Source: Branchiostoma floridae (taxonomy: Eukaryota; Chordata; Leptocardii; Amphioxiformes; Branchiostomatidae). Taken from it: DNA of 64,000 nt. A program made the position numbers and the translations under genes. Location of the stretch: assembly GCF_000003815.2 (NCBI RefSeq), contig NC_049992.1:3032763-3096762 (forward strand), written 5' to 3'. A model generated the notes under the pieces. It ran no database searches. It was not told the origin of the DNA and worked only from the letters and a program-made list of their open reading frames with translations. Below are positions 1 through 64,000 of the stretch, piece after piece; positions within the stretch are counted from its first letter, which is position 1; each line of letters begins with the position of its first letter.

Positions 1-567
1 AACTTTTAGGTAAGGTTACAGAACTAATTTCAGGTACGCTAAGAAATCTCGTTTTGTTCTTGTATTCTTTGCTATCTTATGAGCAATTTGCCTTCTCGGG
101 GTGCTTAGCGTACCTCGTTTATTCCGAAAATATGTACGATAAACACGGTGTCTATGCGTATAGGGAATGCATGGGTAGGGTCTGCATGGGTTTAGTGAGT
201 GTCCTTATTGTACACATCACGTAATTCAACTCAAGGTAAATTCCACAAAATTCGGCTAATTATATATTCATTGCCACACTATCTATTGGAAAACAATACT
301 CCCTTCTGGAGTGGAATGCCCCTTTAAGTGCCCCATGCTGTGTTGGATTACATTATGCAGCAGTCGCAGTATTGGAGTGATTGGTCAACATGTATATAAA
401 TGTGTTTGAGTAAGAAAAACACACCGGTTTTCCGTAAGTGAAGGTTAACACTATTTGTTTACAAATAAAACATTTCTAGTAAGTATTTAGTCCATGCGTA
501 TGGATTCGTATGGGACGACTTCGAGGTTTGTTGGATGTTAATCTTTTTTCTATTTTTTTTTTTCTAG
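1..567. other. upstream intron or flank, nothing recognised
   Basis: No credible exon seen. It ends in the pyrimidine tract of the acceptor at 567. It is probably intron of lectin gene A. Confidence 0.4.
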
Positions 568-691
568 GTTAAAGTCTACAATGGTTTCACGGGGCGATCC
601 TACCATTTTCCGTGTCCGAGTAAAGCCAAGGGCTGCCAGTTGTCCACGGACAATACGGAGGGCCATGAGCATATAGACCTGTTTGTTAATT
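568..691 (+). CDS. lectin gene A, linker exon
   Basis: 124 nt after a long pyrimidine tract ending ctag, with donor gtaagt. Only frame 0 is open (entry phase 0, exit phase 1). It precedes the lectin domain. A paralogous exon lies at 22271-22395. Confidence 0.7.
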
Positions 692-1905
692 GTAAGTATT
701 CTCTAATCTCCAAGCATATTTACCAGTGGCATAAGATGACCAATGAGTATACGTGTGGCTGGCCAAATTGATCATCAGTCACTGGTACTCCCGTAGCCAA
801 TAAACACTCCTAGGCTGGCTACACTCCTTTGTCAGCTTTTGATATCATCTTATGCTATTGTGAGATCTGCTTATAGATGAAGTATTCTGATGACATGACG
901 TGAGCAAGACTATGAAAGTTTGTATTGTTGACAGTACAGGGCTGAAACTCTGTTCTAACACAAAACATTACCGCATTGGCTTCCCAACTATCCTAGTATT
1001 TGCCAAGCACGTAGGTAACGTAGCCAAGGACCAACTGAATTATAAGCAAAGTCATCCCAATGCTTTTTTACCCTAACTATCAATGCAAAAGAGCAAAAGA
1101 GTTTCTTCAAAATTTCTTCAGTGTCACTGACGAATGCTATGGTGGATGCTATCTGAAACGTCTGACCGTTTCCAAAATCATATCCAGTTGCTTGATTATG
1201 AGTAACTGCTTTTCGGCGTACCTATTACCTGGATGTCTAAACTTCATCGACGTAAAAGTGTATTTCTGTTCCTCCTGTTCCCAGACAGAAATTATCCGTG
1301 TAATCCAATCAAAATGTAACATAACTAAAGTGTATTTCTCTTTCCCTTGTCCCCAGTCTGTCCAGAATGGTACGTGCCGTTCAGGTCAGGACGCCAGTGT
1401 TTCCGCTTCGCCCTCTATGAGAAGAACTACACCGCAGCCAGGTATGTATAGTACCGAAGACTAGTTTTTATATAACTGTGTAAAATTCTTTGAGTAATTC
1501 CCTTTTGAAGTACTGTGTATTACTACTTATAGTTTGTAACTGTGTAAAATCTATCTATCTATCTATCTATCCAGGGCCGATTGTGAGGCTGACGGTGGGC
1601 ACCTGGCTATACCTAGCAACCCTGCCACAAACCGCTACCTGGTCGACCACATAACGGTCAAGTACCCCAGCGGCCTCCACGTGTGGTTCGGCCTGACAGA
1701 CCTCGCGGAGGAGGGGACCTGGGTGTGGGCGGACGGAACGCAGCTCGGCAGCGGCTGGTCCAACTGGGCACCCGAGCAGCCTGACAACGCTGCACCGGGC
1801 GGTGAGAACTGCGGCCACTGGACGGCGGACAACGAGTATATGTGGAACGACTACGAATGCTCTAAGGTTACTTACTACGTGTGTGAAGTCCCCGCCTTAA
1901 CTTGA
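568..1905 (+). CDS. 3' part of a C-type lectin domain gene (N-terminus upstream of the window)
   Basis: Three exons (568-691, 1357-1441, 1575-1905) join in phase (0-1, 1-2, 2-stop) and end in a complete C-type lectin-like domain. It has the opening CPEWY, the WFGL core, the sugar-binding triplet QPD (galactose type in the family), the strand motif WND and the closing cysteines, then TGA at 1903-1905. AATAAA at 1953-1958 is a plausible polyadenylation signal. The first exon encodes a linker ending GCQLSTDNTEGHEHIDLFVN, related to an exon at 22271 that follows FTP fucolectin exons. This gene was therefore probably FTP-linker-lectin, with the FTP part left of the window. The product is inferred to be a secreted carbohydrate-binding, possibly immune, protein. 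QPD and WND imply calcium-dependent galactose binding from family knowledge only. Confidence 0.8.
692..1356. other. intron of lectin gene A
   Basis: Lies between a gtaagt donor and a cccttgtccccag acceptor. No repeat or other gene noticed. Confidence 0.6.
1357..1441 (+). CDS. lectin gene A, first C-type lectin exon
   Basis: 85 nt with acceptor ccccag and donor gtatgt. It encodes CPEWYVPFRSGRQCFRF, the N-terminal loop and first helix of the C-type lectin fold. Phase 1 to 2. Confidence 0.8.
1548..1571. repeat. (ATCT)n microsatellite
   Basis: Short tetranucleotide run directly against the acceptor of the last exon of lectin gene A. Confidence 0.8.
1575..1905 (+). CDS. lectin gene A, terminal C-type lectin exon
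   Basis: 331 nt after an (ATCT)n tract and acceptor ccag. It carries WFGL, the EQPDN sugar-site segment, MWNDYEC and CEVP before TGA, which is most of the lectin domain in one exon. Phase is continuous with the exon at 1357. Confidence 0.85.
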
Positions 1906-2079
1906 GCCAGAGGTGGTCTTACTTGTTTTTCTCCTCAGCCCACATTAGCCTGAATAAATCCCGCTTATTGCAGCCCGCCCAACATCCGGTCGGCCTCTGC
2001 GGGGCAGCGTAGAGTTTGTGATACATAGATTACATATATGCAAAATTCGCAAAATTGTGTACTACCCCCAGAGATGTAT

Positions 2080-2351
2080 ACCGGTGCAATGGCCTAGTGG
2101 GTAGAGTGTTCGCCTTGCATTCGGTAGGTCGTGAGTTCGATCCCCGGCCGAGTCATACCAAAGACTTTAAAAATGGTACATGCTTCTTTCTCTGCTTAGC
2201 ACTCAGCATTCGGGAAAGAGTATGGAAGTTGAACACACACCACTACCAGTGGACTAGCCCCCTGCTGTAGTAATTGCGTTGTGTGGCCCAAGGGCTACTG
2301 AAACGGAGATGGGCGCCGCCCTATGCGCCACCAGGCGCGGGAAGGACTTTA
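2080..2351 (+). mobile_element. tRNA-derived SINE with target-site duplication
   Basis: The 5' end resembles a tRNA, with an A-box-like TGGCCTAGTGG and a B-box GTTCGATCC spaced as in a tRNA gene. An unrelated body ends near GGGAAGGACTTTAA. The element sits between perfect 16-bp direct repeats ACCCCCAGAGATGTAT at 2064-2079 and 2352-2367. This fixes both ends and shows LINE-type insertion. It is a SINE copy and not a functional tRNA gene. Confidence 0.85.
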
Positions 2352-2439
2352 ACCCCCAGAGATGTATTCAGAGAGGTGTTCCAGCATCTGATAGACGTTT
2401 TTAATCCACATTATCGGCTACCACATGCACGCGGTCGTC

Positions 2440-4060
2440 TGAGAGGAAAGCTCACCACAATGCCGTCAGAACAGCCGTTAGAAATCTAAAATGTTTGTAT
2501 AACATTTGAACTGTATCAATTTAATATCATAGTCATATCAACAATATAGCAAATGTTTAAAGAGAAAAGACAGAAAGTTCGGAAGGACAAAAATGTTTCA
2601 AGTTTGGAATAGTAACAGGAAGGCTGAGAATGATGATGAACATAAACAGATCTAGAGAAGACAAACATCCATGTAAAGTGGACTCTCACTGCACTTGGGG
2701 CACCGTTGCGACACTGCGGGTTTCGTTCACTACGACACTTTTGTTTATATTTTCGCGATTTTCAATAATTTAGATATTGCGTAATACGTAAAAGTATGAC
2801 ATAGAAAACAACAAAATACACAAAACGGAAGAAAATTTGTTCTTTATCTCTGAATTCGTTGAATCATCTACGAACCCCGCAGTGCCGCATCGGTGACCCA
2901 AGTGCAGTGAGAGTCCACCTGTAGAGACGGAAGTACAGGAAATGGCTAGCGGTCTAAACCAAATTTTGAAGCTCTTACGGCAACGTTTTGCATGGTTATG
3001 ATTAAGTTGTTCATGTAATACTAATGTTATATATCCTCGCAACTTGACTTTGAACTTTGCTATTATCATAAGCATAGTATAATTAAAATGTCAAAAACAA
3101 ATATAAGGAGTATTTGAAAAACTTTACTACTTTAGACAATATCAAAGTCTCCTTCAGATAGCTGTGTGTGTGTGTGTGTGTATTATACATGCATGATTGA
3201 ATACATGTACTTGACTCACAGTTAATACCTTCACATGATTGGAAGTGCTAGAAGGTAAAGAATGAACTTAATGTGATTTGAGAGTTCAGTTTATTCTCAA
3301 ACTCGTTTTGTAGGGACAACCAAAGATGCACTTTTTATTCAGACCCTTAAATATCAAACTAGAACTTTTGAGAGGGAAAAATTTATGCATTTTCATGGCA
3401 AATCGGAGTATATGAAGGCTTTGATGTTGGTGGCTCCAAATGTTACAGTAATAAAAGCCTCCCTCATAATCATCAGGTAACAAGTCTACATGTTAACAGC
3501 TGGACTCTGACACAAATAACCAACACACACACATGGTCAGCAGCACCAGAAAGTGCAAATTCATTGTACTTTTACAACATCTCCAAATCACATGTACAGA
3601 ACACTGCCTGGAGCAGGAGAGCACAGAGCTCAAAAATAAACCTGTTTCACTGTCTCTGTGGGAAATGACATTACGTCATGGGAAAGCATACTTGACTGCT
3701 GTCCTAAACCCTCATTGTTCCTGCACCAATGTCAAATGGCAACCCCTTCCATCTTCCATATGCAATACACTACAATACAGCATGAGAAAATTATCAGAAA
3801 GTTCTCGGTGAGAATGGTAGGACAATAGAATTTTCTATGTCATGTATCTCCAAGGACACCCCCTCCCATCTTCTATATGGATTCATCACTGCAACACAGT
3901 TGTGAAAAGTTACTGGACAGTCCCTTGACTGATGGAAGGGCGTTACAACTTTCAAGGAGGTACACGTATACATTCAAGGGCTCCCCCTGCCATCCCCATT
4001 ATGCATTACACTACAGAATAAATGAGCAACGTTACTCGACTACCCCTTACCTCTTTTACA
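2440..4060 (-). pseudogene. decayed duplicate of the mitofusin 3' flank
   Basis: In order and orientation this block matches stretches of 23860-26800, the 3' flank of the mitofusin gene. Examples are the AACACTGCCTGGAGCAGGAG segment (3600 vs 26660), the hydrophobic A/T block near 3040 vs 25260, and the sequence around 2530 vs 23955. Near 3787 and 3905 it also has two decayed copies of the exon-18 border repeat found at 28550-29100 (aaagttaccggacagctccc type). No open mitofusin exon survives. It is a segmental duplicate with internal deletion, about 21-23 kb from its source. Confidence 0.6.
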
Positions 4061-4239
4061 GTATAGCATGTACGTATTTACATTAAATTACATATGAAAA
4101 GCCTCTTTGTACCTGTTTATGTCAGAATTTTGTGATTATTACTTGTGATTATTACTTTTTAGAGTTGGCTGTGATAGATAGCTGCTGATATTCAGCCTCT
4201 GTGGTCCCGTGATGATAGTTTGACCAATGAATCAGTGAC

Positions 4240-4640
4240 GGCCGGCAATCAGTGACCCAGTACAAAAAGAAATGGCCAGCAAAAGTGCCAAAAAAGGCCA
4301 TAGAGAGCCTGCTATGGAGGCTACTTTTGACCCCCGTTCGTGTTGGCAGTACAATCAGCGACCCAGGACAAAAAGAAATGGCCAGCAAAAGTGCCAAAAA
4401 AGGCCATAGAGAGCCTGCTATGGAGGCTACTTTTGACCCCCGTTCGTGTTGGCAGTACAATCAGCGACCCAGGACAAAAAGAAATGGCCAGCAAAAGTGC
4501 CAAAAAAGGCCATAGAGAGCCTGCTATGGAGGCTACTTTTGACCCCCGTTCGTGTTGGCAGTACAATCAGCGACCCAGTACAAAATAAATGACCAGCAAA
4601 AGTATATTTTGAGCCGGAAAAAGCCCCGGAGAGCCTGCTA
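4240..4640. repeat. 106-bp tandem repeat, about 3.5 copies
   Basis: The segment TGTTGGCAGTACAATCAGCG recurs at 4341, 4447 and 4553, so the period is exactly 106 bp. Copies are nearly identical, with a degenerate last unit. Overlapping frames through it are open on both strands only because of the repetition. Confidence 0.9.
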
Positions 4641-5089
4641 CTGAGGCTATTGCTATTGGTATTGAGTGAAAACAAGCATTCATTATCATTGCCCTTCATA
4701 TCGTTTTACATATAGCAAGATTATAAAGCGCTAGTTGGCCAGTGCATTCAAAAGTAAATACAAGCTTCCATACCTTTAGTATCGTTGATATTTCCCTACA
4801 GTTTGCCTGACTTTGCCTGTATAACGATCTTGCACCCCGAATAGTTTGTTAAGAAATTAATGTATTCACTGTTTCGCATAAAATGATGATCTGGTCTTAT
4901 CAAACCAGAAGAAATTTGGCTTCGTTTCCTGCCCTTTGTCTGAGAAAGAATTCATTAGCAACAGCAATTTACATCTCACGGGGTATGAAGTCTCCAAACC
5001 TTGCCTAGATTTTGGAAATCATGACTATCCCTTACTTTCAACTCTGTTTTCTTCCATAAGTCCTCCATTGAGTTAGTTATTAATTGTTG
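4641..5089. other. intergenic, nothing recognised
   Basis: A/T-rich sequence without a credible exon or repeat. Confidence 0.4.
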
Positions 5090-6190
5090 TGATGTGAGGT
5101 GGGAATTTCTAGTTCACCAAGAAAAAGAACTCATCGGTGTCTTGTGCGGTACGCTCACACAAGCATCGCCGAATATCGATCAGCACACTGTTTTGGTACG
5201 ATAAAAGCTTTCATACAGATACATTAATGTTGACATTTTATACCTCTGTATTATTACTACAATAACAGACATGCTTTGAAGTCGCAAGAGTGGAGTTCAG
5301 GAAAATATTAAATGATGTCCCTAAACAAGCACGATTCGTGGTACACTCAAAACAGTGCCTTTGTCTGTATCAGACCAAAAAGAAAACGTGCTTTGAAGTC
5401 GCCAAAGTGAGGTTCATGAAAATATTAAATGATGTCCCTAAACAAGCAAACCTCACTATTCCTGGTGCACTCAAAACAGTGCCTTTGTCTGTATCAGACA
5501 TAAACAACTTCTTCAGACATACACAACTTCTAGACACGAGCTGATGGCTTTACAAGCTCGGTAAAATATCAGAGCTATACACGGTGGCAAAACATTTTTA
5601 TAAGACAGGACATTAAAATAACGTTGATCTACAATGTCATTTGCAAGTAGTACTAGTACGCAGAGAAGAGATTGGTCAGGAGAGGCCGGTGTACCTGCCT
5701 ATAGGCGCCTGAGGCTAGCCTGGTTGCCATCCGGTTACTACCGGGCCAGGTCAGAAATTCCATCATTGCTCAAGAAGGCTTGTACATTGAGATAATGAGA
5801 TGCCCATGTAAATTGTACGCAGAAGTTTGAAAAGAGAAAGATATTACTGTGCTTTACATACGAAGTCAAGGGAAAATATTTGATTGGCAACCATATGTAC
5901 GTGGCGGTAAACTTAGAGAGGACAGCTTTATAAAAAACTAACTCAATATACCGAGGTGTGTGGCTGATTCTTTCTGTGGCAACTACAAGGGCACCTGCGC
6001 AGTGTCCATGCCCACTTGGAGTGCAGCCGACGTCTGTTCGTCTGCAGTAGACGGCGTCAGGGGTTGCCATGGGCACCTATATTCTGAAACACGGACGTGG
6101 AAGAGAGATTTAATGCTATTGATTAGCGCCAGTTAAGCAAACCCCTCCCTCGCTTTGGATAAAGTCTTGGCAGAAAGTGAGGTTGTGTAG
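5090..6190. repeat. direct duplication block, copy 1 (mate at 8040-8760)
   Basis: Shares with 8040-8760 the ordered segments GTGCGGTACGCTCA, CATCGCCGAATATCGATCAG, AATATTAAATGATGTCCC, CACGGTGGCAAAACATTTT, the CAGGGGTTGCCAT box and GCTTTGGATAAAGTC. It contains an extra internal tandem duplication of about 120 bp (5270-5500). MITEs at 6302 and 7405 lie between the two copies. Confidence 0.75.
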
Positions 6191-6301
6191 ATCTGGAAAC
6201 ACTAAAACTATTATGACTTCATTTTAGCACGTCAAACTTTCTGCATACCCTCACTTCTGTATTGTATACATTACGTAACTACTCGCCTTTTGTCATCCTG
6301 G

Positions 6302-6639
6302 TTAAGGCTGGGGCACAACCCGCCGTACGTGCAAATACGTGCTGTCTACGTGCCAAAACGTGGCCAATCTTTTGGTGTCCGTAAGTGGTAAGTACCGTCT
6401 CCGTACGCGCTCGTCGCGAATTCGACGGATTTGGGAGCACGCAGACACGCCGTAGAAAATTAAGTGCATGCAGAACTTTTTCTGCGTTCGGGCTGCGGAT
6501 TCACCCTCCGTACGTGCCAGTACGGGCGACGCACCTGCCATGTACAGCCTCAACGTTTTCAGGAATCCGTGGCGGACGTGGCCTCCACAAAAAACGTACG
6601 GACAAATTGCACGTACGGCGGGTTGTGCCCCGGGCTTAA
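6302..6639. mobile_element. MITE with TTAA target duplication
   Basis: Terminal inverted repeats of about 30 bp (GGGGCACAACCCGCCGTACG at the left, its complement at the right) lie at 6306-6338 and 6603-6635. TTAA flanks both ends (6302-6305, 6636-6639). The TTAA target is the piggyBac-superfamily signature. The interior is non-coding and rich in CGTACG words. Open frames across it are not genes. Confidence 0.85.
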
Positions 6640-7404
6640 CCACGATCAATAACAGTCCGTGCTGTCTGTGTATGTTGAGGTAAACATGAAGTTTCCTAAT
6701 TTCGACGAACTGAACCTTTTTTTGCATATATTCATAGAGGGTACTCTTGGTCCCTTCCCCAAGACACACTCGAGTTGATGTTTGATCAGAAAACAAAGTA
6801 GATGGTAACAAAACACGCAGTAGTTTAAGATGTGTTTTAAGTGAGAACTTGCGTTTTTTACCTGTTCTCACAGCAGGTCAACGTAAACCTCCTGTTCCAC
6901 AGTGACTTTTTATTGTTCTTTAGTTTTAGAGCAGCGAAGCAGCACCGAACACAGAACAAACAGAACGTGTTTCTTAATCTACATGTCTTATTCTCTTTTT
7001 CTTAAAAATTATTACGACTTACACTGACAGATATGTGAATTTAAGAAACCATATGACGTCACCTGTATCAGATTGCATTATTCGTCTTATAGATCAACTA
7101 CCTTGAAATTGTCCATCCAATGTGTAACTTCATTGATTGTTAGTTATTAATTGGTGTGGTTTTCCGGACAATGGGTCCCCTTATGATTGGAGGGCTATCC
7201 CTGTACATACCGCTATATAACCATGTTGTGATATTATTATACTACCGTAGCCCAGTGACGCCAACTGTTAATCATGAAAAGTTCGCGGTGGTTTATTTTC
7301 TCCTTAATTTTTGATATTTTCTCCTTTATTTTTGGAGGTACCATTCGACAGCTAAGTAATAAAACAGTTGATAGGTTTTTCTAAGCTACAGTATTACTTC
7401 GACC
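6640..7404. other. intergenic, nothing recognised
   Basis: A/T-rich. A short AAGTTCGCGGTGGTTT segment near 7280 resembles the interior of the MITE at 26202. Confidence 0.4.
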
Positions 7405-7839
7405 TTAGGCCACACCAATTCAATTTCTTGGTTCACGGATTTTTTCATAAAAATATGGAGTGAAAGGGCGAAATGAAAATAAAAATAATAATTGTAAAAT
7501 GGTTGGGGTAAAGGTAAGGGCTAATCCAAAGAATAAAAAGGTTTCAGCTTGAAAAAAGTACAAAACCACTATTACTGTACAGTAACAGCACCTGTTCGTT
7601 GAAAATTACAAAAGTAGTGTCACTTTCTATGTTTGTCCCATTCTTCATGAATGAAAAATATAACTGCAATAATAATACCCACATTTTAAGGAGCTTATAT
7701 GATATAAAGGCCAATTTGCTACACCAGAAAGTTGGTGAATGGTTTTATTAATGGTGAAAATTTCCTGAGTGGTAATTTTTTTCCAAAAAATTGGAGCGAG
7801 CGAATCCGTGAACCAAGAAATTAGATTGGTGTGGCCTTA
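7405..7839. mobile_element. MITE with about 37-bp inverted repeats
   Basis: The left end GGCCACACCAATTCAATTTC at 7408 and its near-complement at about 7800-7836 form long terminal inverted repeats running through TTGGTTCACGGATT. TTA flanks each side. The interior is A/T-rich and non-coding. Confidence 0.8.
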
Positions 7840-8039
7840 AGACTACGCGAAAATATAATTTCTGAACGAAACATTATATCCTGCCCTAGCTGAAAATAAA
7901 TGATTTTACAGTAGTATACGTAACACCGTCTTGACGTCGTATAGACAGGTGGAGATATAGTTATAGTGAACGTTAAAATCTCTAATACCTGCGGCGTGAA
8001 TGAGATCATAAGTACCTATTGGGTGTGGTATTGTCTAGC

Positions 8040-8760
8040 CATATGAGTGAGGTGGGAAGTTCTTGTCCGCTAAGAAAAAGAACCTAACGATGCCTTGTGC
8101 GGTACGCTCATACAAGCATCGCCGAATATCGATCAGCGCAATGTTTCGACACGATAAAAGCTTTCAATCAGACAAGTTAATGTTGACATTTCATATCTCT
8201 GTATTATTATTACAATAACAAACATTCTTTGAAGTTGCAAGAGTGGAGTTCATGAAAATATTAAATGATGTCCCTAAACAAGCAAACTTCGCTATTCCTG
8301 GTACACTCAAAACAGTGCCTTTGTCTGTATCAGACATAAACAACTTCAAGACTCGATCTTATGGCTTTACAAGCTTGGTAAAATATCAGAGCTATACACG
8401 GTGGCAAAACATTTTATAAGACGAGACATTGAAATAACCGTGATCTACACTGTAAGTAGACACTAGACAGCATTATTAAAATCAGTATCTCGAGGTACGT
8501 GGCTGATTTTGTCAGTGATAAACTTGTGATAAACTTCAAATAAACACACCTCTGCAGCGTCCACGTTGACGTGGCGCTACAGCTGACGTCACCATATCTG
8601 CTCGTCTTCAGGCGGAGGCGTCACTCATCAGGGGTTGCCATAGATACCACTATTTTTAAACAAGGGGCGTGGACGTGAGCTTTCATGCTATTGGTCATCG
8701 TCATGTGCGCATAATTCTCCGTCGCTTTGGATAAAGTCCGAGTAGAAAGCTAGATTGTCC
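8040..8760. repeat. direct duplication block, copy 2 (mate at 5090-6190)
   Basis: Diverged copy of the block at 5090, lacking its internal 120-bp duplication. It contains CRE-like GACGTCA/TGACGTC words near 8580. Together with the conserved GCTTTGGATAAAGTC these suggest an old promoter-proximal segment, though no gene follows clearly. Confidence 0.7.
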
Positions 8761-9600
8761 AGAACAGATCTGAGTCCCGAGGACCACTGACACCACACCA
8801 CACTGGTCGACAAGTTCTCAATCTTCACCACCGACTCTTCAGTCCTGGTAAAACATTTTGACGGCACAAATTGTGTCACAAGTTTAGATATATTTCACTG
8901 TCAATCCAGAAACCTACAGCAAGGCAATGGTAAGTTCTAATGTTTTTCTACATGTAAGATTGCTTGATGGTACGTTGGCAAAATCTGTACTGTAAACTGT
9001 AAAGTATATACAGAGTTGTGATCGCCAGATTTATGGGAATTTTCATCTGTCGTCCAGCCTTAAATGGAGTTTATTTGAAATTGAAATTAATTGTAACAAC
9101 TTAAAACCAGCTTAAATTGAATTGTACGATCCAACTATATCAGGGGGTATATGTAGTATTTTTTAATTCTATCATGTTCCCTAGGTCTACTATCTCTAAA
9201 AATATTCTTGTGTGTTCAATTAGACAAGTATTTGTCTTTTTTTTACCTCGTTCTATAACGCTAATAACAATTTTAACATGCCATGTGTACATCTTTATCC
9301 AATTTGTATTGAACTATCGTTATGTTGTTGACAATTATAACTTTGACAAATGTAACTATTTTCGTTAAAACGAAAATCTGTGGCATTCTGACTCTAACCC
9401 AACGAAAAGGATGGACTGGTAAAATAAGCTCCTTCGGTCGAACCATTTTTTATTAACACTTGGTTATGAACAGTCGGTTTAACAGTATCTGCCGATTACA
9501 CACAAAGATGTCATCGGACAGAATCGTATCTTCTCCCCGAACGGTTACTTTACAACCTATGGCCGGTCTTAAGCTTACAACACATTTTCCTCAGCTCAGT
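8761..9600. other. intergenic, nothing firm
   Basis: Near 8925 an ATG sits directly on a gtaagt donor (CAAGGCAATG|GTAAGT), which could be a tiny first coding exon. I found no matching second exon. The rest is A/T-rich. Confidence 0.3.
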
Positions 9601-9610
9601 CCCAGACCAT

Positions 9611-9860
9611 CTATGCATCGCCCTGCATGTCCTGCAAGTGCTCAAGCCAACACTCAGGGCAAATACTCACGTGGCATACGGACACGTTGCACACCTCGCA
9701 TTTGTAGACAGTCTCGAACGGTCTAGGTCGTTTCGCTCCCGGTATTTTACGGCCAGCTTTTGCTCAGTAGCGACAGGCCTTAGTAAGTTTCCCTTGGCTA
9801 ACCTGCCAGAAGTTGCCGATAACTCTTGGAAGGGCCTCGCTCGCAGTGGCTGTTCGGTGC
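9611..9860 (-). pseudogene. possible piggyBac transposase C-terminal cysteine-domain remnant
   Basis: Reading minus from about 9778 to a stop at 9611-9613 gives a cysteine-rich segment with YKCEVCNVSVC followed by CPECW. This has the spacing and character of the C-terminal zinc-binding domain of piggyBac-like transposases. There is one in-frame stop where a CxxC cysteine is expected. A preceding ATSGRLAKGN segment in another frame fits the typical sequence just before that domain. No catalytic part is visible. A TTAA-flanked MITE 3 kb away shows the superfamily was active here. Confidence 0.45.
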
Positions 9861-9989
9861 CTAGTGGAGAAATTACAGACTAGCGATCACACTAAACGCC
9901 TGTCGAAAACTCAGCTGGGAACATTATGTGCTGGGAGATACTCTCTGCCGGTAGTGTATATCTTCCAGTTCAAGTAGGCGCTCATCATA

Positions 9990-11300
9990 TCACAGCTTTG
10001 TTAATGGCGTACTAGACCGGGGACAACGCCGTTCAAGCACCGCCGCCACCAAAGTCCGTCTCTGTCGGAATGCGCAGCGGTGCCGCAAACCCTCGCTAGT
10101 CTAAGCGCAGAACTCTTGGCCACACCTGACCGTTGCTTCCCTTCAACGCCCGAGCCGTCCCCGCGAGGGAACGGCCCCGCACTCTGACGACCGACGCGTC
10201 CACTGAGTAGGCGGACGGCCGGGTCTCGAACCCCTGTGTCCAGGCAGATACCCGCTGTTCGAATCTTCGCACGCAGACGGAAGGGCCGGGGGACCCGGGC
10301 GCTGTCTCTGCAGAGGCAAGGCGCTACTTTATGAAAGCCCTCGGCAAGTTCGTCCTCCACCGCGACGGCAGTCGAGTGGGACCGGGTGCTTGCACTGCTC
10401 GCCCACGGCATGACTGCAGCCCTGTGCAGAGCTCGTTGGGGCCGCCGGGCCGGGAAAAGTCACCGGACCGCCCCGTCTTTTCTCCGTGCTGGGATCTTGC
10501 CAGCACCACCACGGATCCCGCTGCATCGTGCTCGCTCACCCTGGCGGGCCCGGACCTTCCTCCAACGCGATCGCAGTCGAGCGCCCACGGGTTGAGTGCT
10601 ACCCGATGCAGAGCCCGTTGGCCACCAGACAAGGAAAAGTCACCGAACCACCCCGTCTTTTCTCCTTGCGTGGCTCTTGTCGGCACCAACACGGACCCTG
10701 CTGCCCCTTTCCGGACTCGCCAGCCCCCAGCCGATGGCCGTGAGGGTCCCGCGGAAGGCCGGCCGAGGCCGAGCCCGAGCTAGCGGCCATTCTTCTACAG
10801 TAGGTTGAGCGACCTACAACATGGTCAGAGACACCCTAGAGACCACGTTTTTTAAACATACCGCAAGTCTTCAAGGGCTTGAGCATCGGTAGCCAGGTGC
10901 GCCTACCACCGTCAGACGATCTGACCCCACCCGATCAACCCCGTGGCGTCGCCAACGTGGTGACCCACGCTGTTGTCGAGACCGCCTGACACCGGACGAA
11001 TTCTGCCAAGTCGGCTGGCTGTACCAAGGCTTCCTACCTTGAGATAAGAGTCGTTCGGGGGCAGCAGGTCACTCTACCCTCCGACGCTTGGCCCGGCACC
11101 GTTGCCCAGCCCTATAACTGATAAGGGCCGCTGCCAAACTCGGTAAAGTCGCCAGACCACCCCATCTTTTCTCGATGTGGGAATCATACTTGTACCACCA
11201 CAGCTCCTGCAGTCCACTCCAGGAAGCGCTAGCCCCCTGCCGCCGTCAGTGACGGGCCGAGAAAAGCCACCCGAGCCGGCCGAGCCCAATCTAATTTAGT
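9990..11300. repeat. G+C-rich block with about 180-bp degenerate repeats
   Basis: Base composition jumps relative to both sides. The segment AGTCACCGGACCGCCCCGTC at 10458 recurs as AGTCACCGAACCACCCCGTC at 10638 (180 bp) and as AGTCGCCAGACCACCCCATC near 11147. Flanking words such as GCAGAGCTCGTTGG also recur. Several overlapping frames are open on both strands, as expected from high G+C content, and none resembles a protein I know. It may be the 5' part of the retroelement that follows. Confidence 0.6.
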
Positions 11301-11929
11301 AAAAAAAAACGACCATAGATTGACCGAGCTACGACTTTGTGAGACACTCTAGCAAAACCCAAAAATCCGACGACGGAAGAAAGCCACACATCATCTTGTA
11401 GCTGCTGGTCACTACTCTCCAAGCAGAGGTTAGGCTCCAGCTCGTTTTTATCGGGCTTTCTATTTTGTCTTGTGCCTTGCATTGCCGGGCGGGTAACGGC
11501 ATTGTCCGCCGTACTCACCATTTTCTCCGGCACCCAGTGACCAGACTAATTGCACAGGGATGGGACAAAGTTACCGGGCGACCCCGCATGATCGCCACCG
11601 GGGTTTGCCGGTTTTTTTTGTTTTTTTTTGCGACTGCTTGAGTGTTAATAGAGTTTCAAACAAAGCTGTCTGAAACATGACAAAAATTTCAGGTCTTGAA
11701 ATGTCAGAGCTTAAAAAAATACAGATTTACAAAAAAGGGTACCGGTGGCAATCTAGTATCTAAGGAGATCAGACATCCGTTTTATCCAAAGATAACCATA
11801 CCAAAAATGTAGGTGAAAGTCTGAAAATCTGCAGCATGGAACCGGCTCAATTATTCAGTCAACACACTGTGTATATGATTTTCTTTGAGCCTTTCCCGAC
11901 ACATATGCCTTGATATGAGCCCGAATAAA
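11300..11929. other. intergenic, nothing recognised
   Basis: Ordinary composition, homopolymer T near 11610. No exon seen. Confidence 0.4.
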
Positions 11930-12088
11930 GACGACCGCTCCTCTTGGCCAATCAGTCGTCCTGTATTACGTAGTGAGAGCCAATGTGTCCGGACCTCCTC
12001 TCTGAGTCTCTCTAGTTAGCTCAGCCACACGATGTATTTGGTGACAGCGGTGCTTCTGCTCACGAGCCGACATTGGCAAACCCACGCC

Positions 12089-12930
12089 ATGGCAGAACCC
12101 CGTTTTAGACTCTCGCCATCCTTCGACGATACCGGAGACTTTCAGCTCTGATCCCAGCAGTTCGCCCAGCAGCTGGATCAAGCCGACAGACTCCGGCATT
12201 TTCTGACCTACTTCACCGGCACGGCTTTCAGCTTCTACGCGGAGTTGCCAGACGCCACGAAGGCTAACATGGACCTACTCCGACCCCTTGGCCGCCCCGG
12301 TCTGTTGGAAGAGTTCCGAACAGCCGTCAACGCCAGATCACGACGCCCGGGCGAGAGCCTGTCCGTGTACGCGCCGGACGTGCAGCGCCTGGACCGCCAG
12401 GCCTACCCGACCTACAATGACGCCGGGCGGGCTCACGTTGTCATGGACCGTTTCTTCTCGTGTTTGGACCCAGACCTGAAGCATCGGGTTGTGGAATTCG
12501 GGCCTGCTGACATCAACGCCGCCATTCGCCAGGCCTCTGTCTGAAGCAAGCTCGCCACGCCGACGTCAGAGACGCTCGGCTTTCCCCGACAGACCATATC
12601 ACGGCCAGTATTACATCGACCAGGGCCCCGACACCAGACCTGACCTGGCGTCTAAGCTTACAGAAATGGTCGACCTTCTCCACGCCCAGGCCACCAAAGA
12701 TGACCGCCGGAATCGCGAACTCTCCTCTTGTGAAAATCGTGACGACGCTGAGTCACCGCGCGACCGCAGAGACCACTACCGCCCGAAACCTGGCCCTCGC
12801 GATGGCCGCCGCACACAGAACCAATGCCGCACGCCACGTCAACCCCATCGTCTCGTGCGTCCGACCAGTGCTACGGCTACGACGCTACGCTGCTTCCTGC
12901 CCGACCCCTCCACCACCCCTGGAAACGGAC
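12089..12930 (+). pseudogene. gag-like remnant of the Ty3/gypsy element
   Basis: From the ATG at 12089 the frame runs through an in-frame TGA at 12149-12151 and on to a TGA at 12542. The 12245-12541 part has the helical character of retrotransposon capsid (FRTAVNARSRRPGESLSVYA). Beyond that the reading shifts frame towards about 12930. The stop and frameshift make it non-functional. Confidence 0.6.
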
Positions 12931-13184
12931 AGTAGCTGACTGTGCGCGCCAGCAGTCAGCTAACCCCAAACACGAACACAGACTCTCGCCATTTATTTAA
13001 GTAAGCATTCAAGGCACGCCATCGCAGGCCCTCCTCGATACAGGTTCGTGTATTTACATTGTCAAGGACTATTTCTACAGCCGTATCGGATCACGGACAC
13101 CTTTACACGGCCGTGAAGCACTGCAAGCACAAATTTCCGTTATGTTGGAGAATGACGTCATCGAGCCAATCACCAATCCTTCTG

Positions 13185-13490
13185 TATCTGCGTCTGTATC
13201 TGTATCTATATAGCCGGTATAACCGCCGATCGGCGTAAGACACCAGCTTCGCAGGCACGCGGCGCGGCAGCAGCTAGTTATATTACACCGAACGACCCGT
13301 CACACTTAGCTTTTGCACATCTATCTGCAAGCGTTCTTTAAAACTACCCAGAGAAGATGCCTCTACTGTACTTGGTGATAACAAATTCCACTCTACGATA
13401 GTTCTGGGAAAGTCCTTGGGCGTCTCCTGTCTTCATAGTAACCAAGGAGGTTGAAAAAAGGTTTGTTCTATTCTAGTAACCTCCTTGTAG
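13185..13490. repeat. interspersed repeat, copy 1 (another at 55709)
   Basis: Shares CTATATAGCCGGTATAAC, the CACGCGGC...CAGCAGCAGCT stretch and CAGAGAAGATG...CTACTGTACTTG with 55709-55850. It is a dispersed non-coding family. The boundaries are uncertain. Confidence 0.6.
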
Positions 13491-14006
13491 TAACCTAGAA
13501 AGATGGCAGCCCCCGATTCTGTGTTGATTACCGCAAACAAAATTTCGCACCTGTACCGGATGCCCACCCTCTACCAAGGGTAGACGGTACCATCGACGCC
13601 CTCGCCGGTTTATGCTATTTTCAGCTCTGGACATGAAAAGCGAATATTGACAGGTCCCCGTACACACATCCGACCGTCACAAACGAGGGCTTGTGGCAAT
13701 TCAAAGTCGTGGCGTGCACCAGTAAAAGTCTGTCCAGATCACAGCGGCGCCAGAGTACGTACTATCGTGAATTCTAGGCTATCATTTGGGCCGTACGCCT
13801 CTTTCGCCCGTTCATCCTCCTCACAGACCACCACCCGCTGCTCTCCCGTAGAGACGCTCCCATATGCAACAGCCTTTATCTGCATATTCTAGATCCGAGT
13901 CATGATGCTTCAGTAACAGATAAAAGATGTTTTCCGTAGCTTATAGATATATCAATGGCGAATACAATTATACGATATAACCGGTTTGGTTATGCTGATA
14001 TTCCAG

Positions 14007-14067
14007 ATGGGGAGTCAATTCCTCTTTTTTCTGGTCTTCTTGGCAATACCGGCACTGACAATCCAAA
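14007..14067 (+). CDS. gene B signal-peptide exon
   Basis: 61 nt starting at ATG directly after ttccag, encoding a 20-residue hydrophobic leader, with donor gtaagg. Exit phase 1 matches the next exon (A|CG TGC). Confidence 0.7.
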
Positions 14068-17000
14068 GTAAGGTTGGATTCCTATACATTTTAAACTACA
14101 TATTTATGTTATACTGATATATTGTTTTCTTTAATGTTTCTTGTTCTTCTTTTTTACTTTTCCTCACATGTTGGTAAGAAATCCTTTACTAACAGTGGTA
14201 GGGTTACATTAATGATAATAAGAAGTTTATTTGCAAGTTCATGCCCGGACGCTAATTGCATGTACATGGTATAGACATAGGCGACATACAAGTGACAAAA
14301 AACAGTGATAAACATTATTGTGAAAAGAGGCTACTCGGTTACTAGTGTTGACTATTTCTAAATAGGTTGGGTTTGACTTCTTTTTTTTTAAGCAGAGGAC
14401 GACGAAAAGCCACACTTTTTCTATAATTTACTGGTTTGTGGCTTTCTGATCGTCTGTGAGTGTGGGGAAGTTGGGATATGCTTAAGTTTGTGGTTTCTCT
14501 AAACAAAGTGATTCTTTCGGTTTGGTTGAATTGACACTTGGAAATATGTTTCGTCTTCCACTGCTTAAGATGTACAGAATTTACACATTCTTTCAATAAT
14601 GCCTAGGCGCCTGATGATGTGTAATGTATTATTGGTTGGTCTTCAAAGACATTAGAATATCTCAAAGTTTGCAATTCTCAGTCCCGAAGGGCACATTTCT
14701 AGGTCCTATCTAATGATTGCTGATGCTGAAAAATAGTCGCAGCATAGGACTTGGAACTTGTTACACTTGTACATGTATTGCAGCGTGCCCCGATGGGTAC
14801 CGCGAGTCTGACGACGGGAGGTGCTTCTTTATCTCCGACGAGGGGAAAACCTTCGGCGACGCGATCGTCGACTGCCAGAGCAGAGGTGGCGAGCTGGCTG
14901 AGCTCGATACCGAGGAAGACAGGGATGTGGCCATGGAGGGAGTTAGTAGGGTTGTGCCGTGAGTTTTGACATGCCTTTATTTTCAACTACTTTGGTGTAA
15001 ACGTAAGTGGTAAAGTGTCAAGATGAAATAAAGTAAAATATGCATTTAAAAATAGTATAATGATATATAGTGCAAAACATACATTGAGACCAGGGCCTCC
15101 CTTCTATACTACTACTGTGTATTTCGCAAATCTCCTGAATTAACGTAGTAGAAATTGTCACTTTACTATCCACAACAACAAATCAGAAACAGAGATAGCA
15201 GCCATATACCAATCACTATGTTTTATTATTTTGTTTTTACAGGTACTGGGTCAGCTGGGAAAGTGGAGTCCTGGATTACATCAGCGATGCTGAGTTGAGG
15301 AAAAAGTTTATTTCTATAACTTGAAGTGTTACATCATATTTCAACTTTCCGTTAGCCATTGGTACATTGAAACTGATTAAAATTGTGTTTCTTTCCAGGG
15401 ACTTGAACTGTTACATCTGTGAAGCCCCAATATGTAAGTCGACATTAATTGTTTCGGGACCAAACCGGCAAACGAATAGGTGCTTTTGTTTCCATTGTTT
15501 TTCCTTCGTCTTAAAAACAAGAACGTAAGACATATTGCTACAGGTTACATCATTAATATCATATTGTTTGGAACAAATTTTCACAATGGTACGTAATAAT
15601 TTTCAGACTTTGGGCCCCCTAGCGACTTCCCTTGGTACTGCAGTACAAGTTCCGGTTTTGACATCTCGCGTTCTCAACATTTTGGGGTGATAGATAGCTC
15701 TTGCGCTCGGGAAGAAGGGACATAATTTTGGGCCCCCTACCAACTAGGTTGGGAATTGCAGGGGTATTTCATTTTAAAAAACTTCCGAAGAGAATAAATC
15801 AAGATAGGAATGACGGATTTTCATGATTTTTGGTTTGTAGGTAGCTTTGACAAAGATGTACAAAATGAAATAGAAATTATGCAAATTAGAAGGTCAATTG
15901 CATAATAAATGAGAATGTTCTATCATGGCAGTTTTTTTCAATGTGTCTCTTGTCCTGGGCATGATACGGTCTTGACATTTAGGTGGCAGGTAGGTTTCTG
16001 CGTCAGGATAAGTTGGGGCAACAAGTTCAGCGCCCTAACATTGAATTTTGGAACTGCAGGGCCATTTTTGTCAAAACATTCCAAAGAGAATAACTGAAGA
16101 AAGGAACGACAGATTTCCACCTTTTTGAGCATGCATATAGCTTAGGAAAAGATTAATACAATGATATGCATGTTATGCAAATGAGGAATTAATTTGCATC
16201 ATTAATGAGGAGCTTATATAATTTCATTCTTTTCTATAACCGGACTTCAATAAATGTAACACATGTAAATTATGATAGGTGGAACATAAACAGATAGCAA
16301 ATATGCAAATGAGGAACTGAAATTGCAAAACCGCTAAATGGTTAATGATGTGAATTTATACCCATGACGTGTGGATGAACAGCACCATGTATAAATTATG
16401 AGTTTGGCCTTCATTGGCGCTGAGGGAATAGCACTTCATACTATTTAGGTGGCTAATACGGCTATCAATAGTACTTCCTTGGACGAACTGGCTGGGGCGC
16501 CATCTTATTTATTACCAGTGTATTACATGTAAGAGCAAAAGGAAGAAATTTATTATTGTTGCAGGAGTGGTGCAGATAACACTTGATTTGATTAAACTTA
16601 CAAGCGGTTATCTTTATCTATCATATCTATGGGTAGCGCAGCATCGAGTGAAGGTTCATCGTCAAATATTGTCCTAAATCAAACTTGCTCACTCAGGACT
16701 GATTTAAACAACGGTGTATATCAACATTTTTCATTTTGTGTATGTGTCAAACATTCTTTGTAAAAACCCTTGTTTATTTGACGAAGGTATGTGTTCGTGC
16801 AACTCTAGTTAAAGCAAAAAACTGACGCTTTTTAAGCCTTTGTAGTAAAATTGTACTCTCTTTATACTGTATCGTACCAGAGTGCACCATAATCAAACTT
16901 GATTCAGTACACAACATCTATAACTATGTATCAAATGCTGTTTTTTATCGATAGTACATATTAAACTCAGCTAGACATTCATGAATTCGCGTATTTCGGG

Positions 17001-17898
17001 CTACTAAAGACCCGAAAAGCCAAACTGTTTTAACGTTATTTCAACCTGAGCCGTCCATGTCAATATGACACTGCTTATAATAGTCCTCTTACCTGTGGCA
17101 GGTGGAGATCTCGCCCTGGGGAAGGCAGCGTCTCAAACAAGCACCTTCGAGAATGGGTTTGCCGGTCATGCCGTCAACGGGAACACCAATACAAACTACA
17201 CCGATGGTTTCTGTACACAAACCCTGGAAGAAACGAATCCCACCTGGTCTGTGGATCTTAGGCAATCGTACGCGGTTGGCAGGTAGGTGCACAGCATATA
17301 TAGTCAGTAGAATAGGAAAATGTGAACTTAACCAGGGGCATGTTGACGTTAAGGACAAACAACACAGTGTTTCCTGAAATTCGAAACGATAATTTGCAAC
17401 GACTGCATTGTCAATAAATGGTTGACAGGGGAAAGTTACAGTGTCATTACTGATGATAGTGACAGTGGGTCTTTCAAAGTCATCGTCATTGCAAGTTTTA
17501 GGTTGTGTTCAAGAACGTTCTATATATATATCTCACGTTCTATGTATAAAACTCACGGCTTTGCCTTCAATACTTGTAGTGTGGTCATCACAAACCGCCA
17601 GGACTGCTGTTCGGTACGACTCAACCCCTTCAACATCCGCCTCGGGGATTCCCCCGATCCTAGCCAGAACCCCAAGTGTGCTGGAGGTGGTGATCTAACG
17701 ATTAACCTGGCCTGGGCATCCGTTACCAGCCCATGTGATGGGATGCGGGGACGATATCTGAGCATCAATATTAACAATCCCGGGATCCTGACTCTGTGTG
17801 AAGTCCAAGTATTTAAAGGCAAGTATCCTCTGCATTCGCTTTACATGTACATGGTACTAACATCATCCATAAGTTTTGAGAGGTCGGCCTACAAATAA
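14007..17898 (+). CDS. secreted C-type-lectin / FTP (fucolectin) domain gene
   Basis: Exons 14007-14067, 14784-14958, 15243-15299, 15399-15433, 17102-17282 and 17580-17818 (or to the stop at 17896). The first encodes a signal peptide (MGSQFLFFLVFLAIPALTIQ), the next three a short C-type lectin-like domain (CPDGYRESDDG to CYICEAPI) without the usual long-loop sugar site, and the last two an FTP fucose-binding domain (VVITNRQDCC, LTLCEVQVF). Phases 1-1, 2-2, 2-2, 1-1 and 2-2 agree. The second-to-third lectin junction has a damaged donor (GA instead of GT at 15300-15301), so this copy may be defective or mis-spliced. The final FTP exon either uses a GC donor at 17819 or reads on to TAA at 17896-17898. 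Family role: secreted lectins that bind fucosylated glycans, often in innate defence. Joining the signal/lectin part to the FTP part is inferred from phase and order. Confidence 0.6.
14784..14958 (+). CDS. gene B C-type lectin exon 1
   Basis: 175 nt with acceptor gcag and donor gtgagt. It encodes CPDGYRESDDGRCFF and DAIVDCQSRGGELAEL, the N-terminal half of the lectin fold. Confidence 0.75.
15243..15299 (+). CDS. gene B C-type lectin exon 2 with damaged donor
   Basis: Encodes YWVSWESGVLDYISDAEL after acceptor tttacag. Phase and homology require it to end at 15299, but the next bases are gaaaaa instead of gt. Reading on gives RKKFISIT and a stop at about 15322. Confidence 0.55.
15399..15433 (+). 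CDS. gene B C-type lectin exon 3
   Basis: 35 nt, acceptor tttccag, donor gtaagt. It encodes RDLNCYICEAPI, the C-terminal disulfide strand. Phase 2 to 1. Confidence 0.65.
15434..17101. other. intron or spacer of gene B with an interspersed repeat
   Basis: Positions 15640-16320 match 20110-20640 in the intron of the neighbouring paralog (shared TAGCTCTTGCGCTCGGGAA, TCTTGTCCTGGGCATGATA, AACATTTAGGTGGCAG-like words). The rest, 16320-17050, shows nothing recognisable. Confidence 0.6.
17102..17282 (+). CDS. gene B FTP exon 1
   Basis: 181 nt, acceptor gtggcag, donor gtaggt. It encodes DLALGKAASQTSTF, HAVNGNTNTNY and NPTWSVDLRQSY, the first half of an F5/8-type fucolectin domain. The sequence before the acceptor also reads in frame from ATG 17065 as a hydrophobic leader (MTLLIIVLLPVAG), so this could alternatively be a first exon. 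It lacks the HGSC histidine present in the paralog. Confidence 0.8.
17580..17818 (+). CDS. gene B FTP exon 2
   Basis: 239 nt after acceptor cttgtag. It encodes VVITNRQDCCSVRLNPFNIR, GMRGRYLS and ILTLCEVQVF. The vicinal CC and both flanking arginines of the fucose site (TNRxDCCxxR) are present. The end is ambiguous: a GC donor (AAAG|gcaagt) keeps phase 1, a GT donor lies 4 nt later, and read-through reaches TAA at 17896-17898. Confidence 0.75.
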
Positions 17899-18846
17899 CA
17901 GCAATTGTGCCCCATGGGAAGTACAAATATATGCGAAAGGAACAAGAAACAACATGGGGGATGGGGCAATCAAAACAAAATCTGTCAATGACTAATAAGT
18001 TCATGATTATTCTCTTTGTTGGAGACATTAGCTTTCAGCTTCCTGACATGTTTTCAGACGAACTTATCATCTCTGATTAGCTAATTACACTTTATGATCA
18101 CTTGTAACAATGTAGGCATCCTACCTTACCTTAACAGTTCCGTGGACTTCTATCAGATTCAGTATTCATCGAGAATGGTCCTAAAACAACGCAATCCAAC
18201 ATTTAAGCGGACGGTATAACTAACTCTTTTCTCAACATGTTAGCGTCTACCAGCCCGAAATTGACCACGTAGACCTATAACAGGCCGAATGAGTTTAAGC
18301 CAGCCTTGGAGCACAGTTTGCTTCCTTAAATGGCAAATTGTACCCAGTGACGACTGTATAACTCTTCAAGCATCTTATCTATCCATATTTACTAGTTTCG
18401 ACTCTTTCAGCCACCTCTGGAGCCTGGTAGAGGCTTATTAATCAACATGTGACAAATACAACTGGATTCAACTGGAATATGACGTATTTGGCTCGTTCTG
18501 ACTTTACGTCTTGATATTGAGCAAATTATAGACAACATCACTGGTTCCTTCATTATTCCACAACCCCTGTAATGTTTTACAAAAGATGCACCACAACATT
18601 CGTATTGGTTGATGGCTTAAAACATTATTATAGCCACGGGTGGGATTTCACACCCTAAAAAATGGCTGTCGCCTGAGAAGAAACGAAGAATTCAATTAGT
18701 AGCCAAAAATTTAACAATTCAGTTCCCAGAATGATTGTTCGGCAGGTGAAACCAGCTACCCAGGCCCTCTGCCCGATCACGTCAGATCGCTCCTGTCACT
18801 GATCTTGGAGGCTGTGTGAGGTGGTTTATGCCTGTCGCCAGATTCT
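17899..18846. other. intergenic, nothing recognised
   Basis: No credible exon. Begins with sequence still alignable to the paralogous flank near 22170. Confidence 0.4.
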
Positions 18847-19220
18847 GTAACAAACGTTACCACCACTAGTACGATGGTTGCTACGGTTATATTATGCACG
18901 TATAAGACTAGAAATGGCCGTTGTTGTGACGCTGTACAGTTTTTCTGGCTTTCTAACAAACAAGAAAGGGTTGTTGACTGTCATTTGTATCCCACATTGC
19001 TTAACAAAATGTTGTACAGAAATGACTGTAACAAACGTTACCATTGTTCGATGCTGTCTAAGCTTTCTATTTGACCTGGTGTAAAAAAGCTGCCCACTTT
19101 TTAAATCTCCCTAGGGACATTCACTTATATCTAAATGATGTAGTCAATAAGGTAAGTCCTTTCTAAGAAAACAGGGTAAAGTCTACTGTTGTAACAAACG
19201 TTACCGGTAACGTTTGTTAC
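18847..19220. repeat. GTAACAAACGTTACC repeats and 30-bp perfect palindrome
   Basis: GTAACAAACGTTACC occurs at 18847-18861 and 19028-19042. A third copy at 19191 is fused head-to-head with its complement, giving a perfect 30-bp palindrome at 19191-19220. With the left copy this makes inverted termini and suggests a small non-autonomous DNA element or nested copies. No convincing target duplication. Confidence 0.6.
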
Positions 19221-19729
19221 AGGCCCTGTAATGCATTACCAATGGGACTGAAAATAATGAGTTGCCATTTTTTGGCTATGGTTAAAAGAGGAATTTTCCC
19301 AAACAACCAAGTGGTTTTCAGTGAAAATAAAGCCGATTTATTTTTCGACCAAAAAAATGCCATTTTCGACATTTCAATGAGAACGAGTGATTTATATTCG
19401 GGATCTTGACCCTTTAACCATGATTTCTGGAAAACCTTGATCAAACGTCGACAAAGATGTAAAACCTAAGATTCATTTGTGCAATTTGTGTTTGAACAGA
19501 CATACAAGAACTACATATTAATGCTTACAAATTCATAACAGAATTTAGTGAAAGGTAAGGAGAAAGGTTCCACAGTACACACGTGATAAGATATGATAGA
19601 ACGAAATCATGTTTCCAAACTTTTTTTATCAGAAAGTGTTAAAACATTCTGTGCGACTTTGTAATCGCACAGATGGGTCACATTTATGATACCCCCATCC
19701 CAAACAAGACCTGAGTCGTCCATGTTAAT

Positions 19730-22395
19730 ATGGTACTGCTCATGATAGTCCTGTTACCTGTGGCAGGTGTAAATGTCGCCCTGAATAAGACAGCGTACCA
19801 AACAAGCACCTACGATGGGGCGGTTGCAGGGCGTGCCGTAGACGGGAACACCGATACAAACTTCGACCATGGTTCCTGTACACACACAGAGGGACACACA
19901 AACCCCGCCTGGTGGGTGGATCTTGGGCAATCGTACAAGATTGACAGGTAGGTGCACAGCATATATACTGTAGTCAGTAGACTAGGAAAATGTGAACTTA
20001 ACCAGGAGCATGTTGACGTTTAGGACAAACAACACAGTGTTCCCTGAAACTCGAAACGATAATTTGTTTCTAGCGATTGTATTAATGATATAAAAGCTGC
20101 CATGAACAAGCGACGGTCATGATTTTGGGGTGTTAGATAGCTCTTGCGCTCGGGAAAAAGTGACGTAAGTTTGGCAGCCCTAGCGGGTAGCTGTAAAAAA
20201 ATCCGAGTGGATAACTCAAGATGGATCATTTATTTTCATGACTTTTGGTGATAGGTAGCTTTGACCAAAATGTACAAAATGGAAAACCAATTATGCAAAA
20301 TAGGGGTCATAATTAATGAGAATATTCTGCCACAGCATTTTCTAAAATGTATCTCTTGTCCTGGGCATGATATGGTACATACATTTAGGTGGCAGCATTT
20401 GACGTTGGGACACGGTGGGGCAGATTTGAGCCCCTAGTGTGTAATTTTGGTACTGCAGGGCTGTTTTTCTCAAGACATTCCAAAGAGGATAACTGAAGAA
20501 AAGAACGGCGAATTTCCATCCTTTTTGGCATGCAGATAGTTTAAGCAAATAGGTTCATGATATTTCTAATTTTATGCATATGACGAATTGTTTGCATGAT
20601 TAATAAGGAAATTGTGTAATTCTATTGTTTCCATAAGGTCTCGGCTCCGGCCCGCACGGTCCCTTTTTCACTAAAAAATTGGCCAAAAAAGTTTAAAAGT
20701 TGCCCGTTTTAAGAAAATTTCGGAACGACATGCAAAACTTTGTAGTGCATTCGTTGGCTAACATGTTCGGCCATCCTCTGACCGAATATGACGGCCCAAG
20801 ACCCGCTGGTTTTTGAGATTACCCCATACCTCCCGTCGCGATACCATAAGTCAGGCGCGAGTAGGCGTAGAACGCCATGGCCAATGAAAGTTTCCACTTT
20901 ACGCACAGAAGAAACGCACGATCTTTAATAAACACAGATAACATGGATAACATGACTGTCCATTTTCGAAAACTTCAAACGGTGGTCCATGATCATGACC
21001 CGGTTCCTTTTGCGACACCCATCATGACCCGGACTGACTTCTATATGGCTAAAAATGCCTAAGATAGAGACTATTTACTTATACATGGTTAACAAAATGC
21101 CCATGCTAACAACAATACATAACTATCAGGATGATGCATATCACCTCATATCTATAGACACTTACAAATTAACATGTCTGATATACATGTACTTTTAGAT
21201 GTATTGGTCATGCCCAAAAGTTTGTGTATCCTGAAGAAAGTTGTGTAACAGAAGGTTTTTAGCTTAGGTTATGCCAATTGCTGTTTAACAGATTGAAATA
21301 ATATGGGATTAGATGAATGCTTGTCATGTAATCAAGCCTACCATGTATAGCTTAACCTGAACATAACAGAAAATGAATGAAAGTGTTAGCAGGGACAAAA
21401 TCATGTACATGTATTTTCGATGCACATTGCAGTTGTAAACAAAATCATTAACGTTTGGACAATTTGAATCAGAACATGATGTGTTGCAATGGTTCAAATA
21501 GAAAAAGTACAGGAAAACAGCATGTAATTTTACAGATTAAAGAGGGTGACTAATATTACTCAGAATGCATTGAAAAGGAAGTGAGGTGATCAATGTTTTC
21601 AAATGTCCTCTGTACTGGTGCTGGTCTTTGCCCCCCTAAAAAAACAGCCCGTTCGAAGACTGCAACGGAGACTATATCAACGTAGTGTCGTAGACGTAAT
21701 CTGTTCATTTACTAATCGGTGCAGCATCCGGTCCACCAAATTTTTTTCAGGTCCTGTTTTTCCGGACCGGTCCAACAAGGATAAAAGTTTTGTACCAGTG
21801 TACCGCTTAAGTACCCACTCCTATTTGTCTTCCATGTATGTAGTTTGGTCATCACCAACCGCCAGGACTGCTGTGCAGATCGACTCAACTTCTTCAACAT
21901 CCACATCGGGGACTCCGACCAGATTACCGATAACCCCCTGTGTGGACCTGATCCTGATCATACGATTGGCGTCCACCAGACCTCCACTACCGTCACATGT
22001 CAGGGGATGCAGGGACGCTATGTGGGCATCCGTCTGCCCGGGATCTCCCGCACACTGACTCTGTGTGAAGTCCAAGTATTTTCAGGCAAGTATCCACTAC
22101 ATTCGCTTTACATGTACATGCATATGGTACTAACATCATCCATAGATTTTGAAAGGTCAGGTTACAAATAACAGCAATTTTTCATAGTTTGTGTTACACA
22201 GACTAGTCATTAGGTAGTATGGGTATTAATCAGAGGTTGTCGATTAACTTGATATAATTTTTCTTTCCAGGTTAACGACTGCAAGGATCATACTGAGCGA
22301 TGCTATCGTTTTTCCTGCCCCAGTATATATAAACGGATGCCAGTTGTCCATTGACACTTCGGGGGGTAGCAAACACCTACTTTTGGATGTTGATA
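19730..22395 (+). CDS. FTP (fucolectin) domain paralog with linker exon; downstream lectin domain missing
   Basis: Tandem duplicate of the FTP part of gene B. Exon 19767-19947 (with in-frame upstream ATG at 19730 and leader MVLLMIVLLPVAG), exon 21844-22085, and a linker exon 22271-22395 related to 568-691. It carries FDHGSCTHTEGH, NPAWWVDLG, LVITNRQDCC, GMQGRYVGIRLPG and LTLCEVQVF, the full FTP signature including the HGSC histidine and the two arginines linked to fucose binding in eel agglutinin. The FTP-to-linker join works only with the GT donor at 22090 (phase 2); the GC donor at 22086 would create a stop. No C-type lectin exon follows; a LINE remnant lies there. It is probably truncated or read through to TAA near 22169. 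Confidence 0.6.
19767..19947 (+). CDS. gene C FTP exon 1
   Basis: 181 nt, the same length as its paralog. Acceptor gtggcag, donor gtaggt. Encodes NVALNKTAYQTSTYDG, RAVDGNTDTNFDHGSC, NPAWWVDLGQSY. The upstream ATG at 19730 makes a contiguous leader-like reading. Confidence 0.8.
20110..20640. repeat. intronic interspersed repeat, copy 2
   Basis: Matches 15640-16320 in the neighbouring lectin gene. Not coding. Confidence 0.6.
20641..21843. other. intron of gene C, nothing recognised
   Basis: No additional exon or element identified before the acceptor at 21843. Confidence 0.4.
21844..22085 (+). CDS. gene C FTP exon 2
   Basis: 242 nt after acceptor atgtag. Encodes LVITNRQDCCADRLNFFNIH, NPLCGPD, GMQGRYVGIRLPG and LTLCEVQVF. 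The 3' end has the same GC/GT donor ambiguity as gene B. Confidence 0.75.
22271..22395 (+). CDS. gene C linker exon, one base longer than its paralog
   Basis: 125 nt after tttctttccag, donor gttagt. Aligns along its length with 568-691 (124 nt) but has one extra base in a TATATATAAA tract. In one frame the first half matches (ERCYRFSCPS), and in another the second half matches (GCQLSIDTSGG). It is frameshifted relative to the paralog, or entered in a different phase. Confidence 0.5.
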
Positions 22396-22856
22396 GTTAG
22401 TCCTGAAATCATATGACATGAAAGTTCATCTGAGTTGGTATACGGATCCGAATTAACATATTTTGACCACTCCTCGAAAACTATGAAATTTTCCGTTTCC
22501 GAAAACATAGAGCTCTGAATCCTCTCCAAGAAATGTATTCTCTATTCTTCTGCATAAAATTCAAATTGACGATAGCATTCCGGTAACGATTTGAAAAAGT
22601 GCTTTTTCTGGTCCGACTCGCACTTACGTAATCAATTTTGAAAAAGGTCTGATAAAAAACAGGTTACTAAGATATGCGTTTAATTCTAGAAAAAGATGGC
22701 CTGAAAATTGATAACATCCATAATCCATCTCGCTTTACATGTACCAGAATTCGACATTATTGATTTACGTGTTAAAAAATTTTAAAAATTCTTACTTAGG
22801 GTTCATAAATTATCTAACGACAGCATGGGGGGGGGGGGGTAGGGGTATGTACGGAA

Positions 22857-23330
22857 TTGGGTACCTTTCCAATTATGATAGCTACAAAAACACAACTCAT
22901 CAAATACTGGCACCATTCGGCAAACTTACCCGATGGCTCTCTGCTCGGAAATGCATATAATGCATATAATACCGTAGTTACTGCTGATCATGACTGGATA
23001 AATCAAGTACGTGTGAAGGACACTCTTAACTACCATGATTTCGGACAAATATGGATAAAACTGCAGTCTTATAGAACAGATTATATTATATATAGAACAG
23101 ATCAACTGCGCCTCTGGCTACAACATACAAATACAAGAGTGGTTAACCAATATCAAAAAGAATTCAAAAAGATGCCATGCACAATGTAGCCCCCGACCAA
23201 AACCAAAGGTTCTGTCCATTTTATCCTAAGCAAAATGAAAATGAAGTCATTTAGTGCCCTATGTACGATATGATACGCAATGTTATTCACATTCCTATGA
23301 CTAAATACTATAGATTTCAAGATACTCAGA
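22857..23330 (+). pseudogene. LINE C-terminal remnant
   Basis: The frame to 23189 contains TKTQLIKYWHHSANLPDGSL, typical of the region after reverse transcriptase in invertebrate non-LTR retrotransposons. Downstream, in a shifted and interrupted frame, is a decayed CPxC...ENE...CPMYD motif of the LINE C-terminal zinc-knuckle-like domain. It lies where a lectin-domain exon of gene C would be expected. Confidence 0.55.
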
Positions 23331-23984
23331 TACCAGAAGTAGATTTGCCCTCATGATGCTAAGATAGGTAAAATACATAAAAGATTGCTTTGGGATTAGA
23401 AAAGATAGTGACACCCATATTTAACCCCATGCCCTGGTTGTATGGAGGTTTTCTTATTATATTATCCTATGTTGTTTAGTTAGTAGAGTTTTAAGATTTA
23501 TTCTGTATCCATTTTTCTTGTAGTTTATATTTTGACCATACAAAAGTCACTGTACTTTTTTTTCGTGTCAATAAAGCTTCTCTTGTTAACATGGTATAGA
23601 GCTATAACATTGTTCCAACACAAATAATTAGTGCATCAGACTTTCGATTGAGTTCCAAGTTGAAACACCTGCTTTGTGTGGCACAGATTTGACACGACTT
23701 AGAGAGAAGTGGTGTGAGCAGAGGCATTGGCATTTGCGTGTATGACTGTATGTGATGTTCATTCATATCTAGCTGTACTAGTATCTGCTGAAATAAGTCA
23801 GGTTTATTCCAACATTTGACTGACTCCTTTGATTTACATCATAGAGCATCACATTCACGTGACCACAGGAAAACTCCACAATGCCCTTTGGAACAGTCGT
23901 AAAAGATCTGAATTGCTCATTATATTACATATGAATTACATCTATTTTATCCTAGATACCAATATAGCAAATGTAGAATGAGGA

Positions 23985-24580
23985 GTTTGGAAGGAGAGAA
24001 ATGTTTAACGTCATCAGTCTTTTTCTCTGTAAGAATAAGTTTGGAAGGAGAGAAATGTTTAACATCAACAGTCTTTTTCTCAGTAAGAATAAGTTTGGAA
24101 GGAGAGAAATGTTTAACATCACCAGTCTTTTTCTCTGTAAGAATAGGTTTGGAAGGAGAGAAATGTTTAAAATCACCAGTCTTTTTCTCTGTAGAATAAG
24201 TTTGGAAGGAGAGAAATGTTTAACATCACCAGTCTTTTTCTCTGTAAGAATAAGTTTGGAAGGAGAGAAATGTTTAACATCAACAGTCTTTTTCTCAGTA
24301 AGAATAAGTTTGGAAGGAGAGAAATGTTTAACATCACCAGTCTTTTTCTCAGTAAGAATAAGTTTGGAAGGAGAGAATTGTTTAACATCACCAGTCTTTT
24401 TCTCTGTAAGAATAAGTTTGGAAGGAGAGAAATGTTTAACAACACCAGCAGGCTTTTTCTCTGTAAGAATAAGTTTGGAAGGAGAGAAATGTTTAACATC
24501 ACCAGTCTTTTTCTCTGTAAGAATAAGTTTGGAAGGAGAGAAATGTTTAACATCACCTGTCTTTTTCTCTGTAAGAATAA
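23985..24580. repeat. 54-bp minisatellite, about 11 copies
   Basis: The unit begins GTTTGGAAGGAGAGAAATGT and ends CTCTGTAAGAATAA. Because 54 is divisible by three and no frame holds a stop, long frames (219-237 codons) are open on both strands. The duplicate block at 2574 carries only a single related unit, so the array grew here. Confidence 0.9.
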
Positions 24581-26199
24581 GTTTTGAAGGAACTTCCAAA
24601 TTTGATAAAAAGACAGGTGATGATGCAGTTATAATGATGAACATTGTTACTGACAGATAGGACAAACATCTATGTGGAGATCCAAGTATGGAAATGGCTA
24701 TATTGTAGCTGGCCTAATCAAACTTACAAGCATTGACGACAATATGAGTTTTCATTATTATAATCATATTATAATCAGAAGGATTCGTGTACTACTATAT
24801 GATTTACTCATAAGGCCACAGTAAATTTTATGGATGACATCTTGTGCAGGCTCTAAATTTAACGAGGGAGAAAAAACAAACTTGCAAAAGGAACAAGATA
24901 TATATCTACATTTTCAATATAGACACCATAAATGCTGTTACAAGAAGCGACAAAACATGGTATCACAACCAACAAGTCTTTTACCCTCTGTATTCCAGAA
25001 GTGTAGTGTGATAGACTGACATCACTCACAAATTGACAACTACAGTAATGGCTACCACATTGGTGCCACTTTCACTGTTGAACTAGTTTCACTTCTACAA
25101 CTGTTACAGTACGATTATGGCTACATATTCCTCACTAGTGTCACCTCTATTACACGAACAATGTTCACCATCCAGAGGGGCAAAAATTGTCCCTTTTTTT
25201 CAAAATTAGGCAAAAACTAACGAGTGTGCTGATGTCAACCATAAAATTTACTTGTTGTGGCCAAACTTGACTTTTAATTTTGTTGTTATCATTAACCAAG
25301 CATAATTAAGAAACGTAGAAACCAAACAAGTTAGTGTTCCAGAGCTGTACTATAAAGTACAGTTACTGCTCTGTATTTCAAGGCATTCATTAAAGAAGGT
25401 TTCCTTCATCATAATCAAATGCAATGCGTGTGACCAATTTATTGTTCTTTAATATTTTCTTTGTCCAAAAATACATTACTCCCTGCAATCTGCACATTTA
25501 TCATCAAACCTACTAACAGGAATAGATTTTTTTTAAATTCTTTGTAAGACTACATTTGTGTGCACCTTTTCATTAAAGCCAATAGATGGCAATCTAGTGT
25601 GTCTCAACCAGAAAACCAACTTTTCAATTGCAGTAGCATACTTGGTGTGACCAGGCTATTACAGAAATTACTTGATATTGCTGCCGTTTCATAGGAATTT
25701 CTTTGAAAACAAAAAGCTGTAGGACAAATACAAGACAGACTCATAGATACTTGTCTGATTAAATGAGCATGTCAGAACCTATGTGTGTGTGTGTACCTGT
25801 GTATGTGTGCATGTACAATGTATGTGTGTGTGTGTGTGTCATACATTTTGTACTTGACTTGCAGTGAATACACACACTTATCGAAAAGAGTAGGGGTCCT
25901 TACGGTGTGAGCAGATCAAACCATTCCGCCTAAATGGGGTAGGGAATTTCTCGTAACCCCTGCTTCGACTATTGAGTCAGTTAGTCGAACTTGCTGAAGC
26001 TCGATGTTTCTGACTTAGGGAGAAGAGATGCTACCACAGTGAGCATAGTTCGGTGCCTAGAAGTGGTCAATGGCCTTGCACTGAGCAAAATCGTTAAAAA
26101 ATACCCTTAACATGATTGGAAATGCTAGAAGGTATAGTATGAACTTACTCTTCTTCTAGGGACAGCCAAACACACACTTTTACCCAGACTCTTAAAATA
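24581..26199. other. 3' flank of mitofusin, source block of the upstream duplicate
   Basis: Non-coding. Parts align with 2640-3330. Contains (GT)n near 25785-25838. Confidence 0.5.
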
Positions 26200-26201
26200 T
26201 A

Positions 26202-26409
26202 CTGTAAATACATTTAAGTTCGCGGGGATTTAATTTCGCTGTAGCAGGAAAAATACTTTTCGCGGTGGTTTTAAGTTCGCTGTAGCACCATGCACTGTAG
26301 TCTCTTACTGCCATGGAAAAATGTTTGCGGTGGTTTCAAGTTCACGGTGAAATGGCCAGCGCAAAAAAACATGAACATTAAACCACCGCGAAAGTTTCTG
26401 CATTTACAG
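26202..26409. mobile_element. Tc1/mariner-type MITE with TA target duplication
   Basis: Inverted termini CTGTAAATAC / GCATTTACAG flanked by TA on both sides (26200-26201, 26410-26411). The interior has AAGTTCGCGGTGGTTT-type words in both orientations. The duplicate block near 3350 lacks the insertion. Confidence 0.85.
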
Positions 26410-26411
26410 TA

Positions 26412-27514
26412 ACTAGAAATTCTGAGAGGAAAAGAAAAATGGATTTCAGCAGTTACATGGAGTATGTGAGGGCCTTGCTGTTGATGACTCCAAATGTCTA
26501 AATGTTAAAAGCATCCGCAAACAAAGTACAAAGTAACAAGTCTAAATATAACTACATGACTCCATGACAAATAATAACAACCAACACACACACATGGTCA
26601 GCAGCACCAGAAAGGCCAAATTCATTGTACTTTTACAACATCTCCAAATCACATGTACAGAACACTGCCTGGAGCAGGAGAGCACAGGGCTCACAAATAC
26701 ACTTGTTTAACTATGTCTGTGCGAAATAATATTTTTTATGTCATGAGAAACGTACATGACTGCGATCCTAAAGCCTGTCAGTCCTTGCAACAATGTTTAT
26801 GGTAGCTTCTTGCTGGTCTCTACCAGAATCTTTTCTGGACTAAACAAAATCGACTCAAGTTCTCAAAATACAAATGCTGGATGACCAATGATGAGCAAGT
26901 TACATGTAACTGATCTTAGGTAACACTGTTGATGTAGTACTACCGCCCATTCCTACACAATTATATACTTCATGTTGACAGATTCATAAAATCTGCATGT
27001 TTGTTATATTTTGACCTACCATTAAATCTTCCCCCATGACTTCAATGAAAAGTAGCATGCAGGCAGTTTTGAGCTTGTCATGAAAAAACAAAGGTTCAAA
27101 CCAACAATCAGTTGGCTATAAGTAATTTTTCAAGCAAATTTTTCGGCAAATTCATCTTTTTCACTGATCAGGCCGAGAAAAGACTGCTAGATAGTAACTG
27201 TCCTTGGAACTAGTAAGTTACATTCATATTTACATGTACATGAGATGCTACGAGTTAGACACTTCTATGGTTGATACAGTCTTTCTGCAATAACAGTTCA
27301 TCAAAGAAATCACACTATAGCTTGAAAAGCTGACTTCAATTCATTGAACGGCTCAAAACAAGCTGAATCGGTGTCCGAAAGAACCCTATGAAAGGGTCAT
27401 GATAAAGCTAGGCATTTCCTTCCCCTTAGACTGTTACAGGTTAGACTTTACTTGTGTGCATGCAGCCCACCCCCAAGTTTCAATTGACGAAAGCTCGGTA
27501 GGGCTACTGTTGCT
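26412..27514. other. 3' UTR / 3' flank of mitofusin
   Basis: Non-coding sequence after the mitofusin stop. No close canonical polyadenylation signal found on the minus strand. 26580-26800 matches 3520-3720. Confidence 0.4.
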
Positions 27515-27593
27515 CTACCCACTCATGTTGCCTCCATGGAGATATTGTTGTACAAAAGAGTTCAGCTCACTGTCCAGCCATCCTGCCTTGTTC
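27515..27593 (-). CDS. MFN: mitofusin terminal exon
   Basis: 79 nt after acceptor tttacag: [25 protein letters not shown] then TAG. Too short to stand out as an open frame; found by homology to the vertebrate C-terminus and phase 2 continuity. Confidence 0.92.
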
Positions 27594-30500
27594 CTGTAAA
27601 AAAAAAAAAAGACAATGTAAAAATGATTTCTTTCATGTACATCAAAATCTTAGTTTTTTTTTTCTTACCACGAAGATATCAAGCCATGTTGATATGATTA
27701 TATGGATGACATATTCTGGGGCCCCAAATTTGATGCTAGCATGCAAAAAAAAATTTCACAAGAAAAGTTGCCTTCATTATGCAATTGCCAGTGGCTAGGA
27801 AGGTTGAACAAATGACTTAAGGATATGGTATACAGAATATATATATGTGTTTATATATGTATATACAGGATATGGTATACAGAACAATTAACTTTTCTTT
27901 GTCCTTTCACATCTTATTCTTTAACTTTGAAGTTGACTTTAGTATTAAAAGACAATTATCATATAGCCAGGCGCCGCGGACCAATCAGAAGGCCCCGTTC
28001 CACGTTGGTTATGACGCCGTAACACGTAGATTCAGNNNNNNNNNNNNNNNNNNNNNNNNNNNNNNNNNNNNNNNNNNNNNNNNNNNNNNNNNNNNNNNNN
28101 NNNNNNNNNNNNNNNNNNNNNNNNNNNNNNNNNNNNNNNNNNNNNNNNNNNNNNNNNNNNNNNNNNNNNNNNNNNNNNNNATATACACCTCGGGCCGGGG
28201 CATTAACCCTTTATTATAGCATCAATTTCCCAATATCTTTTTGCAATTAACAGATATCATATTTGCTCATTTTGCAGCTGCTTTGTACAATTTGTAACAT
28301 GGTCAAAAAGTTTTCTTTTTTTGGAAACAGACAAAAATTGATATGCGCAGACGTCATCCACATAATCAAATCAACATGGCCTTAGGATGGAATAGAAAAG
28401 GACTTCCACCAGCTGTAGTACCGACCTGAGCAGCTTGGCGCGCTGCTGCACCTCCTCCAGCTGGTCGATCTCCGTGTTGAGCTGGCTGATTTCCCGCTGG
28501 AGTTCCTCCTTAGCGACGTCCACCTGGCGACACAGCCGGGCAAAGTTACCGGACAGCTCCCTGTGGGACGGAAAGGGCATTAGAACTTTCAAGGACGTAC
28601 AAGGACATACCCCTCCCATCTTCTACACTGCATCACTACCAGGCAAAGTTATCAGAAAGATCCTAGTGGGGTGGAAGGGGCATTAGATCTTGCTTCAAGG
28701 TCACAAGGGCAGTAGAACTTTCAAGGGCATGTAGCTCCTAAGAACCCCCCTCCCATCTTCTACATGTATATTACACACACTGCACCACTGCCACTGCCAG
28801 GTAAAGTTATCAGACAGCTCCCTGTGGGTGGAAAGGGCATTAGAACTTTCAAGGACATACACCTTCAAGGACAACCCCCTCCCATCATCCATATGTACAT
28901 TACACTGAAACACAGCCAGGCAAAGTTATCTGACACCTCCCAGTGGGGCAAAAAGGTCATTAGAACAATCAAGGACAAACACTTGCATAAATGCCCCCCT
29001 CCCACATCCAAATGCATTGCACTGCAACACAACTGGGCAAAGTTATCAGAAAGCTCCCTGTGGAGCAGAAAGGACTAGAACTTTCTTCAACGTTCCCCCC
29101 CTCCCATCTTCCACATACATTACACTGCAACACATCATGACAAAGCTAGATCTTTTACATGTATGTATGTTTTGTCTTTGTTGTGGCCTGTAGTATGCTC
29201 AGTTGGGCAAAAATGTACAATAAAAGTCTTCTGTAATAGTGTAAGGTCTAATACATACAATGTATCTTCTGACTCACTGTTGCACTTGGTGGCTGATGTT
29301 CTGACTGGTAAAACTGACGACCAGCTGCAGCTTGTCGGAGGCGTAGTCCACAAACTGTTTCTTGAAGGTTCGCTCCTTGGCCTTGTTGGTCCAGGTGAGA
29401 CGCTCGTACAGGTAGAGCAGCGCGTACAAACCTCCGGTCACCGCGATCAGCCGCCACCCAACCGCCTTCCAGATCTGGGGAAAGAAAGGCCACAAACATC
29501 ATCTCAAGTTAAGAAAATAGACAGTATAGTCTAACCTGCCCAAAATGACCACTCGCGACCCTAGCAACATTATGACAAAATACCAAAAATGGGATGGTAT
29601 GTCGTGTGGTAGCCTTGAGAACAGTTGTACAGTAGTGATTATTAGGCTGCCACTAGTATCACTCTCTGTACTTCTTGACTTGTTGGGTGTGATACTGCCA
29701 TGTTTTGTCACTTCAACCTTTGCTACAATGTTTATGGTCTCTATCTATAAAATGTCTTTTAGTTTTCTTTGCCCATGTTTTTATTTTTGCACTCTCACAT
29801 TAGAGTTGGAGTCTGTAGAGGATGTCAATCATAAAATTTACTTACAGTAGCCTAATTAAAAACAAGACTCACCACCCCAGTGATAACCAGAACCCTTACA
29901 GACGATCGTGAGTAGAAGGAGGCCAGGTTGGTGATGAACTTGGCCATGACCTCTGCGACCATGACTTCAACTACAAAGCGACCAGAGAGACTTGGGTCTC
30001 TCATGGAAAACCTGGTCGCTGCAACTTGGAGACATGTTGCCTCTAGAAGCAACACTTTAAAACTGAATCAGAAGAACCTACAAACCTGGCCATGATCTCT
30101 GTGCTCCAGAAACACAGTCAACATTTTTTCCTAGGCCTACATGTGCGGTCTAACGAGTAGACCCACTGGACAGAGCCGCATGGAAGCGTGGTGTGAAGAC
30201 TAGCCGACTGCTGCCTACCTGTGTCAGGGGCCCACGCAGCAGTATAATCTACTGCTACTATTAGTAGTGATACTAACTGCCATTTCAAAACAAGACTCAC
30301 CACCCCTGTGATGACGAGGACCCCCACAGACGATCGTGAGTAGATGGAGGCCAGGTTGGTGATGAACCTGGCCATGATCTCCGCGTCCTGAGCCATCAGG
30401 TCCTGCACGTGGGGGGCCAGTACGACCTCTCCGACCTCCGCAGGGGGCAAAGGTCGCGGCACCTGTGTCACACAACAGGAGGGTCAGCATGGGGTCATCA

Positions 30501-33500
30501 TGCACAATGCACAGGGTTTAACAAGTTTTCAAAAATTCACTTGTCCTTTCTTGCAAATATAAGAAAAATATAATTGCCTGAACCAACTTTTCACCTGCAT
30601 GAAATTTAAGTAACATTTCTCTATGTATTTTTGCGCTTCCAGTAGTGGAATTCTTTTGGCTCTACTTTTCTGTGTTGACCAATGGTTGATGCCATGACTG
30701 TGAAAAGTAACAAGTACATGTATATCAAAATCTCACTCATTGAAAAATCTTACTTGCCCGCTCGGTGTACCGGTACCCACCCCTAGTTTCAACCGTAAAA
30801 ACAACCTTCTACACACCGTGTCATCGTATCCCATGAGCGCCCGTTTGGCCGTCTTGGGCCCGAGGAACCTCCGGACAAGCGCCTGCCAGCCCAGCGAGAA
30901 CTGGAACTCAATGTTCTCCTGGAGAGAGGGAATGAATGAATGTGTGAATGAATAAATAGATGGATGAATGAGTGACTGTTTGAATGAGGAAATGAGTGAA
31001 TTAATGAATGGATGGACGAATGAGTGAATGAATGAATGGATGGATGGATGGATGGATGGATGAGTGAATGAATAAATGAATGGATGGATGGATGGATGGA
31101 TGAATGAATGAATGAACCTTTATTAACGTGTCTTGTGCCACAAGTCGAATAGTAGTGTTNNNNNNNNNNNNNNNNNNNNNNNNNNNNNNNNNNNNNNNNN
31201 NNNNNNNNNNNNNNNNNNNNNNNNNNNNNNNNNNNNNNNNNNNNNNNNNNNNNNNNNNNATATCATCTCATGCCCGTAGCCAGGGGGGGTTCGGGGGGTT
31301 CGGAAGAACCCCCTCACACGCCAGAAGGGTCCGCTTTTTCACGCTCAAGGGTCCACTTTTTAAAGTCCAAGATTTCTTTTTTAGGGCGGACTGATTTGCA
31401 TTTTTCACTGATAGAAATTTCATTCAATCCAAACGAGTGTATCAGCAAAATTTGCCCCAGAAATTGCAGGAAATAGCGTTTCAGAGGGTCCAGGTTTCAA
31501 AATTTCCCAGACCTCCATTGCAACGCCTCGCATCTTCGGTGTCGGACATGGTGAAAATATGTTGGGGGAGTCGCCCGTAAAGACTTGCGTATCTTTAATA
31601 GAAATTCCGTTAAACTTAGCTTAGTCTTCCAGCAAATTTTACCAGTCAAAATGCAGGAAATAGCGTTTCAGAGGGTCAAGATTTCCATTTTTTCCGGGGG
31701 AGCATGCCCCCGGACCCCCCTAGGCAGCTCGCGCCTGCGGCGCTCGATGGTCCCCCAAGTACTAAAAAGAACCCCCCCAACCAAAATCCTGGCTACGGGC
31801 ATGCATCTGAAGTAGCAAGTAGAAGTGAGTAAGTGATAAATCAGTATCCATCCAGACCTGGAAGTCTGCGCACAGGTTGTGGATATCCAGGTGGAAGTTG
31901 GCCTCGAACGGCTCCCTGCGCACCAGCACCGCTCCGGACTGCTCCATGCACTGTTGTCTCACCTCGGGGGGGAGCAACGCTTCCATACGCTCTGAGGGAA
32001 CAGAATTATAGGTCATATCAAATATATTACTTCTCAACAAAAGAGGGAAGTGTGTGAATGTCCGTGTGTCCGAGTGTGTACAAGTGTATGTAAAAGTCTG
32101 TGCATATGTGTGTGCGTGTGTGAATGTAAGTGCAGTGTGTGTGTTCATGTGTGAATCTGTGTATGTGTGTGTAAATGTGTGTGTGAATGCATGTGTGTGT
32201 GTGACACAGGTGTGTATGTGACCCACTCACCTGTCATTTCTGTCTGTACCAGCTCTAACGTCTGGCTGAGGTTGGGCATACACCTGGTGGCCAGGTTTCT
32301 CCCCAGCCCCTGCTCCAGGTGTGACACAGGTGTGTAAGACCCACTCACCTGTCATTTCTGTCTGTACCAGCTCCAGTGTCTGACTGAGGTTGGGCATACA
32401 TCTTGTGGCCAGGTTTCTCCCCAGCCCCTGCTCCAGGTGTGACACAGGTGTGACACAGGTTTGAGACAGGTGTGACACAGGTGTGATACAGGTGTGTAAG
32501 ACACTGTGACTCACCTGTCATTTCTGTCTGTACCAGCTCCAGTGTCTGGCTGAGGTTGGGCATACACCTAGTGGCCAGGTTCCTGCCGAGCCCCTGCTCC
32601 AGGTGCGACACAGGTGTGTAAGACCCACTCACCTGTCATTTCTGTCTGTACCAGCTCCAGTGTCTGACTGAGGTTGGGCATACACCTGGTGACACAGGTG
32701 TGATACAGGTGTGATACAGGTGTGACAAAGGTGTGACACAGGTGTGATACAGGTGTGATACAGGTGTGACACAGGTGTGATACAGGTGTGATACAGGTGT
32801 GTAAGACCCACTCACCTGTCATTTCTGTCTGTACCAGCTCTAGTGTCTGGCTGAGGTTGGGCATACACCTGGTGGCCAGGTTCCTCCCCAGTCCCTGCTC
32901 CAGGTGTGACACAGGTGTGTAAGTGACCCACTCACCTGTCATTTCTGTCTGTACCAGCTCCAGTGTCTGGCTGAGGTTAGGCATACACCTGGTGGCCAGG
33001 TTCCTCCCCAGCCCCTGCTCCAGGTGCGTGTGCAGCTCCTTCTTGTACACCTTCAGCACCATGGGGTTGGGGTGGAACGGGGTGTTGAACTCGTCCATCA
33101 GCACCGACAGCCGGCGGATTTCCTCCCGCATCGCGCTGGAGACCTGGAACACGAAGCAAGAGCGTTACGCCTGATCCTGACCTTACAGTAACCCTTAAAC
33201 CCTGACCCTTCACCCCTGATCTTTAACACAACTGTTTCTGTACATCCTCTGTCATGTCCCTGCACTCCTGGGTCATCAGGTCCAGCTGTTTCTCTGTCAC
33301 TTCCAGATGGTCACTCTGTAACCCCTGACCCTTTACCCCTGACCCTTAACCTCTGATCTTTAACCCACCTGTTTCTCCACATCCTCCGTCATGTCCCTGA
33401 TCCTGTCCTTGCACTCCTGGGTCATCAGGTCCAGCTGTTTTTCTGTCACCTCCAGACGGTCGCTCTGCTCCTTGCACTGCTCGATACAGATGGCTCTACA

Positions 33501-36500
33501 CAAAAAAAAACATTTTCACATGTATGTGTGACAATGTGTGGTTTACAAGAAAACAGGAACCTGCAACACCATTGCACAAGATGAGCATGTTTAAACTGTG
33601 ATGTTGTTCCCAAAATAATTTTATCAGGTAATATTATAATATAGGAAATCCTGTGATGTTGTTGTTTACAAGTTTTAAAGGGTCTAGTTTGAGGTGATGT
33701 TTTTCACTCGATAAACCTTGTGCATCTTTTTTAAATAGTTCACAGTTAACAAACACTACGAAAATAATGATGTAAATATTCATAAATGGAGTTATACAGG
33801 TCAGGTAATTCACATGAAGGTTTTGTTCTTGAGAATACTTTGAATTTTGGGGCCCAAATCCTGTATCTGTAAGTACATTACTACAGTAAGGAGACCCTGA
33901 CCTCTGCTGAGATGACCTGCCGAAGACATCTTCCATCACCTCCTTGAGAGCGCTGGAGATCGTCTTGCCTCGCTTGGCATGCTGGTCAAACTTGGTCATC
34001 ACCGCCGAGTGCGAGATGGTTTCCTAGGCAACAGTAACCATGGTAACTCAGATATCATCTCTACTGAGCACTCTACGTCTTTACTGTCACGGTGTTGCTT
34101 GTTAATGTTCTGGGATGCATCTGTATCCATGTCGAACATACATATACGACTTCTTATTCATTTATACATGTCGAATAGAAGACAAGCGTGGTAGTCATGT
34201 TTTAGCTTGTCAGACGATTATTTCTTTTCAATTGGTTGTGCATGATTCTTTTGCACGATCATGATTGTCACACAATTCTTAGATCAGACTCACCTCAAAT
34301 TTTCTTTCAAAGTTTTCAAACTCAAACAGTCTTGCTTGGAAGCCTTCTGCCAGGGCTCCACCTAGACAAACACAAAAACGTCTTATTTACTGACACAAAC
34401 TAAAGAACTAAATAGAAGAGGCCCAGATCAGATATACTACATACATGTGTCAATGTCTTGTTACTTCAACAGTCTAACTGATTCAGAATCTAATACTCTA
34501 ATTTTCCTTCTTCCGGCATGCCCTTTTATTTCTGACCACCATTTCTTATGGCTCTCAATTTTCTTGACATTTGTCCCTGAATTATGACCTTGACCTTTGT
34601 GCCATGTGATCTTGACCTATTGACCTTTGTGCCATGTGACCTTGAGCTATTGACCTTGACCTACTGACCTTCCTCCGGCATGCCCTGTTGTTTCTGCAGG
34701 CGAGACTGCAGTGCCTCCTTGGCCGACACAAAGAACACCCTGTCCTCAGCCTGGAGTCTGTCTACAACTCCCAGCTCCTCCACCAGGAAACTTACACATC
34801 GCTCCAGGTGCTGCTTTTTTACCTGTAAAGGACACAGACGTAAACATCAGACACACCAACACACCTGTAGCTCACACCGACTCCTCACACATCGCAATAG
34901 GCGTGCTGTTTTTTTTTACCTTCAAGTTGTCAATTTATCTGAAAGCCAGTATACTTTTGACTTGGGGATTCCCCAAGATTTTTATCAATGGTACTGTATA
35001 ATACGTACATGTAGACGAAGCTATTTGTTTGTTTTTCAACATTCCTGTATCTTAACTTGAAAGTTCATCTGTGTTGGTAGAAGTCATTCTTGAAATAGTT
35101 GAACTGTAATTTCCAACACAAAAATTGGACTCACCCAAGGTTTCGACTGATTCCTTGACAAATTAAAGACCTCTGCAGTCAGATTTTGGAGAGTCTTATT
35201 TTTGTATTGGAAATTACAGTTCAACTATTTCAAGAAGGATATTCTGTATCTTGAGTTCTCTTCCATGCAGATGTTTGACATTTGAGGCTTATGCCTGAAG
35301 CTGTCTCTCATACACAGGGCTGCCGGCTTCATGTCATGATCCAAAATGATAAAATTATCTAATCCTGTAAGTATAAACATGGAGCTTACCCTAGAATTCG
35401 ATGCACATGGCTGAACAACAAGGTTGCATTACCACTTACACCGTGACATGAGGACATGCGTGCTAAGATGATGTAACAGTACTAGACTGAATATGTTCAT
35501 TAGTATATTTCTGAGTACTCACAGCCTCCATGAACTCAGGTTCGCTGGCCGAAGCGTCCCAGCGGTTGTTAAGGATGAAGATGTTGGGTTTGGATAGACG
35601 CTCGCTCACCGTGTGGAAAAAGTTCTTCTCCTGTAGACACAGAGCAACAAAATTTACCTTTAAATTTATTCATGAAGAATGCCAAATATATACCCCTGAA
35701 CTTAACATTATTCTTTCAGGTCATTCTGGTTATGTGAGAGACAACAACTTCAGAACTCTGGCTTTGTGTGCCCAAATTGTGCTGCGACTACATTGCAAGG
35801 ATTGGCCTACAAAGCTACAGAAGATGCTCGTTGAAGAGGTTCATCAGTCACGTATGCATACAGTTATAACAATTGTCTTCAAACAATGACTATTATTTGT
35901 AAGGGTACAGTACGTACCTCCCAAATTTTCGATGTCTACCAGTACATAATCGTCAGGGGAATGACCTAGTCTCAGTTCTCTGTTGAACCGGACTGAGGGT
36001 TGGGAGCTGCCCAAGTGCTTAGCCTACCTCTCCTCCGCAAGCAGGCGAGGGGAGGGGGCGGATGATCCACGCAAGCCCGATCTAGTCTCGTGTTCTCTCG
36101 CGAGAACTGAGACTAGGTCATTTCCCTGACGATGATGTACTGGTAGACATCGAAAATTTGGGAGGTATGTACTGTACCCTTACAAATGACAGTCATCGTT
36201 TGAAGAAAATTGTTATTACAGAAGGTGCTATAAACAACCCTAATCCTGAGTGCTACCACTATCTTTCAAGATGGACAGACACCTACCTACATTCTGTCTA
36301 TGGTAGTGGTAAATCTCGATAATGAAAAATCAAATCAGACTTGCCGTTCTCATGAGCGTGGACTCGGAGTTTGCCACCAACACGAAGACGTCGGCGTCCA
36401 GACAGTGTTCGTCAATCCAGCTGTCCAGGTCAGGGGTCACGTCGATACCAGGGCTGCAGGACAAAAAATACCATTAAATTGCAATTTTACAGTCAGATCT

Positions 36501-39500
36501 TCATAAAACACACAAGTACACGTAAGCTTGTGGCACCTTTGTCTTATATGTAGAATGCTGTTTTCTTCAAATAACAGATAAAAACCCTACTACAGTTCCT
36601 TGAAGGTCACTTACCTCTACTGTGAGCATGGATTTTGAGGTTCCAAACTCCAACAAATAGGATGGCCTTTGAACCCTGAACTTTTGATCAAGGAAGAAGG
36701 GGTAGTACTTCATCTGTATATCACAAAACATTACTTCTCTACTAAATCCACAAGATTGCACATGCATGGTAGCACAAATTCTATTTAGAATGCCTCCAAG
36801 GTAGCACAGTCCAGTCAGATTCTTCCTTAACACACCTGGCTGTCTCCCTAGTGTCTCACCTGTCTAACAACACCTGGACTCACCTGTCTAACAACACCTG
36901 GAATCACCTGTCTAACAACACCTGGACTTACCTGTCTAACAACACCACGTCGTCCCTCAGCAGTGCACACCTGCCCTTCGGTCAGAACACCTTCACCTGA
37001 ACTCACCTGTCTAAGTCAACACCACGTCGTCCCTCAGCAGTGCACACCTGCCCTTCGGCCAGAACACCTTCACCTGAACTCACCTGTCAAACAACACCTG
37101 AACTCACCTGTCTAACAACACCTGGACTCACCTGTCTAACAGCACCACATCGTCCCTCAGCAGCGCACACCTGCCCTTGGGCCAGAACACCTTCACCTGA
37201 ACTCACCTGTCTAACAACACCTGGACTCACCTGTCTAACAACACCACGTCGTCCCTCAGCAGTGCACACCTGCCCTTCGGCCAGAACACCTTCACCTGAA
37301 CTCACCTGTCTAACAACACCTGGACTCACCTGTCTAACAACACCTGGACTCACCTGTCTAACAGCACCACATCGTCCCTCAGCAGTGCACACCTGCCCTT
37401 CGGCCAGAACACCTTCACCTGAACTCACCTGTCTAACAACACCTGGACTCACCTGTCTAACAGCACCACGTCGTCCCTCAGCAGCGCACACCTGCCCTTA
37501 GGCCAGAACACCTTCACCAGGATACTGCTGTCCTCAAGACGCTCTCCACACAGCGCATGGGCCAGCTGGCCGACAGACTGCACAGGGATACAGAAACAAG
37601 TTTAAACACCAGAACTTTACAGTCAGGGTTTGGACAACTGTCATTCTTTCATCAGCTTAGAGCAGCTACAATTGGAATCTTCTCTCACAAAGATACATAT
37701 TTAACAGAGGGTTCAGAATCATCTTTATTGAGTCTTGGCCAGACATACAAGGAGAAGATGAATGACAGTGAAATACCTAGGTCAACCCTTATTCTGGAAT
37801 TAGGGCATCCAGAGGGCGCAAGGGAAGACATGATAAAAATCCTGTGCATCGGACTGCTAAAACACAGAAACTATTAAAACATATTAGGCAAGAAGATGGC
37901 AAAACTAGTATATTGCACTAATTGAGTATTGCACTAATTCATGTACAACTATAATTACCAGCAGCTTGAGAAGAGTCCCAGAGGTTTTTCCCATTCATTT
38001 TCACAACTGCATTTCTTGCACAATATATAACATATGAAGTGCATACTGCACACCTTCCTAACCTGCTTTTCAGGTGGCAAACTTTGCGTTCCTTAAGGCT
38101 AGCAGCACACAGAGATTTTAACTCTCATCTGTACAGTTTTCCTGTCGTCAGAGTCAGGTATGAGCAGGTAAGCCTCGTACCCTTTGCTGCTTACATGGAA
38201 TAAACAAACAAACAAACAAGTCTCACCTGTACCGTTTTCCTGTCGTCAGAGTCAGGTGTGAGCAGGTTAGCCTCGTACCCGTTGCTGCTTACATGGAATA
38301 AACAAACAAACAAACAACAAACAAGTCTCACCTGTACAGTTTTCCTGTCGTCAGAGTCAGGTGTGAGCAGGTAAGCCTTGTACCCGTTGCTGCTTACATG
38401 GAATAAACAAACAAACAAACAACAAACAAGTCTCACCTGTACAGTTTTCCTGTCGTCAGAGTCCGGTGTGAGCAGGTAAGCCTCGTACCCGTCGCTCCTT
38501 ACATGGAATAAACAAACAAACAAACAAACAAACAAACAAACAAGTCTCACCTGCACAGTTTTCCTGTCGTCAGAGTCCGGTGTGAGCAGGTACGCCTCGT
38601 ACCCGTCGCTCCCCTCCACGTTGATAAAACAGTTGGTGGTGTGTCCGCTAAATAAACAAACAAACAAACAAACAAACAGTCTCACCTGTACAGTTTTCCT
38701 GTCGTCAGAGTCAGGTGTGAGCAGGTACGCCTCGTACCCATCGCTGCCCTCCACGTTGATGAAACAGTTGGTGGTGTGTCCGCTAAACAAACAAACAAAC
38801 AAACAAACAAGTCTCACCTGTACAGTTTTCCTGTCGTCGGAGTCAGGTGTGAGCAGGTACGCCTCGTACCCATCGCTCCTTACATGGAATAAACAAACAA
38901 ACAAACAAGTCTCACCTGTACAGTTTTCCTGTCGTCAGAGTCAGGTGTGAGCAGGTACGCCTCGTACCCATCGCTCCTTACATGGAATAAACAAACAAAC
39001 AAACAAGTCTCACCTGTACAGTTTTCCTGTCGTCAGAGTCCGCTGTGAGCAGGTAAGCCTCGTACCCATCGCTCCTTACATGGAATAAACAAACAAACAA
39101 ACAAACAAGTCTCACCTGTACAGTTTTCCTGTCGTCAGAGTCCGGTGTGAGCAGGTAAGCCTCGTACCCGTCGCTGCCCTCCACGTTGATAAAACAGTTG
39201 GTGGTGTGTCCGATCCCGCTGGGTAGGATCTTATCCCGTAACATGGCGTTCACGACCGTACTCTTCCCGTTACTCGTTCTGTGGCAACAGGAAGCAAAAT
39301 AGTTCATCCAAAGAAATACTAGTATCATCGCCTTGCCATAAAAGGATACCACTCATATATACATCTCTCCCTCCCTCTCCCTCTCTCTCTCTCGGTTTAA
39401 CGTCTGTTGTTCCCCATGGGGTTAAAGTCAGAAGAAACAGAAACTCATCTTTCACCAAAAATACTCCATAGTTTCAACCCAGAATATCTAATATCAATGA

Positions 39501-41568
39501 TCTGCTTTTTGTGCCATTTTGTCACCGACCTGCCAAAGAATGCGACCTTCATCTTGTCCCGTGAGATGACCTGCGCGATCCCGGCGACCTTGGCCTTGTA
39601 CTGCTCCACCTGATTAACGTGGTTCTCGTTAACGATCTCCAAGCCATCGCACTTCGCATTTGATTCTGGGGAAAATTTAAAACAAGGATTGAGAACACAC
39701 ATTCTCATATCTTATAACTAGATTTTGACTTGTTAAAAAGCAAGCTTAGCAAGTTTGATTCTAACCATGCCTGATCATTCTCCTATGCAGAGACATCCAA
39801 CAGCACCAGCAAACCGCCTCTAGTCTGTACTCTGCTATCTCAACCATCACCTTCAGTTTCTAACTGCCCTGCTTATAAATATTAATGAGCTTACTCTTGA
39901 ATATGCGATATCCCTTTAGAAAACTAAAAAGACTATTCTCTGATTTTCTGACAGCTAGTTTGTGGCCACGCCCACAGGAACTGATGGTGACAGTTGAGAT
40001 AGCAGAGTACAGACAAGAGGCGGTTTGCTGGCGCTGTTGGATGTCTCTGCATAGGAGGATGTGCCTGATTTGTGTTTTGAATACTGCTTATTTACTTGAT
40101 GGTGTTTAAACAATCAAAAAGTGCATATTGAATTCTGGTGAAATTTGAAACCAAAGGATGAACACACCCTTTCTTGAAACAAAGTCTTAGCGGCCAATGG
40201 TTGGTGTGAACTTGGTGATCTAATACAAAATATTGTTACTGTTTTTGTTGTCACTCTGATCAGTTGCTAGTGGCATGTAAATTTTTTTACGTGTATTTCT
40301 TTGATATGGCATATATATGATTCAGCATACACTGCACAAGTGATGCTTGAAACTGTAAGTTGAGTTTTCTCCTTATTAATTTTTTTTGCAAGTGGGACTT
40401 CAAACTGGACAATGGACCCTGATAAAAAATTGATGAAATAGACATAATTATCATGAAGAACACATTACTAATATTGGAACTGATGGAAATATGTGTATAA
40501 GTGTGATGTTGTGGAAATGTGTACTGCATTTCACAAAAGCTGAACAGTAACAGCCTAAAGCAGTGGTGTTGTATGTGTAGCAGGGCAACAAATGGAAAGC
40601 TGTAAAGTCAGAAAAGCTTGAATCAGAGAGAGTCATGGCCGGTACTTACGGAAGTTCTCAGCGACTGCGAGGGGTGAGAAGGGAGAGGAGAGAGAAATGT
40701 TAGAGCTACTATAACAACAGGGATACACGTGTGGAGAGAAGGGAGAAGACAATGGTATCTGTGAATTAGGGGTGGGTACTGGTACTGGTACAGAATGTGT
40801 ACATGTCTGGTTCAGGTCCAGAGGATTGGGTGCAGGTCCGTACCTGAACCTGATTGTCTGTGAAAAGTTGTGAATGGGTGATACTCAAAACAATTTCCAT
40901 TCTGGTATGATGTACCAGTATACACCCCTACCATGAATAGTTTCATCAGGATGTTAAGTCAACAAAGCTCTCTGTATTGTAAACATTTCTTTCACACAGT
41001 ATGCAGCAGTACCACCTAGCTACAGTGTGAAGGAAAACAAGTCAGTACTGCCGTGAGGAAGGTGACAGATGGACACTGAAACGTGTGACTGACCGATATC
41101 ATTTCTGATATCATGTCTGTAACTCATATCGATTAGGTTTACAAATGTTTACAAATGAAATGGAAACAGGACAGGTTTGCCAACAAAGAGAAGTCCTATA
41201 GTTATCCTAGTCATGAGCAACCTTACTATAGTATTGTAGCATTAGGACACTGTACTGGTAATATCATTGTAATAAACCTTAATTTAGTCTCTAAAGAAAT
41301 CATCACCCAAAACTGTTACTAGTACATTGCCTAAACAAACATGGCAGAGAATGGACAGTATTAAAATCTTACCTTTCAGAAAATCGGAGCTCTCGTCGAT
41401 GTATCCCGTAATCTGCTCAAATATCCCATTTATTCTCTTCTTGGCAGTGACAAAGTGTTTGAGGGGGGAGCCGGGATCTTTGTCGGAGGTTTTCTTCTTC
41501 TTCTCGGCTCCGAGTGAATGCATGGGTGTGGCTACTGTGGATATTGATCGTATCAGACTTCCAGACAT
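27515..41568 (-). CDS. MFN: mitofusin, mitochondrial outer-membrane fusion GTPase
   Basis: Eighteen coding exons, each with matching phase, total 2325 nt (774 residues plus stop), close to human MFN1 (741) and MFN2 (757). Family role: GTP-driven tethering and fusion of outer mitochondrial membranes. Visible features: [19 protein letters not shown] near residue 32, shared with vertebrate mitofusins; P-loop GRTSNGKST near 115; IGHTTN switch; DSPG near 211; NNRWD near 269; HR1 coiled coil about 365-440; two adjacent membrane segments about 620-665 ([19 protein letters not shown]); HR2 coiled coil near 690-757 ending in [10 protein letters not shown]. Start ATG 41566-41568, stop TAG 27515-27517. 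Oddities are a 15-nt microexon, one GC donor, and tandem copies of splice-border segments beside exons 2, 5, 6, 12, 13, 16 and 18. It lies head-to-head with GABARAP. It is equally related to vertebrate MFN1 and MFN2 as far as I can see. Confidence 0.95.
28036..28180. other. assembly gap (145 N)
   Basis: Run of N inside the last mitofusin intron. Confidence 1.
28426..28560 (-). CDS. MFN: mitofusin exon 18, HR2
   Basis: 135 nt, [20 protein letters not shown] to AKLLR. Donor gtcggt. Extra copies of its acceptor border lie upstream (28600-29100). Confidence 0.94.
28561..29130 (-). repeat. tandem copies of the mitofusin exon 18 acceptor border
   Basis: Four extra diverged copies of intron-end plus exon-18 start (near 28650, 28810, 28930, 29045). 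Each keeps an AG acceptor followed by a variant of the ELSGNFA codons and by CATTAGAACTTTCAAGGAC intron sequence. Confidence 0.85.
29278..29474 (-). CDS. MFN: mitofusin exon 17, second membrane segment
   Basis: 197 nt, [20 protein letters not shown] then [13 protein letters not shown]. Ends CA|gtgagt, phase 2. Confidence 0.95.
29870..29960 (-). repeat. partial copy of mitofusin exon 16 with donor
   Basis: Encodes [20 protein letters not shown] followed by VLVITGV and a gtgagt donor, in the intron after exon 16. A shorter fragment lies near 30085. No usable in-frame acceptor seen, so probably not an alternative exon. Confidence 0.75.
30301..30462 (-). CDS. MFN: mitofusin exon 16, first membrane segment
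   Basis: 54 codons, [35 protein letters not shown] partial copy with donor is at 29870-29960. Confidence 0.93.
30817..30918 (-). CDS. MFN: mitofusin exon 15
   Basis: 34 codons, [28 protein letters not shown]. Donor gtgtgt. Confidence 0.94.
30925..31118. repeat. (TGAA)n/(GGAT)n microsatellite
   Basis: Compound tetranucleotide array just upstream of the 100-N gap. Confidence 0.95.
31160..31259. other. assembly gap (100 N)
   Basis: Run of N in the intron between mitofusin exons 14 and 15, next to a tetranucleotide array. 100 may be a placeholder length. Confidence 1.
31269..31803. mobile_element. inverted-repeat element with CATGCCCGTAGCCAGG ends
   Basis: CATGCCCGTAGCCAGG at the left and its exact complement at 31788-31803. 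The interior has direct and inverted copies of a TTTCAGAGGGTC-type segment. Non-coding; in a mitofusin intron. Confidence 0.75.
31858..31991 (-). CDS. MFN: mitofusin exon 14
   Basis: 134 nt, [20 protein letters not shown] to LCADFQ. Donor gtctgg (weak). Confidence 0.93.
32045..32220. repeat. (TG)n-rich tract
   Basis: Degenerate TGTG/CGTG array in the intron between exons 13 and 14. Confidence 0.9.
32225..32935 (-). repeat. tandem copies of mitofusin exon 13 3' half plus donor
   Basis: Donor-border copies end at 32816, 32633, 32515, 32349 and 32231, all with gtgag donors (spacing 120, 183, 118, 166, 118 from the authentic 32936). Most units carry the codons for [31 protein letters not shown] runs separate units. 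Confidence 0.9.
32936..33143 (-). CDS. MFN: mitofusin exon 13
   Basis: 208 nt, [40 protein letters not shown]. Five more copies of its 3' half with donor follow downstream. Confidence 0.93.
33225..33365 (-). repeat. degenerate copy of exon 12 and TGACCC-rich repeats
   Basis: Shortened exon-12 copy (CTGGACCTGATGACCCAGGA type on the minus strand) whose donor is lost. It is followed by TGACCCTTTACCCC-like units. Confidence 0.7.
33369..33495 (-). CDS. MFN: mitofusin exon 12
   Basis: 127 nt, [20 protein letters not shown] to [10 protein letters not shown]1 coiled coil. A degenerate partial copy lies at 33230-33320. Confidence 0.92.
33917..34023 (-). CDS. MFN: mitofusin exon 11
   Basis: 107 nt, [20 protein letters not shown], start of HR1. 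Acceptor gcctag, donor gtcatc (weak). Confidence 0.9.
34294..34361 (-). CDS. MFN: mitofusin exon 10
   Basis: 68 nt, [20 protein letters not shown]. Donor gtgagt. Confidence 0.93.
34583..34668 (-). promoter_or_regulatory. cluster of TCAAGGTCA (ERR-like) sites in mitofusin intron 9
   Basis: Read on the minus strand, TCAAGGTCA is present at 34585-34593, 34637-34645 and 34651-34659, plus TCAAGATCA at 34607-34615 and several AGGTCA half-sites, immediately after the exon 9 donor. TCAAGGTCA is the monomeric estrogen-related-receptor element, and mammalian MFN2 is a known ERR-alpha/PGC-1-alpha target. The cluster may instead be just a small minisatellite. Confidence 0.35.
34669..34822 (-). CDS. MFN: mitofusin exon 9
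   Basis: 154 nt, [20 protein letters not shown] to KQQGMPEE. Includes FFVSAKEAL, the last strand region of the GTPase domain. Donor gtcagt. Confidence 0.94.
35089..35234. mobile_element. 146-bp foldback MITE
   Basis: Left arm CTTGAAATAGTTGAACTGTA and its complement at the right form arms of about 37 bp around a short loop, in a mitofusin intron. Confidence 0.8.
35523..35630 (-). CDS. MFN: mitofusin exon 8
   Basis: 36 codons, [36 protein letters not shown]. Holds the guanine-specificity segment. Donor gtgagt. Confidence 0.95.
35867..36216. mobile_element. foldback element, about 114-bp arms
   Basis: Arms 35867-35980 and 36102-36216 are near-perfect complements (TTTGTAAGGGTACAGTAC, AATTTTCGATGTCTACCAGT). 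The centre holds a second small hairpin CTAGTCTC...GAGACTAG. Confidence 0.85.
36345..36453 (-). CDS. MFN: mitofusin exon 7, followed by a GC donor
   Basis: 109 nt, [20 protein letters not shown] to NSESTLMRT. Donor is ACG|gcaagt; the next exon fits only this border. Confidence 0.92.
36930..37452 (-). repeat. tandem copies of mitofusin exon 6 3' end plus donor
   Basis: About four to five copies of the codons for [15 protein letters not shown] with gtgagt donors, plus shorter CACCTGTCTAACAACACCTGGACT units that repeat only the splice border. Confidence 0.9.
37453..37577 (-). CDS. MFN: mitofusin exon 6
   Basis: 125 nt, [15 protein letters not shown] to [11 protein letters not shown]; splits the DSPG switch codon. 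Donor gtgagt, repeated in the following intron. Confidence 0.93.
38110..39115 (-). repeat. nine tandem copies of mitofusin exon 5 3' half plus donor
   Basis: Border positions on the minus strand are 39014, 38916, 38818, 38686, 38551, 38437, 38332, 38227 and 38129 (authentic 39116). Eight keep CTGTACAG|gtgaga or a close variant (CTGTGCAG, ACGGTACAG); the most distal has a mutated donor (AT). Two units (about 38640 and 38770) extend further into the exon ([11 protein letters not shown]). Units are joined by (AAAC)n. Confidence 0.95.
39116..39278 (-). CDS. MFN: mitofusin exon 5, P-loop exon
   Basis: 163 nt, [26 protein letters not shown] to DDRKTVQ. Donor gtgaga. Nine further copies of its 3' half follow in the intron. 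Confidence 0.95.
39530..39665 (-). CDS. MFN: mitofusin exon 4
   Basis: 136 nt, encodes [20 protein letters not shown] to DKMKVAFFG, the strand entering the P-loop. Donor gtcggt. Confidence 0.93.
39776..40061. mobile_element. hAT-like foldback MITE, 8-bp target duplication
   Basis: Arms of about 80 bp (CTATGCAGAGACATCCAACA at the left, complement at the right) with ends CATTCTCCTATGC / GCATAGGAGGATG, flanked by TGCCTGAT on both sides (39768-39775, 40062-40069). Related to the element at 49929. Confidence 0.85.
40650..40664 (-). CDS. MFN: mitofusin exon 3, 15-nt microexon
   Basis: TCGCTGAGAACTTCC between a cccctcgcag acceptor and gtaagt donor. It adds VAENF in frame between phase-1 neighbours. 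Confidence 0.8.
41373..41568 (-). CDS. MFN: mitofusin exon 2, start-codon exon
   Basis: 65 codons plus 1 nt, from [11 protein letters not shown] to [10 protein letters not shown], donor gtaaga. 5' UTR 41569-41598 follows acceptor ccgcag. Two further copies of the 5' half lie upstream. Confidence 0.93.
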
Positions 41569-41634
41569 GGCAGGGCCAGGACGCAAGGATGGAGAAACCT
41601 GCGGAATAAACAAATAAATAAACAAAAACTAGTA

Positions 41635-41890
41635 AACAAACAAAGCTCCGAGTGAATGCATGGGTTTGGCTACTGTGGATATTGATCGTATCAGACTCCC
41701 AGACATGGCAGGGCCAGGACGCAAGGATGGAGAAACCTGCGGAATAAACAAACATATATAAACAAACAAACAAACAAATTTCCGAGTGAATGCATGGGTT
41801 TGGGTACTGTGGATATGGACCAAATCAGATTTCCAGACATGGCAAGGCCAGGACGCAAGGATGGAGAAACCTGCAGAATAAACATATCGG
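41635..41890 (-). repeat. two extra copies of the mitofusin start-codon exon border
   Basis: Copies at about 41645-41750 and 41778-41884 repeat acceptor, 5' UTR, ATG and the codons up to MHSLG, then run into (AAAC)n. The authentic copy is the one joined to the rest of exon 2. Confidence 0.92.
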
Positions 41891-42094
41891 TAAATAAATA
41901 AACAAACAAACAAAGCTCACAGGTAACTCAGTTGTTATTTCGAAGAAACATTTTATTAGGAATATCAAGTTGACGGATGGTGGTTTCAAACTGCAAATAC
42001 TTTGAATAGATACAAATGGAAAATAAATTGAAATTCGAAAGTATCGTTCATCAACTTGATACCCTTCTATTTCTAAAAAAAGGATATCACATGT

Positions 42095-42793
42095 GCAAGG
42101 CTACGCGGGTCACGGGTTCCTCACTGGGCTTCCAGTGACAAACATACATTTAAAATGGCGTCATGACTGGATGCCCAGTGACGAAGAAAGTTTGTCACTG
42201 GTTTCCCAGTGATGAATTGCTTTATTCCAGTGATGAACCTTGACTCGTCATTTGGTTTCCAGTGATGAACTACGCTCGTCACTCGGGGCCCAGTGATGAG
42301 CGTCAATTTCGTCACTGGACACTGAGTGCGGAACCAGCGAGGTCACCGGTTCCTCACTGGGTTTTCCAGTGATCGTTGACTCTTCGGCACTGGATACCGA
42401 GTGATGAAATTATTTTGGCACTGGGCTTCCAGTGACCACGTTCTAATAGCACTAGAACGTTCCGGTGCTGAGTTTGATATGCAACAAAAACACCCTAATT
42501 CACATGTCGCCATAGCCGTGTTACTGTTATATTTGGTCCGGAAGTGTGGGGACTTGCAGAGGCGACGTTAGTATGACTTTAAGTGCTAACTTTCAAATCC
42601 CCTCAACTGAAACGATGATTCCTTTTTCATCAATTAACTGAATATTTGTCGTCACTGGTTTACCAGCTGAAGTTTCCTCATCACTGGAAAACTAGTGACG
42701 ATAAATATTCCCCACTGGTAAGCCAGTGACGACACGACTTCATCACTGGAAACCGAGTGATGAGAAATTTACCCGTGACCTCGGTAGTTTTGC
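42095..42793. mobile_element. MITE built of short hairpins, 9-bp target duplication
   Basis: Flanked by the 9-bp direct repeat ATCACATGT (42086-42094, 42794-42802). Termini GCAAGGCTACGCGGGTCACG and the complement of the right end (GCAAAACTACCGAGGTCACG) are inverted repeats. Inside are about a dozen CACTGG-NNNN-CCAGTG mini-hairpins spaced tens of bases apart. No coding. In mitofusin intron 1. The 9-bp duplication is typical of Mutator-like elements. Confidence 0.8.
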
Positions 42794-43254
42794 ATCACAT
42801 GTAGTTAATCTCGTGGAACTGATGCGGTTAAAAGAGACAACAACAACAATGGCTAAAACAGTACTAGTATTTTGAACCCCCCACCCCACCTCTTTCTGAC
42901 GCTAGACGCCCTTGCCCTTGACGTTGCGACATCACAACACAAAAATTTCAACTTTCAGCAAATATATACTACATATTTCAGACTTTCAATTCAGCAGTAG
43001 TCTGTTCTTGTTTACAATACATGTTCCTTCTTCAAAACTGTCGACATAAGAGGACATAGGCACACGTTTTTAGCCGTAGGCTACCAAAAATGTAAGTAGG
43101 TCGAAGCCGTTACGCACATGCCTTTTCTTTTTCGGTATCAAGTCTCTTGCGTAACACAGAAGAACACAACAACAAACGCAGTTTCAGTTAAAAGCAAACG
43201 ATTTTAACGATCAGAATAGATTAAATGGCACTATGTTCCAATGATTTGACTCAC

Positions 43255-43340
43255 CGATCCTGATTTGTGATGTTAAAACAATAAAATTTGTTGTTCGGTC
43301 GATCTTGTTCACCTAGACTGCCACCATCTTGGAAGTGGGA
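43255..43340 (-). other. MFN: mitofusin 5' noncoding exon (approximate 5' end)
   Basis: The minus strand has a GGATCG|gtgagt donor at 43255. The segment begins around a CAAGATGGTGGC motif (43320-43332), a YY1-like initiator. It holds a tiny ATG-GTG-GCA-GTC-TAG upstream frame. The next acceptor is at 41599, just before the start-codon exon. Confidence 0.55.
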
Positions 43341-48251
<4,911 letters not shown>

Positions 48252-48786
48252 ACTTCCGCCCCACAAGACACACTTAAGACACACACCGAGCAGACTTAGG
48301 ACTGCTGAAGAATAATAGCATAATAATGATAATACCACCTTCTTTGACAAAATCTGTAGGTGTAATATAAATGAGCTTATAAAAAATCTAGAGAAATTGG
48401 CGAGTCTTAGAGAGTTATTTGCTGGATTTTGTGTACGAGAATGGCTGCAGTTTTTTTTCCTGAGTATGTATCTGGTTTTACATATAACACTCTCCCTTGT
48501 ATAAAACTTGCGTTTTTTTTTCCGCAATATTTAATCGTGTAGACCAAAAATAGTAAAAAGTGTGGAGTGGAAAAAGGGGGAAAGAGAACAATTAGAAAAG
48601 CGGCAGTTTTTGTTATTTGATGAATGTGTGTGTGAAAATTGTAACTTGTTTTAGTTTTAATCGGGACTAGTATTTAATCATCCTTCTGCACTTCTTGTAT
48701 TTAGCACAATCTTGCTTTGGTGAATGAGGGTTAATCTCAATATTTGTAGCTAAACATAGAATGTATGCAGCACATATGAATCGGTG

Positions 48787-48792
48787 AATAAA
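48787..48792 (+). terminator. GABARAP polyadenylation signal candidate
   Basis: AATAAA about 0.54 kb after the stop; another AATAAA lies at 49055-49060. Confidence 0.5.
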
Positions 48793-49114
48793 CTTTATGT
48801 ATGTATTACCCATTTCCGTATTGTCACTGCTGCAAGTGGCACACATACAACAATGTTTGGACATAAGTCAATTCTTTTGAAGCTCCTTGCTTCCAGTAAA
48901 TGCCTACAATAACTTAAAACATGCTTTTTACCCCAAATTCAGATGAGTTGCAGTACAGAGTCTCTAAATACAATACAATTACTGTTACCATGGTAACTTT
49001 GTTATTAAGAAGCACAAACGGGTGTAAAGGACACATCGGTGATTGACACGTATCAATAAAATCAACGTGTACATAGACGTGCTGTGCTCGTGTTTTGGGC
49101 TGTTTTTACTTAAA

Positions 49115-49345
49115 AATTGATACACGTGTGCATGCATGTGTGTGTATATGTGTGTGTGTGTATAAGTGTGTGTGTGTGTGTGTGTGAAACATTCTCAACA
49201 AAATTGTATAATCAAGAAAAAATGTCCAGGTAAATGTACAAAGAAGTCGTTTTCGGTTGTGAAACAATAAATATACAGTGTCACCAATAGTGCAAGCACC
49301 CACATACAAACATGCACACACACACACAGTCACAAGCACACACAA
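49115..49345. repeat. (TG)n and (CA)n tracts
   Basis: Oppositely oriented dinucleotide tracts at 49115-49188 and 49300-49345, with a related (CA) tract near 49500, downstream of GABARAP. Confidence 0.85.
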
Positions 49346-49928
49346 ACAAGCGTAATCAAACAGCATTAGTGATCACACTAATTTGAATTTTGGTACACAT
49401 TCATATAAGATTTTATACTTGACATCTATGCTTCGAAATCTGTGTTGTACTTATTATTTCTGGGTGAGGCCGAGGACTTATTGATCACCCCTCGTACACT
49501 CAAACATGCACACATACACACCCACATACAAATATGCACACACAGTCACAAGTATATGAGCATATACACAAATATGCACATACAAATCAAACCATCCTTC
49601 CATCCCCACTATAAATAAAGGGGCATTAGGTAAATAGAATAAAATATCAGAAGAAAAACCAAAGCAGTATGCACTTTTCACCATTGTATTATTCTAAAAC
49701 AGTGGAACCCTGAGTATCTGACCATATATGTACATACAAATGTACCAAAAATGTACATTCTTGGCTGTATATAGGCAGTGTACTAGAGCCTTGAGAAGTT
49801 CACCAATTCTTCTGTGGCATACCTGGAAGATATAACTACTTGTTTGGCAAACACGTAGTTATGTTAATTAATCCAGGTGATAAGATGCGCTAAATATTAG
49901 TCACTCATACAGACAAGCAACTGGATTC

Positions 49929-50281
49929 CATCCTCCTACGCACGGCTAGCTAACTGCCTATTGGGGCCCTGCTGTCTGGTGGCCCACCAGCAGTTACTGT
50001 GCGCATCGCCACAAACCAGCTGTCAGCCAATCAGAGAATAGGTCTTTCTTGGGCTTTCTGTTTACGAAAGCCATCTCACAAAGGCCGCTGTGAAACAATC
50101 ATGTTGCGTCTTACATAGCTCCATCCTCCTACGCCCGATCCCCAACTGCTGACTGCCCATATAAGGGTAAGCTCATTAATATTCATAAGCAGGGCGGTGA
50201 GTAACTGATCTGAGTGCACCAGACAGCAGAGGGACCACAACGAGTTTCAACACAGCTGTGGTCCCTCTGCGTAGGAGAATG
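49929..50281. mobile_element. hAT-like MITE related to the element at 39776
   Basis: Ends CATCCTCCTACGC / GCGTAGGAGAATG flanked by CTGGATTC and CTGGATTA (49921-49928, 50282-50289; 7 of 8 match). A second internal CATCCTCCTACGC at about 50121 suggests a nested or composite copy. Carries the AAGCTCATTAATATTCATAA module. Confidence 0.75.
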
Positions 50282-50289
50282 CTGGATTA

Positions 50290-51160
50290 TGATTATGATG
50301 ATTTTAAAAACGGTTAGATGTTTCAGGTATCATCGACTTAACCTTTTGTCACTGACGACAAGCAGATTTGTTTAAAAACGTCTTTTTCCAAAATCATCAT
50401 ATCCAGTTGCTTGAGCACCTATTATTTGGCATATCTTATCACCTGGATGTCCAACCTTCATTGATGTAACTGCTTGTTCAGTACATGTACCTGCTTTCAC
50501 ATTTTTGTCCAGGTATAACAATGCCTATGGCAAGGACATTGGGATATAAGTTACCATTTGGTCACTCAAAGTTACACATTACACAATACATACAAAACCT
50601 TGAATATCCAATTTGATTCTTCTATTATTGTCACAATTTCATGTGTGAGATTATCGTTTAGAATACAGAAGTGGACACTTTGCTACATAATGTAAAACAG
50701 CTACATTGGTGTGGCAAGAAGTGAAAGAAAGGACAAACAGCCGGTCTGAAAACATGTACCAAACAAGTAACACATGTACTAAACACATAACTTTACAGTT
50801 GGTCTCAGAAGCAAAGAAACTCTACACACTAATTTTCTTCGATTTTTCATATTAACATAAAACTTTTTGCAAAGTCATTTTGCATTAAATAAACTTGAAA
50901 TTCACTGCGACAAACCTGAATATATATACAACTAAAATACTTATCATCATAAATTATGATAATCACAATGCCATTGATGTAGTTCACAATCAAGAATGAT
51001 AAAGATTTTGCAATAAAAACACCAGAAATATACATAATACAGTCCTTCTTGCACACTATTTGGTTAAAAATTTGACACCATTTTCATCTAATACAAAGTA
51101 GTTACATTGGCAAGACAAATAATATGACTTTACAAACCATTTCTTAATATACATATTCAG
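50290..51160. other. intergenic, nothing recognised
   Basis: A/T-rich, no exon seen. Confidence 0.4.
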
Positions 51161-51345
51161 TCAAATCTTGAGTCAAGTCTTAAGACTTTCTCTCTGAATA
51201 GCTTGAGAAGTCTTCGAACTTTCACTCTGAGTAACTTGAGAAGTCTTCAAACTTTCGCTCTGAGTACCTCTTAAAAGTCTAAGACATTTCACTCTGTGTA
51301 CCATGAGAAGTCTTAGAACTTTCACTCTCATTATTTTCAGATAAG
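51160..51345. repeat. about 40-bp degenerate tandem repeat
   Basis: Units of the type CTTGAGAAGTCTTCAAACTTTCRCTCTGAGTA repeat four to five times. Confidence 0.75.
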
Positions 51346-51700
51346 TACAATTTACCACTCATTGTGAGAAGTTTTAAAAACTTGCACCTCTCTTATGCAA
51401 CTCTTGTCCAACATAACCATGATAGTGGCATGAACTTTTAAAAATCCATGGAATATTTGCAACAAGCTTTTTGTCCAAGTATTGCCATTGTGGGTAGCAA
51501 GGGTGCCTAGTATAAGTACATGTCATTACCAAGTACAAGTTTCATGGATTTCATTTGAATCTTACCAAATACCGACAATCTACTACTATCAACAAATGTC
51601 GCTAAATCAATTTTATTCATTCAGTGATATTTGTTCTGAGTAGTAAAAGTCCTGTACAATTTGCATGAAGACAAGTTGATTCATCATAGGCATCCCTGGG

Positions 51701-51908
51701 TAAGGTTTGGGTCACATTTCCAAACCGGGGCCCGGCTGGGCAGCTTTCGGGAGCGAAAAGAATGATATAAAAGACATCAAAATACACAAGATGGACAAAA
51801 TCAGATTCATGGGAAGGATCTGTGTATATTTCTAGGTATACAGTTTAATTTTTCGTTTTTTGAAACATCCCGGCCGGGCCCCGCTTTGGAAATGTGACCT
51901 AAGCCTTA
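51701..51908. mobile_element. 208-bp MITE with GGTCACATTTCCAAA ends
   Basis: TAAGGTTTGGGTCACATTTC at the left and its near-complement at the right give arms of about 38 bp including GGGGCCCGGC. Confidence 0.8.
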
Positions 51909-52334
51909 GCAACATCAAAATTTAACTTTTGACTGTTGTGTTTTCTCCCTCAAGCTCACCAAGTGTAAATCACCAGCTGCAGCTCCCTGGCAAGGGTTTA
52001 CAAAATATATAAGTTTTTTTAAGCTAAATTAGTCTGCTAAAAGGCCACAAAGCTGGATCAGAAGTCGACCAGCAAACCAAACTGTGACGAGGGCTGCCAC
52101 TGTCTTCCCCCAATTTATAACATCCTCGGGTCACGTGACGATCAGACTTGACAAAGAATGGCAGAAGCTACTCGAAAGCTTCTCAATCTTACTCCCTCTA
52201 TGTTGTGTGCTTCAGGTTAATTTCCTGACATCAAACAGCCATGATTCATCAGTGTGCATGGTCACATTCAGTTTACCAAACAATTTCGTTGTTGTCATGG
52301 GATTTTCAGCAAGGCTATCGAACAGAATTGAACA

Positions 52335-52700
52335 TTAATATAGAATACAACACAGTGTATTCCGTATCACCCGAGGTACCAGCCCAACCGCAGGTCGGAT
52401 CGCCCGACAGCCAACATTTTATTTATGTCATACCTACCTGAGAAAACCCATGTTTTGATGTGAAATGCACCAAAAGTTGAACAATTTGGTGCCCTCGAAC
52501 AAAAAGTGTTACAACAGCAATGTTCCAACATCCTAATCAGGTATTCGAATTGCCAACCGTTCCGCACTCAGCCCGCTCAAAATGGTTCGATTTAATCGAA
52601 GGAAGCCTGTGTGATACAACTTTCGAACCTGTGTGATGCGGAAAGTCCGGAACACCCGTATAGAACGTTTTCGCGTCACAAGTATGACATAAAAAAGGGT
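52335..52700. repeat. GAATACAACACGGTGTATTC-type repeat, copy 1
   Basis: Starts at GAATACAACACAGTGTATTC, shares CCCGAGGTACCAGCCC and a CACCCGTATAGAACG segment with 53311. Similar, inverted sequence lies at 58200-58505. An AATAAA on the minus strand at 52418-52423 inside it could serve the coiled-coil gene. Confidence 0.7.
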
Positions 52701-52910
52701 ATATAACAGCCTTTAACATATTAACAAGACTGCTGGATTTCTTACGACACATCCATGACTACCCCAAGAATACCCTTTAGCTATCATGCAGGGTCCTTAT
52801 ACTGAACAGCTCATCTGTTACAGTAGAAAAAATATTTTTCTAAACTTACATCCAAGGTAACGACCATGCACACTGCATCTTACGTAACATTATTTTGAAG
52901 CCATTCCCCT

Positions 52911-53144
52911 TCATTCTTTGTAGTACGTGGAGTTATCCAGATCCTCTTCTGTACCAGGTGAGTAGTTCACCTGGCTCAGGTAACTGTTGAGGATGGGTGA
53001 GGAGTGATGGTAAGGTGTGCCCAGGTCATGTTGACCATCTAAGATGTGAGAGCTGAGGGAGGTGCCCAGGCCGCTGCTGGGTCTCGCTGAGATGAACTCC
53101 GAGTCTAACGACTGAGGGATGGACGTCAGCGATCTCGTGATGGC
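52911..53144 (-). CDS. coiled-coil gene terminal exon
   Basis: 77 codons plus TGA, AITRSLTSIPQSLDSEFISA to NSTYYKE, acceptor ttccag. Low-complexity S/G/Y-rich tail. Confidence 0.85.
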   Translation of the reverse strand, partial: AITRSLTSIPQSLDSEFISARPSSGLGTSLSSHILDGQHDLGTPYHHSSPILNSYLSQVNYSPGTEEDLDNSTYYKE

Positions 53145-56100
53145 CTGGAAGAAAAAGTCAGAGCTTTTGTTTTGAATACAGGTTAATATTGTAGATGACA
53201 TAGAATAGTTTGAATCAAGTTGTTGAATCGTAGGATACTGTCTACAATTGATTTTTAGCAGTGGTGTGAACACTGACTGCTGTTTCAGGGACCCACTCTG
53301 CATAATCAAGTACATATAGAATACAACACGGTGTATTCCGTATTACCCGAGGTACCAGCCCGACCGTGGGAGGGCTTGGACCGTACTCGGCCCACTCGAA
53401 ACAGTTCGATTTATTCGAATGGAGCCCGTGTGATAAGCCCGGGCCGTACGGAAAGTTACCACACGGTCCGAAACACCCGTATCGAACGTATTCGAGTCAC
53501 AGGTATGACATAAAGGATATTATGACTACTAGCTATCCCAACAGCTGTTCACTTAGTCTTTAGACTTGTTTTCTCAGGACAGACAAGATTGATAATTGTA
53601 TTAATGGTAGTTTTCCCAATACTAACTGTGTTGTTCCTTGGAATTGGACCATTACACCATCCAACACATATGCGTACATTGTAAATTAAAGTAGTTTTAC
53701 CCTATTCTTTGGCCTTCAACAAAAAACAAACAAACCTCTCTCTGTTTCTCTATCCTGTAGTCTTGCACCAGTCTGTCGAGTCGGTCCTTCTGCCTGTTCA
53801 GGGCAACCAGAAATGCAAAACAAACAAACAAACAAACCTCTCGTTGTTTCTCTATCCTGTAGTCCCGCACCAGTCTGTCGAGTCTGTCCTTCTGCCTGTT
53901 CAGGGCGTCCAGCAAAACAAACAAACAAACAAACCTCTCGTTTTTTCTCTATCCTGTAGTCCCGCACCAGTCTGTCGAGCCTGTCTTCCTGCCTGTGCAG
54001 GGCATCCAGAAAAATAAAACAAACAAACAAACAAACCTCTCTCCGTTTCTCTATCCGGTAGTCTCGCACTAGTCTGTCGAGCCGGTCCTTCTGCGGTCTG
54101 TTCAAGTCGTCCAGAAAAACAAAACAAGCAAACAAACAAACAAACAAACAAACCTCTCGTTGTTTCTCCTGTAGTCCCGCACCAGTCTGTCCAGGGAGTC
54201 CTTCAGAATCTGTCTATTCAGAGCATCCAGAAAAACAAACAAACAAACAAACAAACCTCTCTCTGTTTCTCTATCCGGTAGTCTCGCACCAGTCTGTCCA
54301 GTCTGTCCTTCTGCCTGTTCAGAGCGTCTAACCTCTCCTGCAGCTGGGAGTTCTCCTGCTCCAAGAACCGGCAGCGATACTCGGAGGACGATACGGTACG
54401 CTTCATGTCCCGCACAGATTCATCCGCCTCTGTTAATCTGAATAGAGAGAGAAGGAGGGAATGAGTGAATGACGACATCAGTACTCCGTTGACGTTGCTT
54501 TATGTAGTATACATTTTTGTCCACCTGTCAATCTGAAGAGAGAGGAAGAAACGAAGGAATGGCAGCGGCGGTTCTCTTTCAATGACACGGTTCACTTCCT
54601 GTCACGTACATATTCATCTGCCTCTGTTAATCTGAATAGAGAGAAGGAGGGAATGATTGAATGGATGGATGAATGCAACTGAAACTAGAAGCTTTGAGTT
54701 TGATTACAAGCAAGTCACTCATCGAACATGCACGTTACGGAAAGGATTGACGCCCTTAGGACTGGCTGTGAAGCGAATCCACTGTTTATTGCACTTGTCA
54801 GAAAGAGCAATGGGAACCTGTACAAATTAACAAAGTGCCTCTCTTCTCTGTCATGACCAGTGGCAGTGAAAAATTGGCTCTTCAGTGAACAAAACTTGAT
54901 CAATAACACTTTCTATCTTTTGTATTAAGAGGTAAATTCTACTGTTAAAGCAAGTGAGAAACCTTTAGAATTTTCCCAACGAATATATATTTTTCAACTC
55001 TAAAAGCTGTGCCTTAACAGTTAGTCTGACTTCTTCCTTCTTCACAAGTTTTCCACAGTCAATCCCCCTCACCTGGTTAACAAGTCTCTCTTGTCCTGCA
55101 GGAGTTTCTTGTGGTCGGAGTTGAGACTCTTTTTCCGCTCCAGCTAAATCATACTGAGAAACTATCCTGACCAGAATTTCCCTGACAGTTCTCCCAAGGA
55201 ATAAATTTCCAACTCTAACAGCTCAGCACCTTAACAGTAGGTCTGACTTCACAAATTTACCTGGTAAATTATACTGAGAAACTATCCTGACCAGAATTTC
55301 CCTGACAGTTCTCCCAAGGAATAAATTTCCAACTCTAACAGCTCAGCACCTTAACAGTAGGTCTGACTTCACAAATTTACCTGGTAAATTATACTGAGAA
55401 ACTATCCTGACCAGAATTTCCCTGACAGTTCTCCCAAGGAATAAATTTCAAACTCTAACTGCTCAGCACCTTAACAGTAGGTCTGACTTCACAAATTTAC
55501 CTGGTTAACAAGTCTCTCTTGTCCTGCAGGAGTTTCTTGTGGTCAGAGTCCAGACTCTTCTTCCAATCCAGCTCCCTCTGCAGCTGGGACTTCACTCTGC
55601 TCAGCTCCTCCTCTGTCGACTGGACCGCTTCCTCCCGCATCCCCTTCTCTCGCTGGATGATGTCCCTGCAACAAACAAACAAACAAACAAATGTTAGTTC
55701 TGTATCATTCAGTATCTGTATCTATATAGCCGGTATAACCACCCTTAGCTTTGGTGTAAAAACAACAGCTTTGCAGACACGCGGCACAGCAGCAGCTGGT
55801 GTTCTTTAACACTATCCAGAGAAGATGTCCCTACTGTACTTGATTGTTCAATTCTTCCTTTGAAAGGTAAAGGTTGTCCTATAGTCTTTTCTTAAGGCTG
55901 TATGGCAGGTTGGTTGTTTTCCACTTTGTCTGGGACACGGTATTGGAAGGGGAAGTCTAACGCATTTCTCCCACCACCTTTTACCTCCAAAGTGAGGTAA
56001 CCATGTTTACACCTGGATGGAGTGAAGAAAGTCATGTAATGTGACTTTCTCTTTCCATGGATCTATTGGCTCAGCAAAAACGGATTTCTTTTTTGTTCCT

Positions 56101-59100
56101 GGAATGCTGTTCAATGGAGTAGGGTCTCACCTTAGTGCTGAAATACTGGCTATTATTGTAACATGTAAAAATCACACATTGTATGAGCTTCCAGCTTCTT
56201 CTTACTACAAAACCTACCACAAATTGAGAGAGAAATTTGCGTAGATAGCGTGGCCTTCCTTACTTTGCTCTGTTGATCTTGTTCTTGTACAGCAAAACTA
56301 CCATAAATTGAGAGAAAATTTTACGTAGATTGCGTCGCCTTACTTTGCCCTGTTGATCTTGTTCTTGTACTTGAGTTTCCGCTGGTCGTATCTGCGGATC
56401 TGTAGGTCCAACTTGCTGGTCGCCTCGACAACCTGCCGCTGCAGGGTTTCCACTTCCTGCTGCAGGGTTTGGACCTGACGCAGCATGGACTGTTTACCAA
56501 GCTCCGACAGTTGGTGCTGCAGTAAACAAATAAACAAACGAGTAAACAAGCTGCTGCAGGGTCTGCACTTGACGCAGCATGGACTGTTTACCCAGCTCCA
56601 ACAGCTGCTGCTGCAGGAAACAAACAAGTAAACAAACAAGTAAACAAGCTGCTGCTGCAGGGTTTCCACCTCCTGCTGCAGGGTTTGGACCTGACGCAGC
56701 ATGAACTCAGACAGCTGGTGCTGCAGTAAACAAACAAACAAGTAAACAAGCTGCTGCTTTTAGTAAACAAACCAGTAGAAAAACGTGTAAACAGTAGGTG
56801 CTGATTTAGGGCCTAGACCTGACACGACTGATTACTCAGCTCTGACAGCGGTGATCCAGTAAACAAACAAACATTCAAGTAAACAAGTTGCTCCGCAGGG
56901 GTTGGACTTGAAGCATCATGAGGTCATCTGTGTGAGTGCAGAACATTGTGACTGTGCATTTAGTGCAATGACAGGTTGTGCACCTTTCACCAAAAGCAGA
57001 AGAAATGGTGGATTTTATGTGCTTTATCATTACATCGTGATGATAGGTTGAAGTTTTAATTACTCACTTTTCCTGACGACTGTTGGAAAATGCATGGAAT
57101 GTTTGTAAAGAAGGCAAAATAAGATTAATCAGATTTGTGATATATTTACAAATAGAAACAAATTTTCCCAGAATATCTTCAAAGTAATTTGCAAAAAGAT
57201 AACAAGATCCTGATCTAAATTTTATTTCTATAGGTTTTCAAAAAGAGATCATATGTGATGTTCACATACTAACAAAAAAGTCTAGTATACAAACATGATC
57301 TTGACAGGTTGAGGATCATTTTTGTGTAGTGACTATGATCTGACAGAAATGACCTTGACCTGAAACACAAACGACCTTGACCCACCATGTCAGCCACAGA
57401 CTTGTTCTCCTCGTCCACAGACATGACCTTGTGCTGCAGCTGGGAGTTGGTGACCTTCAGCCTCGCTTCCATGTCCCTCAGCTGACCCAGCTCCTGCCTC
57501 GCGCTCTCCAGCTGCTGCTCCGATTGAACCCTGTTGCCATGGCAACATAAAAATTTGAAATGAAGAGTAATACAAATGAATTTTTCATTTCTTGGTATCA
57601 CATGAAAGTTGCATGATATTGTGTCATTTTGTGACAATCTTGAAAATTCAGACTCAAAGCAAGATGTTGAAAATCTGTAAAGAAAAGCAAGTTTTTTTGG
57701 GAAAAGAAGGGGAAGAGGTATAAGTCAGAGAACATCAAGACCTCATTCAAACCATAACATAACACTCCAGACAACACCAATGCAACCCATGCAACAAACT
57801 TTACCTATGCAATAAAGTTGTGGGGAATTATGGTCTTTATGTTAAAGTAAGGTTTAATCATCTGGTGTATTTTGCCAGCCAGAAGGTACCCAATGTGTTG
57901 AGTAATGAGGCTGTTCAACATAGTCGAGGCACCTCCTCGAGCACAGGACCCCCGTTTTATGTCCCTCTCGGAAGACAACTTTACACCTATAAGAGCTACA
58001 ATTTTGCAATTTTATGAATCAAAGTGAAAGTGTTTTTCTGACCTGTCCATCTTCTCCTCCTGCAGCTGTCTCCTGAGGGTCGCCAGGTCGTTACTTTTCC
58101 TCTCCAGCTCCTCTTTGGACCTCCTGGCCTCCTCAGCAACTCTCTGCAGCTTGTACTGGGACTCCTTCACCTGACAGACAACATGGAGGGTGAACCAGTG
58201 GCATCTTTTATTTATGTCATGCCTGGGCCGCGAAAATGTTCGATACAGGTGTTCTGGACCATGTGATACTTTTCTGTAACACATGGGGTTCTAAGTTGTA
58301 TCACACGGGCTTCTTTTGAATAAATCGAACTATTTCGAGCAGGGCGAGTACGGCACGGTTGAAAATTCGAATACCGGATTTGGACGTTAGAATTGCTGTT
58401 GTTTTGTTCAAGGATGCAACATTTCTTCAACTTCTGGTGCATTTTCCATCGAAACATGTGTTTTCTAAGGTGGCTATTACATAAATAAAATACAACACGG
58501 TGTACTCTATATTTATTTACTGCAATAGTTTTACCACATTTGTGGAGGGATTAACATAACAGGTGACTATCAACTTTTTCAAGATGTCAATCTAAAGACT
58601 GAACTGCAAACTTTGATCCACCCTCACACTCAGGGTTGACATCGCGGCAAAGCCTAACGATATCACCCCTGACAATTCAGCCAGGGTATTTGGGTATTTG
58701 GGGCGCCCTGCTTATGAATATTAATGAGCTTGCCTGATTTGTCGCGGGCCAATCAGCGACCGGATTGCAAGTTTCGAACAAACAGCGTACGGCGCGGCGT
58801 GTACAAAGATCTGTTTATCTTCGCGTGATGGTAATGCTTTTTTTTCCGTATGCTAGGTCGGTACATGTATACGGTGATGCCGTGGTTACCCTATACCCAC
58901 AGAACCGACAAATGTTAAATTTGGTACCTGATAAAGACGTCTGGACGCTGAAAGAACGTTACGCCGGTACTGTTATCTTGCTCTTGAATATTAATGAGTC
59001 GCCTTATATGGCGCCTTTCCGAGCTTTCGACAACAAAAAGCCAGTTGGTTAGAAGCCACGCCCCAAATACCCAAATACCCTGGCTGAATTGTCAGGGGTG

Positions 59101-62100
59101 ATATCGTTAGGCTTTGCCGCGATGTCAACCCTGAGTGTGAGGGTGACTTTGATCCAATCACCACCACCCTTTTCGATAATTGTGGTAGGTTCTGGCTGCA
59201 AAGAGAGAGTTATAAGTTAACCCACCCAATAACAATGATAATAGCAATCACATTTTAATCCTACACCAGACACCTCTAATCAGCACACTAACCTGTCTCT
59301 CAGCTTCCTCTGCCCGACTTCTGGTAGCTTCCAATGACTCTCTGCTGCCCTGTCTGCTCTTTAACTGAAGATAATAACAACATACTGGCAAGTCAGTTTG
59401 TAAGCTGACTTGATATATCATCAAATGATGATTTTTGACTAGTATTAAGTCTTGTTCTTGAAGACCACAATAAAACAAGGTGAATGATACAAACATGTAA
59501 GTTTACCAAGGCTAAAAAAAGAAGAAAGGACTATAATTTCTCCCTGAATGACCATGGTATAGACTTAACTGATGCAGTTGTTGAAATTTGTAAGATCTTT
59601 TGAAGAATGACAACAAACATTTAGAATTGGCGTGGTCAAAAGTGTACATCATGACAGAAAAAAGCAACAGATACAACATGGGCACAGCAATGTGGCAAGT
59701 ATTTGAAGAGTGAGAGAACATCATTGAGTCTAGGAGTGGACTAGCACAGTCTTCTTCTTCTTGTTCTTGAACACTAGCACAGTAAAAAAAGGTGATCTCT
59801 TTACCATGTCCAGCTGCTGCCTGAGCTGATCCCTCTCAGACTCTGCACGGGAAATTCTCTCCAACCCTTCCTTCATCTGGCCCCACACCTACAAAAGAAT
59901 ACACAAACATTAACAAACAAACACTTTTAACTCTGTACGAGACACTTTATTCCAGCCAATGATTTCTGATTTATCTTTAACCCCCCACTAAATTTTGTCA
60001 GTCAGTCTAAAAGACCAGGACAAAGTGCAAATTGAAACATGCATATCATAATTGAGTTCTTACCATAACAAATGATTTAGTTTGCTTAGTTTGTCATGCA
60101 TTTCTGTGATTGTGGTGGTTCATGGTTAACTTAAACATGGAAATGGTGCTGCAAAAGTTACATGACTGTTGTAGGTTATGGAGTTAACACAGCAAGAAAT
60201 TGACAAGCGACTAAAGCCACACACAAACTGACTGTTCCGTAGATTACAAGTTTGTGCGAGTGGAATAAATGTAAATGACATTAGCTCTAAGGAAACTCAC
60301 CGCACACAACAGAAGAGAGGTCCATGGAGATGTGGGTTGGAATGGGAGTGGGAAGGAACGTGGTGGGAAGGGAAGATGAGTCAGACATGAAATATCATGA
60401 AATGCTGTTTGGTTATTTTCTGGTTTAGTGATGTTATTGGTACTAAAGATTTAAGTAGCAGTAATAACTGTACCAAGCTTAGATATGTATAGCAACTACT
60501 GATTCAGAGGAGACAATACCTGGTAATTCTTGAAGCTTTTTTGTTCAAATTTCAGTCAAAGAATTTGTTAAAACTGGAGTCTGATAGTACATGATTGCAT
60601 GCTCAGAAAAGGAAGCTTTAGGATGTTTATTTTTGCATTTAAGAACATGCAGTTTACGTTACATAAGGTGTATAATAAGCCTGATCAACAGAAGTTCTGA
60701 ACTGAAAAGAATTCTACTCTACGTGACTCTAGAAAACAATCTATGGTAACCATTAAAGCCACAATGATTAATTTTCTTGGTTTGGGGACATTTTACCAGC
60801 AAACACTGTCTATAAAAACATGAGAGGAAAACTTGCATCAGGAAATATGACTAAAACTAAACATTCACACTTGACATTGTATATAACAAGGTACAGCCTT
60901 TCCCTTCAGGCTTTGCTTTCATGTTGATCTTGGAATTCAGCTTTTCTTTTCAATCAAAAAAACAACAAATTGCACATAAGCGGTGTTACCTTGGAGATCT
61001 CCTGTTCCAGCATGTTGTTCCTGTCCTCTGTGTCTTGTCTCAGGCGTTTCTCTGCCTCCAGTTTGGCCTGAAGGGAGGAGGTGTCAGACTGTACCTTCCC
61101 TGTCTGTACGTGGGCACTGTGTAGCTCCTAGAAAACATGTTAATGGTAAACACACCTGTCCTTGTTGCTGAACACCATCCAATCACAGGTAAACACATCT
61201 GTCCTTGGTGCTGAACTCCATCTACACACAGGCAAACAGATCTGTCCCTGGTGCTGAACACCATCCACACACAGGTAAATACACATGTCCCTGGTGCTGA
61301 ACACTATCCACGCACGTAAACACAACTGTCCTTGGTGCTGAACAGAATAATCTTGATGGAAATTCAACTTACCATTAGATCTGTCTGACAGACAATCGCA
61401 TTGACAGTTCACATTGTTCAGAAGAACAAGACAAGGTTCTCAGTTTCATGCTGGATTCTTTAAGAAACTTTTCTTCCGTAGATCAATTTGAAACCATCCA
61501 CACACAAAAACACGCCTGTCCTTGGTGCTGAACAGAGCTATCTTGACTAGAAATCAACTTACTATAAGACCCATCTGTGAGACAATTGCATTAACAATTT
61601 TGACTCACAAGATGACACGTTTCATGCTGGATTCTTTAAGAAACGTTTCTTCCATAGATCAATTGAAACCCACCTGGTTCTTGGCATCCAGCTGTGCCCT
61701 AAGAGACTCACACTGAGCCTCAGCCTCCTCCAGTCGCGTCTGTGCAGAGCTGGTCTGGAGTTTGGACCGACTTTTCTCTCTCTCCAGCTGTGACTGGAGA
61801 TCAGCGATTTCTGACTCCAGACGGGACTGGAAAAGGTAATAAAGGAAGCTGTAAGATTGTTTATTCATCCACATTCACACACTGAAGTTTTTCTCTTTTC
61901 TGCTTCATTGTATCACTTAAAATACGCAATTTCTGCCAACCTCTGCAGTGATCAAATGGGTGTCTGAAAATGACAAGAGTAACAACAAAAAAACATTCAT
62001 CACTATTACGTGGATAAAGGTTAGAAAGATACAGAATGCAAATTAAGTTACCCAAATCAACTGGATACATTGGAAAATGTCTGATAATGACAGCAGTAAC

Positions 62101-64000
62101 ATTACAAAAGAGCAAACATTCATCACTTTTACGTGGATGAAAGTTAGAATAAGATCAACATCATCATCATAAACAAAGTTATCCAAAGCAACTGGACATA
62201 TTGTAAAATGAATCCATTTGCTATGAGTAACTCTTGTATTGTGTATTCAGCACTTTGTTCCTCTGAGGCTTGAAATGATCATGTCTCAAGCAGTCTATAG
62301 TTAGACAATAAATAAATAAACAAAACAAATAAACAACAAACAGAACATTCCGCACCAGTTTGTCACGTGTCTCGTCCCTCTGCTCCAGAAGCTGTCCGCT
62401 CAGACGGCTGACCTGGTCCCGTAAGGTCGCGGTTTCCCGCCGAGCGTTACTCGCACGCTCCGTGGCCTCCTCTAGCTGAGTGGACAAGTCTGGGGAAATG
62501 CAGGGAGACAGACTGAAGTTTATAACGCACAAAACTATATCATTTTAAGGATGACTGGTCCCTTAAGTTCGCGGTTTCTCGCCGAGCACTACTTGCCCTC
62601 TCTGTGGCCTCCTCTAGCTGCGTGGACAAGTCTGGGAAAATGTAGGGAGACAAACTGAAGTTTACAACTCACAAAACTATATTATTTTAAGGATGACCTG
62701 GTCCCGTAAGGTCGCGGTCTCCCGTAGAGCGTTACTCGCACGCTCTGTGGCCTCCTCTAGCTGCGTGGACAAGTCTGAGGAAATGCAGAGAAACAGACTG
62801 AAGTTGTTCAGACCACACAAAATTATTAAACTTCAAATTGTAGATGGCATCTCAGACAAGAAGAGATAACCTGGTTTATTAGATAGTATTACATTACACA
62901 CTAAAATAAGGTACATCATCATAGTCTTAGGGCTAGATTGCAATTATGATACATACAATCATGTAAAAGATCACTATGGAAGACTGCTAAGAAGTACTTA
63001 AAGTGCTATGATTTACATTCAAAAGACATTTTACATATCTTCACCAATTCTGATACTGCAATGTCTGAAACTATAATTGACTATTAGTGATGGGACATTA
63101 CACAATTTTTGAGTGCAGAAAAGTGCAGAAAAGTGGCATTTGTTTAGTTACAATATTGCATGTCTTGGGTGGACAATGCCAGTGTAACAGGTTACGGTGC
63201 CAGCTGTAAGTGTTACACCTGTCACCTGTTAACTCACCTGCATTGACATTTTTCTGCAGTTGCACCGTGTCCCTGAGGTCATCACATGACTGCTCTGCAC
63301 TGGCAAGCTGAAACAGGAACAGCAGAAAATGTCCACCACTTCTACCACGACTTAAAACTTCTTTCTGTGTGCTGCTGTCACAACTGTTATTTTTTTAATC
63401 TAATTACAGAAACTTGGTGTAAAGTTCTTAAAAACTCAGCAAAAACATGGTGACACCTTATTTTTTTTTCAATTTGAACATTTGGCACAGTTTGTATATA
63501 TACAGTTGTATACTCCCTGCATGAGTCTGTAATGTATACAACACAGTCGCTGCATTATGTCTAATACTGTAACAGTGTAATACATAGTAATGCCTTAAAA
63601 CACATGGGCCAGACTGCTGAATTTTAAAAGGATACTAATAACAGTAGGAACCTTTTCCTCGAGATGCTTGTTTGTATCCTCCAGGAGCTGACTAGTCCTC
63701 TTCAGACCCTCCCTCTCACCCTCCATGCCCTGGAGTCTGGCAGACAGCTCCGTTACCTGGAACAATTCAAAAGAAGGAAAAAAAACTAGCAATTTGGTTC
63801 AATCTTTCATAATTTAAAAAGATGCTAAAGAGTACAACCATGCCCTGTAGTCTGGCTGACAGCTCTGTTACCTGGAACAATTGAATAGAAGGGAAAAAAA
63901 CTAGCAATTTGGTTCAATCATTCATGATTTAAAAGGCTGCTTGAGAGTACAACCCTGCCCTGTACAAATGTAGTCTGGCCGACAGCTCCAACACCTGGAC
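52911..64000 (-). CDS. long coiled-coil protein, C-terminal 593 residues (gene continues beyond the window)
   Basis: Thirteen exons with consistent phases (1782 nt including stop TGA at 52911-52913). Nearly all of it is charged, heptad-like coiled coil rich in E, Q, K, R and L (LEEATERASNARRETATLRD, LESEIADLQSQLEREKSRSK, RRYDQRKLKYKNKINRAKD). A final non-coiled tail of about 75 residues follows, rich in S, G and Y (RPSSGLGTSLSS, NSYLSQVNYSPG, ending YYKE). No motor, kinase or membrane segment in the visible part. Style recalls centrosomal or ciliary scaffolds such as rootletin-like or CCDC proteins, but I cannot name the family. Splice-border minisatellites flank at least five exons. Confidence 0.85.
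53311..53520. repeat. GAATACAACACGGTGTATTC-type repeat, copy 2
   Basis: About 210 bp, ends near GGTATGACATAAA, in the last intron of the coiled-coil gene. Related to 52335 and 58200. Confidence 0.75.
53736..54256 (-). repeat. five tandem copies of the penultimate coiled-coil exon 3' half plus donor
   Basis: Border copies end at 54154, 54037, 53935, 53838 and 53736 (authentic 54257), spacing 103, 117, 102, 97, 102. Each encodes variants of QKDRLDRLVRDYRIEKQRE and runs into (GTTT)n. Confidence 0.93.
54257..54437 (-). CDS. coiled-coil gene penultimate exon
   Basis: 181 nt, LTEADESVRDMKRTVSSSEY to RIEKQRE, acceptor tattcag, weak donor gtttgt. Five further 3'-half copies follow in the intron. 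Confidence 0.85.
55072..55500 (-). repeat. exon 3'-end copy and 120-bp triplication
   Basis: An exon-end copy (KKSLNSDHKKLLQDKRDLLT, donor gtgagg) is followed by three 120-bp units (55141-55500) containing TTCCCTGACAGTTCTCCCAA. The second and third are nearly identical. Confidence 0.9.
55501..55665 (-). CDS. coiled-coil gene exon (DIIQREKGMREEAV)
   Basis: 165 nt to KRDLLT, acceptor ttgcag, donor gtaaat. A diverged copy of its 3' end with a gtgagg donor is at 55072-55145. Confidence 0.86.
55709..55860. repeat. interspersed repeat, copy 2 (see 13185)
   Basis: Shares CTATATAGCCGGTATAAC and CAGAGAAGATG...CTACTGTACTTG with 13185-13400. Confidence 0.6.
56258..56343 (-). repeat. copy of a coiled-coil exon donor border
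   Basis: AAGAACAAGATCAACAGAGC plus AAA|gtaagg recurs about 77 bp downstream of the authentic border at 56344. Confidence 0.8.
56344..56516 (-). CDS. coiled-coil gene exon (HQLSELGKQSMLRQ)
   Basis: 173 nt to KYKNKINRA, acceptor actgcag, donor gtaagg. Tandem copies of both its acceptor and donor sides are present nearby. Confidence 0.87.
56517..56760 (-). repeat. two copies of a coiled-coil exon acceptor border
   Basis: Repeat intron end, AG and codons for LRQVQTLQQEVETLQQQ, joined by (AAAC)n/(AAGT)n spacers, upstream of the authentic exon start at 56516. Confidence 0.88.
57386..57530 (-). CDS. coiled-coil gene exon (VQSEQQLESARQEL)
   Basis: 145 nt to NKSVADM, acceptor gcaacag, donor gtgggt. 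The intron begins with AGGTCAAGGTCA-like repeats. Confidence 0.88.
58043..58170 (-). CDS. coiled-coil gene exon (VKESQYKLQRVAEEA)
   Basis: 128 nt to LQEEKMD, acceptor tgtcag, donor gtcaga, exit phase 2. Confidence 0.88.
58200..58505. repeat. inverted relative of the 52335/53311 repeat
   Basis: Starts TTATTTATGTCATGCC and ends AATACAACACGGTGTACTC, matching the other copies in the opposite orientation. Confidence 0.65.
58619..59145. mobile_element. foldback element, perfect 87-bp inverted repeats, 9-bp target duplication
   Basis: Arms 58619-58705 and 59059-59145 are exact complements (CACCCTCACACTCAGGGTTG start). ACTTTGATC flanks both sides (58610-58618, 59146-59154). The interior of about 350 bp is non-coding and includes TTATGAATATTAATGAGCTT. 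The 9-bp duplication suggests a Mutator-like element; identity of arms suggests recent insertion. Confidence 0.9.
59293..59364 (-). CDS. coiled-coil gene exon (LKSRQGSSRESLE)
   Basis: 24 codons to RAEEAERQ, acceptor atcttcag, donor gttagt. Confidence 0.86.
59805..59888 (-). CDS. coiled-coil gene exon (VWGQMKEGLERIS)
   Basis: 28 codons to RQQLDM, acceptor tttgtag, donor gtaaag. Confidence 0.86.
60990..61127 (-). CDS. coiled-coil gene exon (ELHSAHVQTGKVQ)
   Basis: 46 codons to LEQEISK, acceptor ttctag, donor gtaaca. Confidence 0.87.
61140..61540. repeat. degenerate 60-bp tandem repeat
   Basis: CTGTCCTTGGTGCTGAACA-type units recur five or six times between 61158 and 61535, in a coiled-coil gene intron. 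Confidence 0.8.
61674..61826 (-). CDS. coiled-coil gene exon (SRLESEIADLQSQ)
   Basis: 51 codons, acceptor ttttccag, donor gtgggt. Confidence 0.88.
62356..62489 (-). CDS. coiled-coil gene exon (DLSTQLEEATERASN)
   Basis: 134 nt to QRDETRDKL, acceptor ttccccag, donor gtgcgg. Two partial copies of its 5' half lie upstream. Confidence 0.87.
62567..62785 (-). repeat. two copies of a coiled-coil exon 5' half plus acceptor
   Basis: Each has a ttcccag/tcctcag acceptor and codons for LSTQLEEATERAS, then stops at GGGACCAG before unrelated intron. The authentic exon starts at 62489. Confidence 0.88.
63238..63307 (-). CDS. coiled-coil gene exon (LASAEQSCDDLRD)
   Basis: 70 nt, acceptor gtttcag, donor gtgagt, phase 0 to 1. 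Confidence 0.85.
63652..63756 (-). CDS. coiled-coil gene, first exon seen
   Basis: 35 codons, VTELSARLQGMEGEREGLKR to NKHLEEK. Acceptor ttccag, weak donor gttcct. Partial acceptor-side copies at 63838-63880 and 63956-63995. Confidence 0.85.
63838..64000 (-). repeat. partial copies of the 63652 exon acceptor border
   Basis: Two short copies (ELSARLQ-type codons after ccag) about 118 bp apart; the second runs to the window edge. Confidence 0.75.

Follow-up and report, generated by a model that had tools for sequence, protein, structure and literature searches.

Border-straddling tandem arrays in two neighbouring genes of Branchiostoma floridae: probable mirages with an excess at exon borders

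In amphioxus, repeats that span exon borders have been named mirages, with Adh3 and other amphioxus loci cited as examples (PMC3087553), and PGBD5 was added as a mirage case in a study that also mentions TnC (PMC3902484). In the sections of these papers that describe them, mirages are tandem units of 10-160 bp lying over an exon-intron border, at donors or at acceptors, in which many copies, not all, carry the GT or AG; they are said not to disturb splicing. Mirages are also described in the globins BflGb6 and BflGb9; globin cases differing in copy number between two haplotypes are reported, and mirages have been proposed in the same globin paper as a source of intron gain (PMC3087553), with Rogers 1989 cited there for gain by tandem genomic duplication. 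Mirages are, on these accounts, known already in a handful of amphioxus genes; no genome-wide survey of them was found in the literature searched.

The arrays described here fit the published definition wherever it could be tested, and the likeness to mirages noted by the first-pass annotation of this DNA was right (PMC3087553, PMC3902484). They share with mirages a unit that spans the exon-intron boundary in 14 of 17 duplication events, at donors and acceptors both, and unit lengths of tens to ~160 bp, the exceptions being a copy at exon M15 (428 bp) and the array at the C13 acceptor (194 bp). Unlike the published cases, they affect 12 of 31 exons in a pair of adjacent genes, a (GTTT)n-linked class of them recurs on other contigs, and their placement was tested against null models. 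New here are the array density, the null test, the neutral decay of the copies and the (GTTT)n-linked class.

Intron gain by tandem genomic duplication, of which a potato RdRp case is reportedly an example, likewise involves a short stretch, splice signal included, that is duplicated in tandem; the difference is that no new intron is seen here, the copies lying within introns already required by the reading frame. Introner elements are also repeated units with splice signals, whereas the units of the present arrays copy a local exon border. Dispersal of the introner kind was not seen when the 14 border arrays were compared with 362,247 bases (the window and other loci, some of them overlapping, a small part of the genome): their 50 outside matches were to (AAAC)n linkers, to M17-like units at 3743-3964 and to an intronic repeat of one sampled locus (L010).

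The window, the whole stretch of 64,000 nucleotides that was analysed, corresponds to contig C14:3032763-3096762 of a genome of 513,431,437 bases in 431 contigs, and contains two N gaps. On its minus strand, a mitofusin gene occupies 27515..41598 with 17 exons, M2-M18, from the first coding exon M2 (41598-41373) to M18 (27593-27515), which falls outside the span of the first-pass annotation, beginning at 28426. In a splice-exact model its exons join into 769 aa without a stop in frame, with Pfam matches to Fzo_mitofusin (4.4e-67) and Dynamin_N (2.5e-25). M2 is exon 2 of the earlier numbering, and M4, M5, M11, M12, M15 and M17 are its exons 5, 6, 12, 13, 16 and 18. A coiled-coil gene lies at 52911..63756, also on the minus strand, and runs past the right end of the window; its 14 visible exons, C1-C14, carry an uninterrupted frame of 597 aa (Pfam DUF4686, 5.4e-29). 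All introns of both models are GT-AG, except for one GC-AG intron after M6. In the two genes, respectively, exons have a GC content of 0.566 and 0.556, and introns of 0.424 and 0.395.

Events were defined by self-alignment of both gene spans, with matches of 35 bp or more lying <1.5 kb apart; 18 clusters resulted, counted as 17 events because two of them describe the same C12 duplication. Taking as straddling an event with at least 4-5 bases on each side of an exon edge, 14 events straddle 8 donors and 6 acceptors, which bears out the earlier remark that some arrays copy the donor side and others the acceptor side. In all, 14 of 60 edges are affected; the seven mitofusin exons concerned are those that had been listed before, and the five exons of the coiled-coil gene agree with the number given there. 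The straddled mitofusin edges are the acceptors at 28560 and 41598 and the donors at 30301, 32936, 33369, 37453 and 39116; those of the coiled-coil gene are the acceptors at 54437, 56516, 62489 and 63756 and the donors at 54257, 55501 and 56344, so that two coiled-coil exons, C11 and C13, have arrays at both ends. Self-alignment gave no exon-only event among the 17. The remaining three are intron-only (31443-31685, 61145-61670 and 61961-62210), and the first two of these match dispersed repeats at other loci. In this regard, the array at 61145-61670 consists of a 42-43-bp minisatellite (CCTGTCCTTGGTGCTGAACA...) that is also seen in a randomly sampled piece of contig C1 (L025 6194-6609 and 9037-9160), as a dispersed family whose members on contigs C14 and C1 mostly share 75-82% identity. 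An intron of the coiled-coil gene holds 82-87 bp inverted repeats, 100% identical, bounding 522 bp at 58624-59145, which looks like a recent MITE-like insertion.

The unit measures 83-142 bp in 12 of the 14 border arrays, the two larger ones being those named above. In the mitofusin gene (all arrays on the minus strand), M2 bears an acceptor-side array at 41507..41918 with three copies including the native one, a unit of ~136 bp and (GTTT)n on the sense strand. The M4 donor-side array (38120..39212) holds ~10 copies including the native one, in units of 98-135 bp with two different exon starts and (GTTT)n linkers, while that of M5 (36855..37522) is built of nested 24- and 99-bp units. M11 has a single donor-side copy, lacking the donor GT (33191..33467); M12 a donor-side array with units of ~118-120 bp and 11-bp sub-repeats (32199..33028); M15 a donor-side copy 428 bp away (29856..30388); and M17 an acceptor-side array of older copies with a unit of ~117-128 bp (28527..29148). 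Degenerate units resembling the M17 acceptor are also found at 3735-4060 on the minus strand, at 75-82% identity and ~23.5 kb downstream of the mitofusin gene, as if mirage units or a gene fragment had been moved or copied away.

In the coiled-coil gene (again on the minus strand), acceptor-side arrays are present at exon C1 (63723..63999, unit of 115 bp), at C3 (62406..62805, three copies including the native one, unit of 142 bp) and at C11 (56428..56920), the last with (GTTT)n linkers and, farther upstream, older copies, among which one lacks the acceptor AG; acceptor-side copies also stand at C13 (54390..54663). Donor-side duplications comprise a copy at C11 (56195..56370, unit of 83 bp), a duplication at C12 (54971..55573) with an inner 120-bp unit present three times and containing 5 bp of exon, and an array at C13 (53718..54328) with a unit of ~102 bp and (GTTT)n linkers. 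Such linkers had been described as a frequent feature; they join the copies in four of the 14 arrays (M2, M4, C11 acceptor and C13 donor) and are missing from the other 10. Across the whole window TRF returned 63 rows, including clean minisatellites in its left part at 4246-4603 (106 bp x 3.4) and 23984-24591 (54 bp x 11).

GABARAP, on the plus strand at 43799..48251, was located by tblastn with a human sequence as query, and has four coding exons (Pfam ATG8, 1e-48). Self-alignment found no copy at any of its exon edges and one intron-internal duplication, at 44781-45084. Its lack of border arrays, as first reported, stands; the contrast with its neighbours nevertheless carries little weight, since none of 6 edges being affected has a probability of 0.20 at the neighbours' rate.

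The border arrays exceed what random placement predicts in the two genes. For the null model, the unit of each event, at its observed length, was placed at every gene position, positions wholly within an exon, covering a whole exon or touching two exons were disallowed, and the share of allowed positions straddling one edge was taken as chance. Under this frame-sparing placement 4.55 straddling events are expected, against the 14 of 17 observed (P=2.4e-6). When existing array copies were masked, that is, not counted as intron space, the expectation rose to 5.32 of 17 (P=1.9e-5). Because GC content is higher in exons than in introns, part of the border bias may stem from composition; with GC weighting and masked copies, up to 8.4 of 17 events are expected, and P ranges from 4.5e-3 at its weakest to 2.9e-8 over the weights tried. 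GC content was accordingly rejected as the full explanation of the excess, of which it accounts for a part. By TRF only, an exon is touched by 10 of the 11 arrays whose units exceed 60 bp, where 2.75 are expected (P=7.8e-6); this gene count left out arrays with units under 60 bp. One of the 10, C12, touches its exon by just 5 bp, and the eleventh array is M17, which TRF draws away from its exon.

A comparison of boundary probes with random intron points was set aside as a test of excess. It gave none: copies lay within 1.5 kb of 13 of 60 edges, and of 107 of 400 intron points drawn at random. The reason is that introns are filled with array bodies and that the test counts sequence rather than events; 96 of the 400 control points fell inside such bodies, and outside arrays copies were present at 19 of 304.

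With respect to the copies themselves, the splice dinucleotide is retained in 37 of 43 at the 14 borders, and 37.0 are expected if it decays as the other columns of the same array. The claim that copies keep canonical splice sites beyond chance therefore fails. Over the 43 copies, identity to the native border is 92.9% in the exonic part and 92.5% in the intronic part (83-99% and 86-100%, respectively, per array); copies were detected by a 40+40-base probe, which misses the oldest ones. Retention at its expectation, together with equal exonic and intronic identity, gives the copies the look of neutral DNA. Judged by the continuous reading frame, the splice site that preserves the protein is that of the first copy in donor-type arrays and of the last in acceptor-type ones, and the exon-proximal splice site is probably the one used.

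Recurrence at independent loci was addressed with 12 myosin loci picked from Pfam PF00063 matches, repeats being ignored in the choice; exons there are Pfam matches, hence some edges are unseen. TRF finds 8 arrays there whose unit is at least 40 bp; 6 of them straddle an edge, where 1.18 are expected (P=1.8e-4), and P=8.7e-3 when every null probability is doubled to allow for unseen exons. Rows with units under 40 bp (L032, L035, L037) were uncounted. Four of the straddling arrays lie in L030, one in L031 and one in L040, and the two that do not straddle are in L032 and L038. In L030, one acceptor array has a 133-bp unit and another consists of 22 copies of a 50-bp unit over the acceptor of an exon that, by eye, starts with the P-loop-like GESGAGKT; two donor arrays, of 90 bp with (GTTT)n and of 40 bp, make up four arrays over three exons. 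At the other extreme, 9 of the 12 loci have no straddling array. This unevenness exceeds chance (permutation P=0.0001, with 6 straddled edges among 90 in 11 loci); L039, in which 2173 of 4001 bases are N, was omitted from the edge count, and TRF gave no row of 20 bp or more there.

Random DNA gave a different proportion. In 20 10-kb pieces of contig C1 (one all N), arrays with units of 60-300 bp were read by eye, and 4 of 21 stand at a recognisable exon border: three lie across edges of a formin-like gene in L010, and one in L015 ends at an acceptor. A further array lies within a coding exon (L010 2672-2831), the border status of one could not be called by eye, and no exon edge was recognised at the other 15 (in L012, L013 and L024-L027, of which L026 and L027 were read in part), so that the border type is a minority among the minisatellites of random DNA. 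In L015, at 6500-7102, a 35-bp unit in many repeats ends exactly at the acceptor of a Kunitz-domain-looking exon, its units reading as CAG and GT with 11 nt in between.

The (GTTT)n linkers allowed border arrays to be found elsewhere in the genome. (AAAC)4 has 6778 and 7191 matches on the two strands, overlapping matches included. In the first 1.448 Mb of contig C1, the part listed, the plus strand has 22 (AAAC)n places, 7 of them with tracts recurring every 79-146 bp (with a single gap of 236). Periodicity was the sole reason for choosing these seven, and by eye all of them read as border arrays, five of donor type (L041, L042, L043, L044, L046) and two of acceptor type (L045, L047); the native exon is in view at five, while the fetched stretch stops inside the array in L045 and L046. 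By eye, L008, with a single tract, is a two-copy donor array in a dynein-looking exon, and L001 showed no border array. Together with the arrays in 3 of 12 myosin loci and the border excess over the nulls tried, the seven periodic places support the proposal that a general process operates in this genome. The listed part of contig C1 contributes 100 of the 6778 forward matches, ~five times the genome mean, and scaling by matches gives, as a crude guess, roughly a thousand (GTTT)n-linked arrays in the genome.

Across 13 linked arrays (M2, M4, C11 acceptor, C13 donor, L030, L008 and L041-L047), GTTT is on the sense strand in 12, the exception being L008 (two-sided P=0.0034). Within the window, all 21 runs of three or more units have GTTT in the sense orientation relative to the gene nearest to them, most of these runs being copies of one another. 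Plain (GTTT)n also adjoins the single-copy acceptors of C12 and GABARAP exon 4, hence the tract need not accompany a duplication. By eye, the outer flank could be judged in 10 of the 13 linked arrays: the linker is missing from it in five (M4, L044, L046, L047, L008), and the tract is present there in the other five (C13 donor, L030, L042, M2, L045).

Two further features were noted while reading these arrays. By eye, an AG stands just before the copied exon piece in 9 of 19 donor-side arrays (e.g. 38120-39212, L042, L043, L044); in these the spacer reads as a tiny GT...AG intron and the units resemble whole exons. In L044, an in-frame 99-bp duplication within the coding exon (~225-425) directly adjoins the donor-side array, as if one duplication had remained inside the exon.

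Several processes other than a border-biased one might produce such arrays. Duplications could land randomly in genes, with protein-altering ones being lost and no preference for borders. The neutral decay of the copies and the absence of any surviving exon-only event in the two genes would suit such a filter, and its GC-weighted version comes closest to the counts; even so, the straddling events of the window, the independent myosin loci and the P values across all GC weights tried go against it, so that acting alone it is already disfavoured and, in our judgement, improbable. For the linked class, an aborted non-LTR insertion could have left an (AAAC)n tail between long target-site duplications that cover a splice site by chance, the pair then expanding. 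The recurrence of (GTTT)n linkers in unrelated genes, on the sense strand as for antisense insertions, and the outer flanks that lack the linker speak for this origin, which is possible for that class, with half of the decidable arrays against it. Moreover, the linker is missing from ten of the 14 arrays in the window, no element body is seen, and the relevant part of PMC2887409 puts RTE target-site duplications at 6-12 or 20 bp; a retroelement tail is thus quite unlikely to account for the arrays.

Maintenance of the copied splice sites as decoys for splicing regulation could be read from the 37 of 43 copies that still have GT or AG, if that figure were not the one expected from decay of the other columns and if exon and intron parts did not decay alike; we regard it as very unlikely. 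Least probable of all, to the point of being hardly credible, is an assembly artefact from two haplotypes. The two N gaps of the window and a globin mirage described as aberrantly assembled in the draft genome (PMC3087553, in its passage on that gene) speak for it. On the other side, the copies differ from the native border, similar arrays occur in several genes, and the PGBD5 report states that its authors confirmed such repeats with old and new reads (PMC3902484).

Our results are probably best accounted for by mirages: tandem duplications biased to exon borders, silent as long as the exon-proximal splice site survives, which then expand and decay neutrally. In this model, a segment of mostly 40-140 bp spanning an exon into the adjoining intron, or the reverse, would become tandemly duplicated. 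As one exon-proximal splice site stays in place, the copies would lie in the intron and leave the protein unchanged, while duplications wholly within exons would mostly not be silent. The duplicated pair would grow through slippage or unequal exchange, as suggested by the nested and variable units of M4, M5 and M12, and its copies would decay neutrally. Filtering by itself would place 27-31% of events at borders, and <=49% with GC weighting, against the 82% seen, which suggests that the mutations themselves are probably border-biased. First duplications may arise preferentially at exon borders partly through GC-rich exons and partly through (GTTT)n tracts flanking splice sites, the two correlates of the bias, for either of which a causal role is conjectured from sequence; break repair or replication slippage could be their maker. 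The anatomy of the arrays, the border excess over the nulls tried, the neutral decay in the window and the recurrence at independent loci are direct observations.

More tentatively, and with rather less than even confidence, we propose a mutational process that acts in particular genes and duplicates ~100 bp spanning a splice border, often via sense-strand (GTTT)n; the genome would then hold roughly a thousand linked arrays and more without a linker, and duplicated splice sites would be continually available for intron gain. Where new introns and duplicated splice sites come from has long been asked, and living examples are few. Were border duplications still being produced at many genes of a single genome, then intron gain, splice-site choice among near-identical copies and the mutational cause would become directly studiable there, and the difference in arrays from gene to gene, as between one myosin locus with four of them and most others with none, would provide a handle on that cause.
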